64,000 bases of DNA from Brachionus manjavacas (Eukaryota; Rotifera; Eurotatoria; Ploima; Brachionidae): contig JAHQIY010000005.1 in the NCBI GenBank assembly GCA_019054805.1, positions 124,001-188,000 of the forward strand, written 5' to 3'. The notes below the pieces were generated by a model. That model did not search any database and was not told the origin of the DNA. It worked only from the letters and a program-made list of their open reading frames with translations. The first letter of the stretch is position 1, and each line of letters starts with the position of its first letter. The translations under genes were made by a program, and so were the position numbers. Shown here piece by piece: positions 1 to 64,000 of the stretch.

Positions 1-64
1 AAATGTGTCATTTGCTCGAGATTTTATCATATAAATACAAAATTTACAAGCAAATGACACATTT
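1..64. repeat. Short inverted repeat (16-bp perfect arms)
   Basis: Positions 1-16 and 49-64 are exact reverse complements and enclose a 32-bp AT-rich spacer. The arm begins at the first base of the window, so it may extend further left. It could be the core of a fold-back MITE or the end of a larger palindrome. No coding potential is seen. Confidence 0.7.
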
Positions 65-757
65 TTGTTTGGTGATATATCAGGTTGAAAATGAAGAAAT
101 ACATATATGATCACTTTCTTTCAGTATTTATAAAGAATTTTTGTTTTGAAATTTTTAACTTATTTATTTAAAAAAAAAGAGTTTAGAAATTTTGATCAAA
201 AAGGATTAAAAAAGACAATTTCACTTACTTACGCTTCTTTGCTGAATTTTGCGTAAATACCTTTAATTAATGGTAAATTTTCGGCAAAAAGTAAAAATTT
301 ATATCAAAAATAATGGATCTGAATTTATTGAAAAAACGCTCTAATTATTCATCATGATCTTTAGCTTCTATAAAAAGTGATATTTCAGAAAAATGATATA
401 TCTTAAGCTTTTATTAATTTTTGTATATTTGCACTTTTGTAGAATTCATAAGCTTAAAATGATAGTTAAGGTATTTTTTAATGATCGGAAAAAAATTTGA
501 CTTTCAGAAAATCTTATTTAATAATTGAATTGTTTAACTTGCCTATTTCTACTCTTCAAAAATTACTAGATCTGTTGAAATATGTTACCGTAAATTTGTA
601 AATTTACTGGCTTATTAGTAAATATACTAAATTACTATTTAAAAAATATGTTTGATTAATTTACTGAAATAAAAATTAGTTATAAACTAAATAAGTCAAG
701 TATCTTAATGAATAAATCAGTAAGAATGTAAATTTCTATCTTTTTTAATTTTTTTAT
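65..757. other. AT-rich stretch without recognisable gene
   Basis: No ORF with family features was found on either strand. Around 590-640 there is a cluster of TTTAC/GTAAA words resembling the array at 44662-44812. Otherwise the stretch is low-complexity AT-rich sequence. Confidence 0.6.
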
Positions 758-954
758 TTATCTTTACAATTTCCATTTGCACCATGACATCTTGAATTAC
801 ACAAAATACCATTTTTTTTGCATGAACATCTATTTGTCAAGCATCCACCAGTACAATTAGATCTGACCATTCCTTGACCACCTCCAATTGAAATTTCTTG
901 GACTGCTTGTCTAACACTAATTTTCTTTTCTAGTCTAACTTCATTTTCTACGCT
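758..954 (-). pseudogene. Cys-rich C-terminal tail of a transposon-type protein (fragment)
   Basis: Read on the minus strand, this 65-codon open stretch ends in a dense cysteine pattern (NCTGGCLTNRCSCKK, then LCNSRCH and NCK) before TAA at 758-760. A stop codon (TGA, 955-957) lies immediately upstream in frame, and no start codon or catalytic domain is present. Tails of the form C..C...RC.C...G..C.SRCH occur at the C-terminus of integrase-like proteins of mobile elements (KRBA2-like and similar). That family assignment is recalled rather than searched. It is probably a relic of a larger mobile element; it could alternatively be the terminal exon of a gene whose upstream exons are lost or unrecognised. 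Confidence 0.45.
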
Positions 955-1101
955 TCAATCCTTTACTAAATCAAAACTATTTCGTGCAAACACGCTATCT
1001 CAATTAAATATAAAATGAGTTTAAAAAAGCATTAATATAAAATTTGGAGTGATTCAATTCATGTAATTTAAATAAACAAAGAGATTTGGGAGTTGAGTAT
1101 T

Positions 1102-1430
1102 TGCAGTTGTCAATATTGGAAAAAAAAATTTATTTGCAAGCATGTAATTGGTATTGGATATCAATTAGAATTACTAGAATTTCAAACTCTAGATCTTCAG
1201 ATTGAGAAAAATTCTAAAAGAGGCCGTAGAAAAAAAGGCTCTCCCAGCTCTTGAGAGAAATTCAGCTGGTCCTTTAAATGTGAACGTTTTCAGACTGATA
1301 GAAATCAACATCGAACCATCGATTCAAGTTCAATCAGCGACTACATCAAATCAAATATTGAGCATTGACTGCAATAATCGATCAACAGAAAATCAAAACG
1401 GTCAAACCGAGAGACGAAAACGCGGATAAC
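1102..1430 (+). pseudogene. MULE transposase C-terminus with SWIM zinc finger (broken)
   Basis: From 1102 the plus strand encodes CSCQYWKKKFICKHVIGIG. This is a SWIM finger (C-x-C-x8-C-x-H), followed by a basic KRGRRKKGS segment and a stop. A frame change near 1235 lets the downstream frame continue with SPALERNSAGPL-like residues to about 1429. The order SWIM finger, then basic GRP/GRRKKG..PAL tail, is what MULE transposases show at their C-terminus, including the intact one at 2173..4260 (KRGAPEKKKPAL). The catalytic domain is missing, so this is a decayed fragment of a second MULE lineage. Confidence 0.6.
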
Positions 1431-1903
1431 CTAGAAAAAAATAAATTTTTTTTCTATTTTCTCAAGTATTTTTTCTACATTTACTGTAAAATATTGTCCC
1501 ATCTTTTTACTACAAGAAATATAAGCCATTATTTTTTTGGTTTCTAATACAGTCAATCCTCGATAAAACGACAAAGTTGGGCGGAAATTTTTATATTCGT
1601 TGTATCGAAATTCGTTCTATCGAAAATCCCATACAAAAGCATTGAATAAATTTTAAGATTTATTATTTTGAATTTTTATTAAAATAAATGAAAAAGGTGA
1701 AAAAATTTATAAAAAAATAAAATGAAAAGAAAAATTAATCCTTTTTAACATACGAAGTAATAGTTGTTTGTTTATTACAACTTTTTTCATTCGTTTTTTT
1801 TCTGGTCCAACTAAATTTTTCTCATACATTTCTAAAAGCTTTGATTTCGATGCTAAAATTGTTGAAATTGTTGAGGGGTTTGCGTTATATTCTTTTGCAA
1901 GAG

Positions 1904-1912
1904 CAGTAATCG
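1904..1912. repeat. Left 9-bp target-site duplication of the MULE
   Basis: CAGTAATCG at 1904-1912 is repeated exactly at 4598-4606. Nine base pairs is within the 8-11 bp range known for Mutator-like elements. Together the two copies mark the element as 1913..4597. Confidence 0.8.
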
Positions 1913-1929
1913 GAAATAAAGTTTTTTAG

Positions 1930-2034
1930 TACCTCAAATTTATTAAAATTTACCTCAAATTTATTAAAATTTACCTCAAATTTATTAAAATTTACCTCAA
2001 ATTTATTAAAATTTACCTCAAATTTAATAAAAGA
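1930..2034. repeat. Five tandem 21-bp subterminal repeats in the MULE left end
   Basis: Units start at 1930, 1951, 1972, 1993 and 2014. Each contains ACCTCAAATTTATTAAAA; the fifth is slightly diverged. The right end (about 4554-4580) has only two related motifs in inverted orientation. Subterminal repeats of this kind can be transposase-binding sites; that role here is inference. Confidence 0.85.
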
Positions 2035-2172
2035 CTATTTTTTTATTAAAAAAGTAGCAAAATATAAAAAAAGTATTCAAATAAAAAAAAATTACATCAA
2101 TTTAAAAAAAAAGAAAGCAATTTCATTATAAAACCGCAAAAAGTTAATACTCACCTCTAAAAATAAAAAAAA

Positions 2173-4260
2173 TTAACAATTATCACAATAAAAATATCTT
2201 TTTTTCATAATTAAGCCACATTTTTCACATGTTTTAGATTCATTATTTTGAGTAGATTCTTGATTGAATGTTTTTTGTTTTTTTTTATTATTAGGCACAA
2301 CTTCGGTTAAATCATCATCATCATAAGAGATGCCTTTTGGATCTCCACCGCCGCCAACTGAATCTGATGGTTGTATTATTAGAGCTGGTTTTTTTTTTTC
2401 TGGGGCACCACGTTTACGATTCGGTTGAATTGGTAAATCCATAGCAACAATGTCAAATGCACATTTTTTTAGCCTTGCACAAACTGCAATTTGATGATTA
2501 CACTTGTAATCCTTTTGCCAATCTGAACAAGTACACGTTGTTTCTCTCCAATTATTTATATTGATGGAAATACGATTTATACTAGATAAATGCTTTATCA
2601 TAATATCAAATGTTGACCAACTTTTTGATGTCAATTTTTGCTCATATTCTTTGCATTCATTACGACTAAGATCATAAAAAAGACCTTCTTTAACAAAAAA
2701 ATAATCTGTTCCAGGTATCGATGTTTGTATTGTTTTGTTCAAGCAATTCCATCCATAGGCGTCATTCATGTTTTGTTTAGTGATATCGGGTACTGTACTA
2801 AATTGTTTTTGATTTTTATTTTCAGCAAAATTTGTTTCATTTGTTTCTGGATTAACTAATTTTAGTATTGGTGACCTCTCAATTGACCAATTTTTAGCAA
2901 GTACTTTTTGACATTTGTCAAGAAATGCAATTAATTCAAGTAGTTTGCCTTTCATTGTCTCTTTTATTTTATCGTGTGTCGATTCAAGAGAATTACTTGT
3001 GCTAGGTAAACCAGGTGCGTAACCTTCAAACCATCCAATATTGTTTTCGCCCCATTGTTTCATGAAATAGTCGACAAAAATTTTAACTGCATTATTATTG
3101 ACTTTTGACCATTTTTCTTTAAATAATTTTATAGCTGTTTCGTATAATTCTTGTGAAAATACTTTTTGTATCGAATAAATGTCATCTTTGATTTTTTTTT
3201 TATAATAATCATCAACTGATTTTAAATGTAAATCAATATTTCTTTTCATATGCGCCCAACAATCAACTCGTTTTTCTAATGTAAAAACTGAACTAAAACC
3301 ATTTGTAATAGCACCGGCATTGTCGGCAATCAAACATTTGAAATTGACTTCTTCATTTGCAATTTTTTGATATGTTTCTTTCACTGCAGAGAAAAAACTA
3401 AAATCAGCTTCTTTTTCATGTCTACTTACACACAGACCAAAAGGATGAAATTTTTTTTCACGATCAGTTGTACCACCAGTTAGTATTGGGTAATTTCCTG
3501 ATGTAAGCTTATATGTAGCATCTGCTAAAAAGTGATGGTTATGTTTAGCAAAACCAATTAATCGTTTCGTTGTTACAAATATTCTAAATTGTTGTTCTTG
3601 AGCTGGTTTAATTTCATATTTTCCAACGAATACTTCATCTTCGTCGTCTGGTATTTCTGTTTTGCTTTCACACCATTGCTTTAAATCATTTAAGCTTGTT
3701 TTTGCTTGTGCTGTTGATTGAGTTGTTGCTTTTTTTGAACGTGCTTTTTTGATAATGTATAATAATTGAGAATATTTAGGTGGCTTTAGTCCCAAATTGA
3801 TTAATTGCTGAATAATTTCTTTGGGCTTTAAACCAAGATTTTCATGGTAAATAATTTGCTTTTTTATTTCATCTGAAACATTTGCTTGTTCCACTTGCTC
3901 ATCATGACCAGAGTGCTCTCCATCCGATATAAAAGCTGAACCATTTTCTTTTTCATCGGTTATTTTGTAATACATTGAAATTTTGCATCCATTTTTTTGA
4001 CAATTGCAATCATAACAGTACTTATCTTCATTTTTGTTTGACTTTAAGCCTGTATAATTCCATAACGTATCACCGATATTTTTTGATTTCATTTCTTGTT
4101 GGAAAATTTCAAAACTATCATAATCTTTGTAGAAATCGTACACTTTACCTTTACCACGCTTATTTTTAACAACAATTTCTTCTTCGTCATCTTGGGTATC
4201 GTCTATTTCGTTTTCCAATAATACTTCCTCTGAGAGAGTATTTTCTTGATCCAAACTCAT
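2173..4260 (-). CDS. MULE transposase, 695 aa, apparently intact
   Basis: The protein has an acidic N-terminus (residues 1-30) and then a Cys-containing FLYWCH/WRKY-like region (about 62-120, C82, C85, C87, C92, H116, H119). A MULE-type DDE transposase domain spans about 230-450 with D247 (LADATYKL), D313 (IADNAGAI) and E426 (NSLESTHDKIK). A SWIM zinc finger follows at 576-589 (CTCSDWQKDYKCNH). A basic RKRGAPEKKKPAL segment precedes a C-terminal four-cysteine zinc ribbon (CEKCGLIMKK...YCDNC). Such enzymes cut and paste the element by binding its terminal repeats in the nucleus. The ATG at 4260 gives full domain coverage, and all three catalytic acids are present, so it may be active. It is embedded in a TSD-flanked element. 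Confidence 0.85.
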   Translation of the reverse strand: MSLDQENTLSEEVLLENEIDDTQDDEEEIVVKNKRGKGKVYDFYKDYDSFEIFQQEMKSKNIGDTLWNYTGLKSNKNEDKYCYDCNCQKNGCKISMYYKITDEKENGSAFISDGEHSGHDEQVEQANVSDEIKKQIIYHENLGLKPKEIIQQLINLGLKPPKYSQLLYIIKKARSKKATTQSTAQAKTSLNDLKQWCESKTEIPDDEDEVFVGKYEIKPAQEQQFRIFVTTKRLIGFAKHNHHFLADATYKLTSGNYPILTGGTTDREKKFHPFGLCVSRHEKEADFSFFSAVKETYQKIANEEVNFKCLIADNAGAITNGFSSVFTLEKRVDCWAHMKRNIDLHLKSVDDYYKKKIKDDIYSIQKVFSQELYETAIKLFKEKWSKVNNNAVKIFVDYFMKQWGENNIGWFEGYAPGLPSTSNSLESTHDKIKETMKGKLLELIAFLDKCQKVLAKNWSIERSPILKLVNPETNETNFAENKNQKQFSTVPDITKQNMNDAYGWNCLNKTIQTSIPGTDYFFVKEGLFYDLSRNECKEYEQKLTSKSWSTFDIMIKHLSSINRISININNWRETTCTCSDWQKDYKCNHQIAVCARLKKCAFDIVAMDLPIQPNRKRGAPEKKKPALIIQPSDSVGGGGDPKGISYDDDDLTEVVPNNKKKQKTFNQESTQNNESKTCEKCGLIMKKRYFYCDNC

Positions 4261-4553
4261 TTTGAAGTTTTTTTATTTCGATTAATCAAAATATTTTTTT
4301 TTTTTTTTTTTTTTCTATATCTTTATATTTTTTTTCTAATATCAAATACAATTTCTTTTTATATAAAATTTTGAGGCTAAAAATTAATTAATTAGATGGA
4401 TTTTTAATTAATTAGAGAGGTTTTAATCAATTAGATAGACATTTATATAATTTGTTTGATTTTTTAATAAATAGGTATTTTTTTAATTAAAAGGGATGAT
4501 TTCATTTTTTTTGACACTTTTATTAATATTTTGAGGTATTTTTTGACAAAATA

Positions 4554-4597
4554 GAGGTAATTTTTAATAAATTTGAGGTATTAAAAAACCGATAGCC
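4554..4597. repeat. Right inverted end of the MULE
   Basis: The complement of this stretch reproduces the left end from position 1921 on (TTTTTTA-TACCTCAAATTT, then ATTAAAA and a second ACCTC). The last 8 bp (GATAGCC region) do not pair well with the left tip. It is directly followed by the right target duplication. Confidence 0.65.
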
Positions 4598-4606
4598 CAG
4601 TAATCG
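4598..4606. repeat. Right 9-bp target-site duplication of the MULE
   Basis: This is an exact copy of CAGTAATCG at 1904-1912. Collapsing the two copies restores a continuous reading frame in the surrounding Tigger-like relic, which supports the boundary. Confidence 0.8.
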
Positions 4607-4992
4607 TTATTTTTTGGTCTGTATGCTTTTTTATTATTTCAATTTTTGTTTCATTTCATTTTCGTTTTTTTGGGACAGGATTAGATAAATTTTCACTCAT
4701 TTTAATAAAAAGATTAACAGATAAAATTTTTACCTGTAAATATATATTTTTTATTGAAAGAATATAGATAAAGTCAAATAAAGAACAATTAAATTTTTGC
4801 TTTATTTCCAATTAGTTAATTAAATGTCAAGAATTTTTTTATAATATAAAGGTGCGAATTTTTTTTTGATTTTTCGTTGTAAGAAGTTTTATTTCCTAAA
4901 GAAAAAGATTAATTGGTTCGTTAGAAGAACCTTGTTGTATCGGGTTTTCGTTGCATCGAAATTCGTTCTTAAGAAGATAAATATCGAAATCG

Positions 4993-5222
4993 GTTTCGAC
5001 TTTTTGAATTAAGCGAAAGATATGTAGCGGGAGGACTGCGTCATTCTGTTCCATTAGTTATCAAGCTGGTTGATGAATATATAGCGGGTTTTGAATCAAG
5101 GTATGTTGAATACCCGACTCCATTGTGTAATTGCTACCTTACTATTTCTTCTTTTTTTCCTGAAACCTTAACTGTGTAAACCACAGTTTTTTAAATTTCT
5201 CCTCTTACTTACTTAACTTAAT

Positions 5223-5254
<32 letters not shown>

Positions 5255-5722
5255 TTTTTAAAGTACCCAGATGAAGACTGTCCATCGCTGTTGAACTGCT
5301 GATTCCTTCTTTTAGTTTGGCTTTAGTTGGTTTGAGTTTGTTTTTTGATCGGTTGGTGTCTATTTGAGTTTAAAAAAAGAAAAAAAATTAACATTAATTA
5401 TTGAAATTAAAAAAATTAACATTTTAAAGGAGATTAAAAAAAAAAAAAAAAAAAAAAATTCTATTGCATTAATTTTGTCTTATTTGGTTTTACTTGTAAT
5501 CATTTCTTTTTTTTTTGTCTTGCTTTCCTTAAGTTTCAATTTTGTAAACACGTATCGATTCTAACTCTCACCTTTTTTTTTTTTTTTTCATATTTTTATT
5601 TCTTGATTTTATTCTACTCAACTTACTAGTTATTAATTTTTAATTTTAATTTTATTTTATTTAACTTTATTTTAATTTTTTATCTTTATTTTTTATTTAT
5701 TTAATCTGAAGGAGCTTTAGCG
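4993..5722 (+). pseudogene. 5'-truncated LINE (family B) 3' end
   Basis: The sequence closely follows the 3' coding end of the LINE at 59165..61000: codons for FSERYVAGGLRHSVPL-like and CNCYLTISSFFPE residues, then a T-rich 3' UTR ending in the shared word AATCTGAAGGAGCTTTAG. The terminal GCTCGGTACAG and AAATAA tail seen in other copies are missing. Between 5270 and 5560 the UTR has extra sequence not found in the 60.8-kb copy. It begins exactly where the Tigger-like relic loses its right end, so the insertion or a deletion probably removed that end. Confidence 0.7.
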
Positions 5723-6475
5723 AATTTTTCTAACGAATGACACCGTCTACAACAGCAAGGCAAACTAATTATAAAGTCATGGCCACAAACCTTTATTCTC
5801 TCATGGGTGTGAGAGAAGTTAACATTATAACATCTGTTGATATTCTATGGGATATAAATAAGGCTACTTAAAAAATCTATAAAAAAAGTATAATTATTTT
5901 GTTGGCCTAAATATCCGTCTGTTACAATTCATAATTACCTTTATTATTTTTTTCATAAAACTTAATTTTATCAGCGTTCGAAAAAAAAATAAAATTTGAA
6001 ACTGACAGAAAAATTTACAGTTAAATAGGGTTATTTTTTGAGGCAAAAGGGTGAAATTTTGGCTTAACGGGTGATTCTACTAAAAAACGGGACAATTAAG
6101 TTTATAGAGTTAAATTACTAATGTAAGTTATAGTTAATTTACGTAATAGTTGGTAAATTCCAATGACCATGTCAATTTTGTAGAATAAATGTTGAATGTT
6201 ATTCTGAATTTAATTTTTTTCATTGAATTTTTAATTTTTTAAATTGTGAAAAAAAAATTAATCACATTAATTATCAGTTCTAAATCATCAATATATTGGA
6301 TTAGAGTTTTTCTACTTGTATTTATTCTTTCAAAAAATTAATAAATAATTGAATTGAAATTTTAACTTTTAAAAAATGCAAAATTTCCCCTTTATTTTAG
6401 AAAAATCTAAATGAATCAATTATAAAGAGAAGAATATATTTAAAATGAGATCTAATTCTTTCGATAGTAAATTTT
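5723..6475. other. Intergenic AT-rich stretch
   Basis: No supportable gene. A short readable piece near 5780-5870 (MATNLYSLMGVREVNIITSV in one plus frame, then a stop) could be a relic exon, but it has no recognised family. The rest is AT-rich sequence with single-base runs. Confidence 0.5.
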
Positions 6476-7140
6476 TTTCTTCTGCCTGCAAATTTTTTTT
6501 ATAACTGCTAATAAAAAAATTAATTAATGATAGCTAAATTTTTTTTATGCTTCTAAAAAATTTATACCTGCTAGCTAATTTTGACAATAAATATCGACAA
6601 TTTGAATTAACACTTGATAGCAACAGCAACAAGCTTCTCCTTTGGAAAATTCGTTTCAAGAGTATTACGATTTATCCAATGTTGTAAATAGTGAAAACTT
6701 ATCAAATCCTTTACAATTAGATGAACCGAATGATTTAAATATTGATCAAAATTATCAAGCTGATGCACAAAAATCTTCAAATGGTCCTAAACTCCGTGGC
6801 AGACCTCGTGGTTCTACAACTAAAAAAAGAAATACAGAAAATAATTCTTTCAGATAATCAAAAAGACATTGAAAAAATTAAATTTGATATTTACATATGA
6901 AATTTTAATTTTTTTTGTCGATACTAAGCTTAATTTCTTTTTTCTTCTTTCAAACTTAATATGAAAAAAATTTTATCAAAATATTTTGGCTATTTTTTAT
7001 ACTTTTATTTCTTCTTTCAAAACATAATTTTACAAACAGGTGAAAAAAATTGCCAGCAGAATAAAATAATTACTATCATTATATTAGCTAGCATAAAATT
7101 TTGCTAGCAGAAATAAAAAATTTACTAGCAGAAGAAATAA
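6476..7140. mobile_element. Possible DNA transposon with CTGCTAGC-type inverted ends
   Basis: The left end (6476 on) reads TTCTTCTGCCTGCAAATTTT. The complement of the right end (7140 backwards) reads TTCTTCTGCTAGTAAATTTT, and further CTGCTAGC and TGATAGC words occur inside both ends in inverted orientation. The ends are diverged and no target duplication was found, so boundaries are approximate. It encloses the short coding-like segment at 6621..6857. Confidence 0.4.
6621..6857 (+). pseudogene. Coding-like fragment with AT-hook-like motif
   Basis: After a TAG that could be a splice acceptor (6618-6620), 78 codons are open. They start with a QQQQ run, are rich in N, S, D and Q, and end in KLRGRPRGSTTKKRN. 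The GRP core with flanking basic residues resembles an AT-hook. No ATG lies in frame at the beginning, so it is a partial exon or a relic. Its position within a putative inverted-repeat element suggests a transposon-encoded DNA-binding protein. Function unknown. Confidence 0.35.
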
Positions 7141-7212
7141 TGTCCATTTAAAGTATAAATTTTAACATTTAAACGCTAAAATAATTATATTTTGATTTTA
7201 ATTCAATTAAAA

Positions 7213-7422
7213 CTCAAAGGACCGGCGGTGTCAATTTGACACTTTTTCAAAAATTCAAATTTAATTTTTAGTTAACGATAAATCATATTTAAATGTTTTA
7301 ATAATTTTTTTAAAGCTTAGGAAAAGGTCATTTAAATATTCTGCTTTTCATATTACAGACTTTAATGATACGAATGCAACAATTGAACAAATTTTTTTGT
7401 CAAAAATAGCCGGTCCTTTGAG
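7213..7422. repeat. 210-bp element with 14-bp perfect inverted termini
   Basis: CTCAAAGGACCGGC at 7213-7226 is exactly complementary to 7409-7422. Just inside the left arm is a 15-bp palindrome, GTGTCAATTTGACAC (7228-7242). The GC-rich tips stand out against the AT-rich surroundings, as MITE ends do. No clear target duplication was found. Confidence 0.5.
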
Positions 7423-7600
7423 TGTTCAGCCTGAAGAGAATTTAGCTATCCTGGATGCTACAACATTGAAATTGAAGACAATAAAACAGTATGTGGTTGT
7501 TCTCAAATTTTTAAATTGTCGAAGCGAGATTTTGCATGTGCCCAAGGAACTATGGATGTGAAGGAAACGAATGTGTGAGTAAAGAACAAAGAAACAAATT
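7423..7600 (+). pseudogene. Degenerate Cys-rich coding relic
   Basis: Pieces of readable sequence in shifting frames (KTVCGCSQIFKLSKRDFACA in one frame; RFCMCPRNYGCEGNECVSK in another) suggest a frameshifted cysteine-rich C-terminus, perhaps of a mobile-element protein. No start, no complete domain and no family assignment. Confidence 0.25.
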
Positions 7601-7755
7601 AACATAGATATAACTTTATTTAAAACTATTTTTAAACTTATTTTTATTTAAATTTATAAAATTGAATCAAAATCTGATGCCTTTTTCAATTTAAAAAAAA
7701 TATAATGAATTTTCAAAAGTCAAATAAAGAAAAATATTTAAGCTATTTTTCAATT

Positions 7756-7760
7756 CTAAT
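7756..7760. repeat. Left 5-bp target-site duplication of the Gypsy array
   Basis: CTAAT directly precedes the TG of the first LTR, and CTAAT at 40438-40442 directly follows the CA of the last LTR. No CTAAT flanks any internal LTR. Five bp is typical for Ty3/Gypsy integrases. Confidence 0.85.
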
Positions 7761-8029
7761 TGTTGTATTTGGTTAGTGGCTTAGGGTTTAAGCTAAGATT
7801 ATCCAATATTAAAATAAGAGCGTGGTTGACTATATGTTAAAAAAAATATAAAAAGTGCTTTATTCCAGAGTTGACACACTCAAATTTATATATAAAAGAA
7901 ATTGTACATATGTAAAAAAACATTGAATAATATTGATAAGAAGTGTAAGATTAGTCACATGATTAAATAATTGAACACATAATATAAAAATACTTAGATT
8001 AAGACATAGATTAAGATTAAGACATCACA
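7761..8029 (-). repeat. LTR1 (3' LTR of copy 1), 269 bp
   Basis: It begins TGTTGTATTTGG and ends AAGACATCACA on the plus strand, i.e. TGTGATGTCTT...AATACAACA in element orientation, with canonical TG..CA tips. In element orientation it holds TATATATAAA followed about 30 bp later by AATAAA. It is the outermost LTR on the left and carries the array's left CTAAT duplication. Confidence 0.95.
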
Positions 8030-11000
8030 TCCTCGGTTGGCTTTAATTTTGGTTCATCGTAGGACTTAGCTTTGTGTGATTGGATGTCAAATATTATTGG
8101 TCTCTGATGTGAGCGTTTAGGATAGCGATTGTTTGGTAGTTCAGTTGATGAGTCATTGACGAGATTATTGTGGTCAAAAGACACCAGAGCGTTCTCAGTT
8201 ATTGCAGCAGGGAGTACAGCTTGGTCATGCTCATCTGAATCAGAACTGGTCTCATATTGTGTGATCTCAGGGTCAAACTGTGTATGATGTTGTTTAGCTA
8301 GAGGGCCTGCTCTATCATTAGGTATATTTGGAGATGCTGGTACTGGAACTTGTGTTAGATTTTCAATGGTTGGAATTTGTATATGAGCCCTATTGAGTGT
8401 CAGAGAATGGTAATAAACCAGATCGTTAAGTTGAACATTATTTGCAGAGTTTGATAGAGGCCTTACAGTTTCAGGGATTCTCTTGAAATGTGAGATATTG
8501 CGAGTGATTTCATGGTTACTTGCATTTCGAGCTGTAATCATCGTGCCGTTTTTTGATATTACCCTATATGGATTCGGATTGAAGATTGAGTCATGTTTTG
8601 TTGCTTGTTTCTGTTTGACCAGTACCAAATTGTCAAACTTTACAGCTTTGTTCGACTGGACATTAGTTCCACTGATCTTTACCATTGTTCTTTTATGGTT
8701 CTCTTCAGCCTTTTCGTTTTTTAACTCACATGTTTTTTGTTTTTGAACGCTTGGTAGACGACTCATGTTTACTTGATACTTGAACATTAATTGGACTGGT
8801 GGGACTTGCGTGGTGCTTTGTGGACAAGCTAGATAATTTCTAAGAAAACTGTTAAGCTCTTGATCCCATGGATTATTTTCTATCTTTGCAGCTCTAACCA
8901 CTTTGTTCACATTCTTCATAAATCTCTCTACACAGCCATTAGCCTGTGGCCAATAAGGTGTGATCTTTTTATGGAAAAATCCAAGATGTTTTGCAAATTC
9001 GCTGAATTTGTGACCATTGAATGGAGGACCATTGTCTGACTGTACTGTGTTTGGTATGCCAAGAATATTAAAGATTTTAGTTAGAATGGGTATTACTATA
9101 TTATACCCTGTCGAACTGGATTTTTCTATGACGACAAATCTCGAATACAAACAAATTATGATTAAAAGGTAGATACCACTGATAGGACCATAAAAATCAA
9201 TTGCGACTGTATGCCATGGTTCCGGTGGGATCTCAGACGGGATCATTTCCGAGTTTTTTCTTTCTGGCTCGATCGCTAAACACGAAATGCAGTTTTTAAT
9301 GTAAATTTCTACTTTTTGACCAAGGTTAGGAAACCAAACTGTTTCCCGTAGAAGTGCTTTGGTTTTGGCCATTCCAATGTGACCTTCGTGTGCCATGGAT
9401 ATTGCTTGGTTTTGTAAACTATCTGGTATGGCTATTTGAAAACCTTTAAGGACTAACCCATTTGTGGAAATACTAAGCTGGTCTTTAACATTCTGGTAAG
9501 CTTTCACATTATGATCGATCAAATATTGTTGGTTATTAACCATTTTGATTACATTTTGCAAGCTTTGATCAGATTTAGTGTGTTGAGCGATCTGCTGAGT
9601 AGTAATGGCACCTAATTTCAGACTTGACTCAACAAAGTAGATAAATTCATCAGCTGGATTATACTTTGGCGGAGCGTCGATTGGGTTACGCGAAATATAG
9701 TCAGCAATGTTATATTTACCTGGTTTATGTTCAATTTTGAAATTATACTGGCTTATGCGTAGATTCCATCGTTGGATTCTTGCTGGCGGATTTGACTTTG
9801 GGTTTCGGAATATAAGTTCAACAGCTCTATTATCCGTAACCATTTTGAACGGTCGGCCAAATATATATAAGTGAAGTTTTTCGCACGACCATACCAAACT
9901 AAGAGCTTCTTTTTCTATATGTGCATAACGCCTTTCAGAGTCGCTGAGAAGACGACTTCCAAAAAGAATAATGCGAATTTCTTTAGGTTGTTTTGGATTT
10001 GATTGTGAGAGGACAACACCAAGACCTATCGGGCTTGCATCAGCAGTAACAATCGTGTCCCAAGTCTTGTCAAAATAAGCCATTGCTGTGGTGGTTAAGG
10101 CTTCTTTGAGATGTTTTAGCGACTTGTCATGTGTTTCATTCCAGTGCCATCTAGTGGAAGATTTGGTTAAATTCCATAATGGCTCAGAAATGGTTGCGTA
10201 TTCAGGAATGAAACGCGAAACGTAAGTTGTAAGTCCAAGAAAGCTTCTTACCTCACTGGCGTTTTTTGGAGGGTGAGCCTCACGTATAGCTTTAACCTTT
10301 GAGTAATCTGGTTTAACTCCATTACCAGAGAAAACCATTCCGAAAAATTTTATTTCAGGTACATCTATAACAACCTTGCTCATGTTTGCAGTTGCGCCTA
10401 AATCGTTGAGTCTTTTGAACACCTTGTTTTTAGCCAAATCGTGGTCAACTTTGTTTTTTCCATAGATCAAGATGTCATCACTGACGTTTTTAGTGCCTCT
10501 AATGTCAGCTAATATTTGTTGGATAGTATTTTGGAAAATTTCTGCTGCGCAGTTTATTCCAAAATTAAGTCTCTTGTATTGAAATAAGCCAACATGGGTG
10601 CTGAAAGTTGTAATGAATCTTGATTCCGGATGCAGCTCTAGTTGGTGATAGGCTGCGTTGAGGTCTATCTTGGACAAATGTTTTGCACCATTCAAGTCAA
10701 TTAGCATTTCATCCAGGGTTGGGGTAACATGACGCTCACGCTGAATAGCTTGATTTGGTAGCCTTGCATCGGTGCATATTCTGATCTTATCAGGTTGATT
10801 TGGCTTTGGGACAATAACAATTGGTGACACCCATGGAGTCGGACCTTTGATTGGTTCAATTATGTCAGTATCAAGCATGTTCTGGATTTCCTTTTCAACG
10901 GCATCTCTTAAATGGAATGGTACTCGACGATGTGGTTGTTGCACTGGTTTTACACTGTGATCAATGTGTAACTTAATTTGGATGCCATTAATTTTTCCAA

Positions 11001-12270
11001 CTTTATTTGAAAAGAGGTTTGGATACAACCTAAATTCTTCACTTACGCTACATGTAATTGAAACTATTTTCAGTGCTTCTAGTGTCTCTAATCCAAGAAT
11101 ACAACCTGAGTTTCCAAGACTGATAGCAAACTGAGTTTCTACTGAGTTGTTTTTGTGTTTAACATGAGTACTGAATGTGCCTAGCATTTGTAATGCTTGT
11201 GTTGAGCCATATGCATATACTCTTTTTGTGCTTGGTGCGATATTCACAAGCTTAAAATCAAGACTCTCAAATGTACTTTGGTCGATCACATTGATTGTGG
11301 TACCAGTGTCAATGAGAAATCTTGCATTTCCATTCAGCATTTGAATATCAACATATTTACGTCTTGATGATTGATGGTCGATTGAGAAAACATTTTCAAT
11401 GTCATCCTCAGTCGTTTCATTTAACTGGTTTATTTGATTTGGATATTGTGGTCTTGAGGTGTCATTGTTGCTTTGGCTTGATAACTGTTTGGTTTTTGCG
11501 CGACAAACTGTGGCAAAGTGGTTTCTTTTTCCACAGCTATTGCATGTCTTGTCTTTTGCAGGACATTGGCGATTCTTGTGGGGATACTCATAGCCGCATA
11601 GACCACATTTTTGTTCTTGCATACGATCGTTTTGGTGAGGTTTTGAGTTGTTAAACCTCTTCGTTGGTCTATTAGATCTTGAATCAACTTTGTTTATTTG
11701 GTCTGATGGTTCAGCAAGAGGTTTTATTGATTCCAATGCTCTCCCAAAACGTAGTGCGTCTTTGAGGGTGAGATTTTCTGCAAGAATAAGCTGTGTCTTG
11801 AGACTATTTGAGCTAGTATTTTCCATTATTTGAGACAGTATTTCTTCATCATGGTTTTGGAAATCACAGCCAGATGCAGATTCTCGTAAACGACTCACAA
11901 ATTTGTCGATTGACTCATCGTGATACTGTTTTATCTGTCTAAACTGAGAGATTCTTAGTCGTTTATTTCCAGTTGGTTGGAAGTATGTGCTAAGTTTGTC
12001 GATAATCTGTTGAAAAGTGTCAGTGTCTGATTTTAAATTGGCATAAACATCATATGTTCTTGGTCCAATGCAATTGAGTAGCCTAGCTTTTATTTGACGC
12101 AATCTTTTTATGTATTCAGGCGCTGCTAATTCATTTGCATTAATTGCCGGTAATGGCTCAAGATCAAGTGTGACCAAAAGGTTGTTAAAACGATCGACCC
12201 AGTTCTTCCATCTAAAACTAACGTTAGGGGTGTGCAGATCAGCATCAAATGTGTTTATCGTTTCATTCAT
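8017..12270 (-). CDS. Gag-Pol polyprotein of Ty3/Gypsy retrotransposon, copy 1
   Basis: A single fused 1417-aa ORF. Gag spans about 1-215, followed by two CCHC knuckles (C222-C225-H231-C236 and C243-C246-H251-C256). The aspartic protease has DTG at 321-323. In the reverse transcriptase (about 440-660), D536 lies in SKIDLNAAYHQ and the YxDD box reads VSDD (596-599). RNase H has D744, E788 and D813. The integrase has an HHCC finger (H961, H964, C994, C997) and a DD35E core at D1025, D1079 and E1115. No chromodomain or envelope gene is seen. The order PR-RT-RH-IN makes it Ty3/Gypsy; the SDD variant occurs in some animal lineages (possibly Mag-like, unverified). The last residues V-M-S and the stop lie inside the 3' LTR. 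All catalytic residues are present, so it looks competent. Confidence 0.95.
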   Translation of the reverse strand: MNETINTFDADLHTPNVSFRWKNWVDRFNNLLVTLDLEPLPAINANELAAPEYIKRLRQIKARLLNCIGPRTYDVYANLKSDTDTFQQIIDKLSTYFQPTGNKRLRISQFRQIKQYHDESIDKFVSRLRESASGCDFQNHDEEILSQIMENTSSNSLKTQLILAENLTLKDALRFGRALESIKPLAEPSDQINKVDSRSNRPTKRFNNSKPHQNDRMQEQKCGLCGYEYPHKNRQCPAKDKTCNSCGKRNHFATVCRAKTKQLSSQSNNDTSRPQYPNQINQLNETTEDDIENVFSIDHQSSRRKYVDIQMLNGNARFLIDTGTTINVIDQSTFESLDFKLVNIAPSTKRVYAYGSTQALQMLGTFSTHVKHKNNSVETQFAISLGNSGCILGLETLEALKIVSITCSVSEEFRLYPNLFSNKVGKINGIQIKLHIDHSVKPVQQPHRRVPFHLRDAVEKEIQNMLDTDIIEPIKGPTPWVSPIVIVPKPNQPDKIRICTDARLPNQAIQRERHVTPTLDEMLIDLNGAKHLSKIDLNAAYHQLELHPESRFITTFSTHVGLFQYKRLNFGINCAAEIFQNTIQQILADIRGTKNVSDDILIYGKNKVDHDLAKNKVFKRLNDLGATANMSKVVIDVPEIKFFGMVFSGNGVKPDYSKVKAIREAHPPKNASEVRSFLGLTTYVSRFIPEYATISEPLWNLTKSSTRWHWNETHDKSLKHLKEALTTTAMAYFDKTWDTIVTADASPIGLGVVLSQSNPKQPKEIRIILFGSRLLSDSERRYAHIEKEALSLVWSCEKLHLYIFGRPFKMVTDNRAVELIFRNPKSNPPARIQRWNLRISQYNFKIEHKPGKYNIADYISRNPIDAPPKYNPADEFIYFVESSLKLGAITTQQIAQHTKSDQSLQNVIKMVNNQQYLIDHNVKAYQNVKDQLSISTNGLVLKGFQIAIPDSLQNQAISMAHEGHIGMAKTKALLRETVWFPNLGQKVEIYIKNCISCLAIEPERKNSEMIPSEIPPEPWHTVAIDFYGPISGIYLLIIICLYSRFVVIEKSSSTGYNIVIPILTKIFNILGIPNTVQSDNGPPFNGHKFSEFAKHLGFFHKKITPYWPQANGCVERFMKNVNKVVRAAKIENNPWDQELNSFLRNYLACPQSTTQVPPVQLMFKYQVNMSRLPSVQKQKTCELKNEKAEENHKRTMVKISGTNVQSNKAVKFDNLVLVKQKQATKHDSIFNPNPYRVISKNGTMITARNASNHEITRNISHFKRIPETVRPLSNSANNVQLNDLVYYHSLTLNRAHIQIPTIENLTQVPVPASPNIPNDRAGPLAKQHHTQFDPEITQYETSSDSDEHDQAVLPAAITENALVSFDHNNLVNDSSTELPNNRYPKRSHQRPIIFDIQSHKAKSYDEPKLKPTEDVMS

Positions 12271-12376
12271 CTTGGCTTAAATTATGATTGGTTTGGTAAA
12301 TGGTAAAATGAATCGATTATGATTCGGTGTGACACTGATTAAATCGGATTAAATTGGATTAGGTTTTATTCGTTTT

Positions 12377-12388
12377 TCCTCGTCGCCA
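12377..12388 (-). other. Primer-binding site, tRNA-Ser(GCU) type
   Basis: In element orientation, 2 nt after the 5' LTR, the sequence is TGGCGACGAGGA. It is complementary to the 3' end TCCTCGTCG-CCA that I recall for animal tRNA-Ser(GCU). The match covers 12 nt and then breaks. Equivalent sites lie at 17007-17018, 21637-21648, 26266-26277, 30896-30907, 35526-35537 and 40156-40167. This site primes minus-strand cDNA synthesis. Confidence 0.7.
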
Positions 12389-12390
12389 GA

Positions 12391-12659
12391 TGTTGTATTT
12401 GGTTAGTGGCTTAGGGTTTAAGCTAAGATTATCCAATATTAAAATAAGAGCGTGGTTGACTATATGTTAAAAAAAATATAAAAAGTGCTTTATTCCAGAG
12501 TTGACACACTCAAATTTATATATAAAAGAAATTGTACATATGTAAAAAAACATTGAATAATATTGATAAGAAGTGTAAGATTAGTCACATGATTAAATAA
12601 TTGAACACATAATATAAAAATACTTAGATTAAGACATAGATTAAGATTAAGACATCACA
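12391..12659 (-). repeat. LTR2, shared between copies 1 and 2, 269 bp
   Basis: It serves both as the 5' LTR of copy 1 and the 3' LTR of copy 2. By eye it is the same sequence as LTR1. No host sequence or target duplication separates it from either internal region. Confidence 0.95.
12489..12527 (-). promoter_or_regulatory. LTR core promoter and poly(A) signal
   Basis: In element orientation, TATATATAAA (12515-12527) is followed by AATAAA (12489-12494). This is the U3-TATA then R-region poly(A) layout of LTR retrotransposons. The same pair recurs at the same offset in all eight LTRs, for example 7885-7897 and 7859-7864 in LTR1. Transcription start is inferred to lie between them or slightly downstream. 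Confidence 0.55.
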
Positions 12660-15600
12660 TCCTCGGTTGGCTTTAATTTTGGTTCATCGTAGGACTTAGC
12701 TTTGTGTGATTGGATGTCAAATATTATTGGTCTCTGATGTGAGCGTTTAGGATAGCGATTGTTTGGTAGTTCAGTTGATGAGTCATTGACGAGATTATTG
12801 TGGTCAAAAGACACCAGAGCGTTCTCAGTTATTGCAGCAGGGAGTACAGCTTGGTCATGCTCATCTGAATCAGAACTGGTCTCATATTGTGTGATCTCAG
12901 GGTCAAACTGTGTATGATGTTGTTTAGCTAGAGGGCCTGCTCTATCATTAGGTATATTTGGAGATGCTGGTACTGGAACTTGTGTTAGATTTTCAATGGT
13001 TGGAATTTGTATATGAGCCCTATTGAGTGTCAGAGAATGGTAATAAACCAGATCGTTAAGTTGAACATTATTTGCAGAGTTTGATAGAGGCCTTACAGTT
13101 TCAGGGATTCTCTTGAAATGTGAGATATTGCGAGTGATTTCATGGTTACTTGCATTTCGAGCTGTAATCATCGTGCCGTTTTTTGATATTACCCTATATG
13201 GATTCGGATTGAAGATTGAGTCATGTTTTGTTGCTTGTTTCTGTTTGACCAGTACCAAATTGTCAAACTTTACAGCTTTGTTCGACTGGACATTAGTTCC
13301 ACTGATCTTTACCATTGTTCTTTTATGGTTCTCTTCAGCCTTTTCGTTTTTTAACTCACATGTTTTTTGTTTTTGAACGCTTGGTAGACGACTCATGTTT
13401 ACTTGATACTTGAACATTAATTGGACTGGTGGGACTTGCGTGGTGCTTTGTGGACAAGCTAGATAATTTCTAAGAAAACTGTTAAGCTCTTGATCCCATG
13501 GATTATTTTCTATCTTTGCAGCTCTAACCACTTTGTTCACATTCTTCATAAATCTCTCTACACAGCCATTAGCCTGTGGCCAATAAGGTGTGATCTTTTT
13601 ATGGAAAAATCCAAGATGTTTTGCAAATTCGCTGAATTTGTGACCATTGAATGGAGGACCATTGTCTGACTGTACTGTGTTTGGTATGCCAAGAATATTA
13701 AAGATTTTAGTTAGAATGGGTATTACTATATTATACCCTGTCGAACTGGATTTTTCTATGACGACAAATCTCGAATACAAACAAATTATGATTAAAAGGT
13801 AGATACCACTGATAGGACCATAAAAATCAATTGCGACTGTATGCCATGGTTCCGGTGGGATCTCAGACGGGATCATTTCCGAGTTTTTTCTTTCTGGCTC
13901 GATCGCTAAACACGAAATGCAGTTTTTAATGTAAATTTCTACTTTTTGACCAAGGTTAGGAAACCAAACTGTTTCCCGTAGAAGTGCTTTGGTTTTGGCC
14001 ATTCCAATGTGACCTTCGTGTGCCATGGATATTGCTTGGTTTTGTAAACTATCTGGTATGGCTATTTGAAAACCTTTAAGGACTAACCCATTTGTGGAAA
14101 TACTAAGCTGGTCTTTAACATTCTGGTAAGCTTTCACATTATGATCGATCAAATATTGTTGGTTATTAACCATTTTGATTACATTTTGCAAGCTTTGATC
14201 AGATTTAGTGTGTTGAGCGATCTGCTGAGTAGTAATGGCACCTAATTTCAGACTTGACTCAACAAAGTAGATAAATTCATCAGCTGGATTATACTTTGGC
14301 GGAGCGTCGATTGGGTTACGCGAAATATAGTCAGCAATGTTATATTTACCTGGTTTATGTTCAATTTTGAAATTATACTGGCTTATGCGTAGATTCCATC
14401 GTTGGATTCTTGCTGGCGGATTTGACTTTGGGTTTCGGAATATAAGTTCAACAGCTCTATTATCCGTAACCATTTTGAACGGTCGGCCAAATATATATAA
14501 GTGAAGTTTTTCGCACGACCATACCAAACTAAGAGCTTCTTTTTCTATATGTGCATAACGCCTTTCAGAGTCGCTGAGAAGACGACTTCCAAAAAGAATA
14601 ATGCGAATTTCTTTAGGTTGTTTTGGATTTGATTGTGAGAGGACAACACCAAGACCTATCGGGCTTGCATCAGCAGTAACAATCGTGTCCCAAGTCTTGT
14701 CAAAATAAGCCATTGCTGTGGTGGTTAAGGCTTCTTTGAGATGTTTTAGCGACTTGTCATGTGTTTCATTCCAGTGCCATCTAGTGGAAGATTTGGTTAA
14801 ATTCCATAATGGCTCAGAAATGGTTGCGTATTCAGGAATGAAACGCGAAACGTAAGTTGTAAGTCCAAGAAAGCTTCTTACCTCACTGGCGTTTTTTGGA
14901 GGGTGAGCCTCACGTATAGCTTTAACCTTTGAGTAATCTGGTTTAACTCCATTACCAGAGAAAACCATTCCGAAAAATTTTATTTCAGGTACATCTATAA
15001 CAACCTTGCTCATGTTTGCAGTTGCGCCTAAATCGTTGAGTCTTTTGAACACCTTGTTTTTAGCCAAATCGTGGTCAACTTTGTTTTTTCCATAGATCAA
15101 GATGTCATCACTGACGTTTTTAGTGCCTCTAATGTCAGCTAATATTTGTTGGATAGTATTTTGGAAAATTTCTGCTGCGCAGTTTATTCCAAAATTAAGT
15201 CTCTTGTATTGAAATAAGCCAACATGGGTGCTGAAAGTTGTAATGAATCTTGATTCCGGATGCAGCTCTAGTTGGTGATAGGCTGCGTTGAGGTCTATCT
15301 TGGACAAATGTTTTGCACCATTCAAGTCAATTAGCATTTCATCCAGGGTTGGGGTAACATGACGCTCACGCTGAATAGCTTGATTTGGTAGCCTTGCATC
15401 GGTGCATATTCTGATCTTATCAGGTTGATTTGGCTTTGGGACAATAACAATTGGTGACACCCATGGAGTCGGACCTTTGATTGGTTCAATTATGTCAGTA
15501 TCAAGCATGTTCTGGATTTCCTTTTCAACGGCATCTCTTAAATGGAATGGTACTCGACGATGTGGTTGTTGCACTGGTTTTACACTGTGATCAATGTGTA

Positions 15601-16900
15601 ACTTAATTTGGATGCCATTAATTTTTCCAACTTTATTTGAAAAGAGGTTTGGATACAACCTAAATTCTTCACTTACGCTACATGTAATTGAAACTATTTT
15701 CAGTGCTTCTAGTGTCTCTAATCCAAGAATACAACCTGAGTTTCCAAGACTGATAGCAAACTGAGTTTCTACTGAGTTGTTTTTGTGTTTAACATGAGTA
15801 CTGAATGTGCCTAGCATTTGTAATGCTTGTGTTGAGCCATATGCATATACTCTTTTTGTGCTTGGTGCGATATTCACAAGCTTAAAATCAAGACTCTCAA
15901 ATGTACTTTGGTCGATCACATTGATTGTGGTACCAGTGTCAATGAGAAATCTTGCATTTCCATTCAGCATTTGAATATCAACATATTTACGTCTTGATGA
16001 TTGATGGTCGATTGAGAAAACATTTTCAATGTCATCCTCAGTCGTTTCATTTAACTGGTTTATTTGATTTGGATATTGTGGTCTTGAGGTGTCATTGTTG
16101 CTTTGGCTTGATAACTGTTTGGTTTTTGCGCGACAAACTGTGGCAAAGTGGTTTCTTTTTCCACAGCTATTGCATGTCTTGTCTTTTGCAGGACATTGGC
16201 GATTCTTGTGGGGATACTCATAGCCGCATAGACCACATTTTTGTTCTTGCATACGATCGTTTTGGTGAGGTTTTGAGTTGTTAAACCTCTTCGTTGGTCT
16301 ATTAGATCTTGAATCAACTTTGTTTATTTGGTCTGATGGTTCAGCAAGAGGTTTTATTGATTCCAATGCTCTCCCAAAACGTAGTGCGTCTTTGAGGGTG
16401 AGATTTTCTGCAAGAATAAGCTGTGTCTTGAGACTATTTGAGCTAGTATTTTCCATTATTTGAGACAGTATTTCTTCATCATGGTTTTGGAAATCACAGC
16501 CAGATGCAGATTCTCGTAAACGACTCACAAATTTGTCGATTGACTCATCGTGATACTGTTTTATCTGTCTAAACTGAGAGATTCTTAGTCGTTTATTTCC
16601 AGTTGGTTGGAAGTATGTGCTAAGTTTGTCGATAATCTGTTGAAAAGTGTCAGTGTCTGATTTTAAATTGGCATAAACATCATATGTTCTTGGTCCAATG
16701 CAATTGAGTAGCCTAGCTTTTATTTGACGCAATCTTTTTATGTATTCAGGCGCTGCTAATTCATTTGCATTAATTGCCGGTAATGGCTCAAGATCAAGTG
16801 TGACCAAAAGGTTGTTAAAACGATCGACCCAGTTCTTCCATCTAAAACTAACGTTAGGGGTGTGCAGATCAGCATCAAATGTGTTTATCGTTTCATTCAT
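12647..16900 (-). CDS. Gag-Pol polyprotein, copy 2
   Basis: Same 1417 residues as copy 1, with no difference in the translation. Its 5' LTR is LTR3 and its 3' LTR is LTR2. The 120-nt leader between LTR and ATG is also the same. The start MNETINTF is the first ATG after the LTR. Confidence 0.95.
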   Translation of the reverse strand: MNETINTFDADLHTPNVSFRWKNWVDRFNNLLVTLDLEPLPAINANELAAPEYIKRLRQIKARLLNCIGPRTYDVYANLKSDTDTFQQIIDKLSTYFQPTGNKRLRISQFRQIKQYHDESIDKFVSRLRESASGCDFQNHDEEILSQIMENTSSNSLKTQLILAENLTLKDALRFGRALESIKPLAEPSDQINKVDSRSNRPTKRFNNSKPHQNDRMQEQKCGLCGYEYPHKNRQCPAKDKTCNSCGKRNHFATVCRAKTKQLSSQSNNDTSRPQYPNQINQLNETTEDDIENVFSIDHQSSRRKYVDIQMLNGNARFLIDTGTTINVIDQSTFESLDFKLVNIAPSTKRVYAYGSTQALQMLGTFSTHVKHKNNSVETQFAISLGNSGCILGLETLEALKIVSITCSVSEEFRLYPNLFSNKVGKINGIQIKLHIDHSVKPVQQPHRRVPFHLRDAVEKEIQNMLDTDIIEPIKGPTPWVSPIVIVPKPNQPDKIRICTDARLPNQAIQRERHVTPTLDEMLIDLNGAKHLSKIDLNAAYHQLELHPESRFITTFSTHVGLFQYKRLNFGINCAAEIFQNTIQQILADIRGTKNVSDDILIYGKNKVDHDLAKNKVFKRLNDLGATANMSKVVIDVPEIKFFGMVFSGNGVKPDYSKVKAIREAHPPKNASEVRSFLGLTTYVSRFIPEYATISEPLWNLTKSSTRWHWNETHDKSLKHLKEALTTTAMAYFDKTWDTIVTADASPIGLGVVLSQSNPKQPKEIRIILFGSRLLSDSERRYAHIEKEALSLVWSCEKLHLYIFGRPFKMVTDNRAVELIFRNPKSNPPARIQRWNLRISQYNFKIEHKPGKYNIADYISRNPIDAPPKYNPADEFIYFVESSLKLGAITTQQIAQHTKSDQSLQNVIKMVNNQQYLIDHNVKAYQNVKDQLSISTNGLVLKGFQIAIPDSLQNQAISMAHEGHIGMAKTKALLRETVWFPNLGQKVEIYIKNCISCLAIEPERKNSEMIPSEIPPEPWHTVAIDFYGPISGIYLLIIICLYSRFVVIEKSSSTGYNIVIPILTKIFNILGIPNTVQSDNGPPFNGHKFSEFAKHLGFFHKKITPYWPQANGCVERFMKNVNKVVRAAKIENNPWDQELNSFLRNYLACPQSTTQVPPVQLMFKYQVNMSRLPSVQKQKTCELKNEKAEENHKRTMVKISGTNVQSNKAVKFDNLVLVKQKQATKHDSIFNPNPYRVISKNGTMITARNASNHEITRNISHFKRIPETVRPLSNSANNVQLNDLVYYHSLTLNRAHIQIPTIENLTQVPVPASPNIPNDRAGPLAKQHHTQFDPEITQYETSSDSDEHDQAVLPAAITENALVSFDHNNLVNDSSTELPNNRYPKRSHQRPIIFDIQSHKAKSYDEPKLKPTEDVMS

Positions 16901-17020
16901 CTTGGCTTAAATTATGATTGGTTTGGTAAATGGTAAAATGAATCGATTATGATTCGGTGTGACACTGATTAAATCGGATTAAATTGGATTAGGTTTTATT
17001 CGTTTTTCCTCGTCGCCAGA

Positions 17021-17289
17021 TGTTGTATTTGGTTAGTGGCTTAGGGTTTAAGCTAAGATTATCCAATATTAAAATAAGAGCGTGGTTGACTATATGTTAA
17101 AAAAAATATAAAAAGTGCTTTATTCCAGAGTTGACACACTCAAATTTATATATAAAAGAAATTGTACATATGTAAAAAAACATTGAATAATATTGATAAG
17201 AAGTGTAAGATTAGTCACATGATTAAATAATTGAACACATAATATAAAAATACTTAGATTAAGACATAGATTAAGATTAAGACATCACA
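17021..17289 (-). repeat. LTR3, shared between copies 2 and 3, 269 bp
   Basis: It has the 8-A form of the homopolymer (GTT followed by eight A). It abuts the two internal regions directly. Confidence 0.95.
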
Positions 17290-20200
17290 TCCTCGGTTGG
17301 CTTTAATTTTGGTTCATCGTAGGACTTAGCTTTGTGTGATTGGATGTCAAATATTATTGGTCTCTGATGTGAGCGTTTAGGATAGCGATTGTTTGGTAGT
17401 TCAGTTGATGAGTCATTGACGAGATTATTGTGGTCAAAAGACACCAGAGCGTTCTCAGTTATTGCAGCAGGGAGTACAGCTTGGTCATGCTCATCTGAAT
17501 CAGAACTGGTCTCATATTGTGTGATCTCAGGGTCAAACTGTGTATGATGTTGTTTAGCTAGAGGGCCTGCTCTATCATTAGGTATATTTGGAGATGCTGG
17601 TACTGGAACTTGTGTTAGATTTTCAATGGTTGGAATTTGTATATGAGCCCTATTGAGTGTCAGAGAATGGTAATAAACCAGATCGTTAAGTTGAACATTA
17701 TTTGCAGAGTTTGATAGAGGCCTTACAGTTTCAGGGATTCTCTTGAAATGTGAGATATTGCGAGTGATTTCATGGTTACTTGCATTTCGAGCTGTAATCA
17801 TCGTGCCGTTTTTTGATATTACCCTATATGGATTCGGATTGAAGATTGAGTCATGTTTTGTTGCTTGTTTCTGTTTGACCAGTACCAAATTGTCAAACTT
17901 TACAGCTTTGTTCGACTGGACATTAGTTCCACTGATCTTTACCATTGTTCTTTTATGGTTCTCTTCAGCCTTTTCGTTTTTTAACTCACATGTTTTTTGT
18001 TTTTGAACGCTTGGTAGACGACTCATGTTTACTTGATACTTGAACATTAATTGGACTGGTGGGACTTGCGTGGTGCTTTGTGGACAAGCTAGATAATTTC
18101 TAAGAAAACTGTTAAGCTCTTGATCCCATGGATTATTTTCTATCTTTGCAGCTCTAACCACTTTGTTCACATTCTTCATAAATCTCTCTACACAGCCATT
18201 AGCCTGTGGCCAATAAGGTGTGATCTTTTTATGGAAAAATCCAAGATGTTTTGCAAATTCGCTGAATTTGTGACCATTGAATGGAGGACCATTGTCTGAC
18301 TGTACTGTGTTTGGTATGCCAAGAATATTAAAGATTTTAGTTAGAATGGGTATTACTATATTATACCCTGTCGAACTGGATTTTTCTATGACGACAAATC
18401 TCGAATACAAACAAATTATGATTAAAAGGTAGATACCACTGATAGGACCATAAAAATCAATTGCGACTGTATGCCATGGTTCCGGTGGGATCTCAGACGG
18501 GATCATTTCCGAGTTTTTTCTTTCTGGCTCGATCGCTAAACACGAAATGCAGTTTTTAATGTAAATTTCTACTTTTTGACCAAGGTTAGGAAACCAAACT
18601 GTTTCCCGTAGAAGTGCTTTGGTTTTGGCCATTCCAATGTGACCTTCGTGTGCCATGGATATTGCTTGGTTTTGTAAACTATCTGGTATGGCTATTTGAA
18701 AACCTTTAAGGACTAACCCATTTGTGGAAATACTAAGCTGGTCTTTAACATTCTGGTAAGCTTTCACATTATGATCGATCAAATATTGTTGGTTATTAAC
18801 CATTTTGATTACATTTTGCAAGCTTTGATCAGATTTAGTGTGTTGAGCGATCTGCTGAGTAGTAATGGCACCTAATTTCAGACTTGACTCAACAAAGTAG
18901 ATAAATTCATCAGCTGGATTATACTTTGGCGGAGCGTCGATTGGGTTACGCGAAATATAGTCAGCAATGTTATATTTACCTGGTTTATGTTCAATTTTGA
19001 AATTATACTGGCTTATGCGTAGATTCCATCGTTGGATTCTTGCTGGCGGATTTGACTTTGGGTTTCGGAATATAAGTTCAACAGCTCTATTATCCGTAAC
19101 CATTTTGAACGGTCGGCCAAATATATATAAGTGAAGTTTTTCGCACGACCATACCAAACTAAGAGCTTCTTTTTCTATATGTGCATAACGCCTTTCAGAG
19201 TCGCTGAGAAGACGACTTCCAAAAAGAATAATGCGAATTTCTTTAGGTTGTTTTGGATTTGATTGTGAGAGGACAACACCAAGACCTATCGGGCTTGCAT
19301 CAGCAGTAACAATCGTGTCCCAAGTCTTGTCAAAATAAGCCATTGCTGTGGTGGTTAAGGCTTCTTTGAGATGTTTTAGCGACTTGTCATGTGTTTCATT
19401 CCAGTGCCATCTAGTGGAAGATTTGGTTAAATTCCATAATGGCTCAGAAATGGTTGCGTATTCAGGAATGAAACGCGAAACGTAAGTTGTAAGTCCAAGA
19501 AAGCTTCTTACCTCACTGGCGTTTTTTGGAGGGTGAGCCTCACGTATAGCTTTAACCTTTGAGTAATCTGGTTTAACTCCATTACCAGAGAAAACCATTC
19601 CGAAAAATTTTATTTCAGGTACATCTATAACAACCTTGCTCATGTTTGCAGTTGCGCCTAAATCGTTGAGTCTTTTGAACACCTTGTTTTTAGCCAAATC
19701 GTGGTCAACTTTGTTTTTTCCATAGATCAAGATGTCATCACTGACGTTTTTAGTGCCTCTAATGTCAGCTAATATTTGTTGGATAGTATTTTGGAAAATT
19801 TCTGCTGCGCAGTTTATTCCAAAATTAAGTCTCTTGTATTGAAATAAGCCAACATGGGTGCTGAAAGTTGTAATGAATCTTGATTCCGGATGCAGCTCTA
19901 GTTGGTGATAGGCTGCGTTGAGGTCTATCTTGGACAAATGTTTTGCACCATTCAAGTCAATTAGCATTTCATCCAGGGTTGGGGTAACATGACGCTCACG
20001 CTGAATAGCTTGATTTGGTAGCCTTGCATCGGTGCATATTCTGATCTTATCAGGTTGATTTGGCTTTGGGACAATAACAATTGGTGACACCCATGGAGTC
20101 GGACCTTTGATTGGTTCAATTATGTCAGTATCAAGCATGTTCTGGATTTCCTTTTCAACGGCATCTCTTAAATGGAATGGTACTCGACGATGTGGTTGTT

Positions 20201-21530
20201 GCACTGGTTTTACACTGTGATCAATGTGTAACTTAATTTGGATGCCATTAATTTTTCCAACTTTATTTGAAAAGAGGTTTGGATACAACCTAAATTCTTC
20301 ACTTACGCTACATGTAATTGAAACTATTTTCAGTGCTTCTAGTGTCTCTAATCCAAGAATACAACCTGAGTTTCCAAGACTGATAGCAAACTGAGTTTCT
20401 ACTGAGTTGTTTTTGTGTTTAACATGAGTACTGAATGTGCCTAGCATTTGTAATGCTTGTGTTGAGCCATATGCATATACTCTTTTTGTGCTTGGTGCGA
20501 TATTCACAAGCTTAAAATCAAGACTCTCAAATGTACTTTGGTCGATCACATTGATTGTGGTACCAGTGTCAATGAGAAATCTTGCATTTCCATTCAGCAT
20601 TTGAATATCAACATATTTACGTCTTGATGATTGATGGTCGATTGAGAAAACATTTTCAATGTCATCCTCAGTCGTTTCATTTAACTGGTTTATTTGATTT
20701 GGATATTGTGGTCTTGAGGTGTCATTGTTGCTTTGGCTTGATAACTGTTTGGTTTTTGCGCGACAAACTGTGGCAAAGTGGTTTCTTTTTCCACAGCTAT
20801 TGCATGTCTTGTCTTTTGCAGGACATTGGCGATTCTTGTGGGGATACTCATAGCCGCATAGACCACATTTTTGTTCTTGCATACGATCGTTTTGGTGAGG
20901 TTTTGAGTTGTTAAACCTCTTCGTTGGTCTATTAGATCTTGAATCAACTTTGTTTATTTGGTCTGATGGTTCAGCAAGAGGTTTTATTGATTCCAATGCT
21001 CTCCCAAAACGTAGTGCGTCTTTGAGGGTGAGATTTTCTGCAAGAATAAGCTGTGTCTTGAGACTATTTGAGCTAGTATTTTCCATTATTTGAGACAGTA
21101 TTTCTTCATCATGGTTTTGGAAATCACAGCCAGATGCAGATTCTCGTAAACGACTCACAAATTTGTCGATTGACTCATCGTGATACTGTTTTATCTGTCT
21201 AAACTGAGAGATTCTTAGTCGTTTATTTCCAGTTGGTTGGAAGTATGTGCTAAGTTTGTCGATAATCTGTTGAAAAGTGTCAGTGTCTGATTTTAAATTG
21301 GCATAAACATCATATGTTCTTGGTCCAATGCAATTGAGTAGCCTAGCTTTTATTTGACGCAATCTTTTTATGTATTCAGGCGCTGCTAATTCATTTGCAT
21401 TAATTGCCGGTAATGGCTCAAGATCAAGTGTGACCAAAAGGTTGTTAAAACGATCGACCCAGTTCTTCCATCTAAAACTAACGTTAGGGGTGTGCAGATC
21501 AGCATCAAATGTGTTTATCGTTTCATTCAT
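17277..21530 (-). CDS. Gag-Pol polyprotein, copy 3
   Basis: Translation identical to copy 1. Its 5' LTR is LTR4, which carries the one-base-shorter A-run, so this copy's two LTRs differ by one homopolymer base. Confidence 0.95.
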   Translation of the reverse strand: MNETINTFDADLHTPNVSFRWKNWVDRFNNLLVTLDLEPLPAINANELAAPEYIKRLRQIKARLLNCIGPRTYDVYANLKSDTDTFQQIIDKLSTYFQPTGNKRLRISQFRQIKQYHDESIDKFVSRLRESASGCDFQNHDEEILSQIMENTSSNSLKTQLILAENLTLKDALRFGRALESIKPLAEPSDQINKVDSRSNRPTKRFNNSKPHQNDRMQEQKCGLCGYEYPHKNRQCPAKDKTCNSCGKRNHFATVCRAKTKQLSSQSNNDTSRPQYPNQINQLNETTEDDIENVFSIDHQSSRRKYVDIQMLNGNARFLIDTGTTINVIDQSTFESLDFKLVNIAPSTKRVYAYGSTQALQMLGTFSTHVKHKNNSVETQFAISLGNSGCILGLETLEALKIVSITCSVSEEFRLYPNLFSNKVGKINGIQIKLHIDHSVKPVQQPHRRVPFHLRDAVEKEIQNMLDTDIIEPIKGPTPWVSPIVIVPKPNQPDKIRICTDARLPNQAIQRERHVTPTLDEMLIDLNGAKHLSKIDLNAAYHQLELHPESRFITTFSTHVGLFQYKRLNFGINCAAEIFQNTIQQILADIRGTKNVSDDILIYGKNKVDHDLAKNKVFKRLNDLGATANMSKVVIDVPEIKFFGMVFSGNGVKPDYSKVKAIREAHPPKNASEVRSFLGLTTYVSRFIPEYATISEPLWNLTKSSTRWHWNETHDKSLKHLKEALTTTAMAYFDKTWDTIVTADASPIGLGVVLSQSNPKQPKEIRIILFGSRLLSDSERRYAHIEKEALSLVWSCEKLHLYIFGRPFKMVTDNRAVELIFRNPKSNPPARIQRWNLRISQYNFKIEHKPGKYNIADYISRNPIDAPPKYNPADEFIYFVESSLKLGAITTQQIAQHTKSDQSLQNVIKMVNNQQYLIDHNVKAYQNVKDQLSISTNGLVLKGFQIAIPDSLQNQAISMAHEGHIGMAKTKALLRETVWFPNLGQKVEIYIKNCISCLAIEPERKNSEMIPSEIPPEPWHTVAIDFYGPISGIYLLIIICLYSRFVVIEKSSSTGYNIVIPILTKIFNILGIPNTVQSDNGPPFNGHKFSEFAKHLGFFHKKITPYWPQANGCVERFMKNVNKVVRAAKIENNPWDQELNSFLRNYLACPQSTTQVPPVQLMFKYQVNMSRLPSVQKQKTCELKNEKAEENHKRTMVKISGTNVQSNKAVKFDNLVLVKQKQATKHDSIFNPNPYRVISKNGTMITARNASNHEITRNISHFKRIPETVRPLSNSANNVQLNDLVYYHSLTLNRAHIQIPTIENLTQVPVPASPNIPNDRAGPLAKQHHTQFDPEITQYETSSDSDEHDQAVLPAAITENALVSFDHNNLVNDSSTELPNNRYPKRSHQRPIIFDIQSHKAKSYDEPKLKPTEDVMS

Positions 21531-21650
21531 CTTGGCTTAAATTATGATTGGTTTGGTAAATGGTAAAATGAATCGATTATGATTCGGTGTGACACTGATT
21601 AAATCGGATTAAATTGGATTAGGTTTTATTCGTTTTTCCTCGTCGCCAGA

Positions 21651-21918
21651 TGTTGTATTTGGTTAGTGGCTTAGGGTTTAAGCTAAGATTATCCAATATT
21701 AAAATAAGAGCGTGGTTGACTATATGTTAAAAAAATATAAAAAGTGCTTTATTCCAGAGTTGACACACTCAAATTTATATATAAAAGAAATTGTACATAT
21801 GTAAAAAAACATTGAATAATATTGATAAGAAGTGTAAGATTAGTCACATGATTAAATAATTGAACACATAATATAAAAATACTTAGATTAAGACATAGAT
21901 TAAGATTAAGACATCACA
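21651..21918 (-). repeat. LTR4, shared between copies 3 and 4, 268 bp
   Basis: Seven instead of eight A in the run near 21727-21735. It is the only internal LTR with this state; LTR8 at the right edge shares it. This explains the single 4629-bp period in the array. Confidence 0.95.
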
Positions 21919-24900
21919 TCCTCGGTTGGCTTTAATTTTGGTTCATCGTAGGACTTAGCTTTGTGTGATTGGATGTCAAATATTATTGGTCTCTGATGTG
22001 AGCGTTTAGGATAGCGATTGTTTGGTAGTTCAGTTGATGAGTCATTGACGAGATTATTGTGGTCAAAAGACACCAGAGCGTTCTCAGTTATTGCAGCAGG
22101 GAGTACAGCTTGGTCATGCTCATCTGAATCAGAACTGGTCTCATATTGTGTGATCTCAGGGTCAAACTGTGTATGATGTTGTTTAGCTAGAGGGCCTGCT
22201 CTATCATTAGGTATATTTGGAGATGCTGGTACTGGAACTTGTGTTAGATTTTCAATGGTTGGAATTTGTATATGAGCCCTATTGAGTGTCAGAGAATGGT
22301 AATAAACCAGATCGTTAAGTTGAACATTATTTGCAGAGTTTGATAGAGGCCTTACAGTTTCAGGGATTCTCTTGAAATGTGAGATATTGCGAGTGATTTC
22401 ATGGTTACTTGCATTTCGAGCTGTAATCATCGTGCCGTTTTTTGATATTACCCTATATGGATTCGGATTGAAGATTGAGTCATGTTTTGTTGCTTGTTTC
22501 TGTTTGACCAGTACCAAATTGTCAAACTTTACAGCTTTGTTCGACTGGACATTAGTTCCACTGATCTTTACCATTGTTCTTTTATGGTTCTCTTCAGCCT
22601 TTTCGTTTTTTAACTCACATGTTTTTTGTTTTTGAACGCTTGGTAGACGACTCATGTTTACTTGATACTTGAACATTAATTGGACTGGTGGGACTTGCGT
22701 GGTGCTTTGTGGACAAGCTAGATAATTTCTAAGAAAACTGTTAAGCTCTTGATCCCATGGATTATTTTCTATCTTTGCAGCTCTAACCACTTTGTTCACA
22801 TTCTTCATAAATCTCTCTACACAGCCATTAGCCTGTGGCCAATAAGGTGTGATCTTTTTATGGAAAAATCCAAGATGTTTTGCAAATTCGCTGAATTTGT
22901 GACCATTGAATGGAGGACCATTGTCTGACTGTACTGTGTTTGGTATGCCAAGAATATTAAAGATTTTAGTTAGAATGGGTATTACTATATTATACCCTGT
23001 CGAACTGGATTTTTCTATGACGACAAATCTCGAATACAAACAAATTATGATTAAAAGGTAGATACCACTGATAGGACCATAAAAATCAATTGCGACTGTA
23101 TGCCATGGTTCCGGTGGGATCTCAGACGGGATCATTTCCGAGTTTTTTCTTTCTGGCTCGATCGCTAAACACGAAATGCAGTTTTTAATGTAAATTTCTA
23201 CTTTTTGACCAAGGTTAGGAAACCAAACTGTTTCCCGTAGAAGTGCTTTGGTTTTGGCCATTCCAATGTGACCTTCGTGTGCCATGGATATTGCTTGGTT
23301 TTGTAAACTATCTGGTATGGCTATTTGAAAACCTTTAAGGACTAACCCATTTGTGGAAATACTAAGCTGGTCTTTAACATTCTGGTAAGCTTTCACATTA
23401 TGATCGATCAAATATTGTTGGTTATTAACCATTTTGATTACATTTTGCAAGCTTTGATCAGATTTAGTGTGTTGAGCGATCTGCTGAGTAGTAATGGCAC
23501 CTAATTTCAGACTTGACTCAACAAAGTAGATAAATTCATCAGCTGGATTATACTTTGGCGGAGCGTCGATTGGGTTACGCGAAATATAGTCAGCAATGTT
23601 ATATTTACCTGGTTTATGTTCAATTTTGAAATTATACTGGCTTATGCGTAGATTCCATCGTTGGATTCTTGCTGGCGGATTTGACTTTGGGTTTCGGAAT
23701 ATAAGTTCAACAGCTCTATTATCCGTAACCATTTTGAACGGTCGGCCAAATATATATAAGTGAAGTTTTTCGCACGACCATACCAAACTAAGAGCTTCTT
23801 TTTCTATATGTGCATAACGCCTTTCAGAGTCGCTGAGAAGACGACTTCCAAAAAGAATAATGCGAATTTCTTTAGGTTGTTTTGGATTTGATTGTGAGAG
23901 GACAACACCAAGACCTATCGGGCTTGCATCAGCAGTAACAATCGTGTCCCAAGTCTTGTCAAAATAAGCCATTGCTGTGGTGGTTAAGGCTTCTTTGAGA
24001 TGTTTTAGCGACTTGTCATGTGTTTCATTCCAGTGCCATCTAGTGGAAGATTTGGTTAAATTCCATAATGGCTCAGAAATGGTTGCGTATTCAGGAATGA
24101 AACGCGAAACGTAAGTTGTAAGTCCAAGAAAGCTTCTTACCTCACTGGCGTTTTTTGGAGGGTGAGCCTCACGTATAGCTTTAACCTTTGAGTAATCTGG
24201 TTTAACTCCATTACCAGAGAAAACCATTCCGAAAAATTTTATTTCAGGTACATCTATAACAACCTTGCTCATGTTTGCAGTTGCGCCTAAATCGTTGAGT
24301 CTTTTGAACACCTTGTTTTTAGCCAAATCGTGGTCAACTTTGTTTTTTCCATAGATCAAGATGTCATCACTGACGTTTTTAGTGCCTCTAATGTCAGCTA
24401 ATATTTGTTGGATAGTATTTTGGAAAATTTCTGCTGCGCAGTTTATTCCAAAATTAAGTCTCTTGTATTGAAATAAGCCAACATGGGTGCTGAAAGTTGT
24501 AATGAATCTTGATTCCGGATGCAGCTCTAGTTGGTGATAGGCTGCGTTGAGGTCTATCTTGGACAAATGTTTTGCACCATTCAAGTCAATTAGCATTTCA
24601 TCCAGGGTTGGGGTAACATGACGCTCACGCTGAATAGCTTGATTTGGTAGCCTTGCATCGGTGCATATTCTGATCTTATCAGGTTGATTTGGCTTTGGGA
24701 CAATAACAATTGGTGACACCCATGGAGTCGGACCTTTGATTGGTTCAATTATGTCAGTATCAAGCATGTTCTGGATTTCCTTTTCAACGGCATCTCTTAA
24801 ATGGAATGGTACTCGACGATGTGGTTGTTGCACTGGTTTTACACTGTGATCAATGTGTAACTTAATTTGGATGCCATTAATTTTTCCAACTTTATTTGAA

Positions 24901-26159
24901 AAGAGGTTTGGATACAACCTAAATTCTTCACTTACGCTACATGTAATTGAAACTATTTTCAGTGCTTCTAGTGTCTCTAATCCAAGAATACAACCTGAGT
25001 TTCCAAGACTGATAGCAAACTGAGTTTCTACTGAGTTGTTTTTGTGTTTAACATGAGTACTGAATGTGCCTAGCATTTGTAATGCTTGTGTTGAGCCATA
25101 TGCATATACTCTTTTTGTGCTTGGTGCGATATTCACAAGCTTAAAATCAAGACTCTCAAATGTACTTTGGTCGATCACATTGATTGTGGTACCAGTGTCA
25201 ATGAGAAATCTTGCATTTCCATTCAGCATTTGAATATCAACATATTTACGTCTTGATGATTGATGGTCGATTGAGAAAACATTTTCAATGTCATCCTCAG
25301 TCGTTTCATTTAACTGGTTTATTTGATTTGGATATTGTGGTCTTGAGGTGTCATTGTTGCTTTGGCTTGATAACTGTTTGGTTTTTGCGCGACAAACTGT
25401 GGCAAAGTGGTTTCTTTTTCCACAGCTATTGCATGTCTTGTCTTTTGCAGGACATTGGCGATTCTTGTGGGGATACTCATAGCCGCATAGACCACATTTT
25501 TGTTCTTGCATACGATCGTTTTGGTGAGGTTTTGAGTTGTTAAACCTCTTCGTTGGTCTATTAGATCTTGAATCAACTTTGTTTATTTGGTCTGATGGTT
25601 CAGCAAGAGGTTTTATTGATTCCAATGCTCTCCCAAAACGTAGTGCGTCTTTGAGGGTGAGATTTTCTGCAAGAATAAGCTGTGTCTTGAGACTATTTGA
25701 GCTAGTATTTTCCATTATTTGAGACAGTATTTCTTCATCATGGTTTTGGAAATCACAGCCAGATGCAGATTCTCGTAAACGACTCACAAATTTGTCGATT
25801 GACTCATCGTGATACTGTTTTATCTGTCTAAACTGAGAGATTCTTAGTCGTTTATTTCCAGTTGGTTGGAAGTATGTGCTAAGTTTGTCGATAATCTGTT
25901 GAAAAGTGTCAGTGTCTGATTTTAAATTGGCATAAACATCATATGTTCTTGGTCCAATGCAATTGAGTAGCCTAGCTTTTATTTGACGCAATCTTTTTAT
26001 GTATTCAGGCGCTGCTAATTCATTTGCATTAATTGCCGGTAATGGCTCAAGATCAAGTGTGACCAAAAGGTTGTTAAAACGATCGACCCAGTTCTTCCAT
26101 CTAAAACTAACGTTAGGGGTGTGCAGATCAGCATCAAATGTGTTTATCGTTTCATTCAT
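21906..26159 (-). CDS. Gag-Pol polyprotein, copy 4
   Basis: Translation identical to copy 1. 5' LTR is LTR5, 3' LTR is LTR4. The stop codon again lies within the 3' LTR. Confidence 0.95.
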   Translation of the reverse strand: MNETINTFDADLHTPNVSFRWKNWVDRFNNLLVTLDLEPLPAINANELAAPEYIKRLRQIKARLLNCIGPRTYDVYANLKSDTDTFQQIIDKLSTYFQPTGNKRLRISQFRQIKQYHDESIDKFVSRLRESASGCDFQNHDEEILSQIMENTSSNSLKTQLILAENLTLKDALRFGRALESIKPLAEPSDQINKVDSRSNRPTKRFNNSKPHQNDRMQEQKCGLCGYEYPHKNRQCPAKDKTCNSCGKRNHFATVCRAKTKQLSSQSNNDTSRPQYPNQINQLNETTEDDIENVFSIDHQSSRRKYVDIQMLNGNARFLIDTGTTINVIDQSTFESLDFKLVNIAPSTKRVYAYGSTQALQMLGTFSTHVKHKNNSVETQFAISLGNSGCILGLETLEALKIVSITCSVSEEFRLYPNLFSNKVGKINGIQIKLHIDHSVKPVQQPHRRVPFHLRDAVEKEIQNMLDTDIIEPIKGPTPWVSPIVIVPKPNQPDKIRICTDARLPNQAIQRERHVTPTLDEMLIDLNGAKHLSKIDLNAAYHQLELHPESRFITTFSTHVGLFQYKRLNFGINCAAEIFQNTIQQILADIRGTKNVSDDILIYGKNKVDHDLAKNKVFKRLNDLGATANMSKVVIDVPEIKFFGMVFSGNGVKPDYSKVKAIREAHPPKNASEVRSFLGLTTYVSRFIPEYATISEPLWNLTKSSTRWHWNETHDKSLKHLKEALTTTAMAYFDKTWDTIVTADASPIGLGVVLSQSNPKQPKEIRIILFGSRLLSDSERRYAHIEKEALSLVWSCEKLHLYIFGRPFKMVTDNRAVELIFRNPKSNPPARIQRWNLRISQYNFKIEHKPGKYNIADYISRNPIDAPPKYNPADEFIYFVESSLKLGAITTQQIAQHTKSDQSLQNVIKMVNNQQYLIDHNVKAYQNVKDQLSISTNGLVLKGFQIAIPDSLQNQAISMAHEGHIGMAKTKALLRETVWFPNLGQKVEIYIKNCISCLAIEPERKNSEMIPSEIPPEPWHTVAIDFYGPISGIYLLIIICLYSRFVVIEKSSSTGYNIVIPILTKIFNILGIPNTVQSDNGPPFNGHKFSEFAKHLGFFHKKITPYWPQANGCVERFMKNVNKVVRAAKIENNPWDQELNSFLRNYLACPQSTTQVPPVQLMFKYQVNMSRLPSVQKQKTCELKNEKAEENHKRTMVKISGTNVQSNKAVKFDNLVLVKQKQATKHDSIFNPNPYRVISKNGTMITARNASNHEITRNISHFKRIPETVRPLSNSANNVQLNDLVYYHSLTLNRAHIQIPTIENLTQVPVPASPNIPNDRAGPLAKQHHTQFDPEITQYETSSDSDEHDQAVLPAAITENALVSFDHNNLVNDSSTELPNNRYPKRSHQRPIIFDIQSHKAKSYDEPKLKPTEDVMS

Positions 26160-26279
26160 CTTGGCTTAAATTATGATTGGTTTGGTAAATGGTAAAATGA
26201 ATCGATTATGATTCGGTGTGACACTGATTAAATCGGATTAAATTGGATTAGGTTTTATTCGTTTTTCCTCGTCGCCAGA

Positions 26280-26548
26280 TGTTGTATTTGGTTAGTGGCT
26301 TAGGGTTTAAGCTAAGATTATCCAATATTAAAATAAGAGCGTGGTTGACTATATGTTAAAAAAAATATAAAAAGTGCTTTATTCCAGAGTTGACACACTC
26401 AAATTTATATATAAAAGAAATTGTACATATGTAAAAAAACATTGAATAATATTGATAAGAAGTGTAAGATTAGTCACATGATTAAATAATTGAACACATA
26501 ATATAAAAATACTTAGATTAAGACATAGATTAAGATTAAGACATCACA
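26280..26548 (-). repeat. LTR5, shared between copies 4 and 5, 269 bp
   Basis: 8-A form; otherwise same as LTR1. Directly abutting internal regions on both sides. Confidence 0.95.
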
Positions 26549-29500
26549 TCCTCGGTTGGCTTTAATTTTGGTTCATCGTAGGACTTAGCTTTGTGTGATT
26601 GGATGTCAAATATTATTGGTCTCTGATGTGAGCGTTTAGGATAGCGATTGTTTGGTAGTTCAGTTGATGAGTCATTGACGAGATTATTGTGGTCAAAAGA
26701 CACCAGAGCGTTCTCAGTTATTGCAGCAGGGAGTACAGCTTGGTCATGCTCATCTGAATCAGAACTGGTCTCATATTGTGTGATCTCAGGGTCAAACTGT
26801 GTATGATGTTGTTTAGCTAGAGGGCCTGCTCTATCATTAGGTATATTTGGAGATGCTGGTACTGGAACTTGTGTTAGATTTTCAATGGTTGGAATTTGTA
26901 TATGAGCCCTATTGAGTGTCAGAGAATGGTAATAAACCAGATCGTTAAGTTGAACATTATTTGCAGAGTTTGATAGAGGCCTTACAGTTTCAGGGATTCT
27001 CTTGAAATGTGAGATATTGCGAGTGATTTCATGGTTACTTGCATTTCGAGCTGTAATCATCGTGCCGTTTTTTGATATTACCCTATATGGATTCGGATTG
27101 AAGATTGAGTCATGTTTTGTTGCTTGTTTCTGTTTGACCAGTACCAAATTGTCAAACTTTACAGCTTTGTTCGACTGGACATTAGTTCCACTGATCTTTA
27201 CCATTGTTCTTTTATGGTTCTCTTCAGCCTTTTCGTTTTTTAACTCACATGTTTTTTGTTTTTGAACGCTTGGTAGACGACTCATGTTTACTTGATACTT
27301 GAACATTAATTGGACTGGTGGGACTTGCGTGGTGCTTTGTGGACAAGCTAGATAATTTCTAAGAAAACTGTTAAGCTCTTGATCCCATGGATTATTTTCT
27401 ATCTTTGCAGCTCTAACCACTTTGTTCACATTCTTCATAAATCTCTCTACACAGCCATTAGCCTGTGGCCAATAAGGTGTGATCTTTTTATGGAAAAATC
27501 CAAGATGTTTTGCAAATTCGCTGAATTTGTGACCATTGAATGGAGGACCATTGTCTGACTGTACTGTGTTTGGTATGCCAAGAATATTAAAGATTTTAGT
27601 TAGAATGGGTATTACTATATTATACCCTGTCGAACTGGATTTTTCTATGACGACAAATCTCGAATACAAACAAATTATGATTAAAAGGTAGATACCACTG
27701 ATAGGACCATAAAAATCAATTGCGACTGTATGCCATGGTTCCGGTGGGATCTCAGACGGGATCATTTCCGAGTTTTTTCTTTCTGGCTCGATCGCTAAAC
27801 ACGAAATGCAGTTTTTAATGTAAATTTCTACTTTTTGACCAAGGTTAGGAAACCAAACTGTTTCCCGTAGAAGTGCTTTGGTTTTGGCCATTCCAATGTG
27901 ACCTTCGTGTGCCATGGATATTGCTTGGTTTTGTAAACTATCTGGTATGGCTATTTGAAAACCTTTAAGGACTAACCCATTTGTGGAAATACTAAGCTGG
28001 TCTTTAACATTCTGGTAAGCTTTCACATTATGATCGATCAAATATTGTTGGTTATTAACCATTTTGATTACATTTTGCAAGCTTTGATCAGATTTAGTGT
28101 GTTGAGCGATCTGCTGAGTAGTAATGGCACCTAATTTCAGACTTGACTCAACAAAGTAGATAAATTCATCAGCTGGATTATACTTTGGCGGAGCGTCGAT
28201 TGGGTTACGCGAAATATAGTCAGCAATGTTATATTTACCTGGTTTATGTTCAATTTTGAAATTATACTGGCTTATGCGTAGATTCCATCGTTGGATTCTT
28301 GCTGGCGGATTTGACTTTGGGTTTCGGAATATAAGTTCAACAGCTCTATTATCCGTAACCATTTTGAACGGTCGGCCAAATATATATAAGTGAAGTTTTT
28401 CGCACGACCATACCAAACTAAGAGCTTCTTTTTCTATATGTGCATAACGCCTTTCAGAGTCGCTGAGAAGACGACTTCCAAAAAGAATAATGCGAATTTC
28501 TTTAGGTTGTTTTGGATTTGATTGTGAGAGGACAACACCAAGACCTATCGGGCTTGCATCAGCAGTAACAATCGTGTCCCAAGTCTTGTCAAAATAAGCC
28601 ATTGCTGTGGTGGTTAAGGCTTCTTTGAGATGTTTTAGCGACTTGTCATGTGTTTCATTCCAGTGCCATCTAGTGGAAGATTTGGTTAAATTCCATAATG
28701 GCTCAGAAATGGTTGCGTATTCAGGAATGAAACGCGAAACGTAAGTTGTAAGTCCAAGAAAGCTTCTTACCTCACTGGCGTTTTTTGGAGGGTGAGCCTC
28801 ACGTATAGCTTTAACCTTTGAGTAATCTGGTTTAACTCCATTACCAGAGAAAACCATTCCGAAAAATTTTATTTCAGGTACATCTATAACAACCTTGCTC
28901 ATGTTTGCAGTTGCGCCTAAATCGTTGAGTCTTTTGAACACCTTGTTTTTAGCCAAATCGTGGTCAACTTTGTTTTTTCCATAGATCAAGATGTCATCAC
29001 TGACGTTTTTAGTGCCTCTAATGTCAGCTAATATTTGTTGGATAGTATTTTGGAAAATTTCTGCTGCGCAGTTTATTCCAAAATTAAGTCTCTTGTATTG
29101 AAATAAGCCAACATGGGTGCTGAAAGTTGTAATGAATCTTGATTCCGGATGCAGCTCTAGTTGGTGATAGGCTGCGTTGAGGTCTATCTTGGACAAATGT
29201 TTTGCACCATTCAAGTCAATTAGCATTTCATCCAGGGTTGGGGTAACATGACGCTCACGCTGAATAGCTTGATTTGGTAGCCTTGCATCGGTGCATATTC
29301 TGATCTTATCAGGTTGATTTGGCTTTGGGACAATAACAATTGGTGACACCCATGGAGTCGGACCTTTGATTGGTTCAATTATGTCAGTATCAAGCATGTT
29401 CTGGATTTCCTTTTCAACGGCATCTCTTAAATGGAATGGTACTCGACGATGTGGTTGTTGCACTGGTTTTACACTGTGATCAATGTGTAACTTAATTTGG

Positions 29501-30789
29501 ATGCCATTAATTTTTCCAACTTTATTTGAAAAGAGGTTTGGATACAACCTAAATTCTTCACTTACGCTACATGTAATTGAAACTATTTTCAGTGCTTCTA
29601 GTGTCTCTAATCCAAGAATACAACCTGAGTTTCCAAGACTGATAGCAAACTGAGTTTCTACTGAGTTGTTTTTGTGTTTAACATGAGTACTGAATGTGCC
29701 TAGCATTTGTAATGCTTGTGTTGAGCCATATGCATATACTCTTTTTGTGCTTGGTGCGATATTCACAAGCTTAAAATCAAGACTCTCAAATGTACTTTGG
29801 TCGATCACATTGATTGTGGTACCAGTGTCAATGAGAAATCTTGCATTTCCATTCAGCATTTGAATATCAACATATTTACGTCTTGATGATTGATGGTCGA
29901 TTGAGAAAACATTTTCAATGTCATCCTCAGTCGTTTCATTTAACTGGTTTATTTGATTTGGATATTGTGGTCTTGAGGTGTCATTGTTGCTTTGGCTTGA
30001 TAACTGTTTGGTTTTTGCGCGACAAACTGTGGCAAAGTGGTTTCTTTTTCCACAGCTATTGCATGTCTTGTCTTTTGCAGGACATTGGCGATTCTTGTGG
30101 GGATACTCATAGCCGCATAGACCACATTTTTGTTCTTGCATACGATCGTTTTGGTGAGGTTTTGAGTTGTTAAACCTCTTCGTTGGTCTATTAGATCTTG
30201 AATCAACTTTGTTTATTTGGTCTGATGGTTCAGCAAGAGGTTTTATTGATTCCAATGCTCTCCCAAAACGTAGTGCGTCTTTGAGGGTGAGATTTTCTGC
30301 AAGAATAAGCTGTGTCTTGAGACTATTTGAGCTAGTATTTTCCATTATTTGAGACAGTATTTCTTCATCATGGTTTTGGAAATCACAGCCAGATGCAGAT
30401 TCTCGTAAACGACTCACAAATTTGTCGATTGACTCATCGTGATACTGTTTTATCTGTCTAAACTGAGAGATTCTTAGTCGTTTATTTCCAGTTGGTTGGA
30501 AGTATGTGCTAAGTTTGTCGATAATCTGTTGAAAAGTGTCAGTGTCTGATTTTAAATTGGCATAAACATCATATGTTCTTGGTCCAATGCAATTGAGTAG
30601 CCTAGCTTTTATTTGACGCAATCTTTTTATGTATTCAGGCGCTGCTAATTCATTTGCATTAATTGCCGGTAATGGCTCAAGATCAAGTGTGACCAAAAGG
30701 TTGTTAAAACGATCGACCCAGTTCTTCCATCTAAAACTAACGTTAGGGGTGTGCAGATCAGCATCAAATGTGTTTATCGTTTCATTCAT
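26536..30789 (-). CDS. Gag-Pol polyprotein, copy 5
   Basis: Translation identical to copy 1. 5' LTR is LTR6, 3' LTR is LTR5. Confidence 0.95.
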   Translation of the reverse strand: MNETINTFDADLHTPNVSFRWKNWVDRFNNLLVTLDLEPLPAINANELAAPEYIKRLRQIKARLLNCIGPRTYDVYANLKSDTDTFQQIIDKLSTYFQPTGNKRLRISQFRQIKQYHDESIDKFVSRLRESASGCDFQNHDEEILSQIMENTSSNSLKTQLILAENLTLKDALRFGRALESIKPLAEPSDQINKVDSRSNRPTKRFNNSKPHQNDRMQEQKCGLCGYEYPHKNRQCPAKDKTCNSCGKRNHFATVCRAKTKQLSSQSNNDTSRPQYPNQINQLNETTEDDIENVFSIDHQSSRRKYVDIQMLNGNARFLIDTGTTINVIDQSTFESLDFKLVNIAPSTKRVYAYGSTQALQMLGTFSTHVKHKNNSVETQFAISLGNSGCILGLETLEALKIVSITCSVSEEFRLYPNLFSNKVGKINGIQIKLHIDHSVKPVQQPHRRVPFHLRDAVEKEIQNMLDTDIIEPIKGPTPWVSPIVIVPKPNQPDKIRICTDARLPNQAIQRERHVTPTLDEMLIDLNGAKHLSKIDLNAAYHQLELHPESRFITTFSTHVGLFQYKRLNFGINCAAEIFQNTIQQILADIRGTKNVSDDILIYGKNKVDHDLAKNKVFKRLNDLGATANMSKVVIDVPEIKFFGMVFSGNGVKPDYSKVKAIREAHPPKNASEVRSFLGLTTYVSRFIPEYATISEPLWNLTKSSTRWHWNETHDKSLKHLKEALTTTAMAYFDKTWDTIVTADASPIGLGVVLSQSNPKQPKEIRIILFGSRLLSDSERRYAHIEKEALSLVWSCEKLHLYIFGRPFKMVTDNRAVELIFRNPKSNPPARIQRWNLRISQYNFKIEHKPGKYNIADYISRNPIDAPPKYNPADEFIYFVESSLKLGAITTQQIAQHTKSDQSLQNVIKMVNNQQYLIDHNVKAYQNVKDQLSISTNGLVLKGFQIAIPDSLQNQAISMAHEGHIGMAKTKALLRETVWFPNLGQKVEIYIKNCISCLAIEPERKNSEMIPSEIPPEPWHTVAIDFYGPISGIYLLIIICLYSRFVVIEKSSSTGYNIVIPILTKIFNILGIPNTVQSDNGPPFNGHKFSEFAKHLGFFHKKITPYWPQANGCVERFMKNVNKVVRAAKIENNPWDQELNSFLRNYLACPQSTTQVPPVQLMFKYQVNMSRLPSVQKQKTCELKNEKAEENHKRTMVKISGTNVQSNKAVKFDNLVLVKQKQATKHDSIFNPNPYRVISKNGTMITARNASNHEITRNISHFKRIPETVRPLSNSANNVQLNDLVYYHSLTLNRAHIQIPTIENLTQVPVPASPNIPNDRAGPLAKQHHTQFDPEITQYETSSDSDEHDQAVLPAAITENALVSFDHNNLVNDSSTELPNNRYPKRSHQRPIIFDIQSHKAKSYDEPKLKPTEDVMS

Positions 30790-30909
30790 CTTGGCTTAAA
30801 TTATGATTGGTTTGGTAAATGGTAAAATGAATCGATTATGATTCGGTGTGACACTGATTAAATCGGATTAAATTGGATTAGGTTTTATTCGTTTTTCCTC
30901 GTCGCCAGA

Positions 30910-31178
30910 TGTTGTATTTGGTTAGTGGCTTAGGGTTTAAGCTAAGATTATCCAATATTAAAATAAGAGCGTGGTTGACTATATGTTAAAAAAAATATAA
31001 AAAGTGCTTTATTCCAGAGTTGACACACTCAAATTTATATATAAAAGAAATTGTACATATGTAAAAAAACATTGAATAATATTGATAAGAAGTGTAAGAT
31101 TAGTCACATGATTAAATAATTGAACACATAATATAAAAATACTTAGATTAAGACATAGATTAAGATTAAGACATCACA
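30910..31178 (-). repeat. LTR6, shared between copies 5 and 6, 269 bp
   Basis: 8-A form; same TG..CA tips and TATA/AATAAA pair. Confidence 0.95.
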
Positions 31179-34100
31179 TCCTCGGTTGGCTTTAATTTTG
31201 GTTCATCGTAGGACTTAGCTTTGTGTGATTGGATGTCAAATATTATTGGTCTCTGATGTGAGCGTTTAGGATAGCGATTGTTTGGTAGTTCAGTTGATGA
31301 GTCATTGACGAGATTATTGTGGTCAAAAGACACCAGAGCGTTCTCAGTTATTGCAGCAGGGAGTACAGCTTGGTCATGCTCATCTGAATCAGAACTGGTC
31401 TCATATTGTGTGATCTCAGGGTCAAACTGTGTATGATGTTGTTTAGCTAGAGGGCCTGCTCTATCATTAGGTATATTTGGAGATGCTGGTACTGGAACTT
31501 GTGTTAGATTTTCAATGGTTGGAATTTGTATATGAGCCCTATTGAGTGTCAGAGAATGGTAATAAACCAGATCGTTAAGTTGAACATTATTTGCAGAGTT
31601 TGATAGAGGCCTTACAGTTTCAGGGATTCTCTTGAAATGTGAGATATTGCGAGTGATTTCATGGTTACTTGCATTTCGAGCTGTAATCATCGTGCCGTTT
31701 TTTGATATTACCCTATATGGATTCGGATTGAAGATTGAGTCATGTTTTGTTGCTTGTTTCTGTTTGACCAGTACCAAATTGTCAAACTTTACAGCTTTGT
31801 TCGACTGGACATTAGTTCCACTGATCTTTACCATTGTTCTTTTATGGTTCTCTTCAGCCTTTTCGTTTTTTAACTCACATGTTTTTTGTTTTTGAACGCT
31901 TGGTAGACGACTCATGTTTACTTGATACTTGAACATTAATTGGACTGGTGGGACTTGCGTGGTGCTTTGTGGACAAGCTAGATAATTTCTAAGAAAACTG
32001 TTAAGCTCTTGATCCCATGGATTATTTTCTATCTTTGCAGCTCTAACCACTTTGTTCACATTCTTCATAAATCTCTCTACACAGCCATTAGCCTGTGGCC
32101 AATAAGGTGTGATCTTTTTATGGAAAAATCCAAGATGTTTTGCAAATTCGCTGAATTTGTGACCATTGAATGGAGGACCATTGTCTGACTGTACTGTGTT
32201 TGGTATGCCAAGAATATTAAAGATTTTAGTTAGAATGGGTATTACTATATTATACCCTGTCGAACTGGATTTTTCTATGACGACAAATCTCGAATACAAA
32301 CAAATTATGATTAAAAGGTAGATACCACTGATAGGACCATAAAAATCAATTGCGACTGTATGCCATGGTTCCGGTGGGATCTCAGACGGGATCATTTCCG
32401 AGTTTTTTCTTTCTGGCTCGATCGCTAAACACGAAATGCAGTTTTTAATGTAAATTTCTACTTTTTGACCAAGGTTAGGAAACCAAACTGTTTCCCGTAG
32501 AAGTGCTTTGGTTTTGGCCATTCCAATGTGACCTTCGTGTGCCATGGATATTGCTTGGTTTTGTAAACTATCTGGTATGGCTATTTGAAAACCTTTAAGG
32601 ACTAACCCATTTGTGGAAATACTAAGCTGGTCTTTAACATTCTGGTAAGCTTTCACATTATGATCGATCAAATATTGTTGGTTATTAACCATTTTGATTA
32701 CATTTTGCAAGCTTTGATCAGATTTAGTGTGTTGAGCGATCTGCTGAGTAGTAATGGCACCTAATTTCAGACTTGACTCAACAAAGTAGATAAATTCATC
32801 AGCTGGATTATACTTTGGCGGAGCGTCGATTGGGTTACGCGAAATATAGTCAGCAATGTTATATTTACCTGGTTTATGTTCAATTTTGAAATTATACTGG
32901 CTTATGCGTAGATTCCATCGTTGGATTCTTGCTGGCGGATTTGACTTTGGGTTTCGGAATATAAGTTCAACAGCTCTATTATCCGTAACCATTTTGAACG
33001 GTCGGCCAAATATATATAAGTGAAGTTTTTCGCACGACCATACCAAACTAAGAGCTTCTTTTTCTATATGTGCATAACGCCTTTCAGAGTCGCTGAGAAG
33101 ACGACTTCCAAAAAGAATAATGCGAATTTCTTTAGGTTGTTTTGGATTTGATTGTGAGAGGACAACACCAAGACCTATCGGGCTTGCATCAGCAGTAACA
33201 ATCGTGTCCCAAGTCTTGTCAAAATAAGCCATTGCTGTGGTGGTTAAGGCTTCTTTGAGATGTTTTAGCGACTTGTCATGTGTTTCATTCCAGTGCCATC
33301 TAGTGGAAGATTTGGTTAAATTCCATAATGGCTCAGAAATGGTTGCGTATTCAGGAATGAAACGCGAAACGTAAGTTGTAAGTCCAAGAAAGCTTCTTAC
33401 CTCACTGGCGTTTTTTGGAGGGTGAGCCTCACGTATAGCTTTAACCTTTGAGTAATCTGGTTTAACTCCATTACCAGAGAAAACCATTCCGAAAAATTTT
33501 ATTTCAGGTACATCTATAACAACCTTGCTCATGTTTGCAGTTGCGCCTAAATCGTTGAGTCTTTTGAACACCTTGTTTTTAGCCAAATCGTGGTCAACTT
33601 TGTTTTTTCCATAGATCAAGATGTCATCACTGACGTTTTTAGTGCCTCTAATGTCAGCTAATATTTGTTGGATAGTATTTTGGAAAATTTCTGCTGCGCA
33701 GTTTATTCCAAAATTAAGTCTCTTGTATTGAAATAAGCCAACATGGGTGCTGAAAGTTGTAATGAATCTTGATTCCGGATGCAGCTCTAGTTGGTGATAG
33801 GCTGCGTTGAGGTCTATCTTGGACAAATGTTTTGCACCATTCAAGTCAATTAGCATTTCATCCAGGGTTGGGGTAACATGACGCTCACGCTGAATAGCTT
33901 GATTTGGTAGCCTTGCATCGGTGCATATTCTGATCTTATCAGGTTGATTTGGCTTTGGGACAATAACAATTGGTGACACCCATGGAGTCGGACCTTTGAT
34001 TGGTTCAATTATGTCAGTATCAAGCATGTTCTGGATTTCCTTTTCAACGGCATCTCTTAAATGGAATGGTACTCGACGATGTGGTTGTTGCACTGGTTTT

Positions 34101-35419
34101 ACACTGTGATCAATGTGTAACTTAATTTGGATGCCATTAATTTTTCCAACTTTATTTGAAAAGAGGTTTGGATACAACCTAAATTCTTCACTTACGCTAC
34201 ATGTAATTGAAACTATTTTCAGTGCTTCTAGTGTCTCTAATCCAAGAATACAACCTGAGTTTCCAAGACTGATAGCAAACTGAGTTTCTACTGAGTTGTT
34301 TTTGTGTTTAACATGAGTACTGAATGTGCCTAGCATTTGTAATGCTTGTGTTGAGCCATATGCATATACTCTTTTTGTGCTTGGTGCGATATTCACAAGC
34401 TTAAAATCAAGACTCTCAAATGTACTTTGGTCGATCACATTGATTGTGGTACCAGTGTCAATGAGAAATCTTGCATTTCCATTCAGCATTTGAATATCAA
34501 CATATTTACGTCTTGATGATTGATGGTCGATTGAGAAAACATTTTCAATGTCATCCTCAGTCGTTTCATTTAACTGGTTTATTTGATTTGGATATTGTGG
34601 TCTTGAGGTGTCATTGTTGCTTTGGCTTGATAACTGTTTGGTTTTTGCGCGACAAACTGTGGCAAAGTGGTTTCTTTTTCCACAGCTATTGCATGTCTTG
34701 TCTTTTGCAGGACATTGGCGATTCTTGTGGGGATACTCATAGCCGCATAGACCACATTTTTGTTCTTGCATACGATCGTTTTGGTGAGGTTTTGAGTTGT
34801 TAAACCTCTTCGTTGGTCTATTAGATCTTGAATCAACTTTGTTTATTTGGTCTGATGGTTCAGCAAGAGGTTTTATTGATTCCAATGCTCTCCCAAAACG
34901 TAGTGCGTCTTTGAGGGTGAGATTTTCTGCAAGAATAAGCTGTGTCTTGAGACTATTTGAGCTAGTATTTTCCATTATTTGAGACAGTATTTCTTCATCA
35001 TGGTTTTGGAAATCACAGCCAGATGCAGATTCTCGTAAACGACTCACAAATTTGTCGATTGACTCATCGTGATACTGTTTTATCTGTCTAAACTGAGAGA
35101 TTCTTAGTCGTTTATTTCCAGTTGGTTGGAAGTATGTGCTAAGTTTGTCGATAATCTGTTGAAAAGTGTCAGTGTCTGATTTTAAATTGGCATAAACATC
35201 ATATGTTCTTGGTCCAATGCAATTGAGTAGCCTAGCTTTTATTTGACGCAATCTTTTTATGTATTCAGGCGCTGCTAATTCATTTGCATTAATTGCCGGT
35301 AATGGCTCAAGATCAAGTGTGACCAAAAGGTTGTTAAAACGATCGACCCAGTTCTTCCATCTAAAACTAACGTTAGGGGTGTGCAGATCAGCATCAAATG
35401 TGTTTATCGTTTCATTCAT
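31166..35419 (-). CDS. Gag-Pol polyprotein, copy 6
   Basis: Translation identical to copy 1. 5' LTR is LTR7, 3' LTR is LTR6. Confidence 0.95.
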   Translation of the reverse strand: MNETINTFDADLHTPNVSFRWKNWVDRFNNLLVTLDLEPLPAINANELAAPEYIKRLRQIKARLLNCIGPRTYDVYANLKSDTDTFQQIIDKLSTYFQPTGNKRLRISQFRQIKQYHDESIDKFVSRLRESASGCDFQNHDEEILSQIMENTSSNSLKTQLILAENLTLKDALRFGRALESIKPLAEPSDQINKVDSRSNRPTKRFNNSKPHQNDRMQEQKCGLCGYEYPHKNRQCPAKDKTCNSCGKRNHFATVCRAKTKQLSSQSNNDTSRPQYPNQINQLNETTEDDIENVFSIDHQSSRRKYVDIQMLNGNARFLIDTGTTINVIDQSTFESLDFKLVNIAPSTKRVYAYGSTQALQMLGTFSTHVKHKNNSVETQFAISLGNSGCILGLETLEALKIVSITCSVSEEFRLYPNLFSNKVGKINGIQIKLHIDHSVKPVQQPHRRVPFHLRDAVEKEIQNMLDTDIIEPIKGPTPWVSPIVIVPKPNQPDKIRICTDARLPNQAIQRERHVTPTLDEMLIDLNGAKHLSKIDLNAAYHQLELHPESRFITTFSTHVGLFQYKRLNFGINCAAEIFQNTIQQILADIRGTKNVSDDILIYGKNKVDHDLAKNKVFKRLNDLGATANMSKVVIDVPEIKFFGMVFSGNGVKPDYSKVKAIREAHPPKNASEVRSFLGLTTYVSRFIPEYATISEPLWNLTKSSTRWHWNETHDKSLKHLKEALTTTAMAYFDKTWDTIVTADASPIGLGVVLSQSNPKQPKEIRIILFGSRLLSDSERRYAHIEKEALSLVWSCEKLHLYIFGRPFKMVTDNRAVELIFRNPKSNPPARIQRWNLRISQYNFKIEHKPGKYNIADYISRNPIDAPPKYNPADEFIYFVESSLKLGAITTQQIAQHTKSDQSLQNVIKMVNNQQYLIDHNVKAYQNVKDQLSISTNGLVLKGFQIAIPDSLQNQAISMAHEGHIGMAKTKALLRETVWFPNLGQKVEIYIKNCISCLAIEPERKNSEMIPSEIPPEPWHTVAIDFYGPISGIYLLIIICLYSRFVVIEKSSSTGYNIVIPILTKIFNILGIPNTVQSDNGPPFNGHKFSEFAKHLGFFHKKITPYWPQANGCVERFMKNVNKVVRAAKIENNPWDQELNSFLRNYLACPQSTTQVPPVQLMFKYQVNMSRLPSVQKQKTCELKNEKAEENHKRTMVKISGTNVQSNKAVKFDNLVLVKQKQATKHDSIFNPNPYRVISKNGTMITARNASNHEITRNISHFKRIPETVRPLSNSANNVQLNDLVYYHSLTLNRAHIQIPTIENLTQVPVPASPNIPNDRAGPLAKQHHTQFDPEITQYETSSDSDEHDQAVLPAAITENALVSFDHNNLVNDSSTELPNNRYPKRSHQRPIIFDIQSHKAKSYDEPKLKPTEDVMS

Positions 35420-35539
35420 CTTGGCTTAAATTATGATTGGTTTGGTAAATGGTAAAATGAATCGATTATGATTCGGTGTGACACTGATTAAATCGGATTA
35501 AATTGGATTAGGTTTTATTCGTTTTTCCTCGTCGCCAGA

Positions 35540-35808
35540 TGTTGTATTTGGTTAGTGGCTTAGGGTTTAAGCTAAGATTATCCAATATTAAAATAAGAGC
35601 GTGGTTGACTATATGTTAAAAAAAATATAAAAAGTGCTTTATTCCAGAGTTGACACACTCAAATTTATATATAAAAGAAATTGTACATATGTAAAAAAAC
35701 ATTGAATAATATTGATAAGAAGTGTAAGATTAGTCACATGATTAAATAATTGAACACATAATATAAAAATACTTAGATTAAGACATAGATTAAGATTAAG
35801 ACATCACA
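35540..35808 (-). repeat. LTR7, shared between copies 6 and 7, 269 bp
   Basis: 8-A form; no host DNA at either junction. Confidence 0.95.
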
Positions 35809-38800
35809 TCCTCGGTTGGCTTTAATTTTGGTTCATCGTAGGACTTAGCTTTGTGTGATTGGATGTCAAATATTATTGGTCTCTGATGTGAGCGTTTAGG
35901 ATAGCGATTGTTTGGTAGTTCAGTTGATGAGTCATTGACGAGATTATTGTGGTCAAAAGACACCAGAGCGTTCTCAGTTATTGCAGCAGGGAGTACAGCT
36001 TGGTCATGCTCATCTGAATCAGAACTGGTCTCATATTGTGTGATCTCAGGGTCAAACTGTGTATGATGTTGTTTAGCTAGAGGGCCTGCTCTATCATTAG
36101 GTATATTTGGAGATGCTGGTACTGGAACTTGTGTTAGATTTTCAATGGTTGGAATTTGTATATGAGCCCTATTGAGTGTCAGAGAATGGTAATAAACCAG
36201 ATCGTTAAGTTGAACATTATTTGCAGAGTTTGATAGAGGCCTTACAGTTTCAGGGATTCTCTTGAAATGTGAGATATTGCGAGTGATTTCATGGTTACTT
36301 GCATTTCGAGCTGTAATCATCGTGCCGTTTTTTGATATTACCCTATATGGATTCGGATTGAAGATTGAGTCATGTTTTGTTGCTTGTTTCTGTTTGACCA
36401 GTACCAAATTGTCAAACTTTACAGCTTTGTTCGACTGGACATTAGTTCCACTGATCTTTACCATTGTTCTTTTATGGTTCTCTTCAGCCTTTTCGTTTTT
36501 TAACTCACATGTTTTTTGTTTTTGAACGCTTGGTAGACGACTCATGTTTACTTGATACTTGAACATTAATTGGACTGGTGGGACTTGCGTGGTGCTTTGT
36601 GGACAAGCTAGATAATTTCTAAGAAAACTGTTAAGCTCTTGATCCCATGGATTATTTTCTATCTTTGCAGCTCTAACCACTTTGTTCACATTCTTCATAA
36701 ATCTCTCTACACAGCCATTAGCCTGTGGCCAATAAGGTGTGATCTTTTTATGGAAAAATCCAAGATGTTTTGCAAATTCGCTGAATTTGTGACCATTGAA
36801 TGGAGGACCATTGTCTGACTGTACTGTGTTTGGTATGCCAAGAATATTAAAGATTTTAGTTAGAATGGGTATTACTATATTATACCCTGTCGAACTGGAT
36901 TTTTCTATGACGACAAATCTCGAATACAAACAAATTATGATTAAAAGGTAGATACCACTGATAGGACCATAAAAATCAATTGCGACTGTATGCCATGGTT
37001 CCGGTGGGATCTCAGACGGGATCATTTCCGAGTTTTTTCTTTCTGGCTCGATCGCTAAACACGAAATGCAGTTTTTAATGTAAATTTCTACTTTTTGACC
37101 AAGGTTAGGAAACCAAACTGTTTCCCGTAGAAGTGCTTTGGTTTTGGCCATTCCAATGTGACCTTCGTGTGCCATGGATATTGCTTGGTTTTGTAAACTA
37201 TCTGGTATGGCTATTTGAAAACCTTTAAGGACTAACCCATTTGTGGAAATACTAAGCTGGTCTTTAACATTCTGGTAAGCTTTCACATTATGATCGATCA
37301 AATATTGTTGGTTATTAACCATTTTGATTACATTTTGCAAGCTTTGATCAGATTTAGTGTGTTGAGCGATCTGCTGAGTAGTAATGGCACCTAATTTCAG
37401 ACTTGACTCAACAAAGTAGATAAATTCATCAGCTGGATTATACTTTGGCGGAGCGTCGATTGGGTTACGCGAAATATAGTCAGCAATGTTATATTTACCT
37501 GGTTTATGTTCAATTTTGAAATTATACTGGCTTATGCGTAGATTCCATCGTTGGATTCTTGCTGGCGGATTTGACTTTGGGTTTCGGAATATAAGTTCAA
37601 CAGCTCTATTATCCGTAACCATTTTGAACGGTCGGCCAAATATATATAAGTGAAGTTTTTCGCACGACCATACCAAACTAAGAGCTTCTTTTTCTATATG
37701 TGCATAACGCCTTTCAGAGTCGCTGAGAAGACGACTTCCAAAAAGAATAATGCGAATTTCTTTAGGTTGTTTTGGATTTGATTGTGAGAGGACAACACCA
37801 AGACCTATCGGGCTTGCATCAGCAGTAACAATCGTGTCCCAAGTCTTGTCAAAATAAGCCATTGCTGTGGTGGTTAAGGCTTCTTTGAGATGTTTTAGCG
37901 ACTTGTCATGTGTTTCATTCCAGTGCCATCTAGTGGAAGATTTGGTTAAATTCCATAATGGCTCAGAAATGGTTGCGTATTCAGGAATGAAACGCGAAAC
38001 GTAAGTTGTAAGTCCAAGAAAGCTTCTTACCTCACTGGCGTTTTTTGGAGGGTGAGCCTCACGTATAGCTTTAACCTTTGAGTAATCTGGTTTAACTCCA
38101 TTACCAGAGAAAACCATTCCGAAAAATTTTATTTCAGGTACATCTATAACAACCTTGCTCATGTTTGCAGTTGCGCCTAAATCGTTGAGTCTTTTGAACA
38201 CCTTGTTTTTAGCCAAATCGTGGTCAACTTTGTTTTTTCCATAGATCAAGATGTCATCACTGACGTTTTTAGTGCCTCTAATGTCAGCTAATATTTGTTG
38301 GATAGTATTTTGGAAAATTTCTGCTGCGCAGTTTATTCCAAAATTAAGTCTCTTGTATTGAAATAAGCCAACATGGGTGCTGAAAGTTGTAATGAATCTT
38401 GATTCCGGATGCAGCTCTAGTTGGTGATAGGCTGCGTTGAGGTCTATCTTGGACAAATGTTTTGCACCATTCAAGTCAATTAGCATTTCATCCAGGGTTG
38501 GGGTAACATGACGCTCACGCTGAATAGCTTGATTTGGTAGCCTTGCATCGGTGCATATTCTGATCTTATCAGGTTGATTTGGCTTTGGGACAATAACAAT
38601 TGGTGACACCCATGGAGTCGGACCTTTGATTGGTTCAATTATGTCAGTATCAAGCATGTTCTGGATTTCCTTTTCAACGGCATCTCTTAAATGGAATGGT
38701 ACTCGACGATGTGGTTGTTGCACTGGTTTTACACTGTGATCAATGTGTAACTTAATTTGGATGCCATTAATTTTTCCAACTTTATTTGAAAAGAGGTTTG

Positions 38801-40049
38801 GATACAACCTAAATTCTTCACTTACGCTACATGTAATTGAAACTATTTTCAGTGCTTCTAGTGTCTCTAATCCAAGAATACAACCTGAGTTTCCAAGACT
38901 GATAGCAAACTGAGTTTCTACTGAGTTGTTTTTGTGTTTAACATGAGTACTGAATGTGCCTAGCATTTGTAATGCTTGTGTTGAGCCATATGCATATACT
39001 CTTTTTGTGCTTGGTGCGATATTCACAAGCTTAAAATCAAGACTCTCAAATGTACTTTGGTCGATCACATTGATTGTGGTACCAGTGTCAATGAGAAATC
39101 TTGCATTTCCATTCAGCATTTGAATATCAACATATTTACGTCTTGATGATTGATGGTCGATTGAGAAAACATTTTCAATGTCATCCTCAGTCGTTTCATT
39201 TAACTGGTTTATTTGATTTGGATATTGTGGTCTTGAGGTGTCATTGTTGCTTTGGCTTGATAACTGTTTGGTTTTTGCGCGACAAACTGTGGCAAAGTGG
39301 TTTCTTTTTCCACAGCTATTGCATGTCTTGTCTTTTGCAGGACATTGGCGATTCTTGTGGGGATACTCATAGCCGCATAGACCACATTTTTGTTCTTGCA
39401 TACGATCGTTTTGGTGAGGTTTTGAGTTGTTAAACCTCTTCGTTGGTCTATTAGATCTTGAATCAACTTTGTTTATTTGGTCTGATGGTTCAGCAAGAGG
39501 TTTTATTGATTCCAATGCTCTCCCAAAACGTAGTGCGTCTTTGAGGGTGAGATTTTCTGCAAGAATAAGCTGTGTCTTGAGACTATTTGAGCTAGTATTT
39601 TCCATTATTTGAGACAGTATTTCTTCATCATGGTTTTGGAAATCACAGCCAGATGCAGATTCTCGTAAACGACTCACAAATTTGTCGATTGACTCATCGT
39701 GATACTGTTTTATCTGTCTAAACTGAGAGATTCTTAGTCGTTTATTTCCAGTTGGTTGGAAGTATGTGCTAAGTTTGTCGATAATCTGTTGAAAAGTGTC
39801 AGTGTCTGATTTTAAATTGGCATAAACATCATATGTTCTTGGTCCAATGCAATTGAGTAGCCTAGCTTTTATTTGACGCAATCTTTTTATGTATTCAGGC
39901 GCTGCTAATTCATTTGCATTAATTGCCGGTAATGGCTCAAGATCAAGTGTGACCAAAAGGTTGTTAAAACGATCGACCCAGTTCTTCCATCTAAAACTAA
40001 CGTTAGGGGTGTGCAGATCAGCATCAAATGTGTTTATCGTTTCATTCAT
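35796..40049 (-). CDS. Gag-Pol polyprotein, copy 7
   Basis: Translation identical to copy 1. It is the rightmost copy; its 5' LTR (LTR8) borders host DNA and so is the only 5' LTR in the array not also serving as a 3' LTR. Confidence 0.95.
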   Translation of the reverse strand: MNETINTFDADLHTPNVSFRWKNWVDRFNNLLVTLDLEPLPAINANELAAPEYIKRLRQIKARLLNCIGPRTYDVYANLKSDTDTFQQIIDKLSTYFQPTGNKRLRISQFRQIKQYHDESIDKFVSRLRESASGCDFQNHDEEILSQIMENTSSNSLKTQLILAENLTLKDALRFGRALESIKPLAEPSDQINKVDSRSNRPTKRFNNSKPHQNDRMQEQKCGLCGYEYPHKNRQCPAKDKTCNSCGKRNHFATVCRAKTKQLSSQSNNDTSRPQYPNQINQLNETTEDDIENVFSIDHQSSRRKYVDIQMLNGNARFLIDTGTTINVIDQSTFESLDFKLVNIAPSTKRVYAYGSTQALQMLGTFSTHVKHKNNSVETQFAISLGNSGCILGLETLEALKIVSITCSVSEEFRLYPNLFSNKVGKINGIQIKLHIDHSVKPVQQPHRRVPFHLRDAVEKEIQNMLDTDIIEPIKGPTPWVSPIVIVPKPNQPDKIRICTDARLPNQAIQRERHVTPTLDEMLIDLNGAKHLSKIDLNAAYHQLELHPESRFITTFSTHVGLFQYKRLNFGINCAAEIFQNTIQQILADIRGTKNVSDDILIYGKNKVDHDLAKNKVFKRLNDLGATANMSKVVIDVPEIKFFGMVFSGNGVKPDYSKVKAIREAHPPKNASEVRSFLGLTTYVSRFIPEYATISEPLWNLTKSSTRWHWNETHDKSLKHLKEALTTTAMAYFDKTWDTIVTADASPIGLGVVLSQSNPKQPKEIRIILFGSRLLSDSERRYAHIEKEALSLVWSCEKLHLYIFGRPFKMVTDNRAVELIFRNPKSNPPARIQRWNLRISQYNFKIEHKPGKYNIADYISRNPIDAPPKYNPADEFIYFVESSLKLGAITTQQIAQHTKSDQSLQNVIKMVNNQQYLIDHNVKAYQNVKDQLSISTNGLVLKGFQIAIPDSLQNQAISMAHEGHIGMAKTKALLRETVWFPNLGQKVEIYIKNCISCLAIEPERKNSEMIPSEIPPEPWHTVAIDFYGPISGIYLLIIICLYSRFVVIEKSSSTGYNIVIPILTKIFNILGIPNTVQSDNGPPFNGHKFSEFAKHLGFFHKKITPYWPQANGCVERFMKNVNKVVRAAKIENNPWDQELNSFLRNYLACPQSTTQVPPVQLMFKYQVNMSRLPSVQKQKTCELKNEKAEENHKRTMVKISGTNVQSNKAVKFDNLVLVKQKQATKHDSIFNPNPYRVISKNGTMITARNASNHEITRNISHFKRIPETVRPLSNSANNVQLNDLVYYHSLTLNRAHIQIPTIENLTQVPVPASPNIPNDRAGPLAKQHHTQFDPEITQYETSSDSDEHDQAVLPAAITENALVSFDHNNLVNDSSTELPNNRYPKRSHQRPIIFDIQSHKAKSYDEPKLKPTEDVMS

Positions 40050-40169
40050 CTTGGCTTAAATTATGATTGGTTTGGTAAATGGTAAAATGAATCGATTATG
40101 ATTCGGTGTGACACTGATTAAATCGGATTAAATTGGATTAGGTTTTATTCGTTTTTCCTCGTCGCCAGA

Positions 40170-40437
40170 TGTTGTATTTGGTTAGTGGCTTAGGGTTTAA
40201 GCTAAGATTATCCAATATTAAAATAAGAGCGTGGTTGACTATATGTTAAAAAAATATAAAAAGTGCTTTATTCCAGAGTTGACACACTCAAATTTATATA
40301 TAAAAGAAATTGTACATATGTAAAAAAACATTGAATAATATTGATAAGAAGTGTAAGATTAGTCACATGATTAAATAATTGAACACATAATATAAAAATA
40401 CTTAGATTAAGACATAGATTAAGATTAAGACATCACA
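40170..40437 (-). repeat. LTR8 (outer 5' LTR of copy 7), 268 bp
   Basis: 7-A form, like LTR4. It ends CATCACA at 40437, followed by the right CTAAT duplication and host sequence. Confidence 0.95.
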
Positions 40438-40442
40438 CTAAT
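40438..40442. repeat. Right 5-bp target-site duplication of the Gypsy array
   Basis: CTAAT matches 7756-7760 exactly. It defines the empty site as ...CAATT-CTAAT-CAATTTAAAATC.... Confidence 0.85.
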
Positions 40443-40468
40443 CAATTTAAAATCAGTGATCGATCAAG

Positions 40469-40560
40469 TGATTTAGCTGTCCGGGATGCTGTGAATTAAC
40501 TATGAACCCAAATTGTGACAATGATGCAAATGAATGCAAAAGACAGACAAGAAAACTAAC
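40469..40560 (+). pseudogene. Relic of a CBM1-gene first exon
   Basis: One plus frame reads FSCPGCCELTMNPNCD after a stop. It aligns with FNCPNCCKLTVNPENG in exon 1 of the gene at 42569 (CPxCC-LT-NP conserved). The nucleotide similarity continues for roughly 50 bp (GTGATTT...TGTCC...TGCTGT). It then runs NDANECKRQTRKLTKT to a stop. No signal peptide and no CBM1 follow. It is probably a decayed paralogue into or beside which the Gypsy array inserted. Confidence 0.45.
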
Positions 40561-41132
40561 CAAAACTTAAGCTCGATTAAATTGGCAATTTTATCAACCG
40601 AAAATGGAATGTTTGATTAAAATTTTTCGTTTTAAGACTTCACGTTTTTAAGTAAGAATCTGACTAGTTTTAAAAAAATTTCATTTTTTAAAACAATACT
40701 CAGATTGCCAGGGTTTAATAAAAAAAATCTCCTGACAAAAGTAAATAAATCCATTTTAATATATTTAAGAATCGACTGTATAAAAAATATTTGATAAAAA
40801 TGATTATATAAAAAATTTTAAATTTAATAACAAAAAAAAATAGCAATATATTTAATTAATCGGGATATTTTGATTCATTAATCTCGATTTAAAAAAAAAT
40901 TGCGTTAAATCGAGATTGTCGCAACCTAATATATAACAACCTAATATGAACTACATTTTAATAACTTTTTTGTATATTTTTAGATTGATTAGTAAAAGAA
41001 AAATGCAAAATTACGAAAACAAATAAGAAATTAAATCTTACTCTTCTTACTCAATTATTTAATCTTAAAGTTAACCTGAAATTACAAATGTTGCAAATTT
41101 TTTTAGGAAATTATTTTTAGGGAATATTATTT
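40561..41132. other. AT-rich intergenic stretch
   Basis: No gene or RNA supported on either strand; homopolymer-rich sequence only. Confidence 0.6.
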
Positions 41133-41783
41133 CAGCACAATCAATTTCTGATTAGCACAATGAAAAAAACATTCAACACAATTCGATTTCTTCTAAGCGC
41201 AAAAAATTGTATTTAAGAAAAAAAACATTTAACACAAAAAAATTGTGCTTGAAAATAATTCTTAAAAGAAATTTTTTTTCAACACAAAAATATTTATAAT
41301 AATATAAGTTTTAAATCTTATTTTTTATTTAATGATAATAAAGTATATTTCGAAGCTTAAAAAAAGATATTAAAAAAAACTAGTCTCTAAATAACCATTT
41401 TTCCGCATTTTTTGCTCTACCTCTTTTAGGTTTATTGACAAATTGGTCCTTTTTTTACAGTTCTTTTAATGCCAATAAATGTGCACAATATCCTTATTCA
41501 GTGAAAAACTTGCAGGAACATTTCTTACTGTTAAGGTTAACTTTAGTTGAATGCATTTCTTCATTTTTAATTTTTGTGCTAAAAGTTTTTTTTTTTTAAT
41601 TTTTATTTTTGTGTTGAATGCATTTATTTTATTTTTAATTTTTTTAATTTATTTTACTCAATTTTTTTATTTTTTTAAAAACTATAATTAAATTATAAAT
41701 TTTAATTTTGTGTTGAGAAGAAATCATTAAGTGCTGAGCGTTTTGAAATTGTGTTGAATGGTTATTTTTTTGTGTTGAAAAGG
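41133..41783. repeat. Diverged inverted-repeat element (MITE-like)
   Basis: The left part (CAGCACAAT..., CATTCAACACAATT, GATTTCTTCT at 41133-41230) recurs inverted at 41640-41783 (TTGTGTTGAATGG, AGAAGAAATC, TTGTGTTGAAAAGG). Arms of about 100 bp carry indels; the centre is AT-rich with no ORF. Boundaries are approximate and no target duplication was found. Confidence 0.4.
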
Positions 41784-42568
41784 TAGACCCTTTTTTGTAT
41801 CTTCGTAAATAAGACAATTTAAAAAAAAATTATTTTAACCTAATTTTGAAATTTAAAATAATTTAATTACATTTTTGAAGAAGCAATAAAATAAAACTGT
41901 ATCAGAATTTTCAAAAACGCTTCAGATTTCACTAAAAATAAAATTCCAAATTTTTGATAAACCATAAAAAAAATTTTTAGAACATTTTATTTAAGACATA
42001 CATTAAGGTAAAAAATGCATTCTTATCGGTAAATTTTAAGATATTTTCTTAAATTGACATGGACTTTAGCTTGTACATTTACCGTGAAACTCACTTAAAA
42101 AAAATAAAATTCTTAAGATTTACCACTTTTAATTAAAATTTATAAAATAATTAAAATATTTTATTAAATAAGAATATGCATCTTTTGGAATTAGGTTTTT
42201 CCTTTGAAATCGAAAAAGGATTTTTATATTTGTGAACTATTTTTGTATTTTCAGCAAATTCTTGATCATATAATAAAATAAAATCTTTTAAAATAAAATA
42301 ACCATTCGTATCGTTTGAATTTAGATTCATTGAGCCTTTAACATACTCAAATTGAGATCAGAGTCTCAATGAACCTTTCATAAAACAATTTTTGTCATAA
42401 AACAGATTTTTTCAATAAATTAAAAAAAATGATTAAAGGAATTGTTATTTAAATTTGAAAAATTTGAAAAATTTGATCTGTAGAGTGTGATGTTGTTTTA
42501 ATTTATAAAAATCTGATGCCATTTATGATATAAATATTCTTTAATTTTTTGAAATAATTAAATAAAAA
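41784..42568. other. Intergenic region upstream of the CBM1 gene
   Basis: AT-rich, without another ORF. It includes a local imperfect inverted pair around 42328-42375 (TTCATTGAGCC / AATGAACC with AGACTC/GAGTCT-like words). Promoter elements of the downstream gene could not be pinned down. Confidence 0.45.
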
Positions 42569-43790
42569 ATGAGAAATTTTTTAGCAATTTTATCAATTCT
42601 AAGCATTTTAATCACAGAAAATGTAAGTGGTCAAATTAATGATTTCAATTGTCCAAATTGCTGTAAACTAACCGTAAATCCCGAAAATGGAATATATCTA
42701 ATGGGATGCGTATGTTCCAATGAATGTAATTGTTCCACTCAATTTTATTGTGATTGTCCAGATAGTTGTAAACTAGGTGAAGCTTGGAGTCAAGTAAAGT
42801 TATAATCTCGTAGGACAAAAAATTAGAATTCAAAATTTTATAAACAAGTGTGGAGGCGTAAATTGGAAAGGTCCATTTAGCTGCCAAGCTGGACTTGAGT
42901 GCGTTTATTCTAACAAATGGTATTCACAATGCAAACCTTCAAATCAAAACCAACAGATCAATCAGAATCAAGGTGCCATTTGGACACAAGTAATTTATAA
43001 AAAAAAAAATATAAATTAAATCTGAAACCATTTTAAGTGTGGCGGAGAAAATTGGAAAGGTCCATTTACTTGCCAAGCCGGACTTGAGTGTGTTTATTCT
43101 AACAAATGGTATTCACAATGCAAACCTTCTAATGGAAATGAACCTGTAAAAACAACATCTTCGCAACCTGTTAAACAGAATCAAGGTGCCATTTGGACAC
43201 AAGTATTTTATTAAAAAAAAAATATAAATTAAATCTGAAACCATTTTAAGTGTGGCGGAGAAAATTGGAAAGGTCCATTTACTTGCCAAGCCGGACTTGA
43301 GTGTGTTTATTCTAACAAATGGTATTCACAATGCAAACCTTCTAATGGAAATGAACCTGTAAAAACAACATCTTCGCAACCTGTTAAACAGAATCAAGGT
43401 GCCATTTGGACACAAGTATTTTATTAAAAAAATATTTTAAATTAAATCTGAAAATCTGAAAACTATTTTAAGTGTGGAGGCGTAAATTGGAAAGGTCCAT
43501 TTAGCTGCCAAGCAGGACTTGAGTGTGTTTATTCTAACAAATGGTATTCACAATGCAAACCTTCTAATGGAAATGAACCTGTAAAAACAACATCTTCGCA
43601 ACCTGTCAACCAGAATCAAGGTGCCATTTGGACACAAGTATTTTATTAAAAAAATATTTTAAATTAAATCTGAAAATCTGAAAACTATTTTAAGTGTGGC
43701 GGAGAAAATTGGAAAGGTCCATTTAGCTGCCAAGCTGGACTTGAGTGCGTTTATTCTAACAAATGGTATTCACAATGCAAACCTGTTTAA
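42569..43790 (+). CDS. Secreted protein with five fungal-type CBM1 modules (six exons)
   Basis: Inferred exons: 42569-42793, 42849-42989, 43038-43202, 43251-43415, 43473-43637, 43695-43790. All introns are GT..AG, 48-57 bp and phase 0; the product is 318 aa. A signal peptide (residues 1 to about 21, LAILSILSILI core) is followed by a Cys-rich N-terminal region of unknown family (CPNCC, CVC, CNC, CDCPDSC). Five modules CGG(V/E)NWKGPF(S/T)CQAG... follow. Their four cysteines are spaced C-10-C-5-C-9-C, the exact CBM1 spacing, and aromatic residues (W6, W25, Y26) sit where CBM1 contacts cellulose or chitin. Linkers contain NEPVKTTSSQP. No catalytic domain is seen, so it is probably an extracellular polysaccharide-binding protein. 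Each splice junction falls between WxQ and CGG. Confidence 0.8.
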
Positions 43791-44561
43791 ATTACACTTT
43801 AACCAAAAAAAAAATTTTCTTTAAAAAATATTCTGGTAAAAATTTAATTGGGTACGTTATTATTTCTCTTAATAAAACTTTTCCTTAATTAATATTTTAA
43901 AGATTTTTTTCAAAATTTTCTTGATAAAATAAATTATTTAATTTTAAATAAAAAGAAGTAAAAAAAATTGTCACAAAAAATCTGTAACATTAACAGATTC
44001 AATTCAATAATTTCATCATCTACATAAGGACATTTTTAATAGGTAATGATTCACATTTAACTGATTTAAAATTAAAAACAAGACTAATCAGTAATTTTCA
44101 AAAAAACAAAATTAAAAAAAATTTGAGCGTCAAAAACAGATCAAACTGGCTAAATTTTTCAAAAAAAAGTTAATTTAATTTAAAAAGCTGAAAAAAAATA
44201 TCAAAATTATTTAAAGTTTTACTTTTTTATAATTATATTACAGAGTTGGTCAAAAGTCAAACTTTTAAAGTCAGAATCGTTAAAAGTCAAAGTCAAAGTC
44301 GACTTTAATAATATCTGGCTTAATATTTTGTATTTGAATTATAAAATATATCCAATGTTGAAATAAAATTGAATAAGTGCTATGTTTCAAATATTTTTTT
44401 CAGTTTCAAAAAAAAACAATTTCAAGTTAATATTGCAAACATTTTCATATTTGAAATTAAATTCTTTGGTGAAATAGAATGAGTTAAATTTTTGCTTGGA
44501 AATTTGAAAAAAATATTGAAAATTCTCTTTTAACTTTTTAACAATTCATTTATCTATTTTT
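43791..44561. other. Intergenic region after the CBM1 gene
   Basis: AATAAA-type words follow the stop (about 43870 on). A short run of AAAGTC-based repeats lies at 44240-44305. No further gene was recognised. Confidence 0.5.
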
Positions 44562-44590
44562 TACCGAGCAAATGCTCCATCAGAATAAAA
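44562..44590 (-). repeat. LINE family-B 3'-terminal hairpin (solo fragment)
   Basis: The complement reads TTCTGATGGAGCATTTGCTC followed by GGTA, close to the 3'-end word CTGAAGGAGCTTTAGCTCGG of the LINE copies at 45.1 kb and 60.9 kb. It is either a very short 5'-truncated insertion or an independent element sharing the 3' end. Confidence 0.45.
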
Positions 44591-44661
44591 ACATATGAAA
44601 AAACTAAAAATAAAAAAAGGGATGAATTATTTCAATTTTTTAGACATTTTTTTGGACATAA

Positions 44662-44812
44662 ATTTACGTAAAATGATCGAAATTTACCAAATTTTACGTA
44701 AAATCTAGTAAATTTACGTTTTTTTACTTTTGTAAATTTACGTAAATTTACAATATATTACGTAAAATTCGGTAAATTTACTATTTTTTACGTAAATTAC
44801 CGTAAATTACTA
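44662..44812. repeat. Cluster of TTTACGTAAA-type palindromes
   Basis: About ten occurrences of TTTACGTAAA, TTTACTAAA-like or truncated GTAAATTTAC words sit within 150 bp. No coding potential. The words are self-complementary, so the stretch could fold extensively or bind a palindrome-reading protein; both are inference. Confidence 0.6.
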
Positions 44813-44825
44813 AATCCGGAACACC

Positions 44826-45125
44826 ACTGTAACAAAGGTTTCGAATCAAGATACATCGAGTACACAACTCCATTGTGTAATTGCTACCTTACTATTTCTT
44901 CCTTTTTTCCTGAATCATCAAATATTTAAAAATATGAATTCTGTTACTCTCTATCAAAATTAATCTAATTTTAATTTTAATATTTAATTACTTTTTAACT
45001 TATATCATTTAAACTTTATTTTTTTTTCTTACTTTTTATTTTAATTTTATTTTATTTAACTTTGTTTTAATTTTTTTTTTATTTAATCTGAAGGAGCTTT
45101 AGCTCGGTACAGATATACAAATAAA
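44826..45125 (+). pseudogene. 5'-truncated LINE (family B) 3' end
   Basis: The frame GFESRYIEYTTPLCNCYLTI, then SSFFPE and a stop, matches the C-terminus of the 59-61 kb LINE. It is followed by a T-rich 3' UTR ending CTGAAGGAGCTTTAGCTCGG, TACAG and an AAATAAATAATAA tail. The left junction follows the palindrome cluster directly. Confidence 0.7.
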
Positions 45126-45158
45126 TAATAAGTGATCAAAAAATATTCAATTTACAAA

Positions 45159-45973
45159 ATGATTAATTTCGCTAATCAACAAGTTTATCAACTTAGTTAT
45201 CTTCAAAAAAAAGGAATTATTCTGAAGAATATTTTATGTTCTAATCCGAGGTGTAAAAATAGAAAAAGCCCTAAAACTAACTACTCGTAAAAGAGATGAA
45301 CAGTCTTCGAGTCAATAGATGGCATTAAGGTGAACCATATGCGCAAGATTCCAGTCCCCTTTTGCAAATACATTTTTTCACGTTTTCGGACTCCTTTTCT
45401 ACACATAATATTTTTAATTATTAAATTCTTATTGACTCAAGTTTTATTTTTATTTTTATTTTTTTAAATCTTTTTTATTACATCGCCAGAATTGGCGTTA
45501 ATTGAATTAAATAAATAAATAAATAAAATATTTTTAATTAAATTATAGGCAACTCAGATCAATATTGTTCGTTCAATGAAATTATTTAAAGATTTTTCTA
45601 ATGAGTCTATTTCTAAGCCAACTGTTTGTAAACTTTTTAAAATATTTCGTTGTGCATGTGCCGCTGTTATTGATATAAAAGCATTAAACTTGGTGGGCCT
45701 GGGTACACTGTAGAAAAGTTAAGAACAGCCATGGAAGGACTTGAAACGGCCCCAAGTATGGGTGTTTGGAATGGTAGATCGAAAAACAGATATGATCTAT
45801 TTGGAAATTGTTCCAGACAGAACTGTTTACACTCTTCTTACTATTATTTTTGATCACGATTTTCCAGCACTACGATTATATCAGAAAGTTGGTCTCCATA
45901 CAATAGAACAATGGAACTTGCAATTATTAACTCTAATTAATTTTTTTAAAATAAATTACTTATTGATCACGTA
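45159..45973 (+). pseudogene. Merlin/IS1016-like transposase, broken
   Basis: The start MINFANQQVYQLSYLQKKGI continues to CSNPRCK, which resembles the N-terminal zinc-ribbon region of ISXO2/IS1016-type transposases. After an inserted stretch (about 45290-45545), coding resumes with SISKPTVCKLFKIFRCACA. Frameshifted remnants of the first catalytic region (KALNLVGLG) come next, then RPQVWVFGMVDRKTDMIYLE and VPDRTVYTLLTII. The VWVFG...VPDRT...TLL order is characteristic of the ISXO2-like DDE domain. Stops and frameshifts at about 45290, 45714 and 45870 show it is inactive. Terminal repeats were not identified. Confidence 0.6.
45471..45530 (+). repeat. Retroelement 3' end with hairpin and AAAT tail
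   Basis: TTACATCGCCAGAATTGGCG folds into a short stem and is followed by an (AAAT)n-type tail. The complement of 49200-49246 has a similar layout (TACATCACCCAGGCGGTG then AATAAATAAATAAA). It is probably the 3' end of a SINE or LINE inserted into the Merlin-like gene. Confidence 0.45.
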
Positions 45974-46098
45974 ATTTTATTGTTTTTATTTGATCATAAA
46001 AGTGTAATTTTAGCGTATTTGAAAATTTTTAATCAAAAACACCCTAACTTTTTTAATAAAAATTCACTAATAAAAGGGCTGAATAGAGGGATTAAACC

Positions 46099-46243
46099 GC
46101 TCGAAACTGCCCTGGAGTCCAACTCCTAAATTGTTTTTCAAATAAATAGATAATAAATAAAAGTGTGATCAAGGTTAAATAATAAAATTGACAATGTTCA
46201 TATATTTTTTATATGACACATTGATCATTATTAAGTGAACAAT
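46099..46243. repeat. Left copy of 145-bp direct repeat flanking a LINE
   Basis: It begins GCTCGAAACTGCCCTGGAGT and ends AAGTGAACAAT. It is repeated at 47139-47283 with three visible substitutions. It contains a GGAGTCCAACTCC hairpin and an AAATAA-rich tail, so the duplicated DNA itself looks like another retroelement's 3' end. Confidence 0.8.
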
Positions 46244-47138
46244 AATAATATATATAAGCTACAGCAAGACTAGCTTGCGGAGATAACCTACTAGGAGGTC
46301 ACCTATGGTAGCTCCTTGCACATAACACATAGAAAGTACTGAAAAAAGAAATCCTGTTTAAAATTTTTAGGTCAAAGTAAGAGTTAAGATTCTCGATAGA
46401 AAAAGCTGTAAGAGAAAAATTTTATAAATAATGTTCATCTTCAGGATTGTTGACTAGACCGGAATGCATCGTATCCATTCTTGAACTTGTTGACGGAGTC
46501 GGCGTCTGTCACTGTAACTGGCAAGGCGTTCCACTCGTTGACTTTCCTGTTGGTGAATGTGTTTGCCCGTTGTAGACATTTGGTGGAAGCCTGGCCGGAC
46601 AATCTTCTTGCATGACCTCTGATACCTCTGGCGGGTCCGGGTTGGGATAGTGAACTTGCGGGAACCGGGGGGTTCACCCAGCTCACTTCGTTGATGCCTT
46701 TGGTAAGTTTGAACATCTGTATCAGGTCTCCACGAACACGGCGCTCATTAAGCGGAGTTAGTCTAAGGACGGCTAGACGGTCTTCGTAGCGCCAGTTTCT
46801 AACGTGGGGCACCAGTTTGGTAGCCATTCTCTGCACCTGCTCGAGCATCTTTGCGTCTTTCTTGCTAGGGGGGACCAGACAACAGCGGCATATTCCAGGT
46901 GGGGTCTTACGTAGGCACAATAGAGGGTCCTGCAGGTATCTATGGTCCAATATCTAAAAGATCTTTTCAACTAGCCGAGAATTCCTGTAGCTCTGTTCAC
47001 CTGATTTTTAATGTGAATAGAAAATTTCAAGTTACGTGAAAACGTGACGCCCAGATCCTTTTCTGTGTCGACGAAAGCTAGTGCGCTCCTGGACTCGTCA
47101 TCCCCCATCAGGAGATCGGATTGAGCGTAAATGTTCCT
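46244..47138 (-). pseudogene. 5'-truncated, frameshifted LINE (family C) inside a long duplication
   Basis: The minus strand encodes the part of a non-LTR retrotransposon ORF2 downstream of the RT catalytic box: TEKDLGVTFSRNLKFSIHIK, then YVRPHLEYAAVVWSP after a stop, then after a frameshift KMLEQVQRMATKLVPHVRNW and LTPLNERRVRGDLIQMFKL, ending FTNRKVNEWNALP...FRSSQQS at 46441. This is the usual C-terminal region of CR1/Jockey-group LINEs. It is more GC-rich than the surroundings. The 3' end (GCTACCATAGGTGACCTCC..., CTTGCTGT) ends in an ATA/ATT tail at 46244. It is inactive. Confidence 0.8.
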
Positions 47139-47283
47139 GCTCGAAACTGCCCTGGAGTCCAATTCCTAAATTATTTTTCAAATAAATAAATAATAAATAA
47201 AAGTGTGATCAAGGTTAAATAATAAAATTGACAATGTTCATATATTTTTTATATGACACATTGATCATTATTAAGTGAACAAT
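47139..47283. repeat. Right copy of 145-bp direct repeat flanking a LINE
   Basis: Near-identical to 46099-46243. Its placement exactly at the 5'-truncation point of the LINE suggests an unusually long target-site duplication. Confidence 0.8.
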
Positions 47284-47990
47284 TGATCACATACTTTACT
47301 AGACCCAAATTTACATTGCAAAACTTTATTATTTTTAGTTGAAAATCTATAATACGAAAGCTAAATTTTTTAATTGTTATTGAAAAATTTTGCTTGATCT
47401 TGATTTTTAAAATAAGTATAGGTTAATTAAATAATTGATATTGATTTTTTGTTTTATGAAATATTGCACAAAAAATCTAAAGATATGAAAATATAAATTT
47501 AAATTTTTTTAAATAATAGAAGTTTTGAAAATTCATTAATTTAATTCTTTATAAGGATTGTTGAAAAATAATAAATCGCCAATAATAATTATTAATAAAT
47601 TAATTCGCATACATTTTCAAAAAAAATATTTTGGATTAAGGTTTTCTTGTCAATAAAAAAAAGTTTTTATAATTTTCATGGTAAGGAAAAATTTGTAGTG
47701 ATATAAAAATTTTATAAAAAGTTTACACTTTAATCAAACATTTTAAGATGCTCTTCGAGCAACTGATTAATTGATTAATAAAATTTTCTTATTTAATGCA
47801 CATGAAATATTTCTTAACTGTTTAAATCTGCATTTTCTCGATTAGATAATCATTTAATGAGTTAAATAGCTATGACTATTTCAATTTTATTAACTTTGGT
47901 ATTGAGGAAACAAATGTAAAAATCTCATGTTATCAATATAAAAATAAATTTCAGTCAAAATCAAAACTTTTTATGTTGAAATAAAAAAAA
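47284..47990. other. AT-rich intergenic stretch
   Basis: No gene recognised. It serves as the upstream region of the small secreted-protein gene at 47991. Confidence 0.5.
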
Positions 47991-48464
47991 ATGAAATTTT
48001 TTATTTTATTAGTTGCTTTTGTCGTAACAATCAACGCTTTGCCAAGTATTTATGTCAATTTTAAACAATTTATTTAGAAATCTATAATTTTTTGATTTAA
48101 GGCGTCTACGATTTGAAAGCTGAACAAAAGAGTAACACTTGTAATCTGCCAATTTGAAATTTAATTTTTTCAATTTTTAGATTTGAGGAATTTTCAGCAA
48201 TTTGTGATTCATTTCATAAGCCCAACCAATTTTGTTAACCACTATGCCGAATGGTCCATTATTACTCATGCCGGTCATGACTTGTACGGAGACGAGTTCG
48301 ACATATTATTTGATTCATTATCTCTGAACTCTGGAGATAAAATAAATCAAGCTGTTAACATTTTAAATGATTTATTAAATGAGATTTCTGCTCTTACTGG
48401 AGACTATGATGACGAATATCACTCTTTGGTAATGGAAGCAGTTGAAAAAATCAAACTTCTCTAA
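47991..48464 (+). CDS. Small secreted protein, 125 aa, three exons, unknown function
   Basis: Inferred exons: 47991-48045, 48102-48140, 48181-48464, joined through GT..AG introns of 56 and 40 bp (junction codons AGC and TAT). The product starts MKFFILLVAFVVTINA, a clear signal peptide. It is followed by a short linker and an acidic, probably helical domain (SLNSGDKINQAVNILNDLL, then MEAVEKIKLL). There are no cysteines in the mature part. I do not recognise the family. Alternative: the third exon alone could be read from a TTG, but the spliced model supplies ATG and signal peptide and keeps frame, which supports it. Confidence 0.6.
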
Positions 48465-49199
48465 ACAAATTTTTTTCAATTAAATATAATTCATTTAAAA
48501 AAAACTTAATATTCATCTAAGTGATTTTTTGATATTTTTTATTAAAAGGTAAGAACTTAAATATTAGTATTTTTATTCCTTTCCCATAAGTGTCATGGGA
48601 TTTAAATCAATGCAAATCATAGCAACATTTACATCTAGTGTATTTGTTTTGGTTTTGATCTATGAAGGCTTTGTACCGTGATTAATAAAATGATCGACAT
48701 CTTTCACTGACAGCTAAAGCATTTCTTAACCAAGAATTTCCAAGTCAAGCTAACAAATATGACATCAATGGATTATCTTGTTTTTATCCATGAAAGATGT
48801 AACTAATGTTCTCAGATTCCAAATTAACTCAAGAAGCTTTTAGTTTAGTTGTAGGGCTATTAAGAAATTTCAAAATTAATAATGAACTTAAAAATTAAAT
48901 TTTTTTTAATTGAAAAAATGTGAATTGATGTTCGTTCGTAATTCTAATAACTGAAATTAATCGAAAAAATAAATTTAAATCGTTTACTTTTATTTTTCCT
49001 GAAAGCTTTGATTTAATAATATTGATTTATCAGTGTTTGTTACTGGGTTGTTGATACTGTCGTTTTGGGTTAATATAATAATGGAGTAAAAGTAATAATA
49101 CTTTTTTGATTACTTACTGATCATGATTGAATGATTATTTTTGAATTAAACAAAAAAAATAAATAATTTCTTCTGTCATAATTAAAAACTTGAATTTTT
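48465..49199. other. Intergenic stretch with possible coding relic
   Basis: Around 48600-48900 short open pieces occur (MQIIATFTSSVFVLVLIYEG, hydrophobic; DSKLTQEAFSLVVGLLRNF) in different frames with stops. They may be a decayed small-secreted-protein gene, but no model could be built. Confidence 0.3.
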
Positions 49200-49246
49200 A
49201 TTTATTTATTTATTCAGTAAACACCGCCTGGGTGATGTAAAAAAAA
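49200..49246 (-). repeat. Retroelement 3' end with AAAT tail
   Basis: The complement reads TTTACATCACCCAGGCGGTG followed by TTTACTGAATAAATAAAT. It shares layout with 45471-45530; same presumed retroelement family. Confidence 0.45.
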
Positions 49247-49502
49247 ATAAAATAAAAAAACTTGAATGTGATTTCTGTTTTTCATTGTTTTTTTAACTTA
49301 ACCGACAAAGAGAAATGACTGTCAGTGTGACATAATATAGAGAGACAAAATAAAGAAAATTTTTTTTTTTTTAATTTACCTTCCGTTTGGTAAACATTCA
49401 TCAGTAGTTAAATTCTCAATAAAAAATTTTAGAAAATATTTTATCAAAACTTTTTGCAATTTTTTATTAGGAAATCTTTTTGATCTTGGAAGCTAATTTT
49501 TG

Positions 49503-50046
49503 GGGTCCTACTAAAACACTGACCCCCAATTTTTTTTTAAAAAGCAAAAATATTTTCAAAAGTTTTAATATATCATTTAGTTTGAATTTTTCTGTATTTT
49601 TGGAAAATTAAATTATTTTTTCTCCAAAATTATTATTTATTGTGAAAATTGGATATTTTTATATTTTTAAAAATTTGACCCCCAACTGACCCCCATTTTT
49701 CTTGAAAAGAATTTAACGAGCTTTCTAAAAATATGTCTAGATTTTCTCCAGGAAGTATAGTTGGTAAAAATTATTAGTAAAAATAAAAATTTAGTAAAAA
49801 GAAAAATGGGGGGTCAGTCGTATAAAATTGGGAGTCAGTAGGGTGTCAGGTTTCTTTAAAAGTAGATTATAGTTTTTCCTTTAAAAATATAAAAATATTC
49901 AATTTTCACAAAAAATAATAATTTTGGAGAAAAACTAATTTTATTTTCAAAAAATAGAGAAAAATTCAAACTAAATGATATATTAAAACTTTTGAAAATA
50001 TTTTTTCTTTGCAAAAAAAATGGGGGTCAGTGTTTTAGTAGGACCC
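49503..50046. repeat. 544-bp fold-back MITE with GGGTCCTACT ends
   Basis: Left end GGGTCCTACTAAAACACTGA and right end TCAGTGTTTTAGTAGGACCC are exact complements. Complementarity continues for about 190 bp per arm with small differences. The centre holds a second pair of GGGGGTCAGT / ACTGACCCCC-like motifs (about 49676-49860). Flanks AATTTTTG and AATTTTTT may be an imperfect 8-bp target duplication. No ORF. Non-autonomous DNA transposon. Confidence 0.8.
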
Positions 50047-50607
50047 AATTTTTTGGCTATTAAAAGTTTTTTAAAAATCCCAGTCAAAATGTTATATTAT
50101 TTACTTATTTTTTTTTAATAAAAAATCTTATTTTTTTTTGGAAATTCATTAAATTTTCTCTAATATTTTGATTCTATTTATCTAAAGTTATTTAAAAAAA
50201 TATATGAAACTTGAGCAAAATTTTTACTCAAAGTTTTAAAAAAAATATGCCCATCTCATTTTTAAATTAAATGGTACGATAATATTCAAATTTACTATTT
50301 TATTTTTATCATTTTTATTTTTTAGTGTTCATCAAAGTTAGACGAAAGCCTATCTAAATATATTAATCTAAGCCCCATTGAATTGATAAGAAAAATTAAA
50401 TTTTATTTTGAAAAACATTGAAATGACATTTGATAATTTTTTGTTTGAAATTTAACCATATCTTCCATTTTTTCGAAACTGATTTTCATAATTAATTAAC
50501 CTTAAACTCTAAATTTTTAAATTATAATACAGCAAGATGTATATATTTATAGCAAAATATTTTAGTATCTAAATCCATTTTAGAAAATTCAAAATATCAT
50601 CTTAAAA
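50047..50607. other. Upstream region of the copper-chaperone gene
   Basis: AT-rich with no other gene seen. No promoter motif could be fixed with confidence. Confidence 0.5.
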
Positions 50608-50835
50608 ATGTCCGAAACCACTTTAAAAGTAAATATCGAAGGCATGACTTGTGGTAGCTGCTCCTACAAAATTGAGTGCGAAGTTGGAGATTTGCCAGGA
50701 GTTAAAGAGGCCAAAGTTGATTTAGCTGCCAAAACTGGTACATTCACTTATGACACGTCATCAGCTACTGGTCCTGCTCAAATACTAGCTAAAATTAATG
50801 AGCTAGGCTTCAAAGCTTCTCAAGTAAATAAATAA
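50608..50835 (+). CDS. Atx1/CopZ-like copper chaperone (single HMA domain), 75 aa
   Basis: The whole protein is one heavy-metal-associated domain. The MTCGSC metal-binding motif (M13-T-C15-G-S-C18) sits in the first loop after a beta strand, and a G-F motif (LGFKAS) closes the fold. The length is the family norm (about 68-75 aa). Such proteins bind Cu(I) with the two cysteines and hand it to P-type ATPases in the secretory pathway; this role is inferred from family membership. The ATG at 50608 is preceded by an A-rich context, and the frame closes at TAA 50833-50835 with no intron needed. A gene symbol is withheld since orthology to ATOX1 was not tested. Confidence 0.85.
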   Translation: MSETTLKVNIEGMTCGSCSYKIECEVGDLPGVKEAKVDLAAKTGTFTYDTSSATGPAQILAKINELGFKASQVNK

Positions 50836-51317
50836 ATTTTTCAAAAATTTTTTCTAATTCAAAAATTCAAGGCGTAGAATAAAAAGCTTGATTGCTAATC
50901 AATTGTTCACCGTAATTCAGACATTCTAGATATTTTTTATTTCATTTTAGTCCGAATAAAAATTTAAAAGACAAAAAATCACAAACTTTTGTTTTATCTT
51001 TAGCAACCTTATCTTTTGATAAATTTGAAAATTTCTAGCACAGCTAGTAATTTTAATATTGTTCCAGAAATAAAGTAAATAGGAAAAAGTGTCTTTATTT
51101 GATAATTAATTTGCTTCAAATCGTTTATTCATTTTAGTTTATTCTTTTTGTTTAAAAATCAAAGAATATTTTAGAAAATTTATTACAATTCACTTGGAAA
51201 AAAGTAACAATTGAAATTCTGAAGAAAATAATTAACTTTAGTAAATTAATCGCATCAGACGATCATTTGAGTATTTTAGTCAAACAACTGAGTTTTTTTT
51301 TTTTTTTTATTTGTTTT
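50836..51317. other. Intergenic AT-rich stretch
   Basis: No gene recognised; the 3' flank of the chaperone gene contains AATAAA words near 50878 and 51070. Confidence 0.5.
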
Positions 51318-51591
51318 CTGTACCGAGCTAGAGCTCCTTCAGAATAAATTAAAAAAAAAATTAAAATCAAAATAAAAAATAAAATTAAAGTTAATAAAAT
51401 GCAATAAAATAAAAAAAAATCAAAATAAAGTAAATAAGCAAAAAAAAATGAAAGTTAAGAAGACATAGATTGTTTCATGTGGCACATGTTTACATAGTTC
51501 AGGTTTCAGGAAAAAGGAGGAAATATTAAGGTAGCAAATTTTTAATAAATTTTTTTTTAATTTATTTGTAAATCTGTACCGAGCTAATGCA
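51318..51591 (-). repeat. LINE family-B 3' ends (two, minus strand)
   Basis: The complement of 51318-51345 reads CTGAAGGAGCTCTAGCTCGG, and the complement of 51573-51591 reads GCATTAGCTCGGTACAG; both carry AAATAA-type tails on the far side. Between them is T-rich UTR-like DNA including a relic of the LINE C-terminus (about 51500-51540). The second end stops at the MITE that follows. Confidence 0.5.
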
Positions 51592-51947
51592 GTATTCTTT
51601 AAAAACGACACCCGTCAAAAAATCGAAAAAACAACACCTTGGGTGAACCGCATCAAATATTATGAAATACCTTTTTTTTTTGATACAAACAGTTTATTTT
51701 GATCTTATCTCGCGTAAAAGCTGCGAGCAATTAGACTCAAAACAGATTCTAATGGAAGAAATAAGGGAGTGTTTTACTCTAAATGCTTGGTGAAATATAA
51801 TTTATATTTAATTTAATAATATTTTATTAAAAAATTAAAAATAGAAATAAATATATAAAAAAAAAAAAGTTTTTCATAATAAATAATGCGGTTCACACAA
51901 GGTGTTGTTTTTTCGCTTTTTTGACGGGTGTCGTTTTTAAAGAATAC
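51592..51947. repeat. 356-bp MITE with ~62-bp terminal inverted repeats
   Basis: The left end GTATTCTTTAAAAACGACAC and the complement of the right end are the same for about 62 bp with only two mismatches seen (TCAAAAAAT/G-CG and CCTTG-G/T-GTG). The arms contain ACACCCGTC and AACAACACC words and end at ATGCGGTT/AACCGCAT. The internal part is AT-rich with no ORF. Target duplication is unclear. Confidence 0.85.
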
Positions 51948-52696
51948 CTTTATTTTTGGTTATTTGCATTGATAAAAAAGTGAAATAAATAAATCAATTT
52001 TTCAAAATTTTCTTTAATCTGACATTTTTTAAATTTTTACTTAATTCCGGAATTTTCTTTTTTCCGAAGAAAAACTTCTTAGTAATGCGGATGATACCTA
52101 ACCTGAAGTTTCTGATGATAATTATAATGATTATCAGGAAAATGATGACTTTGATTATTCTTTATTTCGAATAAGAAATGGAAACATCAAATCAACTTAA
52201 TACTGAATATGACTCAGATAAAGACTTAGACAATAAATAACCTGAATAAGAAGAAACTAATAATGACTATATGGATCATAATGAATGACGGAGAAGGGAC
52301 AAGTCTCAGAGAAAAGATAAATTTCTAATGAGAAAGTTAAGTCAAAAAGCTTTGCTTAGCATAAAAAAATGAGATCAAACAGTCAGCATTTTGACTTGTC
52401 CATGATAAATTTTTATTGAATTGTAAAAATGGTAACCCGAAAGCTGTAGATCCTAAACTTTCATTTAAAAAAGGAGATACATCAGCTTTTTCGGTGTTTA
52501 TTATACAAGAGGTGTTATTTGCCAGAAATGTTTCTCTCAAAGCCATGTGATCAAGCTCGATTTTTTTCCATTACGGAAAAAAGTTTACTTGTGATAAATG
52601 TAAACAATTGAATTGTTTACAGGGGATATGGTTTTTAAATCGTTCTGTAAAATTTTTAAGAACCAGTAATGCGAATTAAAAAAAAATTCAGCAAAT
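51948..52696. other. Intergenic stretch with coding-like relics
   Basis: Acidic open pieces (DNYNDYQENDDFDYSLFRIR near 52110-52175) and a CDKCKQLNCLQGIWF piece near 52580-52635 occur in interrupted frames. They are most likely decayed transposase fragments. No model is possible. Confidence 0.3.
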
Positions 52697-53033
52697 ATTT
52701 ATTATTATTATTATTATTATAAAAAAGCCACAGCAAGACTAGCTTGCGGAGGCGTTCTACATGAGAGGTCGCCTATGGTAGCTCGTTGCACATAATGAGA
52801 TAAAACACTGATAGAAATATACAATAAAAATTTTAGGGCTAAAAAAAGTTAAATAATTTTTGCAAGAATAAAAAAATAGAACGAATAAATAATAAAATTG
52901 TTTGTGGTGCCTATGGAACGGTAGTTTGGGTACAAGACCGGAAGACGTCGTATCGGTTCTTGAACTGGTTTACCGAGGTGGCGTTGACGACGGAGGCAGA
53001 CAGGGCGTTCCATTCATTAACTACTCTGTTATT
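52697..53033 (-). pseudogene. 5'-truncated LINE (family C) 3' end
   Basis: An (ATT)n tail (52697-52720) precedes GCCACAGCAAGACTAGCTTG and CGCCTATGGTAGCTCGTTGC, the same 3' UTR as at 46.3 kb. The minus-strand relic of the ORF2 C-terminus (RVVNEWNALSASVVNATSV-like, 52905-53033) follows. The middle of the UTR is shortened relative to the 46-kb copy. Inactive. Confidence 0.7.
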
Positions 53034-53724
53034 TTTTTCCTTTATTTATATAAAATTTTTTATATAAACAATTTTTTCTTAAAAATAGTCAATTTTTGTT
53101 TAAAATCAAAACCAAATTAATTAAAAAAGTATTTACTTTTACATTCAGTATATTTTCTTAGATATTTTGAGTAATTGTGGCAATTTATGCATCCTAAAAA
53201 GCATATTATATTGAAGGGGTTATTTGGACCCCTTCAGTACTTAACATAAAAAAAAATTCCGGTGTTTGAGTGTTAAATCTTAACTTAATAAAATTTGTCG
53301 AAAAAACACTTGTCTATTTTTTGCAGTCGAAATAATGGTTGACGAAATAAAATTGAGAAAATGAAAACAACCCCATTTTTGTACTTTTTTTGTTAGATTT
53401 TAATTTTCCAAAAAATTCGGCTCATTTTGTATTTAGCTAAAATCAGAGGCAATTTTTTTTATGTGACCATATTAACTGAGGTCACACAATACAAAATATA
53501 TTTTTTTTTATTAAAACATTTATTTAAACTGATATTTTCAAATATTAAAAAAAAAATTAAAAAAAATGGCTCGATGATCGAAAATGTCATTATCTATTGG
53601 AAACAATTTAATTGCCAGAAAACGTTGAACAAACATGGACGGAAGGCAATTGCGGTCAAAAACAATGAAACTCAATTGTACAAAAATAAATAAGCATTTA
53701 AATTTTTTTCCATTTGATTTACAT
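53034..53724. other. Intergenic region 3' of the MEP-1-like gene
   Basis: AT-rich. An 88-codon open frame at 53427-53693 is Lys/Asn/Ile/Phe-rich with no family features and is regarded as chance. The poly(A) site for the minus-strand gene may lie near 53690-53700. Confidence 0.45.
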
Positions 53725-55827
53725 TTATTTTTTGAATCTGTTCGATCTTCTTGGCCTAGAACGACCAACAGTGTTTTCCTTGGCCAACCCATCTTCTTTT
53801 TCTAGCTGAGCATGTTTGCCTCTTGCCGTTCTATCCACACTAGCCATTTTCTTCAGCCTTATCTCAAACGCTTTCATGTGACTGCTGACCAAATGCTGCT
53901 CATAGTCGCCACTAGACTCCATTTCGGTGTTGCAGAACTGGCATTTTTTGGCAGCGACGCTGCTGGCCGGCCAATTGTTCACTTTGGGCTCATCTCCTTT
54001 TTTCTCTGTCTGAATGGCTTCACTATTCCTCAAATTCTCATGGTCCTTTTTCACATGATTGAGCAGCTGAATAAAAGTGTCAAATTGTTTGGCGCACTTG
54101 ATGCACTTTTTGGCCAATTTGTGGCTCTCCGGCGACTTTTCGTCAGCCGAAGTACTCTGACTGCTTATAGTCAAGTTAATGGACACATCGTTTTGCTGCG
54201 AGTCTATGATCACACAGTCGTCATCGTCGGCGGCCCTGGTGCACTCTTGCTTCTGCGTCTCGGGCGGCTTGTCGACGCTGAAAATTTTGTTAAGAGACAA
54301 AAACGAGATTGTGCCATGCACTCGATACTGGTGCTTTATGAGCTCGTTTTTGTCGGGCGGCTGAGCGCCGCACAGAATGCACCTGTTGAGCTGGAGCGAC
54401 TTGCACGGGTCCATGTGGTGCTCGATCAGCAAGTGAGAGAGCATGTTCTGGCACACTTTTTTGCACACGTAGCAGGTTCCTTGGATGCCCTTGAGCTCGA
54501 CCAGGTCCGAGTCACTTTTGCGCGTTTGCAGCAGCGAAAAAATGAACTTTTTCTCGGCCTCGATTTCCTTGAGCTTGACCTGGATGAAAATGTCCGTGTT
54601 TTCGTTGTTTTTGGCGCACTTGCTGCTCGCCACTTCGTCCTTGTCGAGCTCGATGAGCTCAATGGGCCGTTTGGCCGGCGTCACATCCTTGTTCTCACTG
54701 CTTTTTTTCACCAGGACCAAGTTCTGGTTGATTTTTATGACTTTGATGTTTTGGGCCGGGCTTTTTGTGTGCACGGGCCTGAAGCACTTGCTCAAACAAG
54801 CCCTCAGGTCTTGTATGTTGCGCATGGAATGCACCGACTTCAAGTGAGTCTCATAGTTGACCAGAGAAAAGACGCCGCTGAATGTCACAGAGCACAGGTC
54901 GCACTTGATCGGACTGGAGTCGCGCGACATCGCCTGAATGGGCTTGTTGCTGGCAGTGGCGGGTTTTTTGGCCACACCATTGGCGCCCGAAGCGTGCTTG
55001 AGCGTTTTTGCCTCGGGCTTTGGCGCTGCCAACGCTGCCCTATTGGCTAGCATGGTTTCCATCAGTTTGGTCAAGTGGATCATGAAGGTTTCTTCGTGCA
55101 GGGCCATCGAGGCCAGCAGGGAGTTGGTCTTCATTAGGCTGGACGAGAACAGGTTGAATTTGTTGATGTAGGCGTCTCTGGGCTTTGTGTTGAACAAGAA
55201 CTCATAGTCCAAAAGATCGAAGAGACTTGGCGAAAGGTTGTTGGCCAGGATGAGGCTGTAGTCGATTTTTAGCGAAGGGTTCGCCGGCTGGTTGTCTTCG
55301 CGGAACGGACAAGCGTTTTTGACATGGTTGAGAGTGCGTTCAAGGTCGTGGGCCTTGGGCGTCACTGTGGTGATGGTGGTTTCATAGTCGCATATGGGAC
55401 ACATTAGAGCGTAGTCAATGAAAGGCTTTTCGACCTTTGGCACGCGCTTGTGCACCGTCTGAACGTGGTAGTGGTACTTGTCGCGGCTTTTAGCTCTGAA
55501 AAAGGGACAAAAATTGCATACATTGGATGATGTAAATTGGTGTGGCTCAGTGAGATGCGAGTCCATGACAAGCCGGCTTTCGGTGCGAAAACCGCACGTT
55601 TGGCACTGGCAGTACGGCTGTCTGAAGCACTTGTTTCGCTGGTGCAGTTCGTCTATGAATTCGGGGTCGTACTCTTGGGCTACGTGGTCATCTTGGGTGA
55701 TATGCGACATGCACAGTTCGAGTCCAAGCTTGTAGACAAAAGCCTGATGGGGCTTCATTGCGCCAAAGTCGTCTTTGTACTCGGGCAGAGTTTCGATGAC
55801 AAATAGGTGCTCGGATCCCTGGCTCAT
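53725..55827 (-). CDS. mep-1: MEP-1-like C2H2 zinc-finger protein, 700 aa, single exon
   Basis: About eight zinc fingers: C75/C78..H91/H96 with the hallmark GFRTESRLVM segment; C104/C107..H121/H126; C143/C146..H168/C173; C309/C312..H328/H333; C452/C455..H465/H470 (TCYVCKKVCQNMLSHLLIEH); C483/C486..H499/H504; and two C-terminal ones (KCIKCAKQF..., KCQFCNTEM...). The finger order, the F-x-TESRLVM finger and the CYVC...NMLxHL finger match MEP-1, a nuclear protein working with Mi-2-type chromatin repressors in worms and flies. A basic tail (RSRPRRSNRFKK) could be nuclear-localising. The coding region is far richer in GC than its surroundings and has no intron. The start at 55827 is the first ATG in frame. 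Orthology is recalled, not searched. Confidence 0.7.
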   Translation of the reverse strand: MSQGSEHLFVIETLPEYKDDFGAMKPHQAFVYKLGLELCMSHITQDDHVAQEYDPEFIDELHQRNKCFRQPYCQCQTCGFRTESRLVMDSHLTEPHQFTSSNVCNFCPFFRAKSRDKYHYHVQTVHKRVPKVEKPFIDYALMCPICDYETTITTVTPKAHDLERTLNHVKNACPFREDNQPANPSLKIDYSLILANNLSPSLFDLLDYEFLFNTKPRDAYINKFNLFSSSLMKTNSLLASMALHEETFMIHLTKLMETMLANRAALAAPKPEAKTLKHASGANGVAKKPATASNKPIQAMSRDSSPIKCDLCSVTFSGVFSLVNYETHLKSVHSMRNIQDLRACLSKCFRPVHTKSPAQNIKVIKINQNLVLVKKSSENKDVTPAKRPIELIELDKDEVASSKCAKNNENTDIFIQVKLKEIEAEKKFIFSLLQTRKSDSDLVELKGIQGTCYVCKKVCQNMLSHLLIEHHMDPCKSLQLNRCILCGAQPPDKNELIKHQYRVHGTISFLSLNKIFSVDKPPETQKQECTRAADDDDCVIIDSQQNDVSINLTISSQSTSADEKSPESHKLAKKCIKCAKQFDTFIQLLNHVKKDHENLRNSEAIQTEKKGDEPKVNNWPASSVAAKKCQFCNTEMESSGDYEQHLVSSHMKAFEIRLKKMASVDRTARGKHAQLEKEDGLAKENTVGRSRPRRSNRFKK

Positions 55828-55935
55828 TTTGTATCCTCTTACAAGTCAATGATGCTAAGTGTTTTTGATCAGCAATTCACTTTGCTTATGCTTTTGTGTT
55901 CTTCATAGCTAGAGTTTGTGTATGTATGGGAAAAA

Positions 55936-56058
55936 ATGAGAAATGAGACAAATTTTTGCTCCATCTGTGGCGTCGAATGCACACTTTTTTGCAAAAAAGT
56001 TCCATTGCACAAATTTGAGCATTTCAGCCAGGAACATCTGAAAGACATTATCTGTTAA
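55936..56058 (+). CDS. Possible 40-aa zinc-finger micro-ORF or first exon
   Basis: The ATG at 55936 opens MRNETNFCSICGVECTLFCK..., with C8/C11 followed by H25/H29/H34 (LHKFEHFSQEH) and a stop at 56056-56058. The C-x2-C...H-x3-H layout is that of one C2H2-like finger. It starts 108 bp from, and diverges from, the MEP-1-like gene, so the two may share a promoter. A GT at 56054 could act as splice donor, making this the first exon of a longer gene. It is more GC-rich than the flanking DNA. Real function unknown. Confidence 0.4.
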   Translation: MRNETNFCSICGVECTLFCKKVPLHKFEHFSQEHLKDIIC

Positions 56059-56185
56059 TTTTTTTTTTCAAATTTAATTAATTAATTAATTAATTAATAA
56101 ATAATGCCAGTTTGGAAGGAATTTTTTATTTGTTGGATATTTTTTATTTTAAAAATTTACAAAATAATAAAGAATTGATGTTTGA
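56059..56185 (+). repeat. First copy of a local ~100-bp direct duplication
   Basis: T-run, CAAATTTAATTAATT, AATAATGCCAGTTTGGAAGG and the ACAAAATAATAAAGAATTGA block recur at 56227-56327. This copy has an insertion (TGTTGGATATTTTTT) that the second lacks, and a longer TTAA microsatellite. Confidence 0.75.
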
Positions 56186-56226
56186 ATTTCTATTATTAAA
56201 TAATTAATTATCTATTTCTGGCACCT

Positions 56227-56327
56227 TTTTTTTTCAAATTTAATTAATTAATAAATAATGCCAGTTTGGAAGGAATTTTTTATTTTCTGGAGAAAAAATT
56301 ACAAAATAATAAAGAATTGATGTTTGA
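56227..56327 (+). repeat. Second copy of the ~100-bp direct duplication
   Basis: The shorter form of the duplication. It runs into the open frame at 56254-56457, whose counterpart after the first copy is not open. Confidence 0.75.
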
Positions 56328-56457
56328 GCCGGGTAAAGAGTCAAAACAAGGTGTTAACACATTTGAATACCTTTATTCTAGACTAATAAATAAATTTGTA
56401 ATTTTTAAAAAAGACATAAATATCAACTACTTCAACTTGTCAATTTTAAATCAATAA
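56262..56457 (+). CDS. Possible downstream exon, unknown function
   Basis: Following CAG at 56261-56263, 64 codons are open: KKLQNNKELMFEPGKESKQG, then VNTFEYLYSRL, ending in a Lys/Asn/Ile-rich stretch and TAA. The middle part has ordinary protein-like composition. It has no ATG until the internal MFEPGK. It could be the terminal exon of a gene starting at 55936, but the tested donor/acceptor pair did not keep this frame. Low confidence. Confidence 0.25.
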
Positions 56458-58439
56458 ATTTAATTAATACAAAATTAGTTGGTTTTTTTTTCAAAATTTT
56501 CTTCAAAATTAAAAGCTTTATATCTTTGAATTTTAATTTTTTTATTTTTATATTTAAATTGATTTGAATTAATGAAGTTTGGATCAATATATAACAAAAA
56601 AGGTAAAACAAGTATTTTTATTTTATTTCTTAATTTATTTAAAGCTATATTAATCTTCAGTCCAAGTTTTAAATTTTAATTTCGAAAAATTTAGAAAATT
56701 TTTAATTTTCTAATAAATAATCCTGATCCAAAAGAGATAAATAAAAATTATTCTAAGAAGAGTGGAAATTAAAGAATTTTCAGAATTTAAATTTTTTACT
56801 TTTAAAAAACCGATCTCAAGTCTTAAAAAGTTAGTTTTTTTTTCACACTTGACTATTTTAAATAAGAAGATAAATAGAAAAAAAAACAGATAAATTTTGT
56901 TTAAAGTTTTTTTTTTAAAATAAATTATGAGCTATTTGATAATTGCATTTATTTTCAATAAAAGGCATATAATTATATCCCAAGTCTGAATTTAGAACAA
57001 AATTGTTTATTTATTAATTTTTTTTAAGTAAAATACAACATTAGTTATTTGATTTGCACTAATTGAAAAAAAATTTCAATGTTTAAACAGATAAATCTAA
57101 TACATTTTTTTTTTAATCCAACTGGTCTTTCACGTTTTTTCCTTATTATTTCTTGATTGCTTTCGAGTTTTGCCCACACCGAAATAGACACGAGTTTTTG
57201 AAGCCCATAACCCTGATTGTTTGAATTTCAGTTGGGTATTTTTGTCATTTGAAATTACCAAGTTAAAAAACGACTCGGTATTCCTATGAAATTAAAATTT
57301 AATAATTGTTCAATTTTTTTGGATATTTTTTTCAAATTTTAATAATATCATAATTACTTACTACTAAAAAAAAAAATTCAAAATAAAAAAAAAGATCACA
57401 CATGTTAAAATCAACTTCCTTTAAAATAACTTCCGTATTTCATTTATTTTTAGAATATTTTAGTTAAACTTAAAAACTCTTAAATTAAAAATTTTCATCT
57501 CGATCACATCTTCTTCTTTTTAAAATATAGTAATTGTTTGTTACAAAAAATGATTTACTTGAAAAATTAAAAAATTAATTAAAAATTTTATCTTTAAAAT
57601 ATTCAATATAAAATTTTTAAATATTGAATAACTTCGAATCCAAAACTAAATACAGTAAATATATGATTTAATATTTGAAAATAAAAATTTTCAATGAAAA
57701 AAAAGCAAAAAATAAATTAAATTTCGTTCAGGATGTTAAAATTATGACAGACTTTGTTCAATCAACACTACCCAACTTACTTCCAATTATTTTACCACGA
57801 CAGTTCCATTTATTATTCCTAACATCAAAATAGTTCTGACAATATCGGACACGTTGCAGGATTTATAAATGCTTATTTTCCAATATCTTATTCGAATTTT
57901 AATTTTTAAGTCAAATAATTTGACAGGTCATGTCCAATTTAAACACCTTAATAACATGCTTATTCTAATTATTCAAATTTTCACTTGAGTCATCTCTCGG
58001 CAGCAAGTTCAAACAATTTACCAAAAATTTTTAAAGCTTGAGACGAGATTAAAATTTATCTAAAACTCGCAATTTATTTATTTTATTAATCTAAAATGTG
58101 TGGTAGTAATTTCTTGATAATTAGATAATTACAACAGTCTAATAGTTTTGTGAACAAACCCAAACTTGGTGGTCTGAAAAAATGAGAGAGTGCATAGACA
58201 AAAAATTAAAATTAAATTTTTTTAAGTATTTACTTAAAATCGACTTAAATTTAATATATTTTTTTTGTTTACTATTTTTTTTATAATTTCAAAAATTCAG
58301 TATACTAAACAGTTTTGATTATTTTAAAAAGGCAGGTATGTTTTTCAGCAAAAAGTGTGCTAATAAGTAAAGTATGCAGAGAGTTTGATTAGTATGTTAA
58401 AAATTTTTGATAGTATGTTGGTCAAGTAGGTCTTATTAT
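56458..58439. other. Two-kilobase AT-rich region without recognised gene
   Basis: Neither strand shows an ORF with family features. On the minus strand near 57120-57240 a moderately GC-richer piece (KQSGLWASKTRVYFGVGK) is open for about 35 codons and might be an exon relic. Nothing else can be supported. Confidence 0.5.
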
Positions 58440-59160
58440 TCTCAAATGGAAATTGATGGTCTGGCACTAAAATGGATTGAAGCTTTCTTGATAAATAGAA
58501 GACAACGAGTTGTTCAAGGTGAAATTTTGTCGGATTGGGTTGAGTTTTTTTGCGGTGTACCATAAGGGTCAGTGATTGGTCCACTTTTGTTCGTTTTGTA
58601 TATCAATGATCTACCAAAAGGAATAGAGAATGTTGTCAAAATGTATGCAGATGCTACTAAAATATTCTCGCAAAAGGTATCAGAAATAAGCGCAGTGAAA
58701 CTACAATCAGATTTAGATTTAATTTTCAAGTGGACTCAAATTTGGCTTCTTCTCTTCAACACATCAAAATGTGTGGTTATGCATTATGGTCAGAAAAACA
58801 AAGAATTCTCTTATTTTATCAATGGTAAGCAGTTATCAACGTCGGAAGCCGAAAGAGATCTTGGAGTTATTTTCAATTCAAATCTTAAATGGAAAAATCA
58901 AGTGATAGAGGATACAAACATGTAAGTTATTAAGATCATTGTTTTAACTTATGTTCGTCCTCTTTTGGAATTTGCGGTGCCTTTATGGTCTCCAATTCTT
59001 AAGTCGGACTGTGAGAATGTTGAAAGGATTCAACGCAGAACTACGAAATTTGTTTCTTTAATTAGAAACAAACCGTATGGAAGCATACTGAAGGCTTTAA
59101 CATTCCAAATCTGGTGAAAGGGAGAAAAAGCGGTGATCTAATTCAATTATGAAAGTTCAA
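58440..59160 (+). pseudogene. LINE (family A) reverse transcriptase, dead
   Basis: RT blocks in order: LKWIEAFLINRRQRVVQGE; GVP-stop-GSVIGPLLFVLYINDL; the catalytic box MYADATKIF; NTSKCVVMHYG; and ERDLGVIFNSNLKW. After a stop come IVLTYVRPLLEFAVPLWSP and ENVERIQRRTTKFV. This is a CR1/Jockey-group RT. The catalytic FADDT/YADDT box has lost its second aspartate (YADA), and stops lie at 58562 and 58923, so it cannot work. The 5' part is truncated, and it adjoins the family-B LINE at about 59160. Confidence 0.8.
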
Positions 59161-61000
59161 GCTTCGAAAAGAACTTGGAACTGATGAAGAAAAGGCTACC
59201 TTTTTTGATGAATTACTTCAAAAAACTTTTAGTCCGAATAATGATCTAATTGATTTCCAAAAAGATAGAGAAATAATTGATTATAATCTTGAGTTTTTTA
59301 ATAAGGAAAATCAATTAAAATTTGACGAGCCAGTTAGCACTAAAGATATTATATCAGCGATAAAAAGGTTAAAAGAGGAAGCAGCTTCGGGACCAGACCA
59401 AATTCATAACCTTATGTTAAAAAATTTACCGCAAAATATTCTAAAAGACATTATGCATCTTTTTAGTTTGAGTCTAAGAGAAGGTAAAATACCCAATGCA
59501 TGGAAATCTGCTAACATTACTATGATTCCTTAAAGTCAAATCTAACACAAGACCCAGCTAACTACCGACCAATTAGTATGACAAGTTGTCTAGGAAAACT
59601 TTTTGAACGTATCGTTTACTCATGATTATTTAACTCATTACTAATTCAGGAGCAAAACTAATTTGGAACAAAACTCATTACTAATTCAGGAGCAATCAGG
59701 TTTTAGAAAAAATCGACGAAGCGCTGATAATCTCTTCTTCCTTTTTCAAAAAATTGTAGAATCATTTAATAGAAAGAAGAAAGCTTTTTCCCTATTTTTT
59801 GATATCCCAAAGCATTCGATAGGGTTTGGCATGATGGTTTTATTTATAAACTAATAAAAATGAACCTTCTCTCTTACCCTAATACATTGGATTAATTCGT
59901 TTTTAGACTCAAGATCATTTAAAGTATATGTAAATGGTCACATAAGTGATGAATACCATATTACTGCAGGTGTTCCTCAAGGCTCGATTATTAGTCCATT
60001 ACTTGTTAGTATTTTTATCAATGATATTCCTAAAAGAAATAAAACAAATAGTGAATACTCTCTTATTTTTGCTGATGACTTGGTTACATTTTATATTTTT
60101 AAGAAAAAAGGAAATCTAGAAAATAAGATAAACAAATACTTAGACGAACTAGAAAAATGGCTCTTCAAGTGGAAGATGAAAATATCTGTTGAAAAATCTT
60201 GCTTCATTGTCTTCACTGAATATAATAAGGAAAATTTTGACTTAAAATTAAAAATGTATGAAAATAAAATCAAGAGTCAAAAGGAAATCAAGTTTTTAGG
60301 TATAAAATTTGATTCAAAATTAACCTTTACCCCAATGGTTGATGAAATAAAACAGCGTTGTAGTTCACGGTTGAACTTAATAAAAATAAGTGAGGTCTTA
60401 ATTATTGCACACTACAAAAACCTATATAAATCTTTAATCGGATCTATAATTGATTACTCTTTTCCGTGTCTAAATTCATTTTCGGAGACAAACATTAAAA
60501 AAATTCAAGTCTTACAAAACTCAGCAGTTCGTTGTATACTTAAACTAAAATATGACACTCCTTCCAATATTTTGCATCATGAGGCCTTTGACAAACCTAA
60601 ATTCTTAACTGTCTCGAATCGACTTTTTGAATTTAGCGAAAGATATGTAGCTGGAGGACTGCGTCATTCTGTTCCATTGGTTGTCAAGCTGATTGATGAA
60701 TATAAAGCGGGTTTTGAATCAAGGTATGTTGAATACCCGACTCCATTGTGTAATTGCTATCTTACTATTTCTTCTTTCTTTCCTGAACTGTGCAATACTT
60801 AAATTCTTTGCACATGTCACCTCTTACAATTTATCAATTTTTAATTTTCTTTTTTTTATATTTTAACTTATTTTAATTTTTCTTATATTTTTTCTTTACA
60901 TTTTTATTTTATTTTGGCTTATTTTTTATTTTTTTTTTTTTTTTAATCTGAAAGAGCTTTTGCTCGGCACAGATAAAACAAATAAATAATAAATAAATAC
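59161..61000 (+). pseudogene. LINE (family B) ORF2 with 3' UTR, partly intact
   Basis: The frame begins with the pre-RT region (FDEPVSTKDIISAIKRLKEE, AASGPDQIHN) and continues NAWKSANITMIP. A frameshift and stops at about 59530-59660 precede QEQSGFRKNRRSADNLFFLF and a second disruption near 59816. Then come GVPQGSIISPLLVSIFINDI and the intact catalytic FADDL (about 60070), and a 240-codon open frame to 60802 (ILKLKYDTPSNILHHEAF ... SSFFPELCNT). The 3' UTR ends CTGAAAGAGCTTTTGCTCGG with an AAATAA tail. A 24-bp duplication (AACTCATTACTAATTCAGGA) lies at about 59632 and 59673. It is the longest member of the family whose 3' pieces lie at 5, 45 and 51 kb. Confidence 0.8.
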
Positions 61001-61193
61001 TAGAATTAGTTGTAAAAAGCAACAATTTTAATGTCACAAAATCCAAGAAAGAGGTCACTGCTTCAAATATCACAAAGAAATATCGAGGCTCCAACATAGA
61101 GATAACTTTTTTTTCAACAGAACCACTAACATAAGGAACTCGCGGTCAAATCAATTATAAGCCCTTAATGTTAACAGCTTTAACGTAGGCATT
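61001..61193. other. Short intergenic interval
   Basis: No ORF of note. The sequence becomes more balanced in base composition from about 61130, leading into the hairpin cluster. Confidence 0.4.
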
Positions 61194-61269
61194 GATTGCT
61201 GGATGAGCAGCAATCGATCACATCAGCTGTCTTAGTGTGCCTTATTAGCACACTCGCTGGCTAGCCAGC
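61194..61269. repeat. Three adjacent perfect hairpins
   Basis: GATTGCTG (61194-61201) pairs with CAGCAATC (61208-61215) over a 6-nt loop. AGTGTGC (61234-61240) pairs with GCACACT (61248-61254) over a 7-nt loop. GCTGGCTAGCCAGC (61256-61269) is a perfect 14-bp palindrome. The density and the higher GC suggest a structured RNA or a transposon end. No known RNA family is recognised. Confidence 0.5.
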
Positions 61270-61926
61270 TACAGTCAAAACTACTACTAAATGGTCAAAA
61301 ACAAATAAGGCTAAATACGTACGACAATTTCTAGGATCATGTGACGGCTTTAGAAATTTTTTTCTAGATTATGCAAAACTTGTTCACATATAAGTAAACT
61401 CACTAATATTTACGAAAAATGGCATTTATTACAAGATTGTGAATCGGCATTTAATAAGGTGAAAACAAAAATCAATCAAACAAATAAATAACAACTTCTC
61501 CAATCTAAAGAATGCCTTACTTATCTAAACCATTTAATTAATATTTAATCTTTTTTTTTAATTTTAGCAATTGAAGTTGTCAAAGTCTATTGACTTGATT
61601 GAATAAATAAAATAAAAAAAATCATCATTTGTAGATTTGTGTAAAATTAATAATCAAAAATTTTGAAAATTTTTCTATTAACAAATAAACCTAAGAACTT
61701 AACAATTTTTTTAGAATTTGTTTATTTATTTTTTACTAATAATTTTTGAGTTTTATCAGTTTACCAGTTATCGTCTATGACCGAGTTAAATTTCATGTTC
61801 AAATCCCGATTTTCTAGTTTAAACATTTCTTTACAGTTAACTTGTTACATTGAGTGTAAAACATTTGATATAATTGTATCAATTTAAGAGCAAAAACTAC
61901 AAGGAAAAGATAATTTTTCTTTTAAC
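61270..61926. other. Intergenic AT-rich stretch
   Basis: No gene supported. A tRNA B-box-like word GTTCAAATCCC lies at about 61796-61806, but no matching A-box or cloverleaf was found upstream. An AATAAATAAAATAAA tail-like run lies at 61600-61618. Confidence 0.45.
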
Positions 61927-62435
61927 TCAAACGTAGGCAATTGCTAGTCTTCTCATTTTTTTCTTAATGTCTTTTTCGTAATTCATAGCATTTTTAATAC
62001 ACAAAAAGTCAATGATAAAAAAAAATAAAATAATTAATAAAACAAAAGCTAAAGTAAAACTCAAATAATAATATAATTCACATGAAAAAAACTCTTTTGG
62101 AAAATTGTCATAGTTTGAAAGGTAGTTGCAATTGTCATTGCAGCACAAGCGCTTGTGATTTTGCCTAAATCCACAACAATTTTGTCTTCTCTCACATTCA
62201 AGATTAAAATATTCAATGCCAGATGAGTCTAAATATTTTGTTATCTTAAACAAAGAATATAAAGAATGATTTAAATTAAAATTTTTCTAGTTTGATTCAT
62301 ACCGAGCAACTTTTGCATCCTGATCGTATTTTAAACTTTGATTTGAATGTAACATTTGTACACTTAACGCAATGTAAACAAGAAAAATCGATGCGCCGAT
62401 CAGGCTTTTCGAGCATTAATTCCGTTGTGACAAAG
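61927..62435 (-). CDS. Ly6/three-finger-like single-pass membrane protein (5' end incomplete)
   Basis: Inferred exons on the minus strand: 62303-62435 (coding from ATG 62416 or upstream) and 61927-62244, joined in phase 0 by a 58-bp GT..AG intron. The extracellular part begins FSCLHCVKCTN (C-x2-C-x2-C) and continues GCKSCS. After the intron it has LECERRQNCCGFRQN, ending RLCCNDNCNY. The CC-x-D-x-CN-type ending is the hallmark of Ly6/uPAR three-finger domains. A hydrophobic segment (YYLSFTLAFVLLIILFFFII) and a short basic tail (KDIKKKMRR) follow, giving a type I membrane topology. The signal-peptide exon was not found; a possible acceptor is the CAG before 62435. Family call inferred from cysteine spacing. 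Confidence 0.55.
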
Positions 62436-63242
62436 CTGAAAATTTGAGTCCAGATCAAAAAATATGTACAAACTTAAATTTAAAAATAAAAAATACAAAA
62501 AATTTTTTTTTATATTCGTTAAAAATTCCTTCTTACTTTGTAAGGCATATTTAAAAATTAAGTCAATAATACTCATCTAATTCACTGATTATTTATTATC
62601 TAAATAAAACTTTAACTAAGCATTTTTAAAATTTAAAGGTTGAAAATAAGCTTGCGGTATCAAGGATCACACGTTCTTTGAGACATTTATCTAAGATTTA
62701 AAATTATATTAAAAAAAATTAAAAAACAAAAACATTTTTTAGCAAATATTTATCTTAAAATGAGACACGGATCAAGAGGCTTTTCAAAAATATTAATAAA
62801 TGAAATTAATTAAAAAAATAAAAAAAAACAAATCTGAAAAGACTATTAATTTAAAAGACCTGTTATTTAAAATAAATTTAAATTGTGAAGCAAAAAAAGC
62901 TAATTAATAAAAAAAAAGCATTTTGAAAAAATAATGTACAAACATTTAGATTCGAGATTAATAAATTGCGATCAAAAGATTAATGTTGAAGCTTTCAAAA
63001 TTAAAACTGACATTTACAATTACATAATTTAATTTTTAAAAGTTGAAATGAAAAATTTGAATAATTTAAATTTTTTAGATAAATTCTTTAATTGGACTTG
63101 CATTTTTCAGTCTTTCCCATTTTTATTTAAAAATTTTTAAATGAATAAAATAAGTTGAGAGAAATCTTTATTAAAGCAGATTATTCTAGAAAAATGAAAG
63201 CTCATATTCAAAATTAAGATTTTTAATCTTTTACAAAAAATC
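62436..63242. other. Upstream region of the Ly6-like gene, no further gene
   Basis: AT-rich. A candidate first exon (MSIIDLIFKYALQ, about 62535-62570, minus strand) has a GTAAG donor, but joining it to the next exon shifts the frame, so it was not included. Confidence 0.4.
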
Positions 63243-63422
63243 AAAATATTTTTCAACCTTGGAAAGCTTTTTGTTTTATTCCGGATCTTTTTTGTCAAAA
63301 ATAAAAAATTTTGGAAATGGGCTAATGATTTTGTTCCGAAGAAGGGAAACATTTCCATTTTTTTTTTGACAAAAAAAGATTCGGAATCAAACAAAAAGCT
63401 TTCCAAGGTTGAAAAATATTTT
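63243..63422. repeat. 180-bp near-perfect fold-back
   Basis: AAAATATTTTTCAACCTTGG at 63243 is the exact complement of the last 20 bp (63403-63422). Pairing continues through AAGCTTTTTGTTT, ATTCCG and TTTTTTGTCAAAAA to CATTTCC/GGAAATG, leaving a short loop. Arms are about 75 bp. It would form a long hairpin if transcribed. The 89-codon minus frame across it is a by-product of the repeat. Confidence 0.85.
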
Positions 63423-63569
63423 CATTTTTTGTCTAAATTTATTACATCTAAAAAATTTATTTCTGTGATTGTGAATTTGTTTTCAATTCGATCACTTCAA
63501 TTCAGAAAAACTTGAATACTTCTGTAAAATGCTTAATAATAAGAATAAAGAGTAACTGAAGTAAATGAC
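63423..63569. other. Short AT-rich spacer
   Basis: No feature recognised. Confidence 0.4.
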
Positions 63570-64000
63570 CCACGTTTGGCCATTTACGAAGCTTAGAGAC
63601 AGTCGACTCCTAGCTATGGTAGCTTATATTCTTTGAGATTTGTCGAACTTGTTTTTAAAACCATTAACTGTTCTGGATTCACAAATTTGTGTTGGGAGTT
63701 TGTTCTATATCCATTCACCACTCTATTTGTGAAAAAGTTTTCTTTTTTCCTACAATTTGTTCGTTGCTGGCTTAAACGATGTGGACCACCTCTAATGGAC
63801 CCAGCTTGTCCAGTCTTCATGAGTGAGTTAGCAGGCATGTTTGGATAAAAACAAGTTTACTTGATTGTAGCCCCTGACAAATTTAAACATCTGTATCATG
63901 TCTTCTCTTTTTCTCCTCTCAGACAATTTTTGCAGCCTTAATTTTCTTAATCTCTGCTCATACGTCATATGCCTGAAATGATGTATTGGCTTCGTAGCCC
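63570..64000 (-). pseudogene. LINE ORF2 C-terminus, running off the right edge
   Basis: On the minus strand: GGPHRLSQQRTNCRKKENFF then FTNRVVNG corresponds to the RR.FF.NRVVNxWNxLP motif near the C-terminus of CR1/Jockey-group LINEs. Upstream toward the window edge, codons for MTYEQRLRKLRL, ERRKREDMIQMFKF match the R..RLR.L.L..L..RR.R.DLI.M.K block. A stop and frameshift lie near 63838. The 3' UTR contains AAGCTACCATAG, as in family C, but the protein is diverged, so it is a separate subfamily. The 5' part lies outside the window. Confidence 0.65.

Follow-up and report, generated by a model that had tools for sequence, protein, structure and literature searches.

The window analysed here is a 64-kb stretch of contig C5 (C5:124001-188000), and coordinates given without a contig name refer to it. 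Between positions 7761 and 40437, eight LTRs of 268 or 269 bp alternate with seven internal regions, with an LTR at both ends of the array and all units on the minus strand. From left to right, a CTAAT motif (7756-7760), the left copy of a 5-bp target duplication, is followed by LTR1 (7761-8029, 269 bp), the 3' LTR of the outermost unit, and by internal region 1 (8030-12390, 4,361 bp), whose gag-pol frame (8017-12276, 1,419 aa) reaches a few bases into LTR1. LTR2 (12391-12659) leads into internal region 2 (12660-17020, frame 12647-16906), LTR3 (17021-17289) into region 3 (17290-21650), LTR4 (21651-21918, 268 bp) into region 4 (21919-26279), LTR5 (26280-26548) into region 5 (26549-30909), LTR6 (30910-31178) into region 6 (31179-35539) and LTR7 (35540-35808) into region 7 (35809-40169), LTR2 to LTR7 each being shared between units. 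The array closes with LTR8 (40170-40437, 268 bp), the 5' LTR of the outermost unit, and the right copy of CTAAT (40438-40442). The original prediction of eight LTRs and seven identical 4.36-kb internal regions held to the base, as all seven internal regions are 4,361 bp long and letter-identical, forming a single distinct sequence. A 4.63-kb period without substitution across 32.7 kb is no chance match.

Comparison of the window with itself gave no mismatches between units, only one-base gaps, all of which were confined to a single A run in the LTR. The run is eight bases long (A8) in LTRs 1, 2, 3, 5, 6 and 7 and seven (A7) in LTRs 4 and 8, so that the segment 7761-21918 (LTR1 to LTR4) is repeated at 26280-40437 (LTR5 to LTR8), exact over 14,158 bp with the A7 marks included. 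This four-unit period was absent from the original prediction and was added by the follow-up. CTAAT adjoins the outer ends of LTR1 and LTR8 only, as had been claimed; no target duplication was found at the inner junctions, where the LTRs are bordered by internal sequence (CCAGA / TCCTC). Independent or nested insertions are ruled out by these inner junctions, which carry neither a target duplication nor any other flank, and a segmental duplication together with flanking DNA is ruled out as the repeat stops at the LTR ends. A query made from the two joined flanks revealed neither an empty nor an allelic site in the rest of the assembly. It returned four matches, comprising the two known flanks in full, 81% identity over 71 query bases on C3 and 73% over ~100 query bases on C5; the last crosses the junction by a few bases, and we read both weak matches as probable AT-rich repeat.

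Each of the seven units carries one open gag-pol frame of 1,419 codons, which bears out the claim of an intact open-reading frame in every copy. The frame matches, in order, the Pfam domains Retrotrans_gag, RVT_1, RNase H, Integrase_H2C2 and rve, with the integrase after RNase H; the scan was run in three pieces, and the N-terminal part of RVT_1 that fell in the gag piece scored below the curated cut-off, the domain being split between pieces. The LTRs have TG...CA ends (TGTTG...TCACA on the plus strand), and two bases from the 5' LTR lies a primer-binding site of 13 nt complementary to the 3' end of tRNA-Ser(GCT) including CCA. The tRNA pattern occurs at 17 places in the genome and its reversed control at none; the anticodon was read by eye, and CCA was assumed to be added later, as is usual. 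The domain order, the TG...CA ends and the tRNA primer site identify the element as a Ty3/Gypsy retrotransposon. Its reverse transcriptase (RT) region had 845 relatives, the best 120 of which were considered; the closest named among those listed is from Brachionus calyciflorus (67% identity), and the matches listed also include K02A2.6-like proteins from molluscs, a jellyfish and a pseudoscorpion. The names of these relatives point to a Mag-like Ty3/Gypsy element, probably of the Mag (K02A2.6-like) group. A tRNA-Ser primer site is typical of Mag, and Mag-like elements likewise encode gag, RT, RNase H and integrase in one gag-pol frame; the array element showed no difference from them among the features tested. 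The LTR RNA folded no better than its shuffles (z 0.55), and a promoter scan with a bacterial model gave three sites, compared with 3.3 in shuffles, and no terminators.

The array region has a GC content of 36-39% in 2-kb windows, as against ~21-32% in nearly all flanking windows. Dispersed repeats lie on both sides of it, one at 6500 to ~7160 with at least 66 genome matches (40 of 142 candidates scored), the other at ~41100-41500 with at least 43 (40 of 86 candidates scored), and a tandem repeat of period 222 and 3.8 copies occupies 42963-43784. Towards the left end of the window, a 699-aa open frame (2173-4272, minus strand) matches a MULE transposase, with a SWIM match just under the cut-off. 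To the right, a 706-aa frame (53725-55845, minus strand) drew six matches, among them proteins of Brachionus plicatilis (79% identity) and B. calyciflorus (51%), which suggests a Brachionus-like monogonont rotifer as the host; a source names the frame C2H2-type, a Pfam match was not obtained here, and the 2-kb window that holds it has 50% GC, compared with 21-32% around it. Pieces of reverse transcriptase frames, the longest with an RVT_1 match, lie at 58566-60802. On another contig, RT matches at C30:80510-81658 (minus strand) and C30:149084-150232 (plus strand) have near-equal scores and the same stop counts, perhaps reflecting an inverted duplication. tRNA and Rfam scans of the 64-kb window each returned zero hits.

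To place the array in its family, the assembly (114,169,980 bases in 61 contigs) was searched with an LTR probe and a 1,501-base internal probe. The LTR probe found 20 matches, eight in the array and 12 outside it, the latter comprising three on C6 (one just 72% identical), two on C3, two on C1, one on C37 and four pieces on C9. The internal probe found 26, of which nine were full-length: the seven array units, one copy on C6 and one on C1. With these probes, no second array of the family was found across the assembly, and the family is a small one, whose other members are one full-length element (C6), one solo LTR (C37) and decayed copies (C1, C3 and C9). The C6 element stands alone, has a TCATG duplication and differs from the array unit by seven internal substitutions; each of its LTRs has one extra 18-bp repeat, and its A run counts eight in the 3' LTR and seven in the 5' LTR. 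The C1 copy differs from the array unit by 30 substitutions, has one in-frame stop and has one LTR cut at an end, the C3 copy lacks a stretch and carries an AATGA duplication, and the solo LTR on C37 is flanked by ACATG. C6 and the array differ at seven positions, and at five of these C1 carries the C6 residue, so that it is the array units that deviate there, a pattern that would fit one recent founder of all seven units.

Gypsy-like families other than that of the C5 array also form shared-LTR tandems in this assembly. Candidates were picked by eye as equal-scoring neighbours on one strand among integrase zinc-binding matches (150 of 416 candidates scored), which amounts to no systematic survey and yields no rate. 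Five clusters were noted this way, on C1, C2, C4, C8 and C13, and sequence was compared for all except the C2 cluster, a candidate tandem of three equal-scoring matches on one strand (C2:9232619-9253504). A further tandem came to light through the internal probe at C29:227998-237420, where a related family occurs twice, 4,680 bases apart, with three LTRs of ~315 bp and two internal regions, one lacking ~260 bp; its outer flanks share ATTAT only if TA, with which the outermost LTR ends, is taken as an altered CA, and otherwise show no duplication. At C4:6572850-6585356, two internal regions, which differ at 23 alignment columns (nine substitutions and 14 gap columns), lie between three LTRs that measure 210-212 bp and have TG...CA ends; the flanks carry ATAC within low-complexity sequence. 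At C8:990233-1006268, four 229-bp repeats, one of them cut to 149 bp, alternate with three internal regions, one without ~0.4 kb, and a clean target duplication was not found at the ends. The other two clusters are less clear. A ~1.48-kb repeat present three times at C1:1400901-1418029, with two regions between, surrounds integrase zinc-binding matches, and neither TG...CA ends nor a duplication at its ends was found, so that this is possibly something other than an LTR tandem; at C13 (~375747-401500), several stretches recur at a spacing of 6.3-7.3 kb around such matches and could be a tandem or another kind of duplication. This leaves two tandems with a probable target duplication (C29 and C4) and one probable tandem (C8). 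In the C29, C4 and C1 cases the middle repeat agrees with recombination, and also with private changes. Tandem arrays of this size with intact frames in every copy had been called unusual, and the structure appears less exceptional here given these other examples, although seven uniform, intact units remain notable beside unit counts of two or three elsewhere, where units are distinguishable at C29, C4 and C8.

The closest parallels come from plants. Passages of PMC11899658 describe shared-LTR tandems with a single target duplication in rice and candidates in Arabidopsis, almond and cotton, mostly Gypsy, with the same alternation of LTRs and internal regions, an outer target duplication and high identity between units. 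The C5 array shows two of the features used to recognise the plant tandems, LTR-bounded alternation and a target duplication at the outer ends with none inside, and it differs in its animal host, in its seven units as against two in the two rice loci detailed in those passages, and in that all seven frames are open. The same source cites Drosophila double insertions, the kangaroo KERV megasatellite, in which tandem LTR-internal units keep the provirus structure, and long plant arrays of Cassandra TRIMs that share LTRs; however, KERV is an endogenous retrovirus at centromeres, whereas the present array is a short Gypsy array in one contig, and Cassandra TRIMs are small defective elements, whereas each C5 unit has a full gag-pol frame. 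Passages of a study on B. asplanchnoidis (PMC8447722) mention satellites and LTR elements and, within those passages, no LTR tandem, and those of PMC12368964 and PMC10085805 concern other kinds of tandem. A narrow combined query of the open-access literature, judged partly by title, found no rotifer shared-LTR tandem, which is weak evidence of absence, and no closer parallel than PMC11899658. We class the C5 array as a long and very young example of an already known shared-LTR tandem structure.

As to its origin, we give roughly even odds to one integration on C5 followed by expansion through out-of-register recombination between LTRs or units. A Mag-like Ty3/Gypsy element would have integrated once, making the CTAAT duplication; out-of-register homologous recombination between its directly repeated LTRs would have enlarged the locus, and later exchanges would have taken place between whole units, on sister chromatids or homologues. 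Each exchange would add LTR-internal units with no new target duplication and keep the reading frames whole. That only one target site was involved follows from the lone 5-bp CTAAT duplication flanking the array, and the zero substitutions among units mean either that expansion was very recent or that ongoing exchange keeps the units uniform. The single integration event put forward in the original prediction is supported by the one outer duplication, the identical units and their seven common differences from C6, and expansion by recombination is backed by that duplication, the seamless inner junctions, the lack of substitutions and the 14,158-bp block repeat. Solo LTRs arise as the reciprocal kind of product when two LTRs recombine, and the one on C37, together with the single copies on C6 and C3 with duplications of their own, would count in the same direction. 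The units of the other tandems differ by deletions and substitutions, as might be expected from ongoing duplication and decay at a locus, and one rice locus has tandem, single and solo-LTR haplotypes (PMC11899658). At least one step may have copied a block of several units, as LTR1 to LTR4 repeat exactly as LTR5 to LTR8, yet this argument hinges on a one-base run and is weak, the 5' and 3' LTRs of the single C6 copy also differing in that run. The run also furnishes an objection to recombination: five of the six inner LTRs are A8, though, with the run placed in the first third of the LTR, repeated exchange between an A8 left LTR and an A7 right LTR should by a rough estimate yield mostly A7. 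This objection holds only if A7 predates the expansion and is real, and the run may reflect slippage or sequencing noise.

The single outer duplication, identical units and intact frames fit equally well with one-step entry of a multimer, be it concatemeric cDNA, a multimeric or rolling-circle copy or LTR read-through cDNA, inserted by integrase with one duplication, and transcripts of one-LTR circles are discussed as a possible source of tandems in passages of PMC11899658. We consider such an entry unlikely, as the array, at 32.7 kb, would be far above the usual length of cDNA, and the two A7 LTRs four units apart demand a four-unit template or chance; sequence alone nevertheless does not decide between recombination and multimer integration, the two routes that the original prediction had likewise left open. 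Equally seamless junctions without a new duplication would arise if family cDNA had recombined successively, independently of integrase, into the LTRs of a resident element, as reported for yeast, whose integrase-independent tandems are cited in PMC11899658. That route seems unlikely as well: the seven internal regions are identical, yet the other two copies matching the internal probe over its full length differ by 7 and 30 substitutions, so the cDNA would have had to come from the array itself or from a copy outside the assembly. A different and plausible prospect, if one we hold at under even odds, is that the tandem is real and its length is not, the assembler having set the number of units, which is compatible with any of these mechanisms. 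The number is doubtful, since 32.7 kb of identical 4.63-kb units is more than common accurate reads cover; one homopolymer alone separates the units, and passing twice through a loop in the assembly graph could produce the exact 14,158-bp repeat of one half in the other. Against this, the assembly contains other tandems whose units can be distinguished, and the A7-bearing LTR4 precedes an internal region, which would exclude a plain join of overlapping contig ends. An assembly artefact had been offered as an option from the outset, and in its pure form, with a single element at the site and a tandem made entirely by the assembler, we find it very improbable. The near-perfect identity of the units would suit it, but long reads readily cross an element of 4.9 kb, other shared-LTR tandems here have differing units, and the family's C6 element came out of the assembly as a single copy. 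Seven is the unit count as assembled.

The locus carries a warning, namely that the way tandems are assembled affects how many young LTR elements are counted. If the seven units are real, they would capture a very young transition from LTR retrotransposon to satellite-like array, with every unit still undecayed, in a group of animals with little-catalogued mobile elements, and, taken with the other tandems in the same assembly, recombination and multimer integration become testable against each other by comparing clones. Tentatively, and with the balance of probability against it, shared-LTR tandems may be a regular product of several Gypsy families here, and the C5 array a newborn megasatellite growing by block exchange. 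Were this so, its seven intact elements would act as a multi-copy source of the element at this locus and also mark the start of a satellite derived from a retroelement.
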